Below are positions 1 through 64,000 of a stretch of DNA of 64,000 bases, piece by piece. The stretch is from positions 1 to 64,000 of the forward strand of contig NZ_JAUCZG010000017.1 of assembly GCF_030373225.1 (NCBI RefSeq). Reading direction: 5' to 3'. Numbering within the stretch: the stretch's first letter is position 1; each line of letters begins with the position of its first letter. The position numbers and the translations under genes were made by a program. This DNA is from Hydrogenophaga sp. (GTDB taxonomy: Bacteria; Pseudomonadota; Gammaproteobacteria; Burkholderiales; Burkholderiaceae_C). The notes under the pieces were generated by a model that was not told where the DNA came from, did no database searches, and saw nothing but the letters and a program-made list of their open reading frames with translations.

Positions 1-51
1 GTACTGTGATCTGTCACGACGCATTACTACCGATTCAATCGTTACAGTCCA

Positions 52-1023
52 CTAGGGGGGTGCGCCCAGCAGGCTGTGCACCGATTCGAGCACGCGCGCC
101 AGTGCGTCGGGGGCATCGCACGCAATGACCCGGCGCTGCGGCATGGAACGCAGCCAGGTGAGCTGGCGTTTGGCGAGCTGGCGCGTGGCCGCGATGCCGA
201 GCTCGCGCAACTCGGCCATGGGCGCGGGCGCGAGTGTGCCGCCGTGGGCATCGAGCAGCTCCCAGGCCTGGCGGTAGCCCACGCAGCGCATGGACGGCAG
301 CGCGGTGGAGAGGTCGCCGCGCGCACGCAGGCGCAGCACTTCATCGACGAAACCCCCGGCGAGCATGGCATCGAAGCGCTGCGCGATGCGCGCATGCAGC
401 CAGGCGCGGTCAAGCGGTTCCAGCGAGATGAGGTGGCTGCTGGCGAGCGGGCTGTCGGGGTTGCTGGTGCGCCCGGTCTGGAAGCTGGCGAGGGGCCGGC
501 CCGAGACCTCGAACACCTCGAGTGCGCGCTGGATGCGCTGGGCATCCGTCGACGGCAGGCGCGCCGCCGTCACCGGATCCACCCGCGCGAGTTCGCTGTG
601 CAGGGCCGGCCAGCCGAGCAGCCTGGCCCGGGCATCGATGCGGTCGCGGACCAGAGCGTCGGCCACCGGCATGTCGTCCAGCCCGACCAGCAGCGCCTTG
701 AAATACAGCATGGTGCCGCCCACCAGCAGGGCGGTGCGCCCGCGCTGGTGGATCTCGCCCACCAGCCGTGTGGTGTCGCGCACGAAGTCGGCAGCGCTGT
801 AACTCTGCAAGGGGTCGAGGATGTCGATCAGGTGGTGCGGCACCTGCGCGAGCTCGGCCGGCGTGGGCTTGGCGGTGCCGATGTCCATGCCACGGTAGAC
901 CAGCGCCGAGTCGACGCTGACGATCTCCACCGGCCAGCGCTGTGCAATGGCCATGGATGCCGCGCTTTTGCCACTGGCGGTGGGTCCGGCCAGGGCGATG
1001 CAGGTCGGGCTGGGGATGCTCAT
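52..1023 (-). CDS. miaA: tRNA dimethylallyltransferase MiaA
   Basis: The 323-residue product should transfer a dimethylallyl group to the N6 of A37 in tRNAs that read codons beginning with U. The P-loop GPTASGKS lies at residues 13-20. It is followed by the family motifs [26 protein letters not shown] and [11 protein letters not shown] chose the ATG at 1023 because the frame upstream adds ten Arg-rich residues and would overlap the next gene. It is the last gene of a minus-strand run that begins with mutL, and a mutL-miaA association is common in proteobacteria. The stop codon lies 52 bases from the window edge and the gene is complete. Confidence 0.96.
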
Positions 1024-1036
1024 CGCCGCAAGCCTC

Positions 1037-2308
1037 TCACGCCCGCGGCGCAACGCCCGGGGTCTGGCGTTGCGGTCCGGGTCGGCTCTCGCCGTGGCGC
1101 TGCACCAGCGTCCAGGCGGTGAGCGTGATCAGCACGCTCCAGAACGCGATGCCGTTGGTCAGCGGCAGCACCGTGCCGCTGCCGGCCTGGATCGTGGCCA
1201 GGCTCTGACCCAGCCAGCCGCCCACCACGAAGGCCGCGATCATCATGATGAAACCGGCCAGTGCCGACGCTGCACCGGCGGCCTGCGGAAACGGCCCCAC
1301 CGCGCCGCTCTGGCCGCAGGGCTGGTGCACGCCGTGGCCGACCATGAACAGGTAGAACGGCACCATGATGGCCCAGACGTTCTGCACGCCCATCAGTGCG
1401 AGCACACCCATGCTGGTGCCACCCACCAGCGTGAACACCGCAGCCACGGCCACGGTTCGCCGCACGCCCAGCGCAAGCAGCAGGCGCCGGCAGATGAAGG
1501 TGCCCACGATGTAGCTGAACGACATGGTCATCATGAGCAGCCCGTACGCCGTCTTGGACAGGCCGAGCACCTGGATGAAGACGAACGGAGAGGCCGCAAG
1601 AAACGTGAACAGCCCGCAATACGAGGTGGCGGAGAGCAGCGCAAACGCCCGGAAGGTGGGATTGCGCGCGATCTGCACCCAGGTGCGCAGCAGCATGGCC
1701 GGCTGCAAGGCGCGCGGGTTGCGCACCGGCAGGGTTTCCTCGAAGCGCCAGGCGATCACGCCCAGCGTGATGGCGCCGAACACCGCCACCGCCATCAGCG
1801 AGAGGCGCCAGCCCAGCAGGTCGGACAGAAAACCGCCGAGCGGCGCGCTGGCACAGGCGATCACGCCGAGTCCGGTGAGCCCCTTGGACATCATGCGGGC
1901 GCCCTCGGTGGGTGCATACAGGTCGCGCACGATGGCGCGCGCACCCATCACGCCCGCGCCCATGGCCGCACCCTGGATCGCCCGCCACACGATGAGTTGT
2001 TCGATCGACGGGGCAAAGGTGCTGCCCACCGACGCCACCACGAAAGCACCCATGCCCGCCAGCAGGATGGGTCTTCGCCCGAAGCGGTCCGACAGCGGTC
2101 CCCAGAACATCTGCGAGACGCCAAAGGCCAGCAGCAGCGAGGTGAGCGTGAGCTGGGCCTGCGACATCGCCGCACCGAAGCCGGCGGTCAGCGCCGGCAG
2201 GGCGGGCAGGTACAGGTCGGTGGCGATGGGCTGCAGGCCCAGCAGCAGCGAGAGCATGAGCACCACGAACGCGGGCGACATGGCGGTGTTGGGCAACTGG
2301 GCAGACAT
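1037..2308 (-). CDS. MFS multidrug transporter, Bcr/CflA family
   Basis: This 423-residue protein is predicted to be a twelve-helix inner-membrane drug/proton antiporter. The N-terminal helix contains [12 protein letters not shown], typical of the Bcr/CflA group. The loop after helix 2 has the MFS motif A form [11 protein letters not shown]. Hydrophobic segments continue to about residue 405, followed by a short basic tail. The gene starts at the ATG at 2308 and ends 13 bases before miaA, so the two are probably cotranscribed. The substrate cannot be read from the sequence. Confidence 0.9.
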
Positions 2309-2376
2309 CCGTTCGAGGGTAGCAGAACACCCCCGGGTTTTCCCGCGCTGCGCCGCCGCTGCCGCGAACGGCAGGC

Positions 2377-3243
2377 TCAGCGCTTGACCACGCGGAGCGA
2401 GTCGTCCAGGCCGAACAGCGCGGCCAGCGCGGTGCGGTACTGCGCCTGACCGACCGAATTGGTGTTGTGGTGCGAGCCCCCTTCCACCAGCACGAAGGCC
2501 TTGCGCCCGGTCGCGGCATCGAACAGCTTGCGGCCCAGCTCCGGCTGGATCAGCCGGTCGGCGCCGCCATGCACCACCAGCAGGGGCGAGCCGATGTCTG
2601 CCACCCGTTTGACCGCTTCAAAACGCTGCGTGATCAGCAGCGAGACCGGCAGCCAGCCCCACTTGAAGGTGCTCACCACGTCGGGGATCGAGGTGAAGGT
2701 GCCTTCCACCACGGTGCCGGCTTCGTCCTTCACCTGCGCCGCCAGCTCGATGGCGATGGCCCCGCCCAGGGAGTGACCGAAGATGTAGCGCGGACGCCCC
2801 GGGTACTTCTCACCGAGCCATTCCCAGGCCACGCGGGCGTCTTCGTAGGCCAGGGTTTCAGACGGGAGTTCGTTGGTGCTCTTGCCGAAGCCGCGGTAGT
2901 CGATGGCCAGCACCGAAAAGCCCAGCTCCTGCATGCGCTGGGCCCGGAAGGCCGAGCCGGTGACGTTGAAGCGTGCACCGTGCAGGTACAGCAGCACCGG
3001 CGCGTCGGCACGCTCGCTGAAGTTGTCGTTCTGCGCCCACAGGCCGTGCAGCTTCACGGCCTTGCCGGTTTCACGCGAGGTGAAGTGAATCCACACGTCC
3101 TGCATGCTTTCAGCGGCGTAGGTGCCGCCCGCCCAGCTGCGGTCGGACGGCTGAAAGATCCATGCGCGCTGCTTCTCGTCGAGCGTGGCGCAGCCGGCAA
3201 GCAGTGCCAGCGTGGCCAGCAGGAGGGCGATCAGGCGTTTCAT
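2377..3243 (-). CDS. Alpha/beta hydrolase lipoprotein
   Basis: The 288-residue product starts with a lipoprotein signal peptide whose lipobox LLAGC places the lipidated Cys at residue 18. The rest is an alpha/beta-hydrolase fold. The segment LYLHGARFN is near residue 86, the nucleophile elbow GHSLGG puts the catalytic Ser at residue 158, an Asp lies in VVHGGADRL, and a His lies in GGSHHN near the C-terminus. It is probably a membrane-anchored periplasmic esterase or peptidase-like hydrolase of the group related to YfhR/BEM46. The substrate is unknown. It lies between mutL and the MFS gene on the same strand. Confidence 0.87.
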   Translation of the reverse strand: MKRLIALLLATLALLAGCATLDEKQRAWIFQPSDRSWAGGTYAAESMQDVWIHFTSRETGKAVKLHGLWAQNDNFSERADAPVLLYLHGARFNVTGSAFRAQRMQELGFSVLAIDYRGFGKSTNELPSETLAYEDARVAWEWLGEKYPGRPRYIFGHSLGGAIAIELAAQVKDEAGTVVEGTFTSIPDVVSTFKWGWLPVSLLITQRFEAVKRVADIGSPLLVVHGGADRLIQPELGRKLFDAATGRKAFVLVEGGSHHNTNSVGQAQYRTALAALFGLDDSLRVVKR

Positions 3244-3418
3244 GAGGATGGTGGAGCAGGCAATCCGGAAAAAAGTTCAGACATCGGGCCCATTCACATT
3301 CCATGCCATGCCGCGGGTCGGCATGACAGCCGGTGATCGAAGGCGTGTCGCTGCCCGCCCGATCCCCTCCAGGAAGGTGTGAAGCCGCTCGCCCACCCCG
3401 TCCTGGTGCCGTTCTGCC

Positions 3419-5380
<1,962 letters not shown>

Positions 5381-5386
5381 CAACAA

Positions 5387-5392
5387 ATTGTA
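5387..5392 (-). promoter_or_regulatory. -10 element of mutL (leaderless)
   Basis: TACAAT on the minus strand ends six bases before the GTG at 5380. No Shine-Dalgarno sequence can fit, so the mRNA would begin at or beside the start codon. No convincing -35 hexamer is visible. Confidence 0.45.
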
Positions 5393-5401
5393 GGGCGCGG
5401 G

Positions 5402-5407
5402 GATAAT
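5402..5407 (+). promoter_or_regulatory. -10 element of dedA (leaderless)
   Basis: GATAAT ends eight bases before the dedA ATG at 5416, and no Shine-Dalgarno sequence is present. The opposing mutL -10 lies only ten bases away, so the two promoters share about 30 bp of DNA. Confidence 0.45.
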
Positions 5408-5415
5408 CGGCCTCC

Positions 5416-6069
5416 ATGGAAATCATCGCCTTTCTCATCGACTTCATCCTCAACGTCGACCAGCACCTGCAGGTCTTCGTGCAGAACTACGGCGTGTGGG
5501 TCTACGCGCTGCTGTTCCTGATCATCTTCACCGAGACCGGCGTGGTGGTCATGCCCTTCCTGCCGGGCGACTCGCTGCTGTTCGTGGTGGGCACGTTGTG
5601 TGGTGCGGGCCTGATGAGCCTGCCGCTGGCCATGGGGCTGCTGGTGGTCGCAGCGGTGCTGGGCGACCAGGTCAACTACTCGATCGGCCGCTATTTCGGG
5701 CCGAAGGTGTTCCAGTGGGAGAACTCCCGGTTCTTCAACCGCAACGCCTTCAACCAGGCGCATGCCTTCTACGAGCGATACGGCGGCATCACCATCATCC
5801 TGGCCCGCTTCATGCCTTTCGTTCGCACCTTCGCGCCGTTCGTGGCAGGTGTGGCCGAGATGACGCGCTCCACGTTCACGGCCTACAACGTGGTCGGGGC
5901 GCTGATCTGGGTGGTGGGTCTGGTGGGCGCGGGTTACCTCTTCGGCAACCTGCCCTGGGTTCAGGCCAACCTGAGCACCATCATCTGGGCGCTGATCCTC
6001 GTGCCTGGCCTGATCGCGATCTTCGGCGCCTGGCGGGCTCGCCAGCAGTCTTTGCGGGACGCTGGCTGA
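5416..6069 (+). CDS. DedA family membrane protein
   Basis: This 217-residue inner-membrane protein belongs to the DedA/SNARE-associated family, whose members act in membrane lipid (undecaprenyl- or phosphatidyl-phosphate) flipping and envelope homeostasis. Family signatures are FLPGDSLLFVVGTL near residue 50 and RFMPFVRTFAPFVAG near residue 133, the latter carrying the conserved Arg residues. Four to five hydrophobic segments are visible. The gene diverges from mutL across 35 bp. It is likely monocistronic, with 93 bp before the oxygenase genes downstream. Confidence 0.92.
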   Translation: MEIIAFLIDFILNVDQHLQVFVQNYGVWVYALLFLIIFTETGVVVMPFLPGDSLLFVVGTLCGAGLMSLPLAMGLLVVAAVLGDQVNYSIGRYFGPKVFQWENSRFFNRNAFNQAHAFYERYGGITIILARFMPFVRTFAPFVAGVAEMTRSTFTAYNVVGALIWVVGLVGAGYLFGNLPWVQANLSTIIWALILVPGLIAIFGAWRARQQSLRDAG

Positions 6070-6162
6070 GTCTGCGTCTCTGAGCGGCACCGCCGATGAC
6101 CGGCACGACAGGTATTGATCAGTAGGCTTATCATTTCCCCCACACACCAAGCGTGAGGAGAC

Positions 6163-7497
6163 ATGAACGCACCGCAAGCCCTCGTGCATTGGCATGACCG
6201 CGGCACCAGCCGCATCCCCTTCCAGGCCTACACCGACCCGAAGCTGTACCAGCGCGAGCTGGAACGTCTGTTCTACGGACCACACTGGTCCTATGTGGGC
6301 CTGACGGTGGAGATCCCCGACACCGGCGACTACAAGCTCGGCTGGGTGGGCGGACGCCAGGTGATCATGGTGCGCGACCGCGTGGCGCCCCGCGACCGCG
6401 CCACCGACCCGGGCATCCGTGTGGTGGAGAACCGCTGCGCGCACCGCGGCGTGCGCTTCTGCCAGCCGCCCATGGACGGACAGACCGGCAACGCGCGCAG
6501 TTTTGTCTGCCCCTACCACCAGTGGACCTACAAGCTCAATGGCGACCTGGCCGGCCTGCCGTTCAAGGACGGCGTCAAGGACGGTGAATGCGTCAACGGC
6601 GGCATGCCGGCCGACTTCGACCTCGGCAGTAACGGTCTGACCAAGCTGCGGGTGGCCGTGCTGCATGGTCTGGTGTTCGCCACCTTCAGCGAGGAGGCCG
6701 AGCCCTTCGAGCAATACATCGGCCCGGCCGTGATGCCCTGGCTCGAGCGCATCTTCCGGGGTCGCGAACTCAAGCTGCTGGGCTACAACCGCCAGCGCAT
6801 TCCGGGCAACTGGAAACTGATGATGGAGAACATCAAGGACCCGTACCACCCGGGCCTGCTGCACACCTGGTTCGTCACCTTCGGCCTGTGGCGCGCCGAC
6901 CAGAAAAGCCGCATGGTGATGGACGAACACGGTCGTCATGCGGTGATGATGTCCAGGCGCAATGAGGGTGGTGCGAACAAGGCCGTGACCGAAGGCGTGA
7001 CCAGCTTCAAGGCCGACATGGCGCTGCACGACGCGCGCCTGCTCGACGTGGCACCCGAGGCCTGGTGGACGGTCGACGATCCGTCCAACCCGGGCACGGC
7101 GATCACGCCCACGGTGACCATGATCACGCTGTTTCCGAGCCTGATCATCCAGCAGCAGGTGAACTCGCTCTCCACCCGCCACATCGTGCCGCGCGGCGCC
7201 GGCACGTTCGATTTCGTGTGGACCCACTTCGGCTTCGCCGACGACACCGAGGAGATGACACAGCGCCGCCTGCGACAGGCCAACCTGTTCGGCCCGGCCG
7301 GTTTCGTGAGCGCGGACGACGGCGAGGTGATCGAGTTCAGTCAGGACGGCTTTGCCCAGTGGGGCGCGGGCGGCAGCACGCTGGTGGAGCTCGATGGCAG
7401 AAGCGACAGCGTGGGTCAGCCACCCACCGAGCACATGGTCACCGAGACCTTGATCCGGTCGATGTACGCCTACTGGCGCAAGGCCATGGGGGAATGA
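6163..7497 (+). CDS. Rieske aromatic ring-hydroxylating oxygenase, large (alpha) subunit
   Basis: The 444-residue product is the catalytic subunit of a Rieske non-haem iron oxygenase. The [2Fe-2S] ligands are Cys92-x-His94 and Cys116-x2-His119. The mononuclear iron site is in NIKDPYHPGLLH, with Asp226 as the bridge and His229 and His234 as ligands. The NIKDPYHPGLLHTW signature resembles salicylate 5-hydroxylase and anthranilate 1,2-dioxygenase large subunits, so a hydroxybenzoate or aminobenzoate-type substrate is plausible but unproven. A Shine-Dalgarno sequence (GAGGAG) precedes the ATG. The next gene, the beta subunit, overlaps it by four bases. No ferredoxin or reductase gene is nearby. 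Confidence 0.93.
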   Translation: MNAPQALVHWHDRGTSRIPFQAYTDPKLYQRELERLFYGPHWSYVGLTVEIPDTGDYKLGWVGGRQVIMVRDRVAPRDRATDPGIRVVENRCAHRGVRFCQPPMDGQTGNARSFVCPYHQWTYKLNGDLAGLPFKDGVKDGECVNGGMPADFDLGSNGLTKLRVAVLHGLVFATFSEEAEPFEQYIGPAVMPWLERIFRGRELKLLGYNRQRIPGNWKLMMENIKDPYHPGLLHTWFVTFGLWRADQKSRMVMDEHGRHAVMMSRRNEGGANKAVTEGVTSFKADMALHDARLLDVAPEAWWTVDDPSNPGTAITPTVTMITLFPSLIIQQQVNSLSTRHIVPRGAGTFDFVWTHFGFADDTEEMTQRRLRQANLFGPAGFVSADDGEVIEFSQDGFAQWGAGGSTLVELDGRSDSVGQPPTEHMVTETLIRSMYAYWRKAMGE

Positions 7498-8012
7498 GCG
7501 ACATGCCGCAATGGATCGACCAGGACCTGCAAAGCCTGCGGCTGCACCACGCGGTGGACCGTTTCAACGCCGCCTATGCCGCCACCCTCGACGACCGGCG
7601 CTTTACCGACTGGCCGGACTGTTTCGTGGAAGACGCCCGCTACAGGGTGCAGGCGCGCGAAAACTTCGACCGCGGCCTGCCGCTGGCGCTGCTCGCGCTG
7701 GAGAGCCGGGGCATGCTGCTCGACCGCATCCACGGCACCAGCCAGACCATCTACCACGGCCCCTACTACACCCGCCACGTGGTGAGTCCGGCGCGCATCA
7801 CGCACGCGGGGCAGGGCACGGCAGACGATCCGATCAGGGCCGAAGCCAACTACGCGGTGTTTCGCACCAGGCCCGCCAGCGTGAGCGAGGTCTATCAGGT
7901 GGGTCGCTACATCGATGCGTTCGTGAGCACCGAGGACGGCCTCAAGCTGCAAAGCCGGACCTGTGTGTACGACAGCGAGATGGTGTTGAACTCGCTGATC
8001 TATCCCGTTTAG
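7494..8012 (+). CDS. Aromatic ring-hydroxylating oxygenase, small (beta) subunit
   Basis: The 172-residue product matches the small subunits of ring-hydroxylating oxygenases (NTF2-like fold), which stabilise the alpha3-beta3 hexamer. Typical features are a helical N-terminus, the WPDCFVEDARYRV strand and a C-terminal SRTCVYDSE segment. The ATG at 7494 overlaps the alpha-subunit stop as ATGA, indicating translational coupling. The frame is open far upstream, but that part is a shadow of the alpha gene. The gene ends tail to tail with amiC, overlapping by four bases. Confidence 0.9.
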   Translation: MSDMPQWIDQDLQSLRLHHAVDRFNAAYAATLDDRRFTDWPDCFVEDARYRVQARENFDRGLPLALLALESRGMLLDRIHGTSQTIYHGPYYTRHVVSPARITHAGQGTADDPIRAEANYAVFRTRPASVSEVYQVGRYIDAFVSTEDGLKLQSRTCVYDSEMVLNSLIYPV

Positions 8013-9454
8013 ATCTGCCGGTTCCGCGCCAGCGGCGGGTTCTTGCTGAAATACGCCACGATGCCGCGCAACAGCGCGTCGGCCAGGTCGTCCTGGTATT
8101 TCGGGTCGTTGAGTCGGGCTTCTTCTTCGGGGTTGCTGATGAACGCCGTTTCCACCAGCACGCTGGGAATGTCGGGCGCGCGCAGCACCGCGAAGTTGGC
8201 TTGCTCCACGCGCGGCTTGTGCAACCTGCCAACCCGTTTCACATGGCCCAGCATCGCGTTGCCGAGCTTGAGGCTGTCGTTGATCTGCGCGGTGGTGCTC
8301 ATGTCGAGCAGGGCGCGCTGCACGGTGGCGTCCTTGGCTTTCACGTTGAGGCCACCCACCTTGTCGGCGGCGTTTTCCTTGTTGGCCATCCAGCGCGCGG
8401 CAGCGCTGCTGGCGCCTTTGGTGCTCAGGGCATACACGCTGGCGCCCTGGGGTCGTGGTGTGAAGAACGCGTCGGCGTGCAGGCTGATGAACAGGTCGGC
8501 CTGAACACGCTGCGCCTTCTGCACCCGCACCTGCAGGGGAACGAAGAAGTCCTTGTCGCGGGTCATGTAGGCGCGCATCGGGTTGCCGTTGACGCGCGTG
8601 TCGTTGATGCGGTCGCGCAGCTTTTGTGCGATCTGCAGCACCACCTTTTTCTCAAACGTGCCGCCGGGCCCGATCGCGCCCGGGTCTTCGCCTCCGTGGC
8701 CCGGGTCCAGGGCCACGATGATCAGGCGCTCGGTTCGGGCGGCGGGGCCGACGGGGCGCTTCGCCGGACTGCCCGAGGAGGGCCCCGTGGCCACCGCGGT
8801 GCCGGTGTTCTCCGGCGGCGGGGCAGGCCTGGCCGTGCCCGGCTGACCCCGTTGCGCGATCAGGGCGCCCAGCGGATCGTCTGCCGGGGTGGCGGCGATC
8901 ACACGATCGCTGTGGCCGGCGGCACCGGCCACCTGCCCCATTTCCAGGCCCAGCAGGCGCGCCGCGCGTTCACTGGCTGCGTCGAGATCCTTCATGCGCT
9001 GGGCAATCAGTTGCTCCAGCGGGTCGGGCGCGTTGACCGGGAAGAGGTCGAACACCAGGCGGTGCTGGTAGGCCGCCACCGGCTCCAGGTTGAACACCTG
9101 CGGCTGGATGGCCTGTTTGAGATCGATCACCAGCCGCACCACGTTGGCGGCGTTCTGCGCCACCCGGATGCCGGCGATGTTGGGGTCGTCCGACTTGAGC
9201 TTGCCCACGAGTTCGTGCAGGCCCGGCAGCAGGTCGATGCCCTCGATGTCCACCACCATGCGCGGCGGATCGGTGACGAAGAACTTCTGCGCCTTGAGGG
9301 CACCGTCGGACTCGATGGTCACGCGCGTGTAGTCTTCGGCCGGCCAGATGCGCACCGCCAGCACATTGGCCCCGCGCGCGATGTGCTGCACGCCCAGCAG
9401 CAGCACCAGCGTGCCGGTGCGCAGCAGGGTGCGGCGACTCACCGGTCCTGTCAT
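8009..9454 (-). CDS. amiC: N-acetylmuramoyl-L-alanine amidase AmiC
   Basis: The 481-residue product is a periplasmic zinc amidase that splits septal peptidoglycan during cell separation. The N-terminus SRRTLLRTG followed by a hydrophobic stretch is a twin-arginine signal, as in known AmiC. An AMIN domain (about residues 30-130) should target the division site. The Amidase_3 domain starts near residue 250 with LDPGHGGEDPGAIG and continues through SLHADAF to VLVETAFISNPEEE, which hold the zinc and catalytic residues. I chose the ATG at 9454 because it opens the Tat signal and overlaps the tsaE stop by four bases. Confidence 0.95.
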   Translation of the reverse strand: MTGPVSRRTLLRTGTLVLLLGVQHIARGANVLAVRIWPAEDYTRVTIESDGALKAQKFFVTDPPRMVVDIEGIDLLPGLHELVGKLKSDDPNIAGIRVAQNAANVVRLVIDLKQAIQPQVFNLEPVAAYQHRLVFDLFPVNAPDPLEQLIAQRMKDLDAASERAARLLGLEMGQVAGAAGHSDRVIAATPADDPLGALIAQRGQPGTARPAPPPENTGTAVATGPSSGSPAKRPVGPAARTERLIIVALDPGHGGEDPGAIGPGGTFEKKVVLQIAQKLRDRINDTRVNGNPMRAYMTRDKDFFVPLQVRVQKAQRVQADLFISLHADAFFTPRPQGASVYALSTKGASSAAARWMANKENAADKVGGLNVKAKDATVQRALLDMSTTAQINDSLKLGNAMLGHVKRVGRLHKPRVEQANFAVLRAPDIPSVLVETAFISNPEEEARLNDPKYQDDLADALLRGIVAYFSKNPPLARNRQI

Positions 9455-10020
9455 GCCAGTGCCTCCAGCAGCCGCAGGCCGGTGGCGGTGAGGGCGGTGG
9501 CGCGAACGGTGCGGGCGCTGTCGTGTTCCGGGTCGGTGTGGGGGTTCATGTCGTCGGGTTGGATGTCGATCTGCAGATCGACCGTCGGCAGAAACGCGCC
9601 AGCGCGTTCGGGCCACTCCACCAGCTTGAGACCCGGACTGGCAAAAAGTTCGCGAAAGCCGGCGTCTTCCCATTCGCGCGGATCGTTGAAACGGTAGAAG
9701 TCGAAATGCCAGACCGACAGCGGCTCACCGGCGGGCATGACCGGGCAGTCCATCGCGCTGTGCGGCTCCACCACCGCGTAGGTGGGGCTCTTGATGCGTC
9801 CGCGCACACCGAGCGCGCGCAGCAGGTGGCGCACCAGCGTGGTCTTGCCCGCGCCCAGGTCGCCCTGCAGGGTGAGGGTGGCGTGCGCAATGGCGGGTGA
9901 CAGGGCCAGGCGCTGCGCAAAGGCCTGCGTGTCTTCTTCGGTGGCCCAGCCGCCCTGCCAGGCCGGCGGCGCGCGCAGCGGTCCCGCAGGAGCGGTGTCG
10001 CTTCCTACAATGCTCGTCAC
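9451..10020 (-). CDS. tsaE: tRNA threonylcarbamoyladenosine biosynthesis ATPase TsaE
   Basis: TsaE is the small ATPase that drives the TsaB-TsaD complex making t6A37 in ANN-decoding tRNAs. The Walker A motif GDLGAGKTTLVR is present, as are the family segments SPTYAVVE, HFDFYRF and LVEWPERA. The length from the GTG at 10020 is 189 residues, somewhat longer than usual because of N- and C-terminal extensions. No ATG is available near the N-terminus, so the start is uncertain. The GTG directly abuts the queG ATG on the other strand. It is coupled to amiC through an ATGA overlap, an order often seen in betaproteobacteria. Confidence 0.92.
   Translation of the reverse strand: MTSIVGSDTAPAGPLRAPPAWQGGWATEEDTQAFAQRLALSPAIAHATLTLQGDLGAGKTTLVRHLLRALGVRGRIKSPTYAVVEPHSAMDCPVMPAGEPLSVWHFDFYRFNDPREWEDAGFRELFASPGLKLVEWPERAGAFLPTVDLQIDIQPDDMNPHTDPEHDSARTVRATALTATGLRLLEALA
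10006..10011 (+). promoter_or_regulatory. -10 element of queG (leaderless)
   Basis: TACAAT ends nine bases before the queG ATG at 10021, with no Shine-Dalgarno sequence. The element lies inside the first codons of the opposing tsaE gene. Confidence 0.4.
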
Positions 10021-11118
10021 ATGAATGTTGCTTTGAATGCCGCTCAACTCGTCTCGCAGATTCAGGCCTGGGGCCAGGAGCTTGCATTTTCCCAAATCGG
10101 GGTGGCCGGTGTGGATTTGTCGGCCGCAGAGCCCGGTTTGATGGCCTGGTTGTCGGCTGGATGTCACGGTGACATGGCCTACATGGCCGCGCATGGCCTC
10201 AAGCGCGCGCGGCCTGCCGAACTGGTGCCGGGCACGCTCAGCGTGATCACCGCCCGCATGGACTACCTGCCGCGCGCCACGCCCGAGGACTGGCAGCAGA
10301 TCGAACTGCGGCGGCTGCAGCGCCCTGGCGAGGCGGTGGTCTCGATCTATGCGCGGGGTCGGGACTACCACAAGGTGCTGCGAAGCCGCCTGCAGACGCT
10401 GAGTGATCGCATCGCGGCACACATCGGCCCTTTCGGGTACCGGGTGTTCACCGATTCGGCCCCGGTGCTCGAGGTCGAGCTGGCGTCGCGCAGCGGCATC
10501 GGCTGGCGCGGCAAGCACACGCTGGCGCTGCACCGCGAGGCGGGATCGATGTTTTTCCTGGGCGAGATCCTCGTGGACCTCGCGCTGCCGCCCCTGGAGG
10601 CCACCACCGAACACTGCGGCAGTTGCAGCGCCTGCATCGATGTGTGTCCCACGCAGGCGATCACCGGCCCGCAGCGCCTGGATGCGCGGCGCTGCATCAG
10701 CTACCTGAGCATCGAACACGCCGGCCCGATTCCTGTGGACCTGCGCCCCCTCATGGGCAACCGCATTTACGGCTGCGACGACTGCCAGCTGGTCTGCCCC
10801 TGGAACAAGTTCGCGCAGCGCTCACCCTTGCCCGATTTCGATGAGCGTGCGGGGCTCTCGGGCGCCTCGCTGATCGAGCTGTTCGGCTGGAGCGAAGCCG
10901 AGTTCCTGCACCGCACCGAAGGCAGCGCGATCCGCCGCATCGGGCACGAGCGCTGGCTGCGCAACATCGCGGTGGCGCTGGGCAATGCACTGCAGGCCGG
11001 TCCTGATCCGCTGATCCTGCAGGCGCTCGCAGCGCGCAGGGATCACCTGAGCCCGCTGGTGCGCGAACACGTGGAGTGGGCGGTTTCGCAAGCCCGCCCA
11101 CCCCTCCGCTCGCCCTGA
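10021..11118 (+). CDS. queG: Epoxyqueuosine reductase QueG
   Basis: QueG reduces epoxyqueuosine to queuosine at tRNA position 34, using cobalamin and two [4Fe-4S] clusters. The clusters are marked by CGSCSACIDVCPTQAI and CDDCQLVCPWNK, and RRCISYLSIEH lies between them. The N-terminal QueG domain covers about residues 15-180. The length of 365 residues is normal. The last codons and the stop (TGA at 11116-11118) lie inside a palindromic repeat element, so the C-terminal tail PPLRSP is probably repeat-derived. The gene diverges head to head from tsaE with no spacer. Confidence 0.95.
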   Translation: MNVALNAAQLVSQIQAWGQELAFSQIGVAGVDLSAAEPGLMAWLSAGCHGDMAYMAAHGLKRARPAELVPGTLSVITARMDYLPRATPEDWQQIELRRLQRPGEAVVSIYARGRDYHKVLRSRLQTLSDRIAAHIGPFGYRVFTDSAPVLEVELASRSGIGWRGKHTLALHREAGSMFFLGEILVDLALPPLEATTEHCGSCSACIDVCPTQAITGPQRLDARRCISYLSIEHAGPIPVDLRPLMGNRIYGCDDCQLVCPWNKFAQRSPLPDFDERAGLSGASLIELFGWSEAEFLHRTEGSAIRRIGHERWLRNIAVALGNALQAGPDPLILQALAARRDHLSPLVREHVEWAVSQARPPLRSP

Positions 11119-11205
11119 GCCTGTCGAAGGGCTCAAGGGGGGGTGTGGGCGGGACTTCGACAGGCTCGGTCCGAACGGGAATGGGTTCAGTCCGAACGGA
11201 GGTGG
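11107..11205. repeat. Palindromic repeat pair after queG
   Basis: One element (about 11107-11131, containing CCTGAGCCTGTCGAAGG) is followed in inverse orientation by another (11154-11180) and a partial copy (11185-11205). The first supplies the queG stop codon. The inverted pair could fold into a large hairpin between the convergent queG and acyl-CoA synthetase genes and may act as a bidirectional transcription barrier. Confidence 0.8.
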
Positions 11206-11242
11206 GGATCTTGCGGGGTGCGGTCCATCCGGGCGGCAGGCC

Positions 11243-12805
11243 TCAGCCCGCGTAGCGCAGGCGCAACTCGCGCTTGAGCAGCTTGCCGCTCGGGTTCTTG
11301 GGCAGGCTGTCGGTGAACACCACGCGCTTCGGTGCCTTGAAGCCGGCCATGTGCTCGCTGCAGTGCGCGATCACCTCGGCCTCGGTGAGCTGCTGCCCCG
11401 CCTTGACCACGATCACGGCCGTCACCGCCTCGACCCACTTCGCATCGGGCAGGCCGATCACCGCCACTTCGCTGACGCCACCGAGGCGGTAGATCATTTC
11501 CTCGACCTCGCGGCTGGCCACGTTCTCGCCGCCGGTCTTGATCATGTCCTTCTTGCGGTCGACCACCGTGATGTAGCCCTCGTCGTCGATCGTGGCGAGG
11601 TCGCCGCTGTGGAACCAGCCGCCTTCGAACGCGGCCTCGGTGCGCTCGGGGTCGTTGAAGTAGCCCAGCATGAGGTGCGGCGAGCGGTGCACGATCTCGC
11701 CCACCTCGCCCACCACCACGTCTTCCATGGTGGGATTGACCACCCGTGTTTCGACGTTGAGCACGGCCTTGCCGCACGAGCCGGGTTTGCGCAGCTGGTC
11801 CTGCGGGCCGAGCATGGTGGCCAGCGGAGCGATCTCGGTCTGGCCGTACAGGTTCCACAGCCGAACCGACGGCAGTCGCGCGGCCAGTTCCCGGAGCACC
11901 TCCACCGGCATGATGGACGCGCCGTAATAGCCCTTGACCAGGCTGCCCAGCTTCGCCGCATCGAAGGCGGGTGAGCGCAGCAGCGCGATCCACACCGTGG
12001 GTGGTGCGAAGAAGCTGGTGATCCGGTGCTGCTCGATCAGCGCCAGCAGGTTGTCCGGCACCGGCCGGGACGTGATCACGTTGCTGCTGCCGATGAAGAT
12101 GGCGGGGCCGAAAAACACGTCGAGCTGGGCGCAGTGGTAGAGCGGCAGCGCGTGCAGCGCACGGTCGACCTCGGCGATCTCGGCATTGATCACGCAGCTC
12201 ACGTACTGCCACAGCACCGCGTCGTGCGTGAGCATGGCGCCCTTGGGGGTGGACTCGGTGCCGCTGGTGTAGACGATCTGCGCCAGGTCAAAGCTGCCCA
12301 GGCTCACCTCGGGCAGCGGATCGGGGCAGGCCGCAAGGTGGTCGAAGCGGTGCATGGCAGGGTCGGGCTCGCCCGGGTCTTCGCCGGGCAGCCAGATGAA
12401 ACGCTCCACGGCGGTGTCCAGCGCCGCGGCCTCGCGGGCGAGGGCCGCCAGGCCGCTGTCGGTGGCCAGCGTCCTGGCGCCGGCGTGGCGCAGGATCCAG
12501 GCCACCTCGTCGGCCTTGAGCATGAAGTTGATCGGCACCATCACCGCGCCGCGCCGGGCCAGGGCAAAGCGCAGGGCGGCGAAGCCGTGCGAATTGCGCG
12601 CCAGCACGGCGACCTTGTCGCCTTCCTCCACGCCCAGGTGCGCCAGGCCGGCGGCCAGCCGGCTGACCAGGGCATCGAAGTCGGCGTATGTCCAGAGGGT
12701 GTCGCCGCAGACGATGGCCGTCTTGTCGGGCAGGCGCAGCGCGGTGCGGTGCAGGGCATCGGCAATGGTCTGGCGGCGCACCACCGGGGGAATGAACAAG
12801 GACAT
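11243..12805 (-). CDS. Acyl-CoA synthetase (AMP-forming, ANL superfamily)
   Basis: The 520-residue enzyme should activate a carboxylic acid to its CoA thioester through an acyl-adenylate. The AMP-binding loop appears as YTSGTESTPKGAML, the adenine-contact motif as LYGQTEIAPL, and the hinge region as GWFHSGDLATIDDEGY...DRKKDMIKTGGENV. The catalytic Lys is in PKNPSGKLLKREL near the C-terminus. It resembles medium- or long-chain fatty-acyl and related ligases, and the chain-length preference cannot be told. A GGAGC ribosome-binding site precedes the ATG at 12805. It stands alone, without beta-oxidation genes. Confidence 0.9.
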   Translation of the reverse strand: MSLFIPPVVRRQTIADALHRTALRLPDKTAIVCGDTLWTYADFDALVSRLAAGLAHLGVEEGDKVAVLARNSHGFAALRFALARRGAVMVPINFMLKADEVAWILRHAGARTLATDSGLAALAREAAALDTAVERFIWLPGEDPGEPDPAMHRFDHLAACPDPLPEVSLGSFDLAQIVYTSGTESTPKGAMLTHDAVLWQYVSCVINAEIAEVDRALHALPLYHCAQLDVFFGPAIFIGSSNVITSRPVPDNLLALIEQHRITSFFAPPTVWIALLRSPAFDAAKLGSLVKGYYGASIMPVEVLRELAARLPSVRLWNLYGQTEIAPLATMLGPQDQLRKPGSCGKAVLNVETRVVNPTMEDVVVGEVGEIVHRSPHLMLGYFNDPERTEAAFEGGWFHSGDLATIDDEGYITVVDRKKDMIKTGGENVASREVEEMIYRLGGVSEVAVIGLPDAKWVEAVTAVIVVKAGQQLTEAEVIAHCSEHMAGFKAPKRVVFTDSLPKNPSGKLLKRELRLRYAG

Positions 12806-12948
12806 GCAGGGCTCCTGAAGAAACGGCGGGCCGCGTGGGCAGTGGGACCGATTGAAGCCGAATCGACGGCTTTGACCATGCGCGTTTTCACCAGCCTGCT
12901 GTCACCTTTGCACACCGCGCGCGGGGCATCCGTTCACCGAACGCGCAC

Positions 12949-12954
12949 TATCAT
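12949..12954 (+). promoter_or_regulatory. -10 element of the MlaE-like gene (leaderless)
   Basis: TATCAT ends six bases before the ATG at 12961. There is no Shine-Dalgarno sequence. Confidence 0.4.
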
Positions 12955-12960
12955 CGCCTG

Positions 12961-13767
12961 ATGAACCCCGTGTCTGCCAGCCAGAACCTCATGACCCGCT
13001 GGGGTCAGCGTCTGCGCGCCTCTTGGGTCACCTGGTGGCAGGTGGTCATGCTGGGCGCGCAGATCCTGGTGACCGCGCTCACGCCGTCGAGCTATGCCCG
13101 CGGCGCGCGTCGCCAGAGCCTGCTGCTGCACATCTACCAGGCCACGGCGCCGCTGCTCACCGGTTTTCTGGTGCTCTCGGCGCTGATCAGTCTGGTGCTG
13201 ATCCGCATCGTGGTGGCCACGGCCTACAGCTACGGCCTGTCGCAATACGCGCTCGAGGTGCTGGTGCGCACCCTGGTGCTCGAACTGATTCCGCTGTATG
13301 CCGCGATGTTTGTCGCGGCGCGCTACGCCATGCCGGGTGCCCAGCGCGTGCGCGAGCAGCTGTCTGCCCGCCAGCGCTCCGGGCAGGAACTGGGCCAGGG
13401 GGTGTTGTTGACCAGCGAACTGCTGCCGCGTGCACTGGCTTCGGTGTTCTCGGTGCTCATGCTCGCCGCCCTGAGCTGCGTGATCGCGCTGGTGCTCACC
13501 TACCTCACGGTCTACGGCTTCTCGCCCTGGGGCCTGCCCGGCTACACGCGCAGCGTGGGCCAGGTGTTCACGCCCGCCGTCACGCTGATCTTCACCCTCA
13601 AGACCCTGTTCTTCAGCCTGGCGGTGGCGGTGGTGCCGCTGGCCGGCAGCGCACAGCAGGACGCGCAGGGCTTGTATGCCCGGCGCAGCGACATCTCGGA
13701 ATTCGCCCGCCTGTTCTCGGTGGTGCTGCTCATTGAAATCATTTCGCTGGTCGGCAACTACTACTGA
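12961..13767 (+). CDS. MlaE-like ABC transporter permease
   Basis: The 268-residue protein has the size, the amphipathic N-terminal helix and about five transmembrane segments of the MlaE/YrbE permease family, which moves phospholipids or other hydrophobic molecules across the inner membrane with an MCE-domain partner. The segment LVLELIPLYAAMFVAARYA resembles the conserved central region of the family. The MCE gene follows after six bases. Unlike a full Mla operon, no ATP-binding subunit (MlaF) gene is present here, so one must be encoded elsewhere. Confidence 0.85.
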   Translation: MNPVSASQNLMTRWGQRLRASWVTWWQVVMLGAQILVTALTPSSYARGARRQSLLLHIYQATAPLLTGFLVLSALISLVLIRIVVATAYSYGLSQYALEVLVRTLVLELIPLYAAMFVAARYAMPGAQRVREQLSARQRSGQELGQGVLLTSELLPRALASVFSVLMLAALSCVIALVLTYLTVYGFSPWGLPGYTRSVGQVFTPAVTLIFTLKTLFFSLAVAVVPLAGSAQQDAQGLYARRSDISEFARLFSVVLLIEIISLVGNYY

Positions 13768-13773
13768 AACGCC

Positions 13774-14778
13774 ATGAACGCCTCACCCGACGATCCCCAG
13801 GTCCCAGAGACTCCCGAGGTCAGGAACCTCGAGTTCAAGGCCGCCCTGCTGCTCGGGGTCATGCTGGTGCTGGTGATCGGGTCGGCGCTGTACGTGATGT
13901 TTGCGCGCGGCATGTTCGAAGACACGCAGCGGCTGGTGCTGATTTCCGACGACTCCGAAGGCGTGGTCGTCGGCATGGACATGACCTTCGCCGGCTTTGC
14001 CATCGGCCGCGTGGCGCGCATCGAGCTGGGCGACGACGGCACCGCCCGCATCCTGATCGATGTGCCGAGCAAGGACGCGAAGTGGCTGCGCACCTCCAGC
14101 ATCTTCACCATGGAGCGCGGCCTGGTGGGCGGCACGCGCATCCGTGCCTACAGCGGCGTGCTGGACGACCCGGCCTTGCCCGACGGCGCCGAGAGAGGTG
14201 TGCTGCGCGGCGACACGGCCGCCGAGATCCCCAAGCTGGCCGCGAGCATGCGCGAGGTGCTGGAGAACGTGGCCGCCCTCACGCGCGACGACGCAGCGCT
14301 GGCCCTGGCGCTGGCCAACCTGCAAGGCGCCACCGAGCGGCTCAAGGGCCCGCAGGGCGCCATGGGTGTGCTGATGGGCAACGACGAAGACGCGAAGAAG
14401 CTGGTGATCACCGTCGAACGCGCCAACGCGCTGCTGGCGCGTGCCGAGACACTCACCGCGCGCATGGACAGCCTGGTGAGCAACGCCGACAGGCAGGTGT
14501 TCGGCCAGGGTTCGGCCGACGGTGGGCTGGTCGCCGACGCGCGCACGACGGTGCTGCAGCTCAACGGCCTGCTCGCCGAGGCCCGCACCAGCCTGCAAAA
14601 GGTGGACGCCGTGCTGGTGGAAGCCCAGGGCATTGCCAGCAACACCCGCGAAGCCACCACCGATCTGGGGGTGCTGCGCGGCGAGGTCGAATCCAGCCTG
14701 CGCAAGGTGGACGGGCTGATCAACGACATCAACCGCAGGTGGCCGTTTGCGCGCGACACGGAGATCACACTTCCATGA
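13774..14778 (+). CDS. MlaD-family MCE domain protein
   Basis: The 334-residue product has one N-terminal transmembrane helix (about residues 24-46) and a single MCE domain (about residues 50-130, with GMDMTFAGFAIGRV and GGTRIRAY). A long, mainly helical C-terminal part follows. MCE proteins form hexameric rings in the periplasm that bind lipids and sit on an MlaE permease. The stop overlaps the next gene as ATGA, so this protein, the permease and the lipoprotein are translated as a unit. Confidence 0.88.
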   Translation: MNASPDDPQVPETPEVRNLEFKAALLLGVMLVLVIGSALYVMFARGMFEDTQRLVLISDDSEGVVVGMDMTFAGFAIGRVARIELGDDGTARILIDVPSKDAKWLRTSSIFTMERGLVGGTRIRAYSGVLDDPALPDGAERGVLRGDTAAEIPKLAASMREVLENVAALTRDDAALALALANLQGATERLKGPQGAMGVLMGNDEDAKKLVITVERANALLARAETLTARMDSLVSNADRQVFGQGSADGGLVADARTTVLQLNGLLAEARTSLQKVDAVLVEAQGIASNTREATTDLGVLRGEVESSLRKVDGLINDINRRWPFARDTEITLP

Positions 14779-15509
14779 ACACCCCCGCGCCGGTCCCTTC
14801 GGTCCCGTCACCCCCTCAAGGGGGCAATACCTGCGGCCCGGCAAAGCCGGTTCCGCGGTATTTCTGGACGGGGAGCGCCACGGCACTCCTGCTTGCGGTC
14901 TGCGCCTGCTCCAGCAACCCGCCCCCACCCGACTGGCCGGCCGAGGCCAAGGGCAGCAGCGAACGCGCCACCGAGGCCTGGCTCAGCGGCAACAGCCGCA
15001 TCGAGGCGGCCGAATTCAAACGGGCGCGTGACGAGGTGGCTCGCACCGGACAGGTCAACCTGGTGGCGCGGCTGGAGCTGCTGCGCTGTGCCACGCGGGT
15101 GGCCAGTCTGGTGGTGGAGCCTTGCGCCGGGTTTGATGCGCTGGCGCAGGACGCCGCCCCCGCCGAGCAGGCCTACGCGCGGTATCTGGCGGGCACGGCG
15201 CAAGCGGCGGATGCCGCGCTGTTGCCCGAGGTGCACCGCAGTCTGGTCGGCAACGCGGCGCCAGACGCGGCCTTGGCCGCCATCACAGATCCACTCTCGC
15301 AACTCGTGGCCGCCGGTGTGTTGTTTCGCAGCGGCCGTGCCACGCCGGGCGTGATCGCCCAGGCGGTGGGCACCGCGTCGGCGCGCGGCTGGCGCCGGCC
15401 TTTGCTGGCCTGGCTGCGGGTGCAGCAGCAACGCGCACAGGCCGCCGGAGATGCAGCGGCGGCGGCCGCCCTGCAACGGCGCATCGATCTGGTGGCGCCG
15501 CCGCGCTGA
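14775..15509 (+). CDS. Putative lipoprotein of the Mla-like cluster
   Basis: This 244-residue protein does not match a family I can name. After about 33 unusual residues comes a hydrophobic stretch (ATALLLAVCAC) that looks like a lipoprotein signal with the lipidated Cys in VCAC. The mature part is Ala-rich and helical. The N-terminal residues are encoded by a C5/G5 hairpin repeat element, so the repeat appears to have extended the gene at its 5' end or inserted behind the start codon. By position it may be an auxiliary outer-membrane partner of the MlaE/MlaD pair, but this is inference only. Confidence 0.7.
   Translation: MNTPAPVPSVPSPPQGGNTCGPAKPVPRYFWTGSATALLLAVCACSSNPPPPDWPAEAKGSSERATEAWLSGNSRIEAAEFKRARDEVARTGQVNLVARLELLRCATRVASLVVEPCAGFDALAQDAAPAEQAYARYLAGTAQAADAALLPEVHRSLVGNAAPDAALAAITDPLSQLVAAGVLFRSGRATPGVIAQAVGTASARGWRRPLLAWLRVQQQRAQAAGDAAAAAALQRRIDLVAPPR
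14798..14860. repeat. C5/G5 hairpin repeat inside lipoprotein gene
   Basis: CCCCC-TCAA-GGGGG (14811-14824) is followed by a second stem, CCGGC-AAA-GCCGG (14838-14850). The same architecture of a C/G hairpin beside a second GC stem recurs at 59290-59331 and 63438-63512. Here it is translated as the first part of the lipoprotein precursor. Confidence 0.65.
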
Positions 15510-16004
15510 TCAGCGCATCGGAATCACGGTGCCGGCGGGCAGCGGCACGGCGGTGATGCTGTTGTCGGGCGAGCCTTCGATGACACGGTCGGAATAGCTC
15601 AGGTAGACCAGCGTGTTGCGCGCCTTGTCGATCATGCGCACCACCTGCAGCTTCTTGAACACCAGCGAGGTGCGCTCGGTGAACACCACCTCCTGCTGCT
15701 TCAGGGGGTCGCCGGTGAACGACACCGCGCCCACCTGCCGGCATTCGATGCTGGCGTCCGACTTGTCTTCGGCCAGGCCGAGCCCGCCCTTGATGCCGCC
15801 CGTCTTGGCGCGGGAGACGTAGCAGGTCACGCCCTTGACCTGGGGGTCGTCGAAGGCGTCGACGACGATCTTGTGGTCGGGCCCGAGCCACTTGAAGACC
15901 GTGTCCACCTCGCCGATGGACTCGGCGTGAACCACCGAGGCAGCGAACAACAGGCCCACGGCCAGACCGCCCATGGGCGCGTGAAAGGAAAGGAATGGGT
16001 TCAT
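15510..16004 (-). CDS. creA: CreA family protein
   Basis: The 164-residue product belongs to the CreA family of small periplasmic proteins of unknown function. A signal peptide (residues 1-27, ending VVHA) is followed by the family core [28 protein letters not shown] and [14 protein letters not shown], and then a tail ending in VIPMR. The ATG at 16004 gives the clean signal peptide. The frame upstream belongs to the AEC transporter read in another frame. The gene ends tail to tail with the lipoprotein gene without any spacer. Confidence 0.92.
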
Positions 16005-16029
16005 GGTGACTTTCTGCAAAGGGGCTTGA

Positions 16030-16950
16030 TCATGCGCCGGCCAGTGGCCTGAGCACGCCCAGCGCAAACGGCAGGCTGGCGATGCCCAGCAAGGTGGACA
16101 GCGTGACCAGCCCGGCCACATAAGGCCCGTTGTAGCCCATGCGCGCGGCCAGCACATAACAGCTGGAGGCCGTGGGCACGGCCGAGAACATCAGCAGGAT
16201 GGTGGTCTGGGTCGGGTCCAGGCCAAACAGCAGCGCCAGGCCGAGCGCCATGACCGGCATGCCCAGGTGTTTGACCGCCAGCACCAGGCCGCCCAGCGTT
16301 TTGGCGCTGGCCAGCATGCCGAACTGCATGCCCGCGCCGGCGGCCATGAGGCCCAGCGCCAGCGAGGCCTGGCCGATGCGGTTGACCGTGGGCTCCAGCC
16401 AGAACGGCATGGAAAAGCCCAGCAGGTTGGCCACCAGGCCCGACACCGTGCCGATGATGAGCGGGTTGCGCACCAGTTCGCGCAGGAAGCCCTTGTTGGC
16501 GTGCCTGGCCATCGGCCACACGGCGCCCACGTTGAACAGCGGCACGCACACGCCGATCAGCACCGCGATCATGAGCAGGCCCGGTGGTCCGGCGACTTTC
16601 TCGGCCAGGGCGAGCGCAATGAAGGAATTGAAGCGAAAGCCCACCTGCGCGCTGGCTGCGTGCAGCCGCACATCGAGGTGTTTGCCGACCCAGGGCCAGT
16701 GCGGCAGCGAATACGACAGGGCGATGCCGCACAGTCCGAGCGCGAAGCCCGCGGCCATCAGGCTGGACGCCTGGTTCAGGTCGAGCGGGCTTTTGACGAT
16801 GCTGTGGAACAGCAGCACCGGGAACAGGAAGTAATAGACCAGGCTTTCCACCTGTTCCCAGACCTTGCGGTTGAGCGCCGTGAAGCGGCAGATCAGGTAG
16901 CCGCAGAGGATCAGGGAGAAGTCGGGGAAGAGCAGTTGGGCGAAATTCAC
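16030..16950 (-). CDS. AEC family (auxin efflux carrier-like) transporter
   Basis: This protein of about 306 residues has roughly ten transmembrane helices and the general layout of AEC permeases, which export or import organic acids and related solutes in bacteria. N-terminal LCGYLICRF and [14 protein letters not shown] and C-terminal [22 protein letters not shown] are typical of the family. I prefer the GTG at 16950. The minus-strand hexamer TATGCT ends six bases before it, and the alternative ATG at 17016 would add 22 polar residues reaching into the next gene. The substrate is unknown. Confidence 0.88.
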
Positions 16951-16956
16951 CGTCCG

Positions 16957-16962
16957 AGCATA
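16957..16962 (-). promoter_or_regulatory. -10 element of the AEC transporter gene (leaderless)
   Basis: TATGCT on the minus strand ends six bases before the GTG start at 16950. No Shine-Dalgarno sequence is present. Confidence 0.35.
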
Positions 16963-16987
16963 CCGGGCGGCGCCCTGCGTCCGGGCC

Positions 16988-17419
16988 TCAAGGCTTGTGC
17001 GGTTCGCGGCAGGCACCGAGCCGGGTGACGCCGCCGTCGGATGGCAGCCAGTGCGACAGGGGCCGGCAGTGTCCGTTCATGCACAGCTCGTAGTCGGGCA
17101 CGAAGGCCGATCGGCTCAGGCGCAGTTCGCCCGGAGCGCGCTGCGCCGGCGTGTAGCTGTACCAGCCGTCCTTGAGCACCGCATCGGGCGGGGGCTCCAT
17201 GCCGGCGCCCGAGCCCTTCACCCGGGCGCTCAAGGCCCGCAGTTCGGGTGGTGCCGCGCGCCCGGGTGCGGCCACCACCGCGTAGTCCTCTTCCCAGCGC
17301 ACTTTTTCGATCGAATGCGTCCAGGCCAGGGTGAAGCGTTCGGTGGCCACAAAGGCCGGCCCGTGGATCGGCGCGGCGGCCACCGCCGCCAGCACCAGAC
17401 ACACGCCCAGGCCGGCCAC
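16988..17419 (-). CDS. DUF1850 domain protein of the TAXI TRAP transporter
   Basis: The 143-residue product has a short N-terminal hydrophobic signal and the DUF1850 core (FTLAWTHSIEKVRWEEDY). DUF1850 proteins are regularly encoded next to TAXI-type TRAP transporters and are thought to assist them, but no activity is established. It starts with GTG at 17419, three bases after the permease stop, so it is the last gene of the operon. A conserved CMNGHCRPL segment holds a Cys pair that might form a disulfide. Confidence 0.85.
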   Translation of the reverse strand: MAGLGVCLVLAAVAAAPIHGPAFVATERFTLAWTHSIEKVRWEEDYAVVAAPGRAAPPELRALSARVKGSGAGMEPPPDAVLKDGWYSYTPAQRAPGELRLSRSAFVPDYELCMNGHCRPLSHWLPSDGGVTRLGACREPHKP

Positions 17420-17422
17420 GGC

Positions 17423-19489
<2,067 letters not shown>

Positions 19490-19516
19490 GGAAACCTCGG
19501 GTCAACAGAAATGGAA

Positions 19517-19537
19517 ACGGCCCCGCTCAGGGGCCGT
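19517..19537 (-). promoter_or_regulatory. Intercistronic hairpin between TAXI binding-protein and permease genes
   Basis: ACGGCCCC-(5 nt)-GGGGCCGT forms an 8-bp perfect stem. On the minus strand it is followed by GTTTCCATTTCTG, a weak U-rich stretch. It probably works as a partial terminator or 3'-end stabiliser, keeping binding-protein mRNA more abundant than permease mRNA. Confidence 0.55.
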
Positions 19538-19594
19538 GTCAAATCGGGCAGGTGTCGTGGGCAACACCGAAACGCCCGGTCGCCTGTCGGCGCC

Positions 19595-20554
19595 TTACTT
19601 GATCAGGCCCACTTCCTTGTAATAACGCTCGGCGCCGGGGTGCAGCGGCACCGGCATGCCCTTGATGGCGTTTTCGCGCTTGATGGCCTTGGCGGCGTTG
19701 TGCGCGGCATAGAGCGTGTCGATGTTGTCGTACATCGCCTTGGCCATGCGGTAGGCCGTGTCGTCCGACACGCCGCTGTGGGTCACCAGGAAGTTGGGGA
19801 TAGCTGCCGTGGGGATGTCCATCGTCTGGCCGGTGTAGGTGTTGGCCGGAATGACGGCGGGCTGGTAAGCCGCGTCACCCACCTTGGCCACCACGTCGGC
19901 AGGCACCGAAACCACCACGATCTTGACCGAGGTGGACAGGTCGCGGATGGACGCCACGCCCAGGCCGGCCGATTGCAGGGTCGCATCGAGCTGGCGGTTC
20001 TTCATGAGTTCGACCGACTCGCCGAAGGGCAGGTACTCGACCTTGGCCAGGTCGGCGTAGCTCAGGCCGGCGGCCTTGAGCACGGCGCGCGCGTTGAGTT
20101 CGGTGCCCGACTTGGCGGCACCCACCGAGACGCGCTTGCCCTTGAGGTCGGCCAGGGTCTTGATGCCGGAGTCGGCGCTGGCGACGATCTGGATGTAATT
20201 GTTGTAGGTGGCGGAGAGACCACGCAGCTTGTCGAGCTTGGCCGGGAAGCCTGCCTCGGCATTGCCCTTCCAGGCGTCGGACAGGGAATCGGCCAGCGAC
20301 AGGGCCAGTTCACCGCGACCGGCCTGCAGCAGGTTCAGGTTTTCGGCCGAGGCGCGCGTGACCTGGGCGGTGGAGCGGGTGTTGGGAATGTCCTTGGCGA
20401 AAATCTGCGAGAGCGCCACACCCATGGGGTAGTACACACCGCTCTGCCCGCCGGTCAACACGTTGACGAACTGTTGTTGCTGTGCCGTGGCCACGCCGGT
20501 GACGAGGGCAGCGCCCAGGCTCAGGCCCAGACCGATCTTGTGAATCAAACGCAT
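19595..20554 (-). CDS. TAXI family TRAP transporter solute-binding protein
   Basis: The 319-residue product is the periplasmic receptor of the adjacent TRAP permease. The signal peptide covers residues 1-26 (ending ATAQ). The mature part has TGGQSGVYYPMGVAL, typical of TAXI receptors, then DLKGKRVSVGAAKSGTELNA and the C-terminal LHPGAERYYKE, also characteristic. The ATG at 20554 is preceded by AGGAG. The open frame extends upstream, but that part has no signal-peptide logic. The ligand is probably a small carboxylate or amino acid such as glutamate, which is not provable here. Confidence 0.93.
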   Translation of the reverse strand: MRLIHKIGLGLSLGAALVTGVATAQQQQFVNVLTGGQSGVYYPMGVALSQIFAKDIPNTRSTAQVTRASAENLNLLQAGRGELALSLADSLSDAWKGNAEAGFPAKLDKLRGLSATYNNYIQIVASADSGIKTLADLKGKRVSVGAAKSGTELNARAVLKAAGLSYADLAKVEYLPFGESVELMKNRQLDATLQSAGLGVASIRDLSTSVKIVVVSVPADVVAKVGDAAYQPAVIPANTYTGQTMDIPTAAIPNFLVTHSGVSDDTAYRMAKAMYDNIDTLYAAHNAAKAIKRENAIKGMPVPLHPGAERYYKEVGLIK

Positions 20555-20675
20555 GTGAGAGTCTCCTGTTGTTGGCAAAAAGGCGAAGGGGCAGAATACC
20601 GCAACACCCCTGCCTGTACCCCTAGGAAACTGCGTATTCGGCAGCCCGGGTTTACCCCAACCCGGCAGCGCCCGC

Positions 20676-20681
20676 GATACT
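20676..20681 (+). promoter_or_regulatory. -10 element of xerD (leaderless)
   Basis: GATACT ends seven bases before the xerD ATG at 20689. No Shine-Dalgarno sequence is present. Confidence 0.4.
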
Positions 20682-20688
20682 GTGCGCC

Positions 20689-21609
20689 ATGACAAACCCG
20701 ACACTGGCCGAGACCAGCCAGGACCTGGCTGGTGCATTTGTCGATGCGCTGTGGCTGGAGGAGGGCCTCTCGCGCAACACGCTGGACGCCTATCGGCGCG
20801 ACCTGGTCCTGCTGGGCCAATGGCTGGCCACGCAGGGCAAGACCCTGCCCGAGACCACCGAGGCCGATCTCAACGGTTATTTCAGTGCGCGCCACAGCCA
20901 GACCCGGGCGACCACCGCGAACCGCAGGCTCACGGTGTTCAAGCGCTACTTCCGCTGGGCGCTGCGCGAGCGGCACATCGGCGCCGACCCGACCCTGCGC
21001 CTGACCCCGGCACGCCAGCCGCTGCGTGTGCCCAAGACGATGTCGGAGGCACAGGTGGAAGCCCTGCTGGGCGCGCCCGACGTGGGCACGGCACTGGGCC
21101 TGCGCGACCGCGGCATGCTGGAGCTGATGTACGCCAGCGGCCTGCGCGTGAGCGAGCTGGTGACGCTCAAGACCTGGCACGTGGGCATGAACGAGCAGGT
21201 GCTGCGAGTCACCGGGAAAGGCAACAAGGAGCGGCTGGTGCCGTTTGGTCAGGTGGCGGGGCAGTGGCTGCAGCGCTACCTCGGGCAGGCGCGCGGCGAG
21301 ATCCTGGGCGGCCTGCAGAGCGAAGACCTGTTTGTCACCTCGCGCGGTTCGCGCGCGGGCGAGGCCATGACCCGGGCGATGTTCTGGCAGCTGGTGAAGA
21401 AGTACGCACTGGCCGCCGGCATCACCTCACCCTTGTCGCCACACACCCTGCGCCATGCGTTTGCCACCCATCTGCTCAACCACGGCGCCGACCTGCGCGC
21501 GGTGCAGATGCTGCTGGGCCATGCCGACATCTCCACCACCACGATCTACACCCACGTGGCCCGCGAGCGCCTCAAGACCATCGTGGCGCAGCACCATCCG
21601 CGGGGCTGA
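20689..21609 (+). CDS. xerD: Site-specific tyrosine recombinase XerD
   Basis: XerD resolves chromosome dimers at dif with XerC and FtsK. The 306-residue protein has the N-terminal SAM-like core-binding domain ([16 protein letters not shown]) and the catalytic domain. The catalytic Arg is in [10 protein letters not shown], the Lys in [12 protein letters not shown], the HxxR in [12 protein letters not shown], and the nucleophile Tyr in TTTIYTHV. The overall pattern fits XerD better than XerC or an integron or phage integrase, and there is no attachment site or element around it. It stands alone between the TRAP operon and msrA. Confidence 0.94.
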
Positions 21610-21634
21610 CAGCGGCAAGCCGGGCAACCCTCGG

Positions 21635-21733
21635 ACCGTTCGCACTGAGCCGGTCGAAGGGCCGCCAGTGACGGGATGGTGATGGCTTCGACAGGCCCAG
21701 CCCGAACGGAGGGAAGCTCAGTCCGAAAGGGGG
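21635..21733. repeat. Palindromic repeat cluster between xerD and msrA
   Basis: An element at 21635-21661, slightly degenerate (CTGAGCCGGTCGAAGG), faces an inverted copy at 21684-21713 and a partial copy at 21716-21733. It lies between two convergent genes, as does the cluster after queG. Confidence 0.8.
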
Positions 21734-21746
21734 GTGTGCACCCGCA

Positions 21747-22358
21747 CTATTGCTTGCCCCACAACTGCTCCAGCCGCGCATCTCGCCCGCAGCTCGTGCG
21801 GTAGTACTGGTAGCGAACCGGGTTCTTCAGGTAGTAGTCCTGGTGGTAGGCCTCGGCCGGGTAGAAGGTGCTGGCCGCGACCACCTCGGTGACGATGGCT
21901 TCCTTGAAGGGCTTGCTCTTGTCCAGCGCCGCCAGCGAGCGTTTGACCACCTCCGCCTGCGCCGCACCGTGCGTGAAGATCGCCGTGCGGTACGGGCTGC
22001 CGGCGTCACAGAACTGGCGGTCTTTGGTGGTCGGGTCGATGGTGCGCCAGAACTTCTCCACCAGCGTGGCGTAGCTCACCCGGGTCGGGTCGAACACGAT
22101 TTCCACCGCTTCGGCGTGGCCGGTGTTGTTGGCCGAGACCTGCCGGTAGGTCGGGTTGGCCACGGTGCCGCCGATGTAGCCCGAGGTGGTGGAAATGACG
22201 CCGGGGACCTTGTCGAAGTCGGCCTCGACGCACCAGAAGCAGCCACCGGCGAACGTGGCCTTGGCCGTGGCGGACGCCGTCTGGGCGAGGGCCGCGCCGG
22301 TGAGCAGGACCGCACCCGCCAGCACGGCCAGCAGGCCGCCAAGCCAGCGCGCCTTCAT
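21747..22358 (-). CDS. msrA: Peptide methionine-(S)-S-oxide reductase MsrA, exported
   Basis: MsrA repairs methionine-S-sulfoxide in proteins. The 203-residue product has a signal peptide (about residues 1-26, ending ALAQ), which points to a periplasmic enzyme. The active-site motif GGCFWC puts the nucleophilic Cys at residue 40, and a resolving Cys is in YRTSCGRDARL near the C-terminus. HAEAVEIVFDP and EAYHQDYY are further family segments. Its ATG overlaps the msrB stop by four bases, so the two stereospecific reductases are made together. Confidence 0.96.
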   Translation of the reverse strand: MKARWLGGLLAVLAGAVLLTGAALAQTASATAKATFAGGCFWCVEADFDKVPGVISTTSGYIGGTVANPTYRQVSANNTGHAEAVEIVFDPTRVSYATLVEKFWRTIDPTTKDRQFCDAGSPYRTAIFTHGAAQAEVVKRSLAALDKSKPFKEAIVTEVVAASTFYPAEAYHQDYYLKNPVRYQYYRTSCGRDARLEQLWGKQ

Positions 22359-22852
22359 GCGGCCGCCTTGAAGGTGAGCGCCACGCCGTTGTTGCAGTAG
22401 CGCTTGCCGCTGGGTTTGGGCCCGTCGTTGAACACATGGCCCTGGTGGCCATCACAACGCACGCAGTGGTATTCGGTGCGCGGAAAGATCGCCTTGTAGT
22501 CGGTTTTGGTGCCGAGCGCGCCCGGCAGCGGTGTGTGAAAACTCGGCCAGCCGGTGCCGCTTTCGTACTTGGTGTCGGACGCAAACAGCGGCAGATCGCA
22601 GCCCGCGCAGTGGTAGGTGCCCCGGCGCTTCTCGGCGTTGAGCGGGCTGCTGCCCGGGCGCTCGGTGCCTTCTTCGCGCAGCACGTCGAACTGGGCCGGC
22701 GTCAGGCGCTTCTTCCACTCGGATTCGTCGAGTTTCCAGGGGTCGGCGGCGGCCACGGCGCTGGCCACGGGGGCGACGCCCTGGGCGCCCAGGCCGAGCA
22801 GGGAAAGCAGTTTCATGGTCTGGCGGCGGTTGAGGTTGGGACGGATGTTCAT
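22355..22852 (-). CDS. msrB: Peptide methionine-(R)-S-oxide reductase MsrB, exported
   Basis: The 165-residue protein reduces methionine-R-sulfoxide. Zinc-binding pairs are CAGC and CVRC, and the catalytic Cys is in GKRYCNNGVAL. The N-terminus NRRQTMKLLSLLGLG resembles a twin-arginine signal, so the enzyme is probably exported through Tat and works beside the exported MsrA. I used the ATG at 22852. The upstream frame is a shadow of the kinase gene. It is cotranscribed with msrA. Confidence 0.94.
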   Translation of the reverse strand: MNIRPNLNRRQTMKLLSLLGLGAQGVAPVASAVAAADPWKLDESEWKKRLTPAQFDVLREEGTERPGSSPLNAEKRRGTYHCAGCDLPLFASDTKYESGTGWPSFHTPLPGALGTKTDYKAIFPRTEYHCVRCDGHQGHVFNDGPKPSGKRYCNNGVALTFKAAA

Positions 22853-22917
22853 GTCCGTGAGTCGACCACAGCCGGCAATCCTTACGCGGCCCAACGGGTA
22901 ATCGATCAAAGGTCGCT

Positions 22918-23784
22918 TCAGGCCTGCGCCATGCGCAGGCGCCGCGCCGCGTCCTCGTCGCGGGCGTCGTCGATCTCGCGCATCACGCTGCCCAGGTCCA
23001 CCGTGCCGGGTGTGCGTTCGTAGCGACCGCGCAGGGGGGTGTCGATGCCGAGCAGGCCGCTCTGGTACAGGCTCCAGATCTCGGGGCCGAACTGCGTCTT
23101 CTGCAACTCGGGTGCGAACTGGCCGAAGAAGTCGCGCAGGTTGGCCACGTCGCGCAGCAGCATGCGCTGGGCGTGGTTGTTGCCCGCAGCGTCCACCGCC
23201 TGCGGCAGGTCGATGATCACGGGAAAGTCCTCGCTGCCTTGTTCGCCCGAGTGCGCCAGCAGGATGTTGAATTCCGACAGGTCGCCGTGCACCACGCCTG
23301 CGCACAACATGCGCACCACCTCGCCGATCAGCGTGGCGTGGTGCTGGCGCGCCTGTGCGGCTGTGAACGACACGTCGTTGAGGCGCGGCGCCGCGTCGCC
23401 ATGCGCATCGGTCACCAGCTCCATGAGCAGCACGCCGTCGGCGAAGTTGAAGGGTTGCGGCACCCGCACACCGGCTGCGGCCAGCCGGTAGAGCGCGTCC
23501 ACCTCGGCGCTTTGCCAGGCGGCTTCCTGCGATTCGCGGCCGAACTTCGTGCCCTTGGCCATGGCGCGCGCCTGGCGCGAGTTCTTCACCTTGCGGTTCT
23601 CGGTGTAGTCCACCGCCTGGCGGAAGCTGCGGTTGTTCGCTTCCTTGTAGATCTTGGCGCAGCGCGTTTCGTCCCCGCAGCGCACCACATAGACCATGGC
23701 TTCCTTGCCGCTCATGAGCTGGCGCACCACGGTGTCGATGAGACCCTCTTCAACGAGGGACTGGAGTCGGGGAGGAACTTTCAT
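22918..23784 (-). CDS. RIO-type serine protein kinase
   Basis: The 288-residue product has the features of RIO-family kinases. It has the glycine-poor ATP loop SGKEAMVYVV near residue 25, the ATP-anchoring Lys in CAKIYK, the catalytic loop VHGDLSEFNILL near residue 185, and the metal-binding Asp in VIIDLPQAVD. Bacterial members of this group are poorly studied. The archaeal and eukaryotic relatives act in ribosome maturation. The gene is probably monocistronic, since a CACAAT element sits six bases before its ATG. Confidence 0.9.
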   Translation of the reverse strand: MKVPPRLQSLVEEGLIDTVVRQLMSGKEAMVYVVRCGDETRCAKIYKEANNRSFRQAVDYTENRKVKNSRQARAMAKGTKFGRESQEAAWQSAEVDALYRLAAAGVRVPQPFNFADGVLLMELVTDAHGDAAPRLNDVSFTAAQARQHHATLIGEVVRMLCAGVVHGDLSEFNILLAHSGEQGSEDFPVIIDLPQAVDAAGNNHAQRMLLRDVANLRDFFGQFAPELQKTQFGPEIWSLYQSGLLGIDTPLRGRYERTPGTVDLGSVMREIDDARDEDAARRLRMAQA

Positions 23785-23790
23785 CGGGCG

Positions 23791-23796
23791 ATTGTG
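23791..23796 (-). promoter_or_regulatory. -10 element of the RIO kinase gene (leaderless)
   Basis: CACAAT on the minus strand ends six bases before the ATG at 23784. There is no Shine-Dalgarno sequence. Confidence 0.35.
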
Positions 23797-23806
23797 CGCC
23801 CGGGTG

Positions 23807-24385
23807 TCACAAGGGCTTGAGCACGAAGCCGATCACCAGGCCCGCGTCGGTCACCGTGATCGGGCCGGGCTGCATGCCCAGCACATCGGCCATGCGCAGG
23901 TCTTGCGGCTGCAGTTGGTGCAGCACCACCTCGCGCAGCGACCGTTCGGCCAGCGCGGGCGCGTAGCTGTTGAGCAGTTCCACCACGCCTGGCTGCAGGC
24001 TGGGGAAGCGCAACCGGTCGATGCGCAACTGGTGGGCGCGCAGCGTGCGGTCGCTGGCCTCGTAGCGCAGTGCGAAGTCCAGGTCGAAGCTGCCGCGGTG
24101 ACTGCGGTTGAGTGCCGGGCCGGCGGCGTCCACCACCATCTCGGCGCGCAGGCGGTTCTGTGCGGGCAGCAGGCTCAGTCGCGGCGGCTGCAGGTCGAGG
24201 TTGAGCAGGCCCTGCACCGGATAGCGGATCGGAAAGCGCCCGGCCACCGAGCGTTGCAGCACAGCGGTCGGCACGGTGACGCCGGGTGGCCTGGCTGGCG
24301 AGTCGTCGGCTTCGGACGTGCCGGCCCATGCGGGGTTGCAGAACACGCCGCACACGGCGGTTGAAAAGAAGAGTCGTCGGTGCAT
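23807..24385 (-). CDS. DUF1439-like exported protein
   Basis: The 192-residue protein has a signal peptide (residues 1-21, ending PAWA). Its mature domain resembles DUF1439/YceB-type lipid-binding-like envelope proteins: it opens with a VLQRSVAGRFPIRY segment, has alternating strands (LNLDLQPPRLSLL), and ends in GPITVTDAGLVIGFVL. No lipobox Cys is apparent at the predicted cleavage site. Its function is unknown. It is followed by the RIO kinase gene, 22 bp downstream on the same strand. Confidence 0.7.
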   Translation of the reverse strand: MHRRLFFSTAVCGVFCNPAWAGTSEADDSPARPPGVTVPTAVLQRSVAGRFPIRYPVQGLLNLDLQPPRLSLLPAQNRLRAEMVVDAAGPALNRSHRGSFDLDFALRYEASDRTLRAHQLRIDRLRFPSLQPGVVELLNSYAPALAERSLREVVLHQLQPQDLRMADVLGMQPGPITVTDAGLVIGFVLKPL

Positions 24386-24434
24386 AGGCGGGGTGGGAGT
24401 CTGGCCACACCCATGCGTTCAGCGCAAATGGTCT

Positions 24435-24686
24435 CTATTTGTAGAAGACCTCGACCCGGCCCTTGAGCTGGATCAGCAGCGGCTGACCCTTGCGGTCCAG
24501 CGTCTTGCCGGCGGGTACCTTGACCCAGCCTTCGCTGATGCAGTATTCGGTCACGTCGAAGCGTTCCTTGTCGTTGAACCGGATGCCGATGTCGTGTTCG
24601 AAGACGGCCGCCACATGGTGCGGGCTGCGGGCGTCGATGCAGAGGCGGTCGGGCAGGGGTGGTGGGGTGGGAATCGGATCGGTCAT
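24435..24686 (-). CDS. DUF3297 family small protein
   Basis: This 83-residue cytoplasmic protein matches the DUF3297 family (PDRLCIDARSPHH, GIRFNDKERFDVTEYC, EGWVKVPAGKTLDRKG). The family function is unknown. The ATG at 24686 is supported by the family's usual length and by a GACAAT element six bases upstream. It diverges from the histidine kinase gene across 88 bp. Confidence 0.88.
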   Translation of the reverse strand: MTDPIPTPPPLPDRLCIDARSPHHVAAVFEHDIGIRFNDKERFDVTEYCISEGWVKVPAGKTLDRKGQPLLIQLKGRVEVFYK

Positions 24687-24692
24687 GCGCGA

Positions 24693-24698
24693 ATTGTC
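24693..24698 (-). promoter_or_regulatory. -10 element of the DUF3297 gene (leaderless)
   Basis: GACAAT on the minus strand ends six bases before the ATG at 24686, and no Shine-Dalgarno sequence is present. Confidence 0.35.
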
Positions 24699-24760
24699 GG
24701 CCAGATCGTGGCCGGCCGGTCCACGGGTCGCCTGCTGCTTCACTTCCCGGCCCCTGTGCC

Positions 24761-24766
24761 GATAAA
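24761..24766 (+). promoter_or_regulatory. -10 element of the hybrid kinase gene (leaderless)
   Basis: GATAAA ends eight bases before the ATG at 24775. A TTCACT-like hexamer lies about 17 bases further upstream. No Shine-Dalgarno sequence is seen. Confidence 0.4.
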
Positions 24767-24774
24767 TCCTCATC

Positions 24775-27000
24775 ATGAAACTCCAACACAAGGCCTGGGG
24801 ATTGATCCTCGCGGCCGTGGCCGTCTGTGCGGCCGGCGCCCTGGTGGGCGTCAGACACATCGTGCTTGACTCGTTCTCGCAGCTGGAGGTCGAACACGCG
24901 GCGCGCGAGGGCGAGCGCGCCAGGCGGGTGTTCAACCAGCAGGTGCAGGCCCTGAGCGCCACCACCCAGGACTACGCCTACTGGAGCGATGCGGTGGACT
25001 ACGTCCAGGGCAGGCAGGCGTCGTTCCTGTCCGACAACTTCGATGCGGACAACATGGGTTACCTGCGCATCTCGGAGGTGCTGGTGATCGATGGCCAGGC
25101 GAGGGTGATCGGATCGCTCACGCGGGACGACGCGCTGCAGCTCTCGGCGCTGGAGGTCGGGCGCATCGCGTCCCTGCGCGAACTGGCCCTGCCGGTGCTC
25201 AAGGGCGAAGACCCAAAGACCGTGCTGCAGACCCTGCGGGTGGTCGAGGGGAACCTCGAGATCGTGATCGCTGCCGCGGTGCGGGACCCGGACGTGATGG
25301 ACGGAGCCGTACAGGGCGTCATGGTTGCGGTGCGACGGTTTGACGAGGTCGAGGTCCTCAGCCTGGCCGAGGTCCTGATGATGCCGGCGCGCCTGAACTT
25401 CTCCGAGCCCGGTCGCGATGGGCAGGCGTTCTACGTGCTGCCAGTCAACGCCGAACGCGCCGATCTGCATGCCGTGCTGCAAGACCACCGGGGGCGTCCG
25501 GTGGCAGAACTGGTCCTCGGGCTGGACCGCCGGCTGCAGGCGCAGGGCCAGGCAATGACCTGGCAAGGCATGATCGCCGTGGCCCTCACCGCCTTGATGG
25601 CCAGCCTGCTGCTGGTGCTGCTGCTGGACCGGTTCCTGCTCAAGCGGCTGCAGCGCATCTGCAGCGACATCGACGTCATTGCCAGGGACGGCCCCACCGC
25701 AGCGCCTCCCGTGCTGGTGCAGGGCAACGACGAGATCAGTTCGCTGGCTTGCGGCATCAACCAGCTGCTGCAGCGGGTGCAGGCGGACGCCCTGCAGCAG
25801 CGCCTGAGTTTCGAGCGGCAGGAAGCCATTCAGGCGCAACTGATGCAGAGCCAGAAATCCGAGGCCCTGGGCCGGCTCGCCGGTGGCATTGCACACGACA
25901 TCAACAACTCGCTGGCGGCCGTCACTGGCTGGGTGCGGCTCACGATGGAGGACCTGGAAGAGAAGCACCCCGGACACGAGTCGCTCGGTCAGGCACTCAA
26001 GGCCACGAAATACGCCGACGGGCTGATCCGCCAGTTGCTGGCGTTCGGCCGCAAGACCGCGCCCAGGCTGCAACGGCTGCACCTCGCCACCCTGGTGGAG
26101 GACACCCGGCGTCTGGTGAGCGCAGGCCTCACGCGCGAGTGCGAGATCGTGGCCATCCAGCGCGTCGACAGCGACCTCGTCGAGGGGGACCCGACACAGT
26201 TGCAGCAGGTGTTGGTGAACCTGCTGATCAACGCAGCCGATGCCATGGACGGCAAGGGCCGGATCGAGATCACCATCGATGCGCTGACCCTGCCGCAGCC
26301 GGACGGGCATCCCCCGGAGCTGGTGCGCCTGGGCCCGGGCCGTTTCCTCTCGATCGAGGTGCGCGACTTCGGGCCGGGCATGGCGCCCGAGCTGATCGAC
26401 CGGGTCTTCGAGCCCTTCTTCACCACCAAAAGCGTGGGGCGCGGCACCGGCCTGGGCCTGTCGGTGGCGCAGGGCATCACCTCGCACCATGGCGGGCACA
26501 TCGGCTTGTCCAGCGTGCCGGGCGACGGCACCCGTTTCTGCGTGTACCTGCCGGCCCGTGAGGACACAGAGGCCACGAGTCTTCCCGCGTCCATGCCTTC
26601 GCCGGACAGGCACCGCCGTGAACTGCTGTTCGTCGACGATGACCAGCTGGTCCGTCAGTCGTGGAGCGCACTGCTGGAGCGCAGGGGCTGGCAGGTGACA
26701 CGCGCACGGGACGGTGAGGAGGCCTGGAGCTATCTGGTGCAGTCGGCGCGGCGCTGGGACGTCGTGCTCACCGACCTGTCGATGCCGCGGCTCGACGGCG
26801 TGGGGCTGGGCCGGCGCATCCGGTCGATGGAGCGTCCGCCACCGGTGGTGCTGCTCAGCGGAAATCTGGGCGAGGCCGATGCCCGCCAGATCGAGACCTT
26901 GTTCGCGGCCGTGCTGCGCAAGCCCGTCGAGGCCGGTGAGCTCGATCGTGTGCTGCACGAGGTGGTGCAGCGCGCAGCCGGGGCGCCCGACCCGGCGTGA
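24775..27000 (+). CDS. CHASE4-like hybrid sensor histidine kinase / response regulator
   Basis: The 741-residue protein has an N-terminal transmembrane helix (about 8-30), a periplasmic CHASE4-like sensor (about 31-255, with TTQDYAYWSDAVDYV), a second membrane helix (about 262-285) and a linker. The kinase core follows: HisKA with phospho-acceptor His374 in GGIAHDINNS, and HATPase_c with NLLINAADAMD, RDFGPGM and GTGLGLSVAQGI. It ends in a receiver domain with LFVDDDQ and phospho-Asp667 in LTDLSMP. No separate response regulator or output gene is adjacent, so it is an orphan hybrid kinase whose partner and signal are unknown. Confidence 0.92.
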   Translation: MKLQHKAWGLILAAVAVCAAGALVGVRHIVLDSFSQLEVEHAAREGERARRVFNQQVQALSATTQDYAYWSDAVDYVQGRQASFLSDNFDADNMGYLRISEVLVIDGQARVIGSLTRDDALQLSALEVGRIASLRELALPVLKGEDPKTVLQTLRVVEGNLEIVIAAAVRDPDVMDGAVQGVMVAVRRFDEVEVLSLAEVLMMPARLNFSEPGRDGQAFYVLPVNAERADLHAVLQDHRGRPVAELVLGLDRRLQAQGQAMTWQGMIAVALTALMASLLLVLLLDRFLLKRLQRICSDIDVIARDGPTAAPPVLVQGNDEISSLACGINQLLQRVQADALQQRLSFERQEAIQAQLMQSQKSEALGRLAGGIAHDINNSLAAVTGWVRLTMEDLEEKHPGHESLGQALKATKYADGLIRQLLAFGRKTAPRLQRLHLATLVEDTRRLVSAGLTRECEIVAIQRVDSDLVEGDPTQLQQVLVNLLINAADAMDGKGRIEITIDALTLPQPDGHPPELVRLGPGRFLSIEVRDFGPGMAPELIDRVFEPFFTTKSVGRGTGLGLSVAQGITSHHGGHIGLSSVPGDGTRFCVYLPAREDTEATSLPASMPSPDRHRRELLFVDDDQLVRQSWSALLERRGWQVTRARDGEEAWSYLVQSARRWDVVLTDLSMPRLDGVGLGRRIRSMERPPPVVLLSGNLGEADARQIETLFAAVLRKPVEAGELDRVLHEVVQRAAGAPDPA

Positions 27001-27009
27001 ACCGCCGCC

Positions 27010-28404
27010 TCAGTCTTCCAGCACCCGCACCTTCACGCTCTTGCCCTTGATGCGCCCGTCGTTGAGGCGGCTGGCCACCTGCGCAGCGATGTTGCGGTCC
27101 ACCGCCACGTAGGTCGACCATTCGTTCACATTGATCTTGCCCACCTGTTCGCGGGTGTAGCCCAGGTCGGCGGTGAGGGCGCCGAGCACGTCGCCGGGGC
27201 GGATCTTTTCCTTGCGCCCGCCCTGGATGTGCAGCGTGACCATGGGCGGCACCAGCGGCCCCTGGCCGGTAGGCACCAGTTCGCTCAGCGGGTGCCACTT
27301 CGATTCGCGCCCCTGCAGCTGCTCGATCTTGCCCACACTGCCCATCTCGTCCATGCTGACCAGGTTGAGCGCGAGGCCGCTTTCACCGGCGCGGCCGGTG
27401 CGGCCGATGCGGTGGATGTGCACCTCGGCGTCCGGCGTCACGTCCACATTGATCACGGCGGCCAGGCTGGTGATGTCCAGGCCGCGTGCCGCCACGTCGG
27501 TGGCCACCAGCACCGAGCAGCTGCGGTTGGCAAAGCGCACCAGCACCTGGTCGCGCTCGCGCTGCTCCAGCTCGCCGAACAAGGCCAGCGCGCTGATGCC
27601 CTGGGCCTGCAGCACGGCAACGAGGTCGCGGCACTGGGCCTTGGTGTTGCAGAACGCGAGCGTGCTGGCCGGGCGAAAGTGGGCCAGCAGCTTGCTCACC
27701 GCATCCAGGCGTTCGGTGTCCCTGACTTCGTACCAGCGTTGTTCGATTTGCGCACCCGCGTGCTGCGCCTCCACCGTCACCGTGACCGGCTCGCGCATGA
27801 ACTGTGCGCTGAGCTTGGCAATGCCCTCGGGGTAGGTGGCGGAAAACAGCAGCGTCTGGCGCGTCTTGGGACACCGTTTCGCCACCGTCACGATGTCGTC
27901 GAAGAAGCCCATGTCGAGCATGCGGTCGGCTTCGTCCAGCACCAAGGTGTTGAGCGCGTCCAGCGGCAGGCTGCCGCGTTCCAGGTGGTCCATGATGCGG
28001 CCCGGCGTGCCCACCACGATGTGCGCGCCGTGTTCCAGCGTGGCCAGCTGCCCGCGCAGCGGCACGCCGCCACACAGCGTGACGACCTTGATGTTGTCTT
28101 CGGCGCGCGCCAGCCGCCGGATTTCGGTGGTCACCTGGTCGGCCAGTTCGCGCGTGGGGCACAGCACCAGCGTCTGCACCGCGAAGCGGCGCGCGTTCAG
28201 GTTGGCCAGCAGGGTGAGGGCGAATGCGGCGGTCTTGCCGCTGCCGGTCTTGGCCTGGGCAATGATGTCCTTGCCCAGCAGCGCGGGCGGCAAGGCTGCG
28301 GCCTGGATGGGGGTCATCTCCAGATAGCCGAGCTGTTCCAGGTTGGCCAGCGTGGCGGGGGAAAGGGGGAGGGTGCTGAAAGCGGTCGTGGGGGCGGAAG
28401 TCAT
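27010..28404 (-). CDS. dbpA: ATP-dependent RNA helicase DbpA
   Basis: DbpA is a DEAD-box helicase that acts on 23S rRNA hairpin 92 during 50S assembly. The 464-residue protein has the Q motif, motif I AKTGSGKT, motif II DEAD with RMLDMGF after it, SAT, and motif VI HRIGRTGRAG. The C-terminal DbpA RNA-binding domain (about residues 390-464; KIRPGDVLGALT, VNEWSTYVAV, GKSVKVRVLED) separates it from other DEAD proteins. It converges with the hybrid kinase gene across nine bases. Confidence 0.95.
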   Translation of the reverse strand: MTSAPTTAFSTLPLSPATLANLEQLGYLEMTPIQAAALPPALLGKDIIAQAKTGSGKTAAFALTLLANLNARRFAVQTLVLCPTRELADQVTTEIRRLARAEDNIKVVTLCGGVPLRGQLATLEHGAHIVVGTPGRIMDHLERGSLPLDALNTLVLDEADRMLDMGFFDDIVTVAKRCPKTRQTLLFSATYPEGIAKLSAQFMREPVTVTVEAQHAGAQIEQRWYEVRDTERLDAVSKLLAHFRPASTLAFCNTKAQCRDLVAVLQAQGISALALFGELEQRERDQVLVRFANRSCSVLVATDVAARGLDITSLAAVINVDVTPDAEVHIHRIGRTGRAGESGLALNLVSMDEMGSVGKIEQLQGRESKWHPLSELVPTGQGPLVPPMVTLHIQGGRKEKIRPGDVLGALTADLGYTREQVGKINVNEWSTYVAVDRNIAAQVASRLNDGRIKGKSVKVRVLED

Positions 28405-28409
28405 CCCCG

Positions 28410-28415
28410 ATTATC
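28410..28415 (-). promoter_or_regulatory. -10 element of dbpA (leaderless)
   Basis: GATAAT on the minus strand ends five bases before the ATG at 28404. It lies between dbpA and the DUF455 stop codon, so dbpA has its own start site. Confidence 0.4.
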
Positions 28416-28420
28416 GGGGC

Positions 28421-29266
28421 TCACGCCTGGTGCATGGCGGTCAGCTCGGCTTCGCTGAAGCCGGCCGCCAGCCGCGCCGCTTCGTTGAACGGCGGCCTCG
28501 GGCGCGGTGCCGAGTGCTCGCGAGCCAGCCGGCGGTAGTGGCTCAGCGGTTCCATGCCCTGCTGTTTGCACAGCCAGCCGTACCAGCGGTTGCCCACCGC
28601 CACATGGCCGATCTCGTCGCGCAGGATCACGTCGAGGATCTCGACCGCGCGCATGGCGGCGGGCGTGCCCACCTTGCGCAGACGCGCCTGCATCGGTGGT
28701 GTGGCGTCCAGGCCGCGCGCTTCCATGGTGCGCGGCACCAGGGCCATGCGGGCGGTCACGTCGTGCTGCGTGCGCACGCACATCTCCCACAGGCTGTTGT
28801 GGGCGGCGAAGTCACCGTAGTCGCGGCCCAGGCTGCGCAGGTGCTCGCGCAGCAGGCCGAAGTGGATGGCTTCCTCGTGGGCGACCTGGAGCCAGTCGGT
28901 GTAGTAGCCGGCCGGCATGTCGGGGAAGCGCCAGATCGCGTCCAGGGCCAGGTCGATCGCATTGAATTCGATGTGCGCCACGGCGTGCAGCAGCATCGCC
29001 AGGCCTTCCGGCGTGAACGGCGAGCGCTGGGGCACATCGACCGGCGCGATGAGCACCGGCCGCGCCGGTCGGCCCGGCAGTGCCCGGCCGGGTTCGGGCG
29101 CCAGGCGCTGTGCCGGGTCCAGGCGGGTGTTTCCCTGCTTCAGCGCTTCAAAAAGCGCGTGGGTGGCGCGGAGCTTGTCGTCCGGATCGCTGGTGCACAA
29201 GGCTTGCAGAGCCCCCTCGCGCAGGCAGACGGTGGGCGGGGGCGACAGGTCGGAGCGGGCTTGCAT
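28421..29266 (-). CDS. DUF455 ferritin-like protein
   Basis: The 281-residue product belongs to the DUF455 family, which has a ferritin-like helical core. The Glu/His clusters that could bind metals are in AVAHIEFNAIDLALD, VAHEEAIHFGLLREHL and LRDEIGHVAVGNRW. The spacing of these E and ExxH motifs fits a di-metal carboxylate site. No activity is established for the family. The ATG at 29266 is supported by a TAGAAT element seven bases upstream. It diverges from the gamma-carbonic anhydrase gene. Confidence 0.88.
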   Translation of the reverse strand: MQARSDLSPPPTVCLREGALQALCTSDPDDKLRATHALFEALKQGNTRLDPAQRLAPEPGRALPGRPARPVLIAPVDVPQRSPFTPEGLAMLLHAVAHIEFNAIDLALDAIWRFPDMPAGYYTDWLQVAHEEAIHFGLLREHLRSLGRDYGDFAAHNSLWEMCVRTQHDVTARMALVPRTMEARGLDATPPMQARLRKVGTPAAMRAVEILDVILRDEIGHVAVGNRWYGWLCKQQGMEPLSHYRRLAREHSAPRPRPPFNEAARLAAGFSEAELTAMHQA

Positions 29267-29273
29267 CCCTACA

Positions 29274-29279
29274 ATTCTA
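29274..29279 (-). promoter_or_regulatory. -10 element of the DUF455 gene (leaderless)
   Basis: TAGAAT on the minus strand ends seven bases before the ATG at 29266. The overlapping plus-strand TACAAT (29270-29275) may serve the carbonic anhydrase gene, whose ATG is about 30 bases downstream behind an AGGAGA ribosome-binding site. Confidence 0.4.
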
Positions 29280-29304
29280 GGTTTCGCCACAGGAGACAAG
29301 ACAC

Positions 29305-29829
29305 ATGGCCCTTTACGAACTCGACGGCACGGCGCCAAGGGTGGCCGCCTCGGCCTGGGTGGCCGACAACGCGCAGGTGATCGGCAACGTGGTGCTGGGT
29401 GAGGACAGCAGCGTGTGGTTCGGTGTCACGGTGCGTGGAGACACCGAGACCATCACCATCGGGCGCGGCAGCAACATCCAGGACGGCAGCGTGCTGCACG
29501 CCGACGTGGGCCAGCCTTTGACCATCGGCGAGAACGTGACCGTGGGCCACCAGGTGATGCTGCACGGCTGCACCATCGGCGACGGCTCGCTCATCGGCAT
29601 CGGTGCGGTGGTGCTCAACGGCGCGAAGATCGGCAGGCACTGCCTCGTGGGTGCCGGTGCGCTGGTGACCGAGGGCAAGGAATTCCCGGACGGCAGCATG
29701 ATCCTGGGCAGTCCGGCGCGCGTGACCCGATCGCTCACGCCCGAGCAGATCGAAGGTCTGCGCATGAGCGCGAAGCACTACACCGACAACGCCGAGCGGT
29801 TTCGCAAGAGCTTGAAAAAGGTCGGCTGA
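29305..29829 (+). CDS. Gamma-carbonic anhydrase family protein
   Basis: The 174-residue protein is a left-handed beta-helix of hexapeptide repeats. The metal ligands expected in gamma-carbonic anhydrases are visible as the His in LHADVGQP and the two His residues in VGHQVMLHG. Family members such as YrdA and CaiE-like proteins form trimers. Not all show carbonic anhydrase activity, so the catalytic role is probable but not certain. AGGAGA precedes the ATG. hslO follows after 50 bp. Confidence 0.9.
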   Translation: MALYELDGTAPRVAASAWVADNAQVIGNVVLGEDSSVWFGVTVRGDTETITIGRGSNIQDGSVLHADVGQPLTIGENVTVGHQVMLHGCTIGDGSLIGIGAVVLNGAKIGRHCLVGAGALVTEGKEFPDGSMILGSPARVTRSLTPEQIEGLRMSAKHYTDNAERFRKSLKKVG

Positions 29830-29879
29830 ACCCGATCTGCAAGCGTCTGTTTTTTTCGAACGATTCCTGAAAGTCCTGC

Positions 29880-30857
29880 TTGTCCGAACTCCACAAATTC
29901 GTCTTTGAAGGCCTGCCGGTGCGCGGCATGCTGGTGCGCCTGACCGACGCCTGGCAAGAGATCCTGCAACGCCACCGGGACGGTGGCGGTTACCCCACGG
30001 CGGTGACCGAGCTGCTGGGCGAGATGACCGCGGCGGCCACGCTGATGCAGGCCAACATCAAGTTCAACGGCGCACTGGTCATGCAGATCATGGGCGACGG
30101 ACCGGTGAAGCTGGCCGTGGCCGAGGTGCAGCCCGACCTCTCGCTGCGCGCCACCGCCACCGTGATCGGCGAAGTGGCGCCCGATGCACCGCTCTCGCAC
30201 ATGGTCAATGTCAACAACCAGGGTCGTTGCGCCATCACGCTGGACCCCAAGGACCGCCTGCCCGGGCAGGCGCCCTACCAGGGCGTGGTGCCGCTGTTTG
30301 GTGACCAGCGCGAGAAGCTGGAAAAGCTCAGCGAGGTGATCGAGCACTACATGCTGCAAAGCGAACAGCTCGACACGCGCCTGGTGCTGGCCGCCAACGA
30401 GCACGTGGCCGCCGGCCTGCTGATCCAGCGCCTGCCGCTGCAGGGCAGCGGCAACCTGGCCGGCCAGTCGGGAGCGCGCGACGAAGACCAGATCGGCCTG
30501 AACGAGGACTACAACCGCATCGCCATCCTGGCCTCGAGCCTGAAGCGAGAGGAGCTGCTCACGCTGGACGCCGACACCATCCTGCACCGCCTGTTCTGGG
30601 AAGAAGACGTGCGCCGCTTCGAACCCATGACGGGCGAAAGTGGTCCGCGCTTCGCCTGCACCTGTTCGCGCGAACGTGTCAGCAGCATGCTGCGCAGCCT
30701 GGGTCGCGACGAGATCGAGTCGATCCTGAGCGAACAGGGTCAGGTCGAGGTGGGCTGTGAGTTTTGCGGCGCGCAGTACCGGTTCGACCCGGTGGACGCG
30801 GCCCAGGTGTTCCTGCAACCCGACCGGCAGCCGCCCGCGAGCGGCCAGAAGCAGTGA
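29880..30857 (+). CDS. hslO: Redox-regulated chaperone Hsp33
   Basis: Hsp33 is a cytosolic holdase switched on by oxidation. The 325-residue protein has the N-terminal substrate-binding domain (FVFEGLPVRGMLVRL, GALVMQIMGDGPVKL) and the C-terminal zinc redox switch CTC...CEFC, which keeps the CxC-x27-32-CxxC arrangement. The start is TTG at 29880, since no ATG or GTG gives a complete N-terminus. A T-run (TTTTTT) and a CCTGAAAG stretch precede it, and no strong ribosome-binding site is visible. Confidence 0.94.
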   Translation: MSELHKFVFEGLPVRGMLVRLTDAWQEILQRHRDGGGYPTAVTELLGEMTAAATLMQANIKFNGALVMQIMGDGPVKLAVAEVQPDLSLRATATVIGEVAPDAPLSHMVNVNNQGRCAITLDPKDRLPGQAPYQGVVPLFGDQREKLEKLSEVIEHYMLQSEQLDTRLVLAANEHVAAGLLIQRLPLQGSGNLAGQSGARDEDQIGLNEDYNRIAILASSLKREELLTLDADTILHRLFWEEDVRRFEPMTGESGPRFACTCSRERVSSMLRSLGRDEIESILSEQGQVEVGCEFCGAQYRFDPVDAAQVFLQPDRQPPASGQKQ

Positions 30858-30882
30858 AGGCCCGGGCTCCACGCCCGCTCGC

Positions 30883-31018
30883 GCTCAGTCCGTTCCCGTT
30901 CCCGTTCGCCCTGAGCCTGTCGAAGGGCCCGCCAACACCTGTGCATGGGCTTCGACAGGCTCAGCCCGAACGGGGTCAGGCTCAGCCCGAACAGGGGGTC
31001 AGGCTCAGCCCGAACGGG
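30883..31018. repeat. Palindromic repeat cluster between hslO and the P-loop ATPase gene
   Basis: One element (about 30900-30927) is preceded by tandem CCGTTC steps. It faces a tandem array of the inverse orientation: a full copy at 30949-30973, then two part-copies of TCAGGCTCAGCCCGAAC up to 31018. The last copy overlaps the 3' end of the minus-strand ATPase gene and gives it its stop codon. Confidence 0.85.
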
Positions 31019-31664
31019 CATTCAACAGCCCGCTGAACAGCCGCCGTTCGCACTCGGGGTCGCTGCAGTTCTCGCAGGTCCAGCGGCCGGTGCCCGCCTC
31101 CAGCAACGGGTCGTGCGCCACCAGCGGGCGGCCGAGCAAGGAACCCACTGCCCGAAGCGCGTGCTGCAGTCGCGCTTGTGCAGAGCCGTAGACGGTCTGG
31201 AACGGGATGGCGGCCGACTGCAGTTCTCGCCGCAGCACGGCGTCGATATCGGCCCGCATGGCGGCGCTGTCGCGGAACAGGCCATCGGCCTGCCAGGGCA
31301 TGTCCAGGCCCATCAGCAGCGTGAGCTGGTAGCGGGCTTGCCGGGCCAGCGAAGGCGCGTGCAGCGAGCGGTCCTCGAACACGCGGTCGCTGTAGGCTGC
31401 GACCACCATCGCCGTGGTGTCGGCCACCACCACCTGAGCGCCACTGCTTGCGGCCTGGTCGATCAGGCGCGTTTGTTCATCGGCCACGCCCGCCTGCTCC
31501 AGCGCCGTGGGCGCGCGGCCGGCGCGTTCGCACCAGTCGCGCAGGTGCTCCGGCACCAGCGTGGCGCCGATGCCCAGGGTGTTGAGTTGACGGGTGAGGG
31601 CCTGGCCCAGTGTGGTCTTGCCGCTGGACTCGCCGCCGAGCAGCGCCACCGTCAAGGCCGCCAT
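31005..31664 (-). CDS. NadR-like P-loop ATPase/kinase
   Basis: The 219-residue protein has a Walker A motif (GGESSGKTTLGQAL, residues 10-17) and the layout of the AAA/NadR-type ribosylnicotinamide kinase domain (VPEHLRDWCERAGR, VVADTTAMVVAAY, LLMGLDMPWQADGLF). A nicotinamide-riboside kinase-like role is possible but not proven, and no NMN adenylyltransferase domain is present. Near the C-terminus CENCSDPEC forms a possible metal-binding Cys cluster. The final residues NARSG and the stop come from a palindromic repeat. ftsB lies four bases upstream on the same strand. Confidence 0.82.
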   Translation of the reverse strand: MAALTVALLGGESSGKTTLGQALTRQLNTLGIGATLVPEHLRDWCERAGRAPTALEQAGVADEQTRLIDQAASSGAQVVVADTTAMVVAAYSDRVFEDRSLHAPSLARQARYQLTLLMGLDMPWQADGLFRDSAAMRADIDAVLRRELQSAAIPFQTVYGSAQARLQHALRAVGSLLGRPLVAHDPLLEAGTGRWTCENCSDPECERRLFSGLLNARSG

Positions 31665-31668
31665 CGCC

Positions 31669-31953
31669 TCAGCGCTTGTTCTGCGCGATCTGCACGAAGA
31701 TTTCGTTGGGCTTGACCATGCCCAGCTCGGCGCGGGCGAGCTCCTCGACCATGTCCAGGCCTTCCCGCAGGTCTCGCACCTCGTTCACCAACTGGTCATT
31801 GCGCTGCTGCGCTTCCCGGTTGGCCAGGTCCTGGGCAGCCAGTTGCTGCTTCATGCTCGCCACCTGCGGCACACTGCCCCGCCCGAACCACAGCTGGGCA
31901 TGCAGCACCAGCAGCAGTCCGATCAGCAGGGCAGGGATGAGGCGGTTGGCCAT
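31669..31953 (-). CDS. ftsB: Cell division protein FtsB
   Basis: FtsB is a bitopic divisome protein that forms a complex with FtsL and FtsQ. The 94-residue product has a short cytoplasmic N-terminus, one membrane helix (about residues 5-22) and a periplasmic coiled coil (about 30-68) followed by ARAELGMVKPNEIFVQ, the conserved C-terminal segment. It sits directly after eno (two bases), the usual eno-ftsB order in proteobacteria. Confidence 0.93.
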   Translation of the reverse strand: MANRLIPALLIGLLLVLHAQLWFGRGSVPQVASMKQQLAAQDLANREAQQRNDQLVNEVRDLREGLDMVEELARAELGMVKPNEIFVQIAQNKR

Positions 31954-31955
31954 GG

Positions 31956-33257
<1,302 letters not shown>

Positions 33258-33283
33258 TCAAAAAACAAGAAAGTGAAAGGGTT

Positions 33284-34141
33284 TCAGGCGTTGAAATGGT
33301 CTTCGAGGAAGCCGTTTCTTTTGGTCACGGTGTCCAGCGCCAGCAGCGTTTCGAGCAGCGCTTTCATGTGCTTGAGCGGCACGGCGTTGGGGCCGTCGCT
33401 CATGGCTTTCGCGGGGTCGGGGTGGGTCTCCATGAACAGGCCGGCAACGCCCACGGCCACCGCCGCGCGCGCCAGCACCGGCACCATCTCGCGCTGACCG
33501 CCGCTGCTGGTGCCTTGCCCGCCGGGCAGCTGCACGCTGTGGGTGGCGTCGAAGACCACCGGCGCGCCGGTCTCGCGCATGATGGCCAGCGAGCGCATGT
33601 CGCTCACGAGGTTGTTGTAGCCAAAGCTGGCGCCGCGCTCGCAGGCGAGAAAATTGTCTTCGTTCAGGCCGGCTTCCTTCGCGGCCGCGCGCGCCTTGTC
33701 GATCACGTTCTTCATGTCGTGCGGCGCGAGAAACTGCCCCTTCTTGATGTTCACCGGCTTGCCGCTCTGCGCCACGGCGCGGATGAAATCGGTCTGGCGG
33801 CACAGGAAGGCGGGCGTCTGCAGCACGTCGCAGACCTTTGCTGCCTCGGCGATGTCGTCCTCGCTGTGCACGTCGGTGAGCACCGGCACGCCGAGTTCAC
33901 GTTTGACCTTGGCCAGGATCTCCAGGCCCTTGTCGCGGCCGGGGCCGCGGTAGGTGGTGCCGCTGCTGCGGTTGGCCTTGTCGAAACTGCTCTTGAAGAT
34001 GAACGGAATGCCAAGAGCGCCGGTGATGTCCTTCAGCTGCCCGGCCACGTCCATCTGCAGTTGCTCGGACTCGATCACGCAAGGGCCGGCGATGAGGAAG
34101 AAAGGCTGGTTCAGGCCGATGTCGAAGCCGCAAAGTTTCAT
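33284..34141 (-). CDS. kdsA: 3-deoxy-8-phosphooctulonate synthase KdsA
   Basis: KdsA condenses phosphoenolpyruvate with arabinose 5-phosphate to give KDO-8-phosphate for lipopolysaccharide. The 285-residue protein starts with [10 protein letters not shown] and shows [30 protein letters not shown] and [12 protein letters not shown], all typical of the family. It lies 13 bases from pyrG and 44 bases from eno on the same strand. Confidence 0.97.
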
Positions 34142-34154
34142 GGGGTGGGCTCGG

Positions 34155-35872
<1,718 letters not shown>

Positions 35873-35924
35873 AATGCCGCCCCCCCACCGGTACCCGGCA
35901 GGGGTTCCGCGCCCCTCGGGCTGC

Positions 35925-35930
35925 TACATT
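35925..35930 (+). promoter_or_regulatory. -10 element of coaBC (leaderless)
   Basis: TACATT ends six bases before the ATG at 35937, with no Shine-Dalgarno sequence. Confidence 0.4.
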
Positions 35931-35936
35931 GCGCCC

Positions 35937-37163
35937 ATGAACGAACTCGCTGGAAAACACATCGTCCTGGGGCTCTCGGGGGGTATCGCCTGTTACAAGG
36001 CGGCAGAACTCTGCCGTGCGCTGGTCAAGGCGGGGGCCACCGTGCAGGTGGTCATGACCGAGGCGGCCGAGCAGTTCATGACCTCGGTGACGATGCAGGC
36101 GCTCTCGGGCCGCCAGGTCTTCACCTCGCAGTGGGATGCGCGCAGTGCCGGTGGCGCCGACAACAACATGCCCCACATCAACCTCAGCCGTGAGGCCGAC
36201 GCCATCCTCGTGGCCCCGGCCAGCGCCGACTTCATGGCCAAGCTGGTGCATGGTCGGGCCGACGACCTGCTCTCGCTGATGTGCCTGGCGCGCCCCATCG
36301 AGACGGTCCCGCTGATCCTGGCGCCGGCGATGAACCGTGAAATGTGGTCCCACCCGGCCACGCAGCGCAACATCGATCAGTTGCGGGCCGACGGCGCCAC
36401 CGTGCTCGACGTGGGCGTGGGTGAGCAGGCCTGCGGTGAAACCGGTGATGGCCGCATGCTCGAGCCGGACGAGCTGCTGTACGACCTGATCCGCTTTTTC
36501 AGCCCCAAGCTGCTGGCGGGCCAGCGGGTCCTGGTGAGCGCCGGCCCCACCTTCGAAGCCATCGATCCGGTGCGGGGTCTGACCAACCTCTCCAGCGGCA
36601 AGATGGGTTTTGCCATTGCGCGTGCCGCCCACGAGGCCGGCGCCCAGGTCACCCTGGTGGCCGGCCCGGTGGGACTGCCCACGCCGCGCGGTGTGGGGCG
36701 TGTCAACGTGAAGTCGGCGCTGAACATGCTCAAGACGGTGGACCTGCTGGCGCAAAGCGCCACCGTGTTCGTGTCCGCCGCGGCCGTGGCCGACTGGCGA
36801 CCGGCGCAGGCCATGGACCAGAAGATCAAGAAAGACGGTTCGGGTGAGGTGCCCACGCTGTCGTTTGTGGAGAACCCCGACATCCTGGCGGGCATCGCCG
36901 CCAGCCTGCGGGCACAGAGCGGCGCGCTGTACTGCGTGGGTTTCGCCGCCGAAAGCCAGGATCTGCTGGCGCATGCGCAGGCCAAGCGTGTGCGCAAGGG
37001 CGTGCCGCTGCTGGTGGGCAACATCGGTCCCGACACCTTCGGCCAGGACGACAACGCGCTGCTGCTGGTGGACGCGAACGGAACGCTCGAGCTGCCCCGG
37101 GCTTCCAAACTGGACCTGGCGCGCCAGCTGGTGGCGGAGATCGCGCGCCGCTTGCCCACCTGA
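35937..37163 (+). CDS. coaBC: Bifunctional phosphopantothenoylcysteine decarboxylase / synthetase CoaBC
   Basis: This enzyme makes 4'-phosphopantetheine for coenzyme A. The 408-residue product has the N-terminal flavin decarboxylase CoaC ([23 protein letters not shown]) and the C-terminal CTP-dependent ligase CoaB ([21 protein letters not shown], then [13 protein letters not shown]). I used the ATG at 35937 rather than the open frame from 35874, because the extra 21 residues are outside the family and a TACATT element ends six bases before this ATG. The gene diverges from pyrG. Confidence 0.97.
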
Positions 37164-37179
37164 ACGAGCGCGGGGCTCC

Positions 37180-38307
37180 TCAGTCCCACCAGGGCAGCAG
37201 CCGCTTCATGGCTGCCACTTCGCCGCAGTGGTCGGGCGCGTAGCCCGGCAGGCTCGCCAGCATGTCGTGCCAGTCGCGGCTGCGCAGGCGTTGCAGCAGG
37301 CGCTGCACGGCGGCTTGCTCCAGTGCCGTCTTCAGGCACACCAGCAGGTAGCGCTCTTCGGTGAGCGCCACGAAGCCCAATCCCTGGTTGCGCGCGGCGT
37401 ATTCGGTGCCCAGCCCCACGTCGGCCGAACCGCTGGCCACCGCTTGCGCCACCGCGGCGTGTGAACTCTCCACATGATCGAAGCCGCTGATGTCTTCGGG
37501 CATCAGCAGCGCCTGCGTGAGCAGTTCGTCGAGCAGCAGGCGGGTGCCGGTGCCCAGCGCCCGGTTGACGAAGCGGGCCTGCAGGCGCGCCACGTCGCCC
37601 ATGGTGTTCAAGCGCAGCGGATTGCCGGGAGCCACCATCAGGCCCTGGGCGCGGCGGGCAAAACCGATGATCTTGTGCAGGCCGGGCTTGAGCAGCGGGC
37701 GGTAGGTGCGCGCGCTCTGGCTGCCCGAGGCGGCAAACGGCTGGGCATGAAAGCCGGCGATCGCGCAGCGGCCTTCGTTGAGCGCACGGATCGCATCCAC
37801 GCTGCCGCAGAAGCGAAGGTCGAGGTGCAGGCGGCCCGAGTGCTGGCCGCCCGGTGCGGCACTGGCGGTGAATTCCTGCAGGGCACCCAGGGCGTGATCG
37901 TGACTGGCGTAGATGGTGAGCAACTCGCTGTCGGCCTCGTCGCCGGCGTCGTCGAAGGCACGTGAGAACGCACGCTCCAGTTCGGCGCGCAGCCCTTCGA
38001 TCTGTGGTTTCAGACGCGCCTGCGCCAGGCGCTCGGCCATCAGCAGGCGTTCTCCGAACGGCGTCAGGCGCGCGGCCTGACCGCGTTCCCAGAACAGCAG
38101 CGCCTGGCCCAGGGCCGCTTCCCAGTCCTTGAGCTGCCCCCAGACGTGGCGGTACGACAGACCGAGCTGGCGCGCAGCGGCCGAAATGGAGCCGCTGGTG
38201 TGCACGGCCTGCAGCACGTCCATCATCGGGTTGCGCAACAGCGCATGGCCGCCGGACCGACCCGGTGCACGGTTGGCGAACGCGTACGACAACTCGATCT
38301 GTTTCAT
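37180..38307 (-). CDS. ModE-type HTH regulator with periplasmic-binding-like domain, probable tungstate/molybdate regulator
   Basis: The 375-residue protein has an N-terminal LysR/ModE-type winged helix (about residues 25-90; [28 protein letters not shown]). Its C-terminal domain (about 150-345) looks like the PBP-like substrate-binding domain found fused to such helices near tungstate and molybdate transport genes. It diverges from tupBCA and most likely regulates it, with an oxyanion or a related ligand bound in the C-terminal domain. It differs from the true ModE at 49361, which carries Mop/TOBE-type domains instead. Two different sensors of this kind in one island suggest separate tungstate and molybdate circuits. 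Confidence 0.85.
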
Positions 38308-38384
38308 GGACCGCGAGTGTGCCCCAAGCGCACCAGACCCCTGTCAGCACCGCCGCAGCAAGGGCTGCATCGTATGCAAAGACT

Positions 38385-38410
38385 TGCCTATGCACGGCGA
38401 TTCATACCGC
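38385..38410 (+). promoter_or_regulatory. Operator-like motif upstream of tupB
   Basis: TGCCTATGCAC is followed after seven bases by CATA. The 11-base core and the CATA at identical spacing are shared with the motif upstream of aorA (51449-51474), where the element is a perfect inverted repeat. Here the right half-site (CATACCGC) is degenerate. The motif ends 35 bp before the tupB start at 38446. It is the best candidate binding site for the divergent regulator. Confidence 0.55.
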
Positions 38411-38445
38411 GTCAGTACGTAGCTGCCCAGGGGAGTATTGCCCCT

Positions 38446-39198
38446 ATGCTCAGCGCCCACATGAACACCTTTTCCGACAGCGTCACCACCGCATTGCAGC
38501 TGGTGGTCTCGGGTGATCCGGGCCTGTGGTCGGTGGTCAGCCGGTCCCTGGCCGTGAGTGCCACCGCGTGTTTGCTGGCGTGTGGCCTGGGTCTGGTGCT
38601 CGGCGCGTGGCTGGCGGTCGCGAGGTTTCCCGGGCGCGGCATCGTGCTCACCCTGCTCAACACCTTCCTGGCCGTGCCCTCGGTGGTGGTCGGTCTGGTC
38701 ATCTATCTGCTGCTGTCGCGCTCGGGCCCGCTGGGCTTTCTCGGCTGGCTGTTCAGTTTCCAGGCCATGGTGCTCGCGCAGGCCTGCCTGGTGCTGCCGC
38801 TGGTCACGGCGCTCACGCGCCAGGTGGTGGAGGACGCCGACCGCAGCCATGGCGAGCAGCTCTCCTCGCTGGGTGCCGGGCCGGTGCTGCGCAGCCTGCT
38901 GCTGGCCTGGGACGACCGCTACGCCCTCGTCACCGTGCTGCTCACGGCGTTTGGCCGGGCCGTGTCCGAGGTGGGCGCGGTGATGATCGTGGGCGGCAAC
39001 ATCGAGGGGTTCACCCGCGTCATGACGACCGCCATCGCGCTGGAAACCAGCAAGGGCGACCTGCCGCTTGCGCTGGGCCTCGGGCTGGTGCTGCTGGGCG
39101 TGGTGCTGGTGCTCAATGCCATGGTGTCGCTGCTGAGCCGCTGGCGTGAGCGCGCCGACAGCGCCGATGCCACCCGCTTGACGCTGGTGACGCCATGA
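38446..39198 (+). CDS. tupB: Tungstate ABC transporter permease TupB
   Basis: The 250-residue membrane protein is the permease of a TupABC-type importer. It has about five to six transmembrane helices and the EAA-type loop SSLGAGPVLRSLLLAWDDRY before SEVGAVMIVGGNIEG, which is characteristic of TupB and separates it from ModB. A GGGGAG sequence sits about ten bases before the ATG at 38446. An alternative ATG at 38461 would remove five residues. It is the first gene of tupB-tupC-tupA, and its stop overlaps tupC as ATGA. Confidence 0.92.
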   Translation: MLSAHMNTFSDSVTTALQLVVSGDPGLWSVVSRSLAVSATACLLACGLGLVLGAWLAVARFPGRGIVLTLLNTFLAVPSVVVGLVIYLLLSRSGPLGFLGWLFSFQAMVLAQACLVLPLVTALTRQVVEDADRSHGEQLSSLGAGPVLRSLLLAWDDRYALVTVLLTAFGRAVSEVGAVMIVGGNIEGFTRVMTTAIALETSKGDLPLALGLGLVLLGVVLVLNAMVSLLSRWRERADSADATRLTLVTP

Positions 39199-39959
39199 GT
39201 GGACTGCCTGTGAATGCGGTGGTGCCCGCGGTGTGTTTTGACCTGCGCAACGTGCAGGTGCACCTGGGCCCGGCTGGCCGGCTGCATGCCCTGAGCGACA
39301 TCTACCTGCGCATCCAGGCCGGCGAGCGCGTGGCGCTGGTGGGCGCCAACGGCAGCGGAAAGAGCACATTGCTGCGCACGCTGCACGGCCTGCAGCGTGT
39401 CAGCGGTGGCGAGGTGCAGGCATCGCACCAGCAGCGCGTGGCCATGCTGTTCCAGCGGCCGCACATGCTGCGCCTGAGCGTGCGGCTCAACATCCAGCTC
39501 GGGCTCTGGCTCAAAGGTGTTGCATGGGGCGAGACCCGCGCGCTGGCGCTGGCCGCACTCGACCGTGTGGAGCTCGGACACATTGCCGAGCGCAATGCAC
39601 GCGCTCTCTCGGGCGGTCAGCAGCAGCGCGTGGCGCTGGCCCGCGCCTGGGCCCTGCGGCCCGACGTCTGGCTGCTCGACGAACCCACGGCCAGCCTGGA
39701 CCCGCACGCCAAACGCGAAGTGGAAGCGCAGATCGCCGAGTTCACGCTGGGCAGCCCACCAGCGGCTGGCGAGCGCCCGCCCACGCTGGTCTTCAGCAGC
39801 CACAACCTGGGCCAGGTCAAACGCCTGGCCAGCCGCGTGATCTACCTCGAGCAGGGGCGGCTGCTGGCCGACCTGCCGGTGGCCGATTTTTTCAACCACG
39901 ACCTGTTGCGGTCTCTGTGCCCGCAGGCCCATTTGTTTGTTCAAGGAGAAAGTTCGTGA
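39195..39959 (+). CDS. tupC: Tungstate ABC transporter ATP-binding protein TupC
   Basis: The 254-residue ATPase has Walker A GANGSGKSTLL, signature LSGGQQQRVALARA, Walker B VWLLDEPTAS and the switch His in FSSHNLGQVKRLA. It powers TupB. The gene overlaps tupB by four bases and is itself overlapped by the GTG of tupA, so the importer is translated as a tightly coupled unit. No regulatory TOBE/Mop domain is present, in contrast to ModC at 46756. Confidence 0.93.
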   Translation: MSGLPVNAVVPAVCFDLRNVQVHLGPAGRLHALSDIYLRIQAGERVALVGANGSGKSTLLRTLHGLQRVSGGEVQASHQQRVAMLFQRPHMLRLSVRLNIQLGLWLKGVAWGETRALALAALDRVELGHIAERNARALSGGQQQRVALARAWALRPDVWLLDEPTASLDPHAKREVEAQIAEFTLGSPPAAGERPPTLVFSSHNLGQVKRLASRVIYLEQGRLLADLPVADFFNHDLLRSLCPQAHLFVQGESS

Positions 39960-40768
39960 ATGCATTCCGCCGCCTGACCCTCGCCGCCGCCCTCGGTACC
40001 GCCTTGCTCGCCAGTGCCGGCGCCATGGCCCAGAGCATCGTGGTGGCCTCCACCACGTCCACCGAACAGTCGGGGCTGTTCTCGTTCCTGTTGCCCGAAT
40101 TCAAGAAGGTCAGCGGCATCGATGTGAAGGTGGTCGCACTGGGCACCGGCCAGGCCATCGACATGGCGCGCCGCGGAGACGCCGACGTGCTCTTCGTGCA
40201 CGACAAGGTGGCCGAAGAGAAATTTGTGGCCGACGGCTTTGCCGCCAAGCGCCAGGAGGTCATGTACAACGACTTCGTGCTGATCGGCCCCAAGGCCGAT
40301 CCGGCCGGCACCAAGGGCAGCGACATCGTGGCCGCCATGAAGAAGGTGGCCAGCGCCAACGCGCCGTTCATCTCGCGCGGCGACAAGAGCGGCACGCACG
40401 CGGCCGAGCTGCGCTTCTGGAAGATGACCGACACCGATGCCAACAAGGGCACCGGCTACAAGGAATGCGGCTGCGGCATGGGCCCGGCGCTCAACATCGC
40501 CTCCAGCGCCGGGGCCTATGTGCTCGCCGACCGCGGCACCTGGCTCAACTTCAAGAACCGTGCCGACCTTGCGGTGCTGGTCGAGGGCGACAAACGCCTG
40601 TTCAACCAGTACGGCGTGATGTTGGTCAGCGCTGCCAAACACCCCCAGGTGAAGACGGCTGAAGGCCAGAAGTTCGTGGACTGGGTCACCGGCCCGGCCG
40701 GTCAGGCCGCGATCGCCGGCTACAAGATCGGTGGCGAACAACTCTTTTTCCCGAACGCCTCGAAGTGA
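39956..40768 (+). CDS. tupA: Tungstate-binding periplasmic protein TupA
   Basis: The 270-residue receptor has a signal peptide (about residues 1-25, ending AMAQ). The mature part starts with the TupA hallmark STTSTEQSGLFSFLLPEF, whose TTST-type loop contacts the oxyanion. GDADVLFVHD and FISRGDKSGTH are further ligand-site segments. TupA proteins bind tungstate far more tightly than molybdate. The start is GTG at 39956 behind AAGGAGAA, overlapping the tupC stop. The downstream ModA-like gene starts inside its stop codon. Confidence 0.93.
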   Translation: MNAFRRLTLAAALGTALLASAGAMAQSIVVASTTSTEQSGLFSFLLPEFKKVSGIDVKVVALGTGQAIDMARRGDADVLFVHDKVAEEKFVADGFAAKRQEVMYNDFVLIGPKADPAGTKGSDIVAAMKKVASANAPFISRGDKSGTHAAELRFWKMTDTDANKGTGYKECGCGMGPALNIASSAGAYVLADRGTWLNFKNRADLAVLVEGDKRLFNQYGVMLVSAAKHPQVKTAEGQKFVDWVTGPAGQAAIAGYKIGGEQLFFPNASK

Positions 40769-41568
40769 AGACCCCTCTGATGGTCATCGCGCTCGCTGCG
40801 CTGGCGGGTTGCGCCACGCCTGAGGCTCCCGTCATGCAAGAACCCCTGCAGGTCTACGCCGCTGGCAGTCTGCGCGAGGTGTTGACCGAGATCGCGCGCG
40901 ATCACGAGGCGCGCACCGGCCAGAAGATCGCGCTGACCTTCGGCGCTTCGGGCCTGCTGCGCGAGCGCATTGAAAAAGGCGAGGGCGCGCAGGTGTTTGC
41001 CTCGGCCGACAACCAGCACCCGCAGCGCCTGGCCGCCGCGGGTGGCTGGGCGCCGCCCACCGTGTTCGTGCGCAACAGCCTGTGCGCGCTCACGCAGGCG
41101 GGGACGAACGCCACGCCGCAGAACCTGCTGGAGACCATGCTCAACCCGGCGGTGAAGCTCGGCACCTCCACACCCAAGGCCGATCCTTCGGGCGACTACG
41201 CCTGGGAGCTGTTCCGCAAGGCCGAGACGGTGCGTGCCGGCTCGTATGCCGCGCTCGACGCCAAGGCGCTCAAGCTCACCGGCGGCCCCGACTCGCCCAA
41301 GCCGCCCGCCGGTCGGGGCACTTACGCCTGGGTCATGGACCAGGGCCAGGCCGACGTGTTTCTCACCTACTGCACCAACGCTGTGGCCTCACAAAAAGAG
41401 GTGCCGCGCCTGAAGGTGGTGCAGGTGCCCTCCACCCTGCAGGTGGGTGCGGCCTACGGCCTCACCGTGCGGCGCGGTGCGCCCGCATCGGCCGAGGCCT
41501 TTGCCAAGGCCTTGCTGGCACCCGCCGCGCAGGCCACATTGGCGCGCTACGGCTTTGGCCAGCCTTGA
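40765..41568 (+). CDS. ModA-like molybdate/tungstate-binding lipoprotein
   Basis: The 267-residue product looks like a ModA-type extracytoplasmic binding protein: LQVYAAGSLREVLTEIA at the start of the mature domain, FGASGLLRERIEKGEGAQVFASAD in the middle, and TYCTNAV near the end. It carries a lipoprotein signal with the lipobox LAGC (lipidated Cys16), unlike the soluble ModA at 48540. The start is GTG at 40765, overlapping the tupA stop. It is the second binding protein in this operon and precedes a third, so two or three receptors are made for two permeases. Confidence 0.87.
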   Translation: MKTPLMVIALAALAGCATPEAPVMQEPLQVYAAGSLREVLTEIARDHEARTGQKIALTFGASGLLRERIEKGEGAQVFASADNQHPQRLAAAGGWAPPTVFVRNSLCALTQAGTNATPQNLLETMLNPAVKLGTSTPKADPSGDYAWELFRKAETVRAGSYAALDAKALKLTGGPDSPKPPAGRGTYAWVMDQGQADVFLTYCTNAVASQKEVPRLKVVQVPSTLQVGAAYGLTVRRGAPASAEAFAKALLAPAAQATLARYGFGQP

Positions 41569-42595
41569 AGATCCGGGTCTGCGCCGACGCGATCTGCTGA
41601 TCGCGTCGGGCGCGCTCGCTGGCCTGCCGGCGTGGGCGCAAACGCGCAGCATCACCGACGGCGCGGGCCGCCGCGTGAACGTGCCCGCAAAGGTGCAGCG
41701 CATCTTCCCCGCCGGCCCGCCCGCCGCCATCTGGCTCTACACGCTCGCGCCCGACGCGCTCATCGGCTGGCCGCGCGCCAACCGCGGGCCCGAACTCGAA
41801 TTCCTGTTGCCCGGCATCGGCAACCGGCCCGAGGTGGGACGTCTCACCGGGCGCGGCAACACCACCAACCTTGAACAGCTGCTGCTGAGCAAGCCCGACC
41901 TGATCGTGGACGCGGGCTCGACCCGCCAGACCTTCGTCGAACTGGCCGATCGGGTGCAGGCGCAGACCGGCATTCCCTACGCGCTGCTCGACGGCCGGCT
42001 GGAAGCCACGGCGCCCGGCTACATGTTGCTCGGCGAACTCACCGGCCGGCAGGAGCGCGCAGCGCTTCTGGCGAAGTACGCCGCCGACACCTTGCGCACC
42101 GTGCGCGAGCGGGTTGCCCGCGCATCGGAGCAGCCCCGCGTGTACTACGCGCGCGGCCCCGAAGGCCTGGAGACGGGCCTGGGCGGATCCATCAATGTGG
42201 AGATGTTCGAGGCCATGGGCATCCGCCACGAGGCCGCGGGCCTGCAGGGCGGCCTGGCCCGGGTGTCCATGGAGCAGGTGCTGGCCTGGGACCCGGAGGT
42301 CATCGTCACCATCGACCAGACGTTTTCGCAGACCGTGCGCAGCAACCCGCTGTGGCGCAGTGTGAGCGCCTTGAAAACCGGGCGCGTGCACCTCTCGCCC
42401 AAGCTGCCCTTCGGCTGGATCGACTTTCCCCCCAGCGTCAACCGCCTGCCCGGCCTGTGGTGGCTGGGCAGCAAGGTGTTTCCGGCGCTGTTTCCCGAGG
42501 ACCTGTCGGTGATCACGCGCGAGTTCCACCAGCTGTTTTATCAAGTCGATCTGAGCCCCACGCAGGTTCAACGCGTGCTGGCAGGCCGGGACTGA
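41555..42595 (+). CDS. FecB/BtuF/MolA-type periplasmic binding protein
   Basis: The product of about 346 residues is a class III periplasmic-binding fold (VPAKVQRIFPAGPPAA, NTTNLEQLLLSKPDLIVDAG, WDPEVIVTID). The N-terminus RRRDLLIASGALAGLPAWAQ looks like an export signal, possibly Tat. Relatives bind iron-siderophores, cobalamin or, as MolA, molybdate and tungstate. The setting favours an oxyanion. The start is uncertain: TTG at 41555 overlaps the ModA-like gene, CTG at 41579 is an alternative, and no ATG or GTG is available near the signal peptide. Confidence 0.85.
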   Translation: MASLEDPGLRRRDLLIASGALAGLPAWAQTRSITDGAGRRVNVPAKVQRIFPAGPPAAIWLYTLAPDALIGWPRANRGPELEFLLPGIGNRPEVGRLTGRGNTTNLEQLLLSKPDLIVDAGSTRQTFVELADRVQAQTGIPYALLDGRLEATAPGYMLLGELTGRQERAALLAKYAADTLRTVRERVARASEQPRVYYARGPEGLETGLGGSINVEMFEAMGIRHEAAGLQGGLARVSMEQVLAWDPEVIVTIDQTFSQTVRSNPLWRSVSALKTGRVHLSPKLPFGWIDFPPSVNRLPGLWWLGSKVFPALFPEDLSVITREFHQLFYQVDLSPTQVQRVLAGRD

Positions 42596-42599
42596 GCCC

Positions 42600-43598
42600 A
42601 TGCGCGGCGGTGCCTTCTGGGCGGTGGGCGTGCTGCTCGCGGGTGTGCTGGTGGCGTTCACCCAGGGCCGAACGCCGATTGCGCTGAGCGACCTGTGGCA
42701 GCTCGTGTGGACTGTGCTGCAGGGTGCGCCCGCGCCCAACGAGCAGATGCAGACCATCGTGTGGCAGATCCGCGCTCCGCGCGTGCTGGCTGCGGTGGCG
42801 GTGGGGGCGGCGCTGGCGGTGGCCGGAGCGGCATTCCAGGGCCTGTTTCGCAACCCGCTGGTCTCGCCCGACATCCTCGGGGCATCGGCCGGTGCAGCGC
42901 TGGGCGCGGTGCTCGGCATCTTTTTTTCGTTCGGCGTGTTCGGCATCCAGATGGCGGCCTTCGCCGGTGGCCTGCTGGCCGTGGCGCTGGTGTACGGCGT
43001 GGGTTCCACCGTGCGTCACGGTGACCCGGTGCTGGTGCTGCTGCTCGCGGGCATCGTCATCGGCTCGCTGCTGGGTGCGGGCATCGGCATGGTCAAGGTG
43101 CTGGCCGACCCCTACAACCAGCTGCCCGCCATCACGTTCTGGTTGCTCGGCAGCCTGGCCTCCGCGCACGCCGACGATCTGCCCTCGCTCATCGCACCGG
43201 TGGCCATCGGCACGGTGGTGCTCTTGCTGCTGCGCTGGCGCATGGACGTGATGTCGCTGCCCGAAGAAGAGGCCCGCTCGCTGGGCGCGCGCACCACCGC
43301 TTTGCGTCTGCTCATCGTGGCTGCGGCCACGCTGGTCACCGCCGCGAGCGTGGCGGCCGCCGGCATCGTGGGCTGGGTCGGGCTGGTGGTGCCGCACCTG
43401 GCGCGTTTCCTCGTGGGGCCGTCGTTCGTGCGCCTGCTGCCCACCTCGGCGGTGCTGGGTGGCGGGCTGCTGCTGTTCATCGACACACTGGCGCGCACGC
43501 TCGCGCCGGTGGAGGTTCCTTTGGGCATCCTCACCGCGCTCATCGGCTCGCCGTTTTTCATCGTGCTGTTGCGCCGTGCATCCAGAGGTTGGACATGA
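42600..43598 (+). CDS. FecCD/MolB-type ABC transporter permease
   Basis: The 332-residue membrane protein has about ten transmembrane helices and FecCD-family signatures: RAPRVLAAVAVGAALAVAGA, FRNPLVSPDILGASAGA and GWVGLVVPHLARFLVGP. It pairs with the ATPase that follows (overlap of four bases) and the binding protein before it (four-base gap). Members transport siderophores, cobalamin or, as HI1471 (MolB), molybdate and tungstate. The genome position inside the tungsten/molybdenum island makes the MolB-type role the best inference. Confidence 0.9.
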   Translation: MRGGAFWAVGVLLAGVLVAFTQGRTPIALSDLWQLVWTVLQGAPAPNEQMQTIVWQIRAPRVLAAVAVGAALAVAGAAFQGLFRNPLVSPDILGASAGAALGAVLGIFFSFGVFGIQMAAFAGGLLAVALVYGVGSTVRHGDPVLVLLLAGIVIGSLLGAGIGMVKVLADPYNQLPAITFWLLGSLASAHADDLPSLIAPVAIGTVVLLLLRWRMDVMSLPEEEARSLGARTTALRLLIVAAATLVTAASVAAAGIVGWVGLVVPHLARFLVGPSFVRLLPTSAVLGGGLLLFIDTLARTLAPVEVPLGILTALIGSPFFIVLLRRASRGWT

Positions 43599-44464
43599 GC
43601 GCAGCGCCGGGCCGCTCCCAGGCAAGCTCGCACCGCAGCCCGCAGGGCGAAGGTGGTCCAGTGAATGCCATGCTGCAGGCCACCGACCTCCGTGTGGGCT
43701 ACCCTGGCCACGTGGTCGGCTCAGGCCTGTCGCTCGCGCTCCGGGGCGGCGAGGTGCTCGCGCTGCTCGGCCCCAACGGCTGCGGCAAGACCACGCTGCT
43801 CAAGACCTTGCTCGGCCTGTTGCCGGCGCTCGGTGGTCAGGTTCGGCTGCAGGGCAGGGCGTTGGCGCAATGGTCACTGGCCGAACGTGCGCGCGAGCTT
43901 GCCTATGTCCCGCAGGGGCAGGCCAGCACCTTCGGGTTCACCGCACTGGAGATGGTGCTCATGGGCCGCACCGCGCACCAGGGGCTGATCGCCCGGCCCG
44001 GCGCGCAAGACCGTGCCATCGCCCACAGGGCGCTGCAGCGCGTGGGCATGGCGCACCTGGGCGAACGGTCGGTGCACCGCATCAGCGGCGGCGAACGGCA
44101 GCTGGTCCTGATCGCACGGGCGCTGGCGCAGCAGCCGCGTGCCGTGCTGCTGGACGAACCCACCGCCAGCCTCGATTTCGGCAACCAGGGCCTGGTGATG
44201 CGCGCCATCCGTGCGCTGGCCAGCGAGGGCCTGGCGGTGCTGTTCACCACGCACGACCCCAACCAGGCACTGCGCTGCGCCGACCGCGCCCTGCTCATGC
44301 GCGAAGGGCAGGTGATGGCCGAGGGCGCGGCGGATCAGGTGGTCGAGGCCGGGGGCCTGCGTGCGCTCTACAGCGCGGGGGTGGTGCAGGTGAACGATGC
44401 CGCCGGTGGGCCACCGGTCTTTCTGCCCGCATTTGGTCGGGCCGAAGCAGGACCCGGTCAATGA
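43595..44464 (+). CDS. FecE/MolC-type ABC transporter ATP-binding protein
   Basis: The 289-residue ATPase has Walker A GPNGCGKTTLLK, signature ISGGERQLVLIARAL, Walker B AVLLDEPTASLD and switch His in FTTHDPNQAL, typical of FecE/BtuD-type subunits. From the ATG at 43595 the first 22 residues (APGRSQASSHRSPQGEGG) are not family-like and may come from a repeat element. The GTG at 43661 or ATG at 43670 would start close to the conserved TDLRVGYPG. The ATG at 43595 overlaps the permease stop as ATGA, which favours it. Confidence 0.88.
   Translation: MSAAPGRSQASSHRSPQGEGGPVNAMLQATDLRVGYPGHVVGSGLSLALRGGEVLALLGPNGCGKTTLLKTLLGLLPALGGQVRLQGRALAQWSLAERARELAYVPQGQASTFGFTALEMVLMGRTAHQGLIARPGAQDRAIAHRALQRVGMAHLGERSVHRISGGERQLVLIARALAQQPRAVLLDEPTASLDFGNQGLVMRAIRALASEGLAVLFTTHDPNQALRCADRALLMREGQVMAEGAADQVVEAGGLRALYSAGVVQVNDAAGGPPVFLPAFGRAEAGPGQ
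43604..43660 (+). repeat. Possible repeat-derived 5' extension of the MolC-like gene
   Basis: The sequence from GCCGGGCCGCTCCCAGGC to the GGTGGTCCAGTGAATG region shares the style of the Comamonadaceae GC-rich repeat family but lacks the C5/G5 hairpin. It encodes non-conserved residues before the ATPase core. This is a weak call. Confidence 0.3.
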
Positions 44465-44485
44465 AGTGTTGCCACATCACTGTGC

Positions 44486-44491
44486 TACCTT
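44486..44491 (+). promoter_or_regulatory. -10 element of the 44499 membrane protein gene (leaderless)
   Basis: TACCTT ends seven bases before the ATG at 44499. No Shine-Dalgarno sequence is present, so this gene seems to be transcribed separately from the ABC operon. Confidence 0.35.
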
Positions 44492-44498
44492 CATCCGC

Positions 44499-45290
44499 AT
44501 GCACCCGCCCCAGCGCTACCTGCTTCCCTTCCTGCTCGTCCTGCTGGTCGGTCTGACCTGGCTGCAGCCGCTGGACCAGCTGGCCCAGGCCTATTCCGAG
44601 GCCGGCCTCAAGCGTTCCCTGGCCGCGTTCGCCGCTGCGCGCGGGCTCAATGCGGTGATCTCCGTCATCCAGGGCACCGAAGTCACCGGAGGTGCGTTCG
44701 TCAATGTGACGCTGGCGCTCGGCCAGGTGCTCGACCCGGTGAACGACCTGATCGAGCAGTTCGCGCGGCTCATGCTGCTGGTGAGCGTGGTGTTCAGCGC
44801 GCAGCTGCTGCTGATGAAGATGGGCGCCACCTGGGTGGTGTCGCTGGTGCTGACCGTGCTGGCGGCGTGGTGGCTGTGGCAGCGCTCGCGCGCGCATCCG
44901 CCGTCGCCCTGGCTGGGCCGGCTGCTGGTGGCCCTGCTGCTGGTCCGGTTTGTGGTGCCGGTGGCCGCCGTCACCAGCGAGCTCAGCTACCAGGCCTTCA
45001 TGGCAGAGCAGTTCGCCGTGAGCCAGCAGGCCATCGAATCGTCCACCGCAGCGCTGGGTGGCGCGGGCAGCGCCGCGGAGTCCACCACACGCTGGTGGGA
45101 GCTGCGCGAGAAGCTGGCCGCGAAGATCGATGAACTCAAGGCCGACGCGGACAGCGTGGTGGCCCATGTGATCGATCTCATCGTTCTCTTTCTCATGCAG
45201 ACCGTGGTGCTGCCACTGCTGGTGCTGCTGGGGGCGTGGTGGCTCTGGCGCGCCTCGCTCGGTGGCTGGAACAACACCGCTGCAGCGTGA
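44499..45290 (+). CDS. Uncharacterised membrane protein
   Basis: I do not recognise this 263-residue protein. It has an N-terminal hydrophobic helix (about 6-22), three central segments (about 86-105, 107-122 and 134-155) and a long C-terminal hydrophobic region (about 226-252). A polar, probably coiled-coil stretch (STTRWWELREKLAAKIDELKAD) lies between. The N-terminal helix could be a signal anchor. Its position in the tungsten/molybdenum island may be fortuitous, because it has its own promoter-like element. Confidence 0.75.
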   Translation: MHPPQRYLLPFLLVLLVGLTWLQPLDQLAQAYSEAGLKRSLAAFAAARGLNAVISVIQGTEVTGGAFVNVTLALGQVLDPVNDLIEQFARLMLLVSVVFSAQLLLMKMGATWVVSLVLTVLAAWWLWQRSRAHPPSPWLGRLLVALLLVRFVVPVAAVTSELSYQAFMAEQFAVSQQAIESSTAALGGAGSAAESTTRWWELREKLAAKIDELKADADSVVAHVIDLIVLFLMQTVVLPLLVLLGAWWLWRASLGGWNNTAAA

Positions 45291-45374
45291 GCGATCCGCT
45301 TGTCCCTGCGGGTGGAATGCGGCAATACTGACCCCCGGACATTTTTTCTCGTTCACAACCACAAGGAACACATC

Positions 45375-45800
45375 ATGGGACTCTTCAGCAACATCCTCGA
45401 AAAACTCGGCATGGGATCGCCCAAGGTCGTGCCGCAGCCGCCGGCCGCCACGGTCGCGACCGCACCGGCTGCGCCAGCCCCTGCCGCGCCCGCTGCCGCG
45501 CCCGCTGCGGCTGCACCGGCGCCCGTGGCGTCCATCACCATGGTCGATGTCGTCGCCCTGATGGAGCAGAAGGCCGCGGCCAATCCGCAAAAACTCAACT
45601 GGCGCACCTCCATCGTCGACCTGCTCAAGCTGCTCGACATCGACAGCAGCCTGGCCGCGCGCAAGGAACTGGCCAAGGAGCTGTACTGCCCCGACGAGCT
45701 CATGGGCGACTCGGCGAAAATGAACATGTGGCTGCACAAGAACGTGCTGGCCCACATCGCGGCCAACGGCGGCAACATCCCCAAAGAGCTGTTCGATTGA
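45375..45800 (+). CDS. DUF3597 domain protein
   Basis: The 141-residue protein starts MGLFSNILEKLG, has a flexible Ala/Pro linker (about residues 25-52), and ends in a compact helical domain matching DUF3597 (VDVVALMEQKAAANPQKLNW, ARKELAKELYC). Bacterial DUF3597 proteins are of unknown function. An AAGGAAC ribosome-binding site lies before the ATG at 45375. A strong 10-bp hairpin follows about 22 bases after its stop. Confidence 0.85.
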   Translation: MGLFSNILEKLGMGSPKVVPQPPAATVATAPAAPAPAAPAAAPAAAAPAPVASITMVDVVALMEQKAAANPQKLNWRTSIVDLLKLLDIDSSLAARKELAKELYCPDELMGDSAKMNMWLHKNVLAHIAANGGNIPKELFD

Positions 45801-45822
45801 TACTTTCGATGCTGGTATGAAC

Positions 45823-45850
45823 CCGAGGCGGGCCTCGATTCCCGCCTCGG
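45823..45850 (+). terminator. Hairpin after the DUF3597 gene
   Basis: A perfect 10-bp stem, CCGAGGCGGG with CCCGCCTCGG, encloses an 8-base loop. There is no T-run after it, so it may act with Rho, protect the 3' end, or terminate weakly. Confidence 0.5.
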
Positions 45851-45909
45851 CGCATTGACAGTGTCATTGCGCTGGCCTTCAATGAATTTTTTCATTGCTG
45901 GAGCTTCAA

Positions 45910-46170
45910 ATGCGCGCAATCGGCTTGGGTTCAATCGTTCTGGCTGTTCTGTTGCCGCTGGGCAGCTGGGCGGCCGATGGGCCGAGCTGCACGGCATCGG
46001 CCACCGAGAAGAAGCTCGCGGGCGCAGCCAAGACCTCGTTCATGAAGAAGTGCGAGAAGGACGCCGCAGCCACGTGCGATGCCGCCGCCGTCGAGAAGAA
46101 GATTTACGGTGCCGCCAAGAACAGCTTCACCAAAAAATGCGTCAAGGACGCCGTGGGCGCGCCGGGCTGA
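45910..46170 (+). CDS. PsiF-repeat-like small exported protein
   Basis: The 86-residue protein has a signal peptide (about residues 1-21, ending SWA). Two near-copies of a motif follow, C-x(3-5)-A-x-E-K-K-x-x-G-A-A-K-x-SF-x-KKC, resembling the PsiF repeat of small Cys-containing periplasmic proteins. The two copies (CTASATEKKLAGAAKTSF and CDAAAVEKKIYGAAKNSF) are clearly duplicated. Each has a Cys at both ends, so two disulfide loops are likely. The function is unknown. Confidence 0.8.
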   Translation: MRAIGLGSIVLAVLLPLGSWAADGPSCTASATEKKLAGAAKTSFMKKCEKDAAATCDAAAVEKKIYGAAKNSFTKKCVKDAVGAPG

Positions 46171-46188
46171 GCCGGTGACTGCGGCGAG

Positions 46189-46743
46189 ATGAGCGAGCCA
46201 CCCGACTGGCTTCGCGCCGCGCGTGAGCAGTGGCACTGGCGTGGCCATGCGCGTCCCCCCTTTGCCGAAACACCCGCACCGGGCCAGACCTCGGTGTGGG
46301 ATTTTCCGCGTCCGCCGCAGCTCGCACCCGACGCGCGCGAGGTGGTTGTGCGATGGGGCGACCTGGAGGTCGCGCGCACGAGCCGCGCCATGCGTGTGCT
46401 GGAAACCGGCCACCCCCCGAGCTTCTACCTGCCCTGGGGCGATGTGGACCGCCGCCTGTTCCAGCCGGCCGACGGTGGCTCGTTTTGTGAGTGGAAAGGC
46501 CCGGCGAGCTACTGGAGCCTGGTGCATGGCGGCCGCCGTCTGGTGGGTGTGGCCTGGAGTTACCCCGAGCCGCTGGCTGGTGCCGAGACGCTGGCCGACT
46601 GTGTGGCCTTTTACCCGGCCAATCTGCATTGCACGGTGGGCGGCGAGGTGGTGAAGTCGCAGCCGGGCGGTTTTTATGGCGGCTGGATCACGCCGGACCT
46701 GGCCGGGCCTTTCAAGGGCGCGCCGGGCAGCGCGGGCTGGTAG
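46189..46743 (+). CDS. DUF427 domain protein
   Basis: The 184-residue protein has the DUF427 fold signatures (ARTSRAMRVLETGHPPSFYLPWGDV, GSFCEWKGPASYWSLVHGG, VAWSYPEP, CVAFYPANLHCTVGGE). DUF427 proteins are small cytoplasmic beta-proteins of unknown function. The N-terminus (WLRAAREQWHWRGHARPPF) is a typical extension of the longer subgroup. It converges with modC across 12 bases and follows the PsiF-like gene by 18 bp. Confidence 0.88.
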   Translation: MSEPPDWLRAAREQWHWRGHARPPFAETPAPGQTSVWDFPRPPQLAPDAREVVVRWGDLEVARTSRAMRVLETGHPPSFYLPWGDVDRRLFQPADGGSFCEWKGPASYWSLVHGGRRLVGVAWSYPEPLAGAETLADCVAFYPANLHCTVGGEVVKSQPGGFYGGWITPDLAGPFKGAPGSAGW

Positions 46744-46755
46744 CCGGCACCTGCT

Positions 46756-47856
46756 TCAACGCACCATCGCCACGCCCTTGATCTGCGCAAACACGGCCTG
46801 ACCGGGCGCGATGCCCAGGCGGCTCGCCGAGAGCTGACTGATGCGCGAGAGCAGCCGGGCCGACCCGGGCCCGTCACCGAGCCGCAGGCCCACCAGCACC
46901 TGCCCGGGTGAGTCGTCCACCACGTCGACCACGGTGGCGCGCAACACGTTGAGCACGCTGCTGTGCTCGGGGGCCTGCAACGACAGGCTCACGTCGCGAG
47001 CCTGGATACGCACGCGCACCGGCGAGCCCTGGGGCAACGCGGCGCTGCCCGCTTGCGGCAGCAGCAGGCGCCCACCCTCGAACGCCAGCTCACTCAAGGC
47101 ATCGGCCGCTGAATGACCGACCGCGTGCGCCTCGATCAAGGCGGCGGCTGCATCGCCACGCGCCAGCGGCAGATCCAGGCGCGTCATGAGTTCCATCACC
47201 GGCCCGCTGCACAGCGCGCGGCCCTCGCTCAGCAGCACCACGTGGTCGGCCAGGCGCGCGAGCTCGTCGCTGGAGTGGGTGACGTACACCACGGGAATGT
47301 CCAGCTGCGCGTGGAGTTGCTCCAGCCACGGCAGGATGTCGTCCTTGCGCGCGGCATCGATCGCCGCCAGTGGCTCGTCCATCAGCAGCACGCGCGGGCT
47401 GGTGGCCAGTGCGCGCGCGATCGCCACCCGCTGGCGTTCGCCTCCTGACAGGTCCAGCGGGCTGCGTTCCAGCAGATGGGCAATGCCCAGCAGCTCCAGG
47501 CCATGGTCCCAGGCGTGGCGCCGCTGCGCGGCCGGCGTGCGCTTGAAGCCGTACATCAGGTTCTCGCGCACGCTCAGGTGCTCGAACAGGCTGGCTTCCT
47601 GGAACACGTAGCCCAGCGCGCGCTGGTGCACCGGCCGCATCACGCCCTGTGCGCTGTCTTGCCACACCTCGCCATCCACCCGCACCACACCACGGGCCTG
47701 CGGCTCCAGGCCAGCGAGCACACGCAGGCAGGACGTTTTGCCCGAGCCCGACGGGCCGAACAGCACCGTGACACCGCGCCCGGGCAGGCGCAGGTCCACG
47801 TCGAGCAGGAAGCCCGGGCGTTGCAGCCGTGCGGTGAGCTGCAGGCTGTCGCTCAT
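46756..47856 (-). CDS. modC: Molybdate ABC transporter ATP-binding protein ModC
   Basis: The 366-residue ATPase has Walker [13 protein letters not shown], signature [15 protein letters not shown] and Walker [13 protein letters not shown]. It ends in a C-terminal Mop/TOBE domain (about residues 290-366) that binds molybdate for feedback inhibition in related ModC proteins. The ATG at 47856 overlaps the modB stop by four bases, and upstream open frame is a shadow of modB. It is the last gene of the modABC operon, converging with the DUF427 gene. Confidence 0.95.
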
Positions 47857-48536
47857 GGAGAGTGCCTGCGCTGGCGGTGGTTGTAGAGCTGCAGCGCGAG
47901 CAGCACCACGAACGAAAAGCCGAGCATCACCGCGGCCAGGCGGTGAGCGTCGCTGTACTCCAGCGCCTCCACGTGGTCGTAGATCTGCACCGACACCACA
48001 CGGGTGACGCCGGGGATGTTGCCGCCCACCATGAGCACCACGCCGAACTCGCCCACCGTGTGCGCAAAACTCATGATCACGCCGGTGACCAGGCCCGGCC
48101 GGCACAGCGGCAGCACCACGGAGAAGAAGGTGTCCAGCTTCGACGCTCGCAGGCTGGCCGCCACCTCCAGCGGGCGTTCACCCAGCGCCTGCATGGCGTT
48201 GAGCACCGGCTGCACCATGAAGGGCAGCGAATAGAACACCGAGGCGATCACCAGCCCGGCAAAGCTGAAGGTGAGCACGCCCAGCCCGAGGGCCTGGGTG
48301 AGCCCACCCACCGGGCCCTCGGGTCCCATGAGCACCAGCAGATAGAAGCCGAGCACCGAAGGCGGCAGCACCAGCGGCATGGACACCAGCGCAGCCACCG
48401 GCCGGCTCCACGCCGAGCGGCTGCGCGCCAGCCACCACGCCAGCGGCACACCCAGCACCAGCAGGATGGCGGTGGTGAGCGCGGCCACCTGCAGCGTGAG
48501 GCCGATGGCCTGGAGGTCGGAGGGTGTCAGCAGCAC
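47853..48536 (-). CDS. modB: Molybdate ABC transporter permease ModB
   Basis: The 227-residue membrane protein has five transmembrane helices and the ModB-type loop [18 protein letters not shown] with [20 protein letters not shown]. It lies three bases downstream of modA and overlaps modC by four bases. Length and hydrophobic profile are normal for ModB. Confidence 0.95.
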
Positions 48537-48539
48537 GGC

Positions 48540-49286
48540 TCAGATGTCGTAGCCAAAGGACCGGATGAGGGCCTGGGTGTCGGGGCTTTTCAGCAACGCC
48601 ATGAGCGCCTTCGCGGCCGGATTGCCGGCACCGGTTTTCAGCAGCACCGCGTCCTGCCGGATAGGCGCATACAGGTTTTGCGGCACCACCCACATCGAGC
48701 CGCTCTTGAGCTTGCCACCTTCGAGCACCTGCGACATGGCCACGAGTGCGATTTCGGCGTTGCCGGTGAAAGCGAAGTTGTAGGTCTGGCCGATGCTCTC
48801 GCCCTGCACCAGCTTCGGCGTGAGTGCCGCCAGGAGGCCCAGCTTGTCGATCACCTCGATGGAGGCTGCGCCGTACGGCGCCGTCTTGGGGTTGGCGGTG
48901 GCCAGCTTGCGAAAACCACCGCTCTTGAGCACCGCGCCCTGCGCATCCACCCTGGTCGCATCGGCCGACCACAGCACCAGCTTGCCGGTGGCGTAGGTGA
49001 AGCGGCTTCCGGGCTGCGCCAGACCATCGGTGTCGAGCTGGGCGGGTGTCTTGGTGTCGGCCGCGAGCAGCACGTCGAATGGCGCGCCATTCCTGATCTG
49101 CGCGTAGAGCCGTCCGGTGGAACCCACCGTGATCTTGAGCGTGTGCCCGGTGGTCTTTTCCAGCACCGCTGCAATGGCCTTGATCGGCTCGGCAAAGTTG
49201 GCCGCCACTGCCACCTGGGCTTCGGCGGCGTGCAGCGAGCCAGCCACGAGCAACAGCAGGGCGGACCACAGTGAACGTGAGAACAT
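48540..49286 (-). CDS. modA: Molybdate-binding periplasmic protein ModA
   Basis: The 248-residue receptor has a signal peptide (about residues 1-20, ending LHA) and a mature domain with QVAVAANFAEPIKAI, TVGSTGRLYAQIRNGAPFDVLLAAD and YNFAFTGNAEIALVAMSQV, which hold the oxyanion-contact Ser and Asn residues of ModA. It is the first gene of modABC, and its start lies 25 bases from the ModE-box palindrome shared with modE. It is the soluble counterpart of the ModA-like lipoprotein at 40765. Confidence 0.95.
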   Translation of the reverse strand: MFSRSLWSALLLLVAGSLHAAEAQVAVAANFAEPIKAIAAVLEKTTGHTLKITVGSTGRLYAQIRNGAPFDVLLAADTKTPAQLDTDGLAQPGSRFTYATGKLVLWSADATRVDAQGAVLKSGGFRKLATANPKTAPYGAASIEVIDKLGLLAALTPKLVQGESIGQTYNFAFTGNAEIALVAMSQVLEGGKLKSGSMWVVPQNLYAPIRQDAVLLKTGAGNPAAKALMALLKSPDTQALIRSFGYDI

Positions 49287-49310
49287 TGGAGCGCCACTTT
49301 CACAAAAAAC

Positions 49311-49333
49311 CGCTATTCCAATTCAGAATAACG
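49311..49333. promoter_or_regulatory. ModE-box-like operator between modA and modE
   Basis: CGCTATTC and GAATAACG form an imperfect palindrome (8 of 11 pairs) centred near 49322. The CGnTAT...ATAACG form matches the ModE operator of Escherichia coli. It is centred between the divergent modA and modE starts and would let molybdate-loaded ModE repress both. Confidence 0.7.
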
Positions 49334-49360
49334 ATAAGTATAGACGGCACCACAGCACAC

Positions 49361-50134
49361 ATGGCTACCAGAAAAAGCACGCCCCCCACGCTCACCGATC
49401 TGCCTCAGGCACTGGCGGACGCCAGCGCCGACAAGCGCCTGGACGTGCTGCGCCATGTGGCCGCCGGCTGCTCCATCTCGCAGGCGGCGCGCCAGGTCGG
49501 CATCAGCTACAAGGCCGCGTGGCAGGCCATCGACACGCTGAGCAACCTCGGCGGCGTGCCGCTGGTGGAGCGCACCGTGGGCGGTGTGGGCGGCGGTGGT
49601 GCGCGCATCACCGCCCAGGGCCTGCAACTGCTGTCGCTCGCCGCCGAGATGGCCCGCGCGCGCCAGCAGGTGCTGGCCCGCTTTGCCGGCGGCGCCATCG
49701 GAGAGGCCGGCCTCGGCCTGCGCACCAGCATGCGCAACCAGCTGCGCTGTCGCGTGCTGCGTTGCGCGCCTCAGACCCGGGGCGACCCGACGGTGGAGGT
49801 GACGCTGGCCACACCGGGCGGCGCTCAGCTGGTCTCCAGCATCACGCAGGAAAGCGCAGACCTGCTGGGCCTCAAGCCCGGGCTGGCGGTGCTGGCCTTG
49901 TGCAAGGCCACGGCGGTGACGGTGTCGCTGGCTTCATCCGGGGCGGCGGCGGGCGTGCTCCACGGTGACATCGAGCGCTGTTCGCCCGGAACCCGGCAGG
50001 ACGAGGTGGTGCTGGCGCTGCTGGGCGGCGGACACTGGGTGGGCTTTGCCCGCCACCCGTTCAAGGGGCGGGTGGGTGATGCCGCGGTGGCAGAGTTGCT
50101 GCCGGCCGCGCTGGTGATCGGGCTGGCCGACTGA
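49361..50134 (+). CDS. modE: Molybdate-dependent transcriptional regulator ModE
   Basis: The 257-residue protein has the ModE winged helix (about residues 20-85; LRHVAAGCSISQAARQVGISYKAAW, LVERTVGG) and two Mop/TOBE-type domains after about residue 120 (RNQLRCRVLRCAP...VEVTLATPGG, and GLKPGLAVLALCKATAVTV). It binds molybdate or tungstate and represses modABC. The ATG at 49361 matches the family start, and the frame upstream has no HTH-compatible residues. It diverges from modA around the ModE-box. Confidence 0.95.
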   Translation: MATRKSTPPTLTDLPQALADASADKRLDVLRHVAAGCSISQAARQVGISYKAAWQAIDTLSNLGGVPLVERTVGGVGGGGARITAQGLQLLSLAAEMARARQQVLARFAGGAIGEAGLGLRTSMRNQLRCRVLRCAPQTRGDPTVEVTLATPGGAQLVSSITQESADLLGLKPGLAVLALCKATAVTVSLASSGAAAGVLHGDIERCSPGTRQDEVVLALLGGGHWVGFARHPFKGRVGDAAVAELLPAALVIGLAD

Positions 50135-50144
50135 CGCGCCCGGG

Positions 50145-51275
50145 TCAGCCGTCCGACCGTTTGCGCATCAGCTTGCGGTACACGGTGGCCCGACTGATGC
50201 CCAGCGCCCGCGCCGCTTCCATCACGTTGCCCCGGGCATCTTCCACCGCCTGGCGGATGAGCGCTGTTTCAACGTCTTTCAGCGGGACGCCGGCCTGGGC
50301 AGCCGGACGCGTGGCGTGCTGCCCGGCCCGCCTGTGGTGCTGGCCGTGCCGGGCCAGAACCTGCAGGCGCAAGCCCGACCACAGCGGCAGCTCGGTGGTG
50401 GTGCGCTGTTGCCTGGCCATGTCGAACAGGCTGTCGGTGGGCACGGCGAACACGTCGCTGCAATGCATCGGGGGCGTGCCGCCGACCAGGCTGAGCATGG
50501 TGGCCGCAGCGCGGTTGGAGCCGGTGATCGTGCCGTCGGCGTCGACGCACACCAGGCCGTCGCTGTCGTCCGCTGGGGTGCAGCCGGGCCAGGTGATGCG
50601 CAGCAGCAGCTCGTGGGGCTGGGCCAGCGCCATGGCGTTTTCGATGCTGCGCGCCGACTGGGTGACCAGGTGTTTGAGGGCCGGGCGCTCGGGCACGTTG
50701 ACGCCGGTCAGGTCGAGCATGCCGACGCAGCGGCCGTCGGGCCCGAACAGGGGCGCGCCGGCACAGCTGTAGACGCCAGCCTCGTCGAAGAAGTGTTCAC
50801 CCCGGTGCAGCCAGACCGGTTGTTGCTCGGCCAGCGCGGCACCAATGGCGGTGGTTCCCACCGCGCGTTCGGACAAGTCGACGCCCACGCGGGCGATCAG
50901 TGCCGCCTGCGGGTTGTGGCGGTCGATCGGACCGTTCACATCGATCACCACGCCTTGCGCATTGGTCAGGATGGCGAAGTAGTGGGTGTCGGCCATGGTG
51001 CGCGCCAGCGACCGGATGACCGGCGCTGCCGCGTTGAGCAAGGGCTGGCTGGCGTCGAGGGCCTGGCGCGTTGCCGGTGCCGAGACGGCCTGGAAATTCA
51101 GCCGCTGGCGGGGTTGCAGGCCTTGCTGCAGGCAGCGCCGCCACGAGCGATCGATCCAGGGTTCGATCCAGGGCGCCAGGGCGCCGTCGTTCAACACCGA
51201 CTGGCGCGCTGCATCGATGAGGCGCAAACGCTCCACCGGGGGAGCAGCGGCTGGAACGGCGCGGTTCAATGTCAT
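50145..51275 (-). CDS. GAF-PAS-Fis regulator without AAA+ domain (AcoR-like N-terminus)
   Basis: The 376-residue protein resembles AcoR-type activators at its N-terminus: the helical SVLNDGALAPWIEPWIDRSWRRC, then a GAF domain (about 75-210; SERAVGTTAIGAALAEQQPVW, CAGAPLFGPDGRCVGMLDLTG). A PAS-like segment (about 235-290) follows. It goes straight into a C-terminal Fis-type helix-turn-helix (KDVETALIRQAVEDARGNV, AARALGISRATVYRKL). The sigma-54 AAA+ domain with GESGTGKE is absent, so it cannot drive sigma-54 promoters by itself. It diverges from the aldehyde oxidoreductase operon and probably senses an aldehyde or alcohol to control it. Confidence 0.88.
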   Translation of the reverse strand: MTLNRAVPAAAPPVERLRLIDAARQSVLNDGALAPWIEPWIDRSWRRCLQQGLQPRQRLNFQAVSAPATRQALDASQPLLNAAAPVIRSLARTMADTHYFAILTNAQGVVIDVNGPIDRHNPQAALIARVGVDLSERAVGTTAIGAALAEQQPVWLHRGEHFFDEAGVYSCAGAPLFGPDGRCVGMLDLTGVNVPERPALKHLVTQSARSIENAMALAQPHELLLRITWPGCTPADDSDGLVCVDADGTITGSNRAAATMLSLVGGTPPMHCSDVFAVPTDSLFDMARQQRTTTELPLWSGLRLQVLARHGQHHRRAGQHATRPAAQAGVPLKDVETALIRQAVEDARGNVMEAARALGISRATVYRKLMRKRSDG

Positions 51276-51448
51276 GGACAGGCTCGGGTGTGGAAGGATG
51301 GTCAGAGGCTGCGGCGCCGCGAAGTCGGCCCGCTGTGCGTGTGGGCAAGTATGCCCATCGTGCACTGTTTCAATTTGAGAATTTCGCTTCGCCGTCCCAT
51401 TCCGACTAGGGATAACCCTTGGCGTGAAGTGGTGTTGGCGACCAACAA

Positions 51449-51474
51449 TGCCTATGCACTTCCCTACATAGGCA
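51449..51474 (+). promoter_or_regulatory. Operator-like palindrome upstream of aorA
   Basis: TGCCTATG-N10-CATAGGCA is a perfect 8-bp inverted repeat ending 43 bp before the aorA ATG. The stretch TGCCTATGCAC-N7-CATA is identical in sequence and spacing to one upstream of tupB (38385-38410). A -10-like TACATA (51465-51470) overlaps the right arm, so protein bound here should block or position RNA polymerase. Confidence 0.65.
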
Positions 51475-51517
51475 AGGCACGACACGTGGTTGCCGCTACC
51501 CATCAGGAGACACACAA

Positions 51518-51994
51518 ATGCAAAAAGTCTTGCACATCAACCCGGACAAATGCACCGGTTGCCTGCAGTGCGAAATGGCCTGTTCGTTCGAGAACTACGG
51601 CACCTATGCCACCTCAAAGTCGCGCATCAAGGTTTTCGACTTCCACCACACCGGCAAGAAAGTGCCCTACACCTGCACCCAGTGCGACGAGGCCTGGTGC
51701 CTGCACGCCTGCCCGGTGGAAGCGATCACGGTGGACAAGATGACTGGCGCCAAGGTGGTCAACGAGACCACCTGCGTGGGCTGCAAGGTCTGCACCATTG
51801 CCTGCCCGTTCGGCACCATCAACTACGTGCAGGAAACCGGCAAGGTCCAGAAGTGCGACCTGTGTGGTGGCGAGCCGGCTTGCGCCGAGGCCTGCCCGAC
51901 CGCAGCCATCACCTTCATCGATGCCAACTGGACCGGCATGGACAAGATGAAGCAGTGGGCCGACAAGCTGGGCAACCAGCCCTCTGCAGCCTGA
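51518..51994 (+). CDS. aorA: Iron-sulfur electron-transfer subunit of aldehyde oxidoreductase (AorA-like)
   Basis: The 158-residue protein is a polyferredoxin with sixteen Cys in four clusters of four: CTGCLQCEMAC, CTQCDEAWCLHAC, CVGCKVCTIAC and CDLCGGEPACAEAC, enough for four [4Fe-4S] centres. It matches the small subunit of bacterial AOR complexes such as that of Aromatoleum aromaticum, where it links the tungsten subunit to the flavin subunit. CAGGAG precedes the ATG. It is the first gene of the operon, and the catalytic gene follows after 42 bp. Confidence 0.92.
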   Translation: MQKVLHINPDKCTGCLQCEMACSFENYGTYATSKSRIKVFDFHHTGKKVPYTCTQCDEAWCLHACPVEAITVDKMTGAKVVNETTCVGCKVCTIACPFGTINYVQETGKVQKCDLCGGEPACAEACPTAAITFIDANWTGMDKMKQWADKLGNQPSAA

Positions 51995-52036
51995 CGCCTT
52001 GCGCGACCCCAACTGATCAACTGAAGGAGCATCAAC

Positions 52037-53884
52037 ATGTCATGGGCTGGAAAAATCCTCCGCGTCAACCTGACCGCGGGCACCGTGAAGACCGAAGCGC
52101 TGAACACGGAGTGGGCACGTTCCTACATCGGCTCGCGCGGTCTGGGCAGCAAATACCTGGTGACCGAGGTCGACCCCAAGGTCGATCCGCTGTCGCCCGA
52201 GAACAAACTGATCTGGGCCACCGGCCCGTTGACCGGCACCATGGCCTCCACGGGCGGTCGCTACACCGTGATCACCAAGGGCCCGCTCACGGGTGCCATC
52301 GCCTGTTCGAACTCGGGCGGCTACTGGGGTGCCGAGCTCAAGATGGCCGGCTGGGACATGATCATCTTCGAGGGCAAGAGCCCGACGCCGGTGTACCTGT
52401 ACATCAACGACGACGACGTCGAACTGCGTGACGCCAGCCACCTCTGGGGCCAGAGCGTCTGGAAAACCGAAGAGGTGCTCAAGTCGAGCCTGCAGGACCC
52501 GCTGGTTCGTGTGTCGAGCATCGGCAAGGCGGGTGAAAACGGCGTGCTCTACGCGGCCGTGGTCAACGACCTGCACCGCGCGGCCGGCCGCTCGGGCGTG
52601 GGCGCCGTCATGGGCAGCAAGAACCTCAAGGCCATTGCGGTGCGCGGCACCAAGGGCGTGGGGAACATCCGCGACCCCAAGGCCTTCATGAAGACCACCT
52701 TCGAGAAGAAGAAGATCCTGGCCGAGAACGCGGTGACCGGACAGGGCCTTCCCGCCTACGGCACGCAGGTGCTCATGAACGTGATCAACGAGATCGGTGC
52801 ATTGCCCACACGCAACCACCGCGACGTGCAGTTCGAAGGCGCCAAGGACATCTCGGCCGAAGCCATGGTCACGCCGCGCGAGAGCGACGGCAAGAAGCAT
52901 CTGGTGACCAACCAGGCCTGCTTCGGTTGCACCATTGCCTGCGGTCGCATCAGCAAGATGGACGAGAACCACTTCACGGTGAAGAACAAGCCGCAGTACT
53001 GGGGCGCCAACGGCGGCCTCGAATACGAAGCGGCCTGGGCGCTCGGTGCGGCCAATGGCGTGAACGATCTGGAAGCCCTGCAGTACGCCAACCTGCTGTG
53101 CAACGAAGAAGGGTTCGATCCGATCAGCTTCGGCGCCACCGTGGGCGCGGTGATGGAGCTCTATGAAATGGGCGTGCTGACGCAGGAGCAACTTGGCATC
53201 GACGCGAAATTCGGCTCGGCGCAGGCCCTGGCCCACTTCGCCGAGATCACCGCCCGGGGCGAGGGCTTCGGCAAGGAGATCGGCATGGGCTCGGCCCGGT
53301 TGACGAAGAAGTACGGCCACCCCGACCTGTCCATGAGCGTCAAGGGCCAGGAATTCCCGGCCTACGACGGTCGTGCGATCCAGGGCATCGGCCTGGCCTA
53401 CGCCACCTCCAACCGCGGCGCCTGCCACCTGCGCGGCTACACCATCGCCTCTGAAGTGCTGGGCATTCCGGTCAAGACCGACCCGGTCGAGTCCGAAGGC
53501 AAGCCCGAACTGGTGAAGGCGTTCCAGGACGCCACTGCGGCCTTCGACTCGTCGGGCCTGTGTGTGTTCACCACCTTCGCCTGGGGTGTTGCCGACCTGG
53601 CTCCCCAGCTGCAGGCGGCTTGCAACGAGGAATTCACCACCGAAGAGCTGGAGAAGATCGGCGAGCGCATCTGGAACATGGAGCGCGAGTTCAACAACGC
53701 CGCCGGCTTCACGTCCAAGGACGACAGCCTGCCCAAGCGCCTGCTGACCGAAGCGGCCAAGACCGGCGCCTCCAAAGGCATGGTCAGCAAGCTGCCCGAG
53801 ATGCTGCCCAAGTACTACGCCGCGCGCGGCTGGGACAGCGAAGGCCGCCCCACCGCCGAGACCCGGGCGCGCCTGAGCCTCTGA
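52037..53884 (+). CDS. aorB: Tungsten-containing aldehyde ferredoxin oxidoreductase catalytic subunit (AorB-like)
   Basis: The 615-residue subunit oxidises aldehydes to acids, or reduces acids at low potential, with a tungsto-bispterin cofactor. Family segments are SSIGKAGENGV, RAAGRSGVGAVMGSKNLKAIAVRG (the pterin-binding signature region) and EYEAAWALGAANG. The [4Fe-4S] ligands are Cys295, Cys298 and Cys302 in CFGCTIAC plus Cys509 in GLCVF. AAGGAGC lies before the ATG. The gene is followed by an intrinsic-terminator-like hairpin before aorC. The mesophilic AOR complexes known use NAD through the flavin subunit. Confidence 0.95.
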   Translation: MSWAGKILRVNLTAGTVKTEALNTEWARSYIGSRGLGSKYLVTEVDPKVDPLSPENKLIWATGPLTGTMASTGGRYTVITKGPLTGAIACSNSGGYWGAELKMAGWDMIIFEGKSPTPVYLYINDDDVELRDASHLWGQSVWKTEEVLKSSLQDPLVRVSSIGKAGENGVLYAAVVNDLHRAAGRSGVGAVMGSKNLKAIAVRGTKGVGNIRDPKAFMKTTFEKKKILAENAVTGQGLPAYGTQVLMNVINEIGALPTRNHRDVQFEGAKDISAEAMVTPRESDGKKHLVTNQACFGCTIACGRISKMDENHFTVKNKPQYWGANGGLEYEAAWALGAANGVNDLEALQYANLLCNEEGFDPISFGATVGAVMELYEMGVLTQEQLGIDAKFGSAQALAHFAEITARGEGFGKEIGMGSARLTKKYGHPDLSMSVKGQEFPAYDGRAIQGIGLAYATSNRGACHLRGYTIASEVLGIPVKTDPVESEGKPELVKAFQDATAAFDSSGLCVFTTFAWGVADLAPQLQAACNEEFTTEELEKIGERIWNMEREFNNAAGFTSKDDSLPKRLLTEAAKTGASKGMVSKLPEMLPKYYAARGWDSEGRPTAETRARLSL

Positions 53885-53917
53885 GGCCCCGCCCCACAGG
53901 GCCTTGGCCTGAACCCA

Positions 53918-53951
53918 GGGGGCAGTCACCACGCTGCCCCCTTTCTTTTTT
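53918..53951 (+). terminator. Intrinsic-terminator-like hairpin between aorB and aorC
   Basis: GGGGGCAG-(8 nt)-CTGCCCCC forms a perfect 8-bp stem, followed by TTTCTTTTTT. The aorC ribosome-binding site (GAGGAGAC) lies directly after the T-run. It probably works as a partial terminator within the operon, making more aorAB than aorC mRNA. Confidence 0.75.
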
Positions 53952-53965
53952 CGAGGAGACAAGAC

Positions 53966-55252
53966 ATGCACCACGTCATCCTGGGCGCCGGCCCCGCCGG
54001 TGTCATCGCCGCCGAGACCATTCGCAAGCACGCCCCCGCCGACACCATCACGCTGGTGGGTGACGAGGCCGAACCGCCGTATTCGCGCATGGCCATTCCC
54101 TACCTGCTGATCGGCAATGTCAAGGAAACCGGCACCTACCTGCGCAAGAGCCTCACGCACTTCACCGACCAGCGCATCGAGCAGGTGACGGGTCGCGTCA
54201 CGGCGGTGGACGCGAAGGCCCGCACCGTGACGCTGGACAACGGCGGCCAGCTCAGCTTCGACAAGCTGCTGATCGCCACCGGCTCGCACCCGGTGCGCCC
54301 GCCGATTGCGGGCATGGACCTGCCCGGTGTGCACCCTTGCTGGACGCTGGAAGACGCGCGCGCCATCATGGCCCTGGCCCGGCCGGGTGCCCGCGTGCTG
54401 CAGATGGGCGCCGGCTTCATCGGCTGCATCATCATGGAAGCCCTGGCTGCGCGCGGCGTGGCGCTCAGCGTGGTGGAGATGGGCGACCGCATGGTGCCGC
54501 GCATGATGGGCCCCACGGCCGGCGGCATGATCCGCGACTGGTGCGAGAAGAAGGGCGTGAAGGTCTTCACCGGCACCAAGGTCGAAGCGATCGAAGCCGG
54601 CTCCGGCCCCGACTCGGGCCTGCGCGTCAAGCTGTCCAACGGGCAGACGGTGGAAGCCGATCTGGTGATCAGCGCCACCGGCGTGCGCCCGGCGATCGGC
54701 TTTTTGAAGGATTCCGGCATCACCTGCCTGCTGGGCGTGTTGACCGACGAGCACCTGCAGACCAACGTCAGTGGCATCTATGCCGCCGGTGACTGCGCCG
54801 AGGCTTTCGACAAGGTCAGCGGCAAGACCATCGTGAGTGCCATCCAGCCCAATGCCGCCGAACAGGCCCGCGTGGCCGCGCTCAACATGGTGGGCCAGAA
54901 GGCCGACCTCAAGGGGGTGACGCAGATCAACGTGCTCGACACGCTGGGCCTCATTTCCACCAGCTTCGGCAACTGGGAGGGTGTGCCCGGCGGTGAACAC
55001 GCCGAACTGACCGACCAGGCCAGCGGCCGCCACCTGAGCCTGCAGTTCCAGGGCGACGTCATGGTCGGCTGCAACTCGGTGGGCTGGACCGAACACGTGG
55101 GTGTGATGCGCGGACTGGTCGAAGGCCAGGTGAAGCTGGGTGAATGGAAAGACCGCCTGCTGCACGATCCCACCAAGCTCATGGACGCCTACCTGGCGAG
55201 TGCGCAAGGGCAGGGGCAGTGGGCCGGTGCTGCAGACGAGCGCAGACGCTGA
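53966..55252 (+). CDS. aorC: FAD/NAD-binding subunit of aldehyde oxidoreductase (AorC-like)
   Basis: The 428-residue flavoprotein belongs to the pyridine-nucleotide-disulfide oxidoreductase fold. The N-terminal FAD motif VILGAGPAGVIAAETIR, a central ATGSHPVRPPIAGMDLPG, a second dinucleotide fold starting LQMGAGFIGCIIMEALA and the FAD C-motif IYAAGDCAEAF are visible. No redox-active CxxxxC pair is seen, so it is a reductase-type, not a disulfide, enzyme. It should pass electrons from the AorAB part to NAD+. It follows the aorB terminator hairpin, and a repeat element lies after it. Confidence 0.9.
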   Translation: MHHVILGAGPAGVIAAETIRKHAPADTITLVGDEAEPPYSRMAIPYLLIGNVKETGTYLRKSLTHFTDQRIEQVTGRVTAVDAKARTVTLDNGGQLSFDKLLIATGSHPVRPPIAGMDLPGVHPCWTLEDARAIMALARPGARVLQMGAGFIGCIIMEALAARGVALSVVEMGDRMVPRMMGPTAGGMIRDWCEKKGVKVFTGTKVEAIEAGSGPDSGLRVKLSNGQTVEADLVISATGVRPAIGFLKDSGITCLLGVLTDEHLQTNVSGIYAAGDCAEAFDKVSGKTIVSAIQPNAAEQARVAALNMVGQKADLKGVTQINVLDTLGLISTSFGNWEGVPGGEHAELTDQASGRHLSLQFQGDVMVGCNSVGWTEHVGVMRGLVEGQVKLGEWKDRLLHDPTKLMDAYLASAQGQGQWAGAADERRR

Positions 55253-55270
55253 ACATGACCTGTCCCTTTT

Positions 55271-55297
55271 CCCGTTCGCCCTGAGCCTGTCGAAGGG
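55271..55297 (+). repeat. Palindromic repeat between aorC and the MoaD-like gene
   Basis: A single full copy of the element (CGTTCGCCCTGAGCCTG, then TCGAAGGG) lies in the 57-bp gap between aorC and the MoaD-like gene. It is the only lone copy in the window, and it sits inside an operon. Confidence 0.8.
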
Positions 55298-55309
55298 ACC
55301 CTGCCATCC

Positions 55310-55564
55310 ATGAACATCACTTTCAAGCTCTTCGCCACGCTCACCGACTACCTGCCCCCGCAGGCCCGGCGCAGCAACCAGGTGTCGCTGGACATCGACC
55401 CGGCCACGCCCATCAGCCAGATCATCGAACCCTTTGGCCTGCCGCCCAAGCTGGTGCACCTGGTGCTGGTCAACGGCAAGTACATCCAGCCCGAGGACCG
55501 CCTGAGCGCCACGCTGGTCGAGGGTGACGTACTGGCCATCTGGCCGCCGATTGCCGGAGGCTGA
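55310..55564 (+). CDS. aorD: MoaD/ThiS family sulfur carrier protein of the aldehyde oxidoreductase operon
   Basis: The 84-residue protein has a ubiquitin-like beta-grasp fold (ITFKLFATLTDYLPP, LVNGKYIQPEDRLS, EGDVLAIWPPIAGG) and ends in Gly-Gly, the attachment site for thiocarboxylate sulfur. MoaD-like proteins supply sulfur for the pterin dithiolene. Its place in the aor operon suggests a form used for the tungsten cofactor. It matches the MoaD-like gene of the Aromatoleum aor operon. No partner MoaE or MoeB gene is nearby. The next gene starts at a GTG five bases after its stop. Confidence 0.9.
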   Translation: MNITFKLFATLTDYLPPQARRSNQVSLDIDPATPISQIIEPFGLPPKLVHLVLVNGKYIQPEDRLSATLVEGDVLAIWPPIAGG

Positions 55565-55568
55565 CGCG

Positions 55569-55868
55569 GTGCAGTCGAGCTACGACGAGCGCTTCGAGCG
55601 CGACATGGGCTGCACCGAGGCCGAGTGGCTGGGCTGGCTGCCTGCGGCGGTGGGCGCCTGTGTCTGGCACCGCGAGGGCAGCCGGGTCGACATCGAGGTG
55701 CCACCCGGCCGGCTCTCGGTGCACTGGGCCCAGCAACCGCCGCGGGTGATCGCGCTCATGCGCATGCCGGTGCTGCGGGTGAATTTTGCATTCAGCGGGC
55801 TGGACGCCGGGCAGCGCTACGCCTTCATGAAGCGCTTCGATCTGTACATGCAGCGTGGCGGCGGCTGA
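55569..55868 (+). CDS. Small protein of the aldehyde oxidoreductase operon
   Basis: I do not recognise this 99-residue protein. It is soluble, with no signal peptide, and starts at a GTG (55569) five bases after the MoaD-like gene. Visible features are SSYDERFERDMGCTEAEWLGWLP near the start, a WHREGSRVDIEVPPGRLSVHW segment, and VLRVNFAFSGLDAGQRYAFMKRFDLY near the C-terminus. Its tight coupling to the aor operon suggests a role in cofactor insertion or complex assembly, by context only. The open frame extends upstream to 55524 with little support. Confidence 0.75.
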   Translation: MQSSYDERFERDMGCTEAEWLGWLPAAVGACVWHREGSRVDIEVPPGRLSVHWAQQPPRVIALMRMPVLRVNFAFSGLDAGQRYAFMKRFDLYMQRGGG

Positions 55869-55885
55869 GGCCGGCGCCCGGGCCC

Positions 55886-56260
55886 TCAACCCAGTGTCCT
55901 GATGCCCAGCCAGGTCAGCAGCAGCGAGCCGAACAGGTGCAGAGCGGCCACACCGCTGGCCAGCAGCAGCCGGCCTTGCTGCAGCAGGGTCACCACCTCG
56001 ATGGAGAACGTGGAGAAGGTGGTGAGCGCGCCCAGCAGCCCGGTGACGATGGCCAGTCGCCAGACCGGGTCGAGTTGCGGCTGGGCATTGAAGAAGGCGA
56101 AGGCCAGACCGATGGCGTAGGCGCCGATCCAGTTGGCCGCCAGCGTGCCCCAAGGCAACAGTGCGCCGGGTGTGCTGAGCCACAAGCCCAGCCGCCAGCG
56201 GGCCAGCGCGCCGACGCAGGCGCCCAGGCAGATGGCGATGACGCTGGGCAGGGTGTTCAT
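55886..56260 (-). CDS. crcB: Fluoride exporter CrcB/FluC
   Basis: The 124-residue membrane protein has four helices and the FluC hallmarks GACVGALARW at the start, GTLAANWIGAYAIG, TGLLGALTTFSTFSIE (the conserved TTFSTF pore motif) and a C-terminal hydrophobic segment. FluC exports fluoride as a dual-topology dimer. It converges with the aor operon across 17 bp. No fluoride riboswitch is visible upstream, where a palindromic repeat cluster sits instead. Confidence 0.95.
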   Translation of the reverse strand: MNTLPSVIAICLGACVGALARWRLGLWLSTPGALLPWGTLAANWIGAYAIGLAFAFFNAQPQLDPVWRLAIVTGLLGALTTFSTFSIEVVTLLQQGRLLLASGVAALHLFGSLLLTWLGIRTLG

Positions 56261-56279
56261 GGCGTGGCTTTCTCACTTT

Positions 56280-56354
56280 CCGTTCGCCCTGAGCTTGTCG
56301 AAGGGCTCGCGAGGTTTCGTGGAGGGGCTTCGACAGGCTCGGCCCGAACGGAGG
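56280..56354. repeat. Palindromic repeat pair between rdgC and crcB
   Basis: One element (56280-56306, with CCTGAGCTTGTCGAAGG) faces an inverted copy (56327-56354, with TTCGACAGGCTCGGCCCGAA). It occupies most of the 100-bp gap between rdgC and crcB, which are both on the minus strand. Confidence 0.8.
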
Positions 56355-56360
56355 CGGTGC

Positions 56361-57347
56361 TCAGAACGGTGGACCTTCGTCGTCACCGTCGGCGGCGACA
56401 GCGGCAGGCTGCGCCGTGGCCGGTGTGTCGCCAGCCGGCGCTGCGCCAAACGCCATCTCGCCGCCGAGCGCCTCCACCAGCTCGGGCAGCAGCTTCTGCA
56501 GCTCGCCGGTGGACAGGGCCACGTCGGCATCGAAGCCGTTCTCGCCTTCGTCGGGCCGGCCATCGAACACGCCATCGAGGAAGTTGATCTTTTTGAGTTG
56601 CAGCGACTCGGTGAGCACGAAGCCGATGCGGCCCTCCCAGCTCAGCGCGAGGCGGGTGGGCAGTTTGCCCTCGCTGATGTGCTGGCGCACCTCGTCGGTG
56701 GCCAGGTTGTGGCGGGTGAATTTCACCACCGACTTCTCCTCGTCGCCCGACTTGAGCTCGCACTCGCGCTCCACCGAAAAGCCGCCCGGCCATTCGTCGG
56801 GCGTGGTGGCCGACAGCCACTGCGTCATGGCGGTCTGTGGCGTCACGGCCGTTTGCAGCAGGGTGACCACCAGGCCATCAAAGGCGCGCACCAGCGCGGT
56901 CACCAGCTCGTCGAGCTTGCCCTGGCTGCCGGCATCGGTCACCAGCCAGCCGGCTTGTGCATCGATCCACACCCACACGTTCATCTGGCGGGCAAAGGCC
57001 TGGGGCAGCAGCGACAGCAGCGCGTCTTCACGCAGTGCCCTGGTTTCCTTTTTGCCGGGCTTGCGGCCGGTGGTGGCTTCGATGTGGTCGGCCTCTTCCT
57101 GCGCCTTCTTTTTCACCACCGAACCGGGCACACCCTTGGTTTCCATCTGGAACTTCAGGATGCGCTGGCCGGCCACCGACTCCACCAGCGGGCCGTGCGC
57201 CTCACCGCGAGGCTCGACCCAACCCACCGACTTGTCCTGCGTGGCGCCACAGGGCTTGAAACGGGCCGCGTCCAGTGCGGCCTCCATGTCTTCCAGCGTC
57301 GCGCTCCAGCCGGGCGCGATGCGGTAGATCGTCACATTCTTGAACAC
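56361..57347 (-). CDS. rdgC: Recombination-associated protein RdgC
   Basis: RdgC is a ring-shaped dimer that binds DNA without sequence preference and restrains RecA. The 328-residue product starts VFKNVTIYRI, and its family segments include GWVEPRGEAHGPLVE, QVEADHIEA-like ExxHIEA, EDALLSLLPQAFARQ and WEGRIGFVLTESLQLKKI. The start codon is GTG at 57347. The C-terminus has an acidic/Ala extension ending in DDEGPPF. It lies alone on the minus strand downstream of the dctPQM terminator. Confidence 0.94.
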   Translation of the reverse strand: MFKNVTIYRIAPGWSATLEDMEAALDAARFKPCGATQDKSVGWVEPRGEAHGPLVESVAGQRILKFQMETKGVPGSVVKKKAQEEADHIEATTGRKPGKKETRALREDALLSLLPQAFARQMNVWVWIDAQAGWLVTDAGSQGKLDELVTALVRAFDGLVVTLLQTAVTPQTAMTQWLSATTPDEWPGGFSVERECELKSGDEEKSVVKFTRHNLATDEVRQHISEGKLPTRLALSWEGRIGFVLTESLQLKKINFLDGVFDGRPDEGENGFDADVALSTGELQKLLPELVEALGGEMAFGAAPAGDTPATAQPAAVAADGDDEGPPF

Positions 57348-57372
57348 GGAAATCCTTGTTGATCTGCCAAAA

Positions 57373-57404
57373 GAAAAAAGCCCGCCACGATCAGCGCGGC
57401 GGGC
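57373..57404 (-). terminator. Intrinsic terminator after dctM
   Basis: GCCCGCC (57380-57386) pairs with GGCGGGC (57398-57404) around an 11-base loop. On the minus strand the stem is followed by TTTTTTC. It should end the dctPQM transcript before rdgC. Confidence 0.85.
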
Positions 57405-57428
57405 CTTGCATCTTAGGGGATGGCGGCG

Positions 57429-58724
57429 TCACATCCTCGAGGGCAGCCAGGTCACGATCTGCGGAAACCACCACAGCAGCACGAGCGCCAGCACCATCAG
57501 GAAGAAGTAGGGCATGCAGACCTTGGCGATCCAGGTGATGTCGCGCTGCGTCATGCCTTGCAGCACAAACAGGTTGAAACCCACCGGTGGCGTGATCTGC
57601 GCCATCTCCACCACGATCACCACGAAGATGCCGAACCAGATGAGGTCGATGCCGGCGGCGGTGACCGTGGGCAGGATCACGCCCATGGTCAACACGATCA
57701 TGGAGATGCCGTCGAGAAAACAACCGAGCAACATGTAGAACAACGCCAGCGCAATCACCAGCACCACCGGCGACAGCTGCAAGCCGGTGACGAATTCGGC
57801 CAGGTGCCTGGGCAGGCCGATGTAGCCCATGGCCAGCGTGAGGAATGCGGCACCGGAGAGGATGAGCGCGATCATGCAGTAGAGCCGTGTGGCGCCGAGC
57901 AGCGAGCTGGTGAAGGTCGAGCGGGTCAGCGAGCCCTGTGCACCCGAGAGCATGAGTGCTCCCACCACCCCCACGGCCGCTGCCTCGGTGGCGGTGGCGA
58001 TGCCGGTGTAGATGGCGCCGATCACACCGCCGATCAGCAGGATGACCGGAATCAGGTGGCGCGATTCATGGAGCTTCTCTTTCAACGTCAGCCGTGAATC
58101 GCTGCGCGGCACCTTGTCGGGGTTGAGCAGGGCCCACACCATCAGGTGACCGCTGAACAGCCCGGCCAGCAGCAGGCCGGGGATCACCCCCGCCACGAAC
58201 AGCTTGGCGATCGACACCTCGGCCGCCACACCGTAGACGATCATGATGATCGAGGGCGGGATCAACAGCCCCAGCGTGCTGGCGCCACCGAGCGAGCCGA
58301 TGATCTTCTCCGGCGGGTAGCCGCGTTTGCTGAGCTCGGGGATGCTCATCTTGCCGATGGTGGCGCAGGTGGCGGCCGACGAGCCGGAGACGGCCGCAAA
58401 GATGGTGCTGCCCAGGATGTTGGTGTGCAGCAGGCGCCCGGGCAGGGCGTTGACCCAGGGCGCAAGACCCCGGAACATGCTCTCCGAGAGCTTGGTGCGG
58501 AACAGGATCTCGCCCATCCACACGAACAGGGGCAGGGCGGTCAGCGTCCAGCTGCTGGCCGAGCCCCAGATGGTGATGGCCATGGCGTCGCCCGCGGGGC
58601 GCGGCGAGAACATTTCCATGCCGATCCAGGCCACGCCGGCCAGCGTGAGCCCGATCCACACGCCGCTGCCCAGCAGGGCAAACAGCGAAACGATCAGCAG
58701 CGAGGTGACAAGAACGTCATTCAT
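57429..58724 (-). CDS. dctM: TRAP transporter large permease DctM
   Basis: The 431-residue membrane protein is the large subunit of a C4-dicarboxylate-type TRAP transporter. It has about 12 helices and family segments such as GWxxSLGGASTLGLLIPPSI (as IGSLGGASTLGLLIPPS), SGSSAATCATIGKMS and ITPPVGFNLFVLQG. It couples solute uptake to a Na+ or proton gradient. Its start overlaps the dctQ stop by eight bases. The transcript ends at the terminator just downstream. Confidence 0.93.
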   Translation of the reverse strand: MNDVLVTSLLIVSLFALLGSGVWIGLTLAGVAWIGMEMFSPRPAGDAMAITIWGSASSWTLTALPLFVWMGEILFRTKLSESMFRGLAPWVNALPGRLLHTNILGSTIFAAVSGSSAATCATIGKMSIPELSKRGYPPEKIIGSLGGASTLGLLIPPSIIMIVYGVAAEVSIAKLFVAGVIPGLLLAGLFSGHLMVWALLNPDKVPRSDSRLTLKEKLHESRHLIPVILLIGGVIGAIYTGIATATEAAAVGVVGALMLSGAQGSLTRSTFTSSLLGATRLYCMIALILSGAAFLTLAMGYIGLPRHLAEFVTGLQLSPVVLVIALALFYMLLGCFLDGISMIVLTMGVILPTVTAAGIDLIWFGIFVVIVVEMAQITPPVGFNLFVLQGMTQRDITWIAKVCMPYFFLMVLALVLLWWFPQIVTWLPSRM

Positions 58725-59220
58725 GCCGCGTCTCCGCGCCGGCGTGCGAGCGTTGGCCCAGCAGTTCCAGCACCCATTCGTCGATGAAGGCGATCAGCAG
58801 CACCGTGGTGCCCAGACCCATGAGGATCTGCGGGATCCACAGCGGCGTGGCGTCGCTCGAGGTGGAGATGTCGTGAAAAACGTGCGACTGCCACGAGAGC
58901 CGCCAGGCATAAAACGCCAGCAACCCCGACAGCAGCACGGCCACCGTGAGCGACCACAGCTCCAGCCCGCGGCGGGCGCCACCACCGAGCTTGCCGATGA
59001 TCAGCGTGACGCGGATGTGTTCGCCACTCTTGAGCGTGTGCGCCAGCGCCAGAAAGCCCGCGCCTGCCATGGCATAGCCCGCATAGGCGTCGGTGCCCGG
59101 CACATGAAAGTGCAGCAGGCGGCCCAGCACGGACAGCAGCACCATGACCAGCACGCCGATCATGAACAGCGCGGCCAGCCAGGCCGCGCCGAGGTAGACG
59201 GAATCGAGGAATTTGCGCAT
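58717..59220 (-). CDS. dctQ: TRAP transporter small permease DctQ
   Basis: The 167-residue membrane protein has four helices (about residues 10-30, 47-65, 84-105 and 128-148), as expected of DctQ. Segments LSVLGRLLHFHVPGTDAYAGY and SGEHIRVTLI are typical. I used ATG 59220. An ATG nine codons upstream would only add a basic tail. It partners DctM. A C5/G5 hairpin repeat lies in the 114-bp gap toward dctP. Confidence 0.9.
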   Translation of the reverse strand: MRKFLDSVYLGAAWLAALFMIGVLVMVLLSVLGRLLHFHVPGTDAYAGYAMAGAGFLALAHTLKSGEHIRVTLIIGKLGGGARRGLELWSLTVAVLLSGLLAFYAWRLSWQSHVFHDISTSSDATPLWIPQILMGLGTTVLLIAFIDEWVLELLGQRSHAGAETRHE

Positions 59221-59289
59221 CCAGATCTTTCGTGGCGTACCAGCCAACTCAACCAGCAGGCACCGCGGAACTGGCTCTGCCAGGCCGCA

Positions 59290-59331
59290 GGTGCCGCCCC
59301 CTGGAGGGGGCCGCGCGGAGCGCGGCGGGGG
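59290..59331. repeat. C5/G5 hairpin repeat between dctP and dctQ
   Basis: GCCCCC-TGGA-GGGGGC (59296-59311) is followed directly by a second stem, CCGCGC-GGA-GCGCGG (59311-59325), and then GGGGG. The element fills the gap after the dctP gene and may dampen read-through into dctQM. It resembles the elements at 14798-14860 and 63438-63512. Confidence 0.7.
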
Positions 59332-59334
59332 TGT

Positions 59335-60309
59335 TTACTTCCTGTACGCGTCCAGCATGGCCTGGCCTTCAGGGCCCGCCTTGTCCAGCCACTCCTTGAG
59401 CATGGTCTCGCCGACCTTCAGCATGTCGGCCTTGAGCGCGGCCGATGGTGGCTCCACCGCCATGCCGTTGGCCTTGAGGGTGGCCAGCGTGTCGGTGTTG
59501 ACCTTTTGCGAGGCGGCCCAGCCTCGCGCCTCGGCGTCAGCCCCGGCCTTGCGCAGTGCGTCCTGCGTGGGCTTGTCCAGCGCGTCGAAGGCGCGCTTGT
59601 TCACGATGATGGCGTTCTTGGGCAGCCAGGCCTGCACGTCGTAGTAGAACTTCAGGTGCTCGTAGAGCTTGCTGTCCACACCGGTGGCGCCCGAGGTCAT
59701 GTTGGCCTCGACCGCGCCGGTGGCCAGCGCCTGCGACAGCTCGGCGGCCTGCACGGTGACCGGCTGTGCGCCCACCAGTTCGGCAATGCGCGAGGTGGCC
59801 GGGCTGTAGGCGCGCCACTTGCTGCCCTTGAGGTCGGCGGCGCTGGCCAGCGGCTTCTTGCTGTAGATGCCCTGCGGTGGCCAGGCCACGGTGTAGAGCA
59901 GGGTCATGCCTTGTTCGGCCAGCTTCTTCTCCAGGATCGGTTTTTGCGCCTGGTAGAGCTTCTGCGAATCGGCGTAGCTGGTGGCCAGAAACGGCAGGCC
60001 GTCGGCGCCGAACATCTGCCATTCGTTCTGGTAGGCCGCCAGCAGGATCTCGCCGATCTGCGCCTGACCACCCTGCACCGCGCGCTTGATCTCGGGCGCC
60101 TTGAACAGCGATGCGCCGGGATGCACCGTGATCTGCAGCTTGCCGCCCGTGGCCTTCTGCACATCGGCGGCGAAGGTGGCCAGGTTGACCGAGTGGAAGT
60201 TGGTGGCCGGGTAGGCGGCCGGCAGGTCCCACTTGGTTTGTGCGGCAGCGGGCAGGCTCAAGGCCAGCGCAGAGGCGGCCAGGGTGACACTGAACAGGCG
60301 ACGTTTCAT
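59335..60309 (-). CDS. dctP: TRAP transporter solute-binding protein DctP
   Basis: The 324-residue receptor has a signal peptide (about residues 1-23, ending AAAQ) and DctP-family segments: KWDLPAAYPATNFHSVNLATFA, GKLQITVHPGASLFKAPEIKRAVQGG, GSKWRAYSPATSRIAELVGAQPVTV and PKNAIIVNKRAFDAL. It should capture the solute in the periplasm for DctQM. The ligand is unknown, but the neighbouring oxoprolinase-type gene suggests a cyclic imide or amide or a derived acid. It diverges from the winged-helix regulator across 171 bp. Confidence 0.93.
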   Translation of the reverse strand: MKRRLFSVTLAASALALSLPAAAQTKWDLPAAYPATNFHSVNLATFAADVQKATGGKLQITVHPGASLFKAPEIKRAVQGGQAQIGEILLAAYQNEWQMFGADGLPFLATSYADSQKLYQAQKPILEKKLAEQGMTLLYTVAWPPQGIYSKKPLASAADLKGSKWRAYSPATSRIAELVGAQPVTVQAAELSQALATGAVEANMTSGATGVDSKLYEHLKFYYDVQAWLPKNAIIVNKRAFDALDKPTQDALRKAGADAEARGWAASQKVNTDTLATLKANGMAVEPPSAALKADMLKVGETMLKEWLDKAGPEGQAMLDAYRK

Positions 60310-60406
60310 GGTGAAGGCTCCGTTGAGGTAGAGGGAAACTGAAGGACAGGGCAGCGAATGGACTCTATCGGTGAGCGGACAAAGTGTGATCGGTGTTTTC
60401 CCTGTA

Positions 60407-60425
60407 TGTCAACAAATTATTGGCA
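60407..60425. promoter_or_regulatory. Operator-like palindrome and -35 between dctP and its regulator
   Basis: TGTCAA-N7-TTGGCA is an imperfect inverted repeat (5 of 6 pairs) in the AT-rich dctP-regulator gap. The minus strand of its left arm reads TTGACA, a perfect -35 hexamer pointing toward dctP. Binding by the divergent winged-helix protein at this site would cover the dctP promoter. Confidence 0.5.
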
Positions 60426-60480
60426 AATCGTCAGCAAAAAAACATAAACTTCGGCCCACCTCATCAAGGCATCCACCACC

Positions 60481-61023
60481 ATGGCCCGTACCAAAGCAAG
60501 CAGCAAGCCAGCCACGGCAACTTCGCAGCCCATCGTGTCGTCGGCACACCTCGTGTCTCCCCACAGCGCGGAGATGAGCGAGTTCGAATTCGGTCTCATC
60601 GTCTCGGGCAATGCCTTTCACCGCTGGGTGGTGCACTGCATGAGTGCAGCGGGTCTGAAGGACCTCACCGCTCTGGACGTGCTGGTGCTGCACCACGTCA
60701 CGCACCGTGCACGGGACAAGCGGCTGGCCGACATCGCCTTCATCATGAACGTGGAAGACACGCACCTCATCAACTACGCCCTGAAGAAGCTGCAGGGGCT
60801 GGGCGTGGTGCTCTCCAGCAAGAACGGCAAGGAAGTGACCTACGGGCCGACGGAAGCGGGCAAGGCTTACGTGTTGCGCTACCGGGAGATCCGGGACAGT
60901 TGCCTCATCAATGCGCTCAAGGCCGACGACGCGCTCAACCACGACATCGGAGAGCTCGCGCGCCTGCTGCGCGTGCTCTCCGGCATTTACGACCAGGCAG
61001 CCCGCTCTGCCGCATCCCTGTGA
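60481..61023 (+). CDS. Winged-helix (MarR-like) transcriptional regulator
   Basis: The 180-residue protein has an unstructured N-terminus (about 1-30) and a MarR-like winged-helix domain (about 35-150), with the DNA-binding helices in [32 protein letters not shown] and a wing in [20 protein letters not shown]. It belongs to a group of predicted MarR-family proteins often found beside oxoprolinase-type genes. It lies five bases before the hydantoinase/oxoprolinase gene and diverges from dctPQM, so it probably regulates both. Confidence 0.87.
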
Positions 61024-61028
61024 ACGCC

Positions 61029-64000
<2,972 letters not shown>

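Follow-up and report, generated by a model that had tools for sequence, protein, structure and literature searches.

The main new result from this DNA is regulatory. The same putative switch stands at a tungsten importer and at a tungsten enzyme, apparently under one regulator. More precisely, an 18-bp inverted repeat, TATG-N10-CATA (wider form CTATGCA-N6-TTCATAG), lies ahead of both tupB (38389..38406) and aorA (51453..51470), within an island of the window, the whole analysed stretch of 64,000 nucleotides from Hydrogenophaga sp. Judged from its sequence, the island is probably a tungsten regulon, where we infer that one regulator binds this repeat, senses the metal and sets both tup-mol uptake and aor. 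The regulon would be functionally like that of Desulfovibrio TaoR, with another DNA-binding domain.

Genes of the island

The island holds three oxyanion ABC importers (Tup, Mol-like and Mod), an orphan ModA-like lipoprotein, ModE, a second regulator and aorABC. Profile scans and open reading frame positions confirmed the places of all genes named in a preliminary description of this DNA, and its 2.3-kb break of small genes (44465-46755). That description lacked the GAF-Fis regulator divergent from aorA, and it counted up to four oxyanion uptake systems. Only three ABC transporters are present. The extra substrate-binding lipoprotein lacks a dedicated permease within the island; in loci L057, L175 and L230 it is followed by a convergent modC as the next gene found. 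The four-transporter reading was dropped on these grounds.

The tupBCA block (38446-40768, forward strand) encodes the tungstate permease TupB (38446..39198; NF038017 225.1 bits, cut-off 100), the ATPase TupC (39195..39959; ABC_tran, between tupB and tupA) and the tungstate-binding protein TupA (39956..40768; PDB 3lr1, 236 bits). The TupA equivalog NF041772 is the best family, yet it reaches 211.9 bits of a 400-bit cut-off; the TupB equivalog NF041773 is the second family, with 180.5 of 320. On the same strand follow the ModA-like lipoprotein (40765..41568; NF002917 306.5 bits, cut-off 264) and a FecB/FecCD/FecE-type system (41555-44464). The latter consists of a MolA-like substrate-binding protein (41555..42595; 4pag 133, 4ovk 70 and HI_1472 (3psa) 56 bits), a MolB-like FecCD permease (42600..43598; HI1471 (2nq2) 225 bits, next FhuB 180) and a MolC-like ATPase (43595..44464; ABC_tran, the best NCBIfam models being heme, corrinoid and FecE-type ATPases, none over cut-off). 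From tupB to molC (38446-44464), every junction is a start/stop overlap or a 4-base gap, with an uncertain TTG start chosen for molA, so these genes look like one seven-gene operon. The lipoprotein gene follows tupA in 14 of 60 loci compared, and also in L175 and L230. MolABC itself is a rare addition: among 299 genomes it has one close homologue (74%), in G195.

Four small genes come next on the forward strand (44499..46743): a membrane ORF, DUF3597, a small secreted protein and DUF427. They show no visible tungsten or molybdenum role in a domain scan that left out 45910-46170. In L161 the membrane ORF and DUF3597 are again neighbours of tup, as is DUF3597 in L047.

The molybdate importer modCBA (46756..49286, reverse strand) passes the equivalog cut-offs of TIGR01256, TIGR02141 and TIGR02142, with ModC (46756-47856) at 412.9 bits, ModB (47853-48536) at 244.2 and ModA (48540-49286) at 205.6. 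ModE (49361..50134, forward) has a ModE-type HTH together with one TOBE/Mop match. It exceeds the cut-offs of TIGR00638 (59.3 bits, cut-off 55) and of Pfam TOBE (55 bits) and HTH_1 (38.2 bits), and stays under those of TIGR00637 (72.5) and NF007957 (117.1). Between modA and modE lies an inverted repeat (49311..49333), a candidate ModE site.

The genes aorABC (51518-55252, forward) have the order aorA-aorB-aorC, the AFOR domains and the FAD subunit of a bacterial three-subunit aldehyde oxidoreductase (AOR). AorA (51518..51994) is an Fe-S subunit with Fer4 families, conserved beside aorB in relatives. AorB (52037..53884) is the tungsten subunit (PDB 8c0z, 1049.8 bits; AFOR_N/AFOR_C), and AorC (53966..55252) is by domain matches the FAD/NAD subunit. 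A MoaD/ThiS-like protein (55310..55564, forward; PF14451 41.9, PF02597 29.9 bits) is the candidate AorD, by the operon order in the available part of PMC6365974. The last gene of the operon (55569..55868, forward), a candidate AorE, is conserved across loci and has no Pfam or NCBIfam match. In the domain scan, the GAF-Fis protein (50145..51275, reverse) had no AAA+ match. Sigma-54 control of aor, which this gene had suggested, was set aside for that reason and because no fitting GG-N10-GC was seen by eye.

The preliminary description proposed comparing aor neighbourhoods in relatives. For 27 of the 75 pairs placed in family genomes, own genome included, no more than 15 kb separates tup from aor, and AorB was found in 47 of the 141 genera sampled from the family. 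TupA is found in 82/86 genomes with AOR versus 92/213 without. Co-occurrence, linkage and the common putative operator support an association of the tungsten enzyme with the tungstate importer, and to this extent the earlier idea of an enzyme with its own importer is partly supported. On the other hand, two other loci come close to the full combination: L175 and L230 lack only MolABC and the small genes, and we dropped the uniqueness of the island.

The repeat in relatives

In relatives, the repeat is exact in 43 of 83 aorA promoters and has one mismatch in 18 more; mononucleotide shuffles gave 0.16 exact and 4.0 within one mismatch. Likewise, 69 of 76 distinct tup promoters carry it exactly (shuffles, 0.13 of 80), and so do 15 of 19 tup promoters of genomes without AOR. 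Upstream of four other genes it was not found (modA 0/5, modE 0/4, lipoprotein 0/16, crcB 0/30). ModE had been proposed as the sorter for the tungsten enzyme; the counts at the few modA and modE upstreams examined do not support this, and a different regulator is implicated. ModE control of aor was dropped, since the modA-modE region has no repeat in common with aor.

The own 4.0-Mb genome has four matches (reversed control pattern, six), two of them at tup and aor. There are probably three places, because two matches are one sequence at the ends of contigs C15 and C24. We also considered eight relatives chosen for an exact aor site. The tup site is present in all eight. Their genomes contain 3 to 25 sites each, and the distance between tup and aor is 23 to 457 kb where the two are not on separate contigs. 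In four of the eight, the totals are no higher than the reversed control (G114 5 vs 9, G280 3/3, G284 7/7, G163 9/11), and so the case rests on the positions of the repeats.

Where a regulator orthologue is present, 56 of 70 genomes have the aor site, exact or with one mismatch; where there is none, 2 of 10 do (Fisher p 3e-4, kinship uncorrected). Nevertheless, there is counter-evidence. In 14 of the 70 the aor promoter lacks the repeat, even allowing one mismatch. G040, a 74% complete genome, has an exact aor site and no detected regulator, and in L077 a tup site is missing although the regulator is there. The site also persists in 10 of 15 distinct tup promoters with no regulator in the fetched locus; the regulator may sit outside it. 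Outside the host family, 7 of 13 genomes that match the regulator contain the repeat core, and 0 of 6 that do not match it, which we list among the points against.

A paralogue of the regulator adjoins formate dehydrogenase (FDH) genes, mostly of the tungsten type, in all 14 loci counted. At these loci the repeat is exact in nine and has one mismatch in two; three lack it, as further counter-evidence. The FDH of the own genome matches 7vw6, 'Tungsten-containing formate dehydrogenase alpha subunit', with 1175 bits, whereas the next protein reaches 532. G163 has a third exact repeat, ahead of an FDH operon on the contig that carries tup, mod and aor. A paralogue encoded divergently from a tungsten-type FDH, with the same kind of repeat, suggests that the module was probably copied for another tungsten enzyme.

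The regulator and its possible signal

The proposed tungsten regulator, a one-component protein encoded divergently (37180..38307, reverse strand), joins a PF12727 domain (186.8 bits) to a LysR/ModE-type winged HTH (PF00126, 47.4 bits). PF00126 is the sole HTH model at E<=0.001. There is no match to HTH_17, the excisionase-type DNA-binding domain. The preliminary description saw here a second ModE-HTH regulator. The HTH part stands; TIGR00637 gives 44.9 bits, below the cut-off of 98.5. In place of the TOBE domain, which has no match at E<=0.001, there is the periplasmic-binding-protein-like (PBP-like) PF12727. The substrate domain of the LysR family (PF03466) was not reported for this protein and was weakly reported in both scanned paralogues. 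The overall fold of its AF2 model appears LysR-like.

In the proposed regulon, TupBCA, the lipoprotein and the Mol-type importer would form one operon, and AorABC with two accessory genes the other. The regulator would bind the putative operator through its HTH, and PF12727 may sense intracellular tungstate or the molybdate/tungstate balance. Uptake and enzyme would come under one signal, because the same regulator would read the repeat of both operons. MolABC would enlarge uptake under this switch as a local addition, and modABC with ModE alongside is probably on a separate, molybdate-type switch. The aor repeat lies 3 bases past a conserved CAACAAT, with the -10-like AACAAT. This suggests an overlap with the transcription start, which would mean direct repression. 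Two further conserved inverted repeats upstream (51366-51385 and 51406-51422), present in 31 and 36 of 83 aor promoters with at most one mismatch (shuffles, 0.08 and 2.2), are candidate sites for an activator, e.g. the GAF-Fis protein. The sign of regulation at aor is a guess, and TaoR of D. vulgaris reportedly acts on aor as an activator. One point against the model is that a single repeat shared by uptake and enzyme genes offers no obvious opposite response.

The regulator might bind the repeat and respond to molybdate or a pterin-cofactor intermediate, so that abundant molybdenum would switch off both the import and the use of tungsten. We regard this as rather unlikely. The PF12727 region does touch the general oxyanion binder SBP_bac_11 (24.9 bits, cut-off 25), and the FDH at three paralogue loci (L275, L277, L285) and at the G163 site is only 32-40% like the tungsten type. 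The tungsten reading draws on MoeA1, a protein with fused PF12727-type domains that co-occurs with TupA according to the available part of PMC11733289. However, excerpts of PMC10102598 describe two MoeA copies in Desulfovibrio, one with PF12727, that are not specialised for Mo or W, so PF12727 is a weaker mark of tungsten. The best-identified targets speak for a tungsten signal: a tungstate importer, a tungsten aldehyde oxidoreductase and a tungsten-type FDH. Moreover, the few mod upstreams examined lack the repeat.

There is little probability that this is an ordinary Mo/W gene neighbourhood, with the repeat as a general promoter element or the site of another regulator such as GAF-Fis. The GAF-Fis gene adjoins aor in many loci of relatives, and 32 of 66 gafFis upstreams have the repeat, because gafFis and aorA have this region in common. 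Against it stand the tup sites of AOR-free genomes, the repeat at FDH beside the paralogous regulator and the few other genomic places. For the FecCD-type system, it is improbable that it carries an iron complex or cobalamin as a mere neighbour. The permease matches BtuC, Fhu and Fec models in NCBIfam, none over cut-off, the binding protein has HI_1472 only third among solved proteins, and 7 of 18 homologous loci have no mod or tup match. But the other 11 do have genes matching mod or tup proteins nearby, a count with no background rate, and the permease is closer to HI1471 than to Fe/B12 systems among solved structures. These two results favour the MolABC-type assignment of the preliminary description. 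In addition, the system belongs to the apparent seven-gene operon with tup, and in G195 molABC again follows tupA and the lipoprotein gene, with the repeat ahead of all of them.

Known systems and significance

Rajeev et al. 2019 reportedly found that D. vulgaris TaoR activates aor and represses tup, with binding sites at both. Excerpts of PMC11980592 describe TaoR as regulating the tungsten aldehyde oxidoreductase in Desulfovibrio, with an HTH and a PBP-like domain. The window protein is alike in its PBP-like effector domain next to an HTH, and the repeat found at both aor and tup may be its binding site. In contrast, TaoR-like proteins carry helix-turn-helix-17 (same excerpts), and here a paralogue is also found at tungsten-type FDH. 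A regulator of tungstate uptake named tupR is attributed to Rajeev et al. 2019 in the available part of PMC10102598. With ModE the protein has in common a related HTH and, as its proposed role, oxyanion-dependent control; it differs by PF12727 instead of TOBE domains, by its putative operator and by its target genes.

The operon resembles AorABCDE of Aromatoleum aromaticum as excerpted from PMC6365974, with the same subunits and order and two small genes behind. The words 'tup' and 'regulator' are absent from PMC6365974 and PMC10413684. Passages of PMC13328260 (tup-WOR linkage in Cetobacterium somerae) and PMC13197769 (moeA1-mobB-tupBCA in Methylorubrum extorquens) place a tungstate importer beside tungsten-enzyme and cofactor genes, respectively; they concern other enzyme classes and mention no common operator. 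Compared with H. influenzae MolABC (HI1470-HI1472), the candidate Mol system appears joined to a tup operon. A word search of the review PMC12096430 for 'tup', 'transport' and 'regulat' found none of them. In open-access PMC full text, we found no paper on MolABC together with Tup and none linking a LysR regulator, tungstate and FDH. Nor did the passages and listings covered there mention the operator or the regulator type; Rajeev et al. 2019, perhaps covering relatives, is outside this scope.

A broader reading, about evenly balanced in our judgement, is that Burkholderiales have a family of one-component regulators that sense tungsten and combine a LysR/ModE-type HTH with a MoeA1-type PBP domain. 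All would read TATG-N10-CATA, and each copy would serve a tungsten enzyme of its own (either aldehyde oxidoreductase together with the importer, or FDH of the tungsten type). To our knowledge, how cells separate tungstate from molybdate is an open question in the field. Acid reduction and CO2 reduction make AOR and tungsten FDH interesting enzymes, and the production of either needs a tungsten supply. The finding names one candidate protein and one putative DNA site through which a cell may match the supply of a rare metal to enzyme demand. Through the repeat, other genes also become candidates for tungsten dependence, here formate dehydrogenases. If the broader reading is true, this family would be the tungsten counterpart of ModE, with a DNA-binding domain other than that of TaoR, and the cell could tell tungstate from molybdate in its cytoplasm.

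Genes of the island and their arrangement among relatives

The genome under study measures 4.0 Mb and is 99.97% complete. Within the island (37180-55868), the preliminary description had named tupBCA, a ModA-like lipoprotein, a FecCD/MolABC-type transporter, modABC with modE, a second regulator with a ModE-type HTH and aorABC with a moaD-like gene. Translation and family scans show that these genes are present. AorB is 98% identical to AorB of Hydrogenophaga records and scores 1050 bits against the solved chain 8c0z. Against the solved tungstate-binding protein 3lr1, TupA scores 236 bits. ModA, ModB, and ModC score above the TIGR cut-offs, and TupA and TupB below those of their families. The junctions from tupB to molC consist of overlaps or a 4-base gap, so we read these seven genes as one operon. 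It includes the ModA-like lipoprotein (40765-41568), to which no permease in the island is dedicated.

The AOR operon corresponds to the one outlined for A. aromaticum in passages of PMC6365974 and PMC10413684, down to the small genes aorD and aorE. Its last gene in the window (55569-55868) is conserved, with 38-89% identity across the compared loci, and no Pfam or NCBIfam model matched it. The product may be the maturation factor AorE. Placement of tup genes beside tungsten-enzyme genes is mentioned in print for Cetobacterium somerae (in a section of PMC13328260) and Methylorubrum extorquens (in a section of PMC13197769).

We compared 299 genomes of the family, including this one. AorB occurs in 86 (E <= 1e-60) and TupA in 174 (E <= 1e-30). 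TupA is present in 82 of the 86 AOR genomes versus 92 of the other 213 (odds ratio 27, Fisher p 3e-19, uncorrected for kinship). Among the matches listed, TupA could be placed relative to AorB in 75 of the 82 genomes with both, this one included. The two lie less than 15 kb apart in 27 (less than 5 kb in 16) and on different contigs in 29. The order regulator-tupBCA-(gafFis)-aorABC-moaD-orf, where gafFis encodes a GAF-Fis regulator and orf is the last aor gene, was seen in several genera among 60 fetched loci, 20 of them preselected for closeness of tup to aor. Of the best 80 named aor loci, 56 have 8 kb or more of readable sequence ahead of aorB. In these 56, tupA appears there in 25, modB in 5, and both in three (L175, L220, and L230). 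A Hydrogenophaga MAG (L175) and a Burkholderiales MAG (L230) share the order regulator-tupBCA-lipoprotein-modCBA-modE-gafFis-aorABC-moaD-orf, which is the window island minus MolABC and the small genes. Another genome, G152, has an island of this type that also misses the lipoprotein. In the three congeners, tup and aor are 39 kb (G280) or 64 kb (G114) apart, or on different contigs (G208), and the 16 kb upstream of aor in G114 and G280 gave no match to a mod gene. Given these near-copies and the dispersed genes of the congeners, the island is recurrent, yet not fixed.

The Mol-type transporter

The nearest solved chain for the FecCD-type permease of molABC (41555-44464) is HI1471 (225 bits), followed by FhuB (180). 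For the MolA-like binding protein, HI_1472 ranks third among solved matches (56 bits). A close permease occurs in 18 of the 299 family genomes, this one counted (E <= 1e-70), and only that of G195 exceeds 61% identity to the window protein, with 74%. We fetched 18 FecCD loci, covering all 17 other genomes (G294 twice). Genes like mod or tup lie about 9 kb away or nearer in 11 of them. Except in G195, these neighbours show 27-42% identity. The G195 cluster reads tupA-lipoprotein-molABC, and an exact copy of the inverted repeat TATG-N10-CATA lies 79 bases ahead of tupA. Neither tupB nor tupC was matched beside this cluster; a tupB relative (59%) and a regulator (53%) are on another contig. No AorB was found in G195 (E <= 1e-60). 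The neighbours in 11 of 18 loci and the G195 arrangement support a possible role of MolABC in tungstate or molybdate transport.

An inverted repeat shared by tup and aor promoters

Reading both promoters, we found one inverted repeat, TATG-N10-CATA, ahead of tupB (38389-38406) and aorA (51453-51470). The whole genome has four matches, and the reversed control six. Two of the four are a single sequence found close to where contigs C15 and C24 end; C15 stops 27 bases past its site. So, the repeat probably occurs at three places, two being the tupB and aorA promoters.

The aorA promoters (250 bases) were readable in 83 of the 86 AOR genomes; in G008 and G166 a contig end interrupts the region, and G281 was left out. 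The repeat is exact in 43, has one mismatch in 18, and is found in neither form in 22. Shuffled promoters gave 0.16 exact matches, and 4.0 when up to one mismatch was allowed. Of 76 distinct tup promoters in the fetched loci (four duplicates dropped), 69 carry the repeat exactly, one with a mismatch, and six not at all; shuffling gave 0.13 of 80. In genomes negative for AorB, 15 of 19 readable tup promoters also have the repeat. It therefore belongs to tungstate uptake as such.

The repeat is absent upstream of modA (0/5), modE (0/4), and crcB (0/30), and of the lipoprotein gene (0/16), a weak control since this gene is operon-internal. Its presence upstream of gafFis (32/66) and of the regulator gene (26/67) reflects the regions these share with aorA and tupB. 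In eight relatives picked for an exact aor site, the tup site is always present, and each genome holds 3 to 25 sites in all. These totals are above the reversed control for only four of the eight, so the signal lies in the positions of the repeat. In G163, a third exact repeat (L271:7955-7972) lies between modE and an FDH (formate dehydrogenase) operon that resembles the tungsten type at 32-40%. The same contig holds the regulator, tupBCA, modCBA, and aor; this island has two candidate W/Mo enzymes.

The candidate regulator and its paralogue

The gene divergent from tupB (37180-38307, minus strand) encodes a LysR/ModE-type HTH with a PF12727 domain. Its AlphaFold model (mean pLDDT 84, pTM 0.66) resembles full-length LysR-type regulators (8sbf, E 5e-15). 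Leaving out six fragmentary genomes, 70 of the 80 AOR genomes searched have an orthologue (71 matches, with G032, at 40%, set aside). Allowing up to one mismatch, the aor site is present in 56 of 70 genomes with the orthologue versus 2 of 10 without (p 3e-4). For exact sites, the counts are 41 and 1 (p 0.005). G040 has an exact aor site and no detected regulator, in a genome 74% complete; G025 and G152 have the regulator and no aor site within 250 bases. At the order level, 24 of 250 genomes have AorB (E <= 1e-200), and three of these belong to the family. Two of the 21 others were not judged (L241 is cut, L249 lacks aorA). The repeat core was seen in 7 of the 13 genomes that have a regulator match (E <= 1e-30, some just 37-43% alike and perhaps paralogues) versus 0 of 6 without.

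A second such regulator (40%) is encoded on contig C18 of this genome, divergent from FDH genes. The alpha part of this FDH scores 1175 bits against 7vw6 ('Tungsten-containing formate dehydrogenase alpha subunit'), the next protein 532. The repeat is present there with one mismatch. In G114, whose alpha subunit scores 1182 bits, it is exact between the paralogue and the FDH genes. On C18, FdhB and FdhA form one 1558-aa open frame (L269:1631-6307, minus strand), and in G114 (L270) two overlapping genes. Either the two genes are naturally fused in this genome, or the sequences differ where the genes meet.

Among the matches listed, 15 fell below 50% identity, and all were read. We set aside L278, which is closer to the first regulator type and has no FDH match. 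FDH genes adjoin the paralogue in all 14 remaining loci, and the repeat there is exact in nine, has one mismatch in two, and is absent in three. Compared with the G114 FDH, ten loci have FdhA and one (L282) only FdhB, at 57% or more; in three, the FDH is only 37-40% alike. By this resemblance, the FDHs of the 11 loci would carry tungsten. A distant TupA-like gene (28%) adjoins the paralogue on the side opposite FDH at L275 (2565-3347) and L277 (2359-3084), where the FDH resembles the tungsten type at only 37-40%. It possibly encodes a separate oxyanion-binding protein.

We propose that the regulator would bind TATG-N10-CATA as a putative operator and sense tungstate through PF12727. MoeA1, a protein that co-occurs with TupA, likewise carries a fused PBP-like domain (according to part of PMC11733289). 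One D. vulgaris MoeA is named as bearing PF12727 in a portion of PMC10102598, whose authors, however, found no division of the two MoeA copies between Mo and W. In 28 of the 43 aorA promoters with an exact core, CAACAAT (at most one mismatch) precedes it, ending 3 bases before in 22 of the 28. This spacing suggests that a protein on the aor repeat would cover the transcription start. Farther upstream, the aor promoter has two more conserved repeats, where an activator, for instance the GAF-Fis protein, may bind. Tungstate might either release the regulator from the tup and aor repeat or tighten its binding.

TaoR, which regulates tungsten aldehyde oxidoreductase, has an HTH of type 17 and a PBP-like domain (excerpt of PMC11980592). 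In contrast, the window regulator has a LysR/ModE-type HTH, and its DNA-binding domain does not place it with TaoR. Searches of open-access PMC full text returned no report of the operator TATG-N10-CATA, of a version of the regulator with this HTH, or of its pairing with a tungsten-type FDH. Rajeev et al. are said to have found in 2019 that TaoR activates aor and represses tup when tungsten is present. The window regulator probably works like TaoR.
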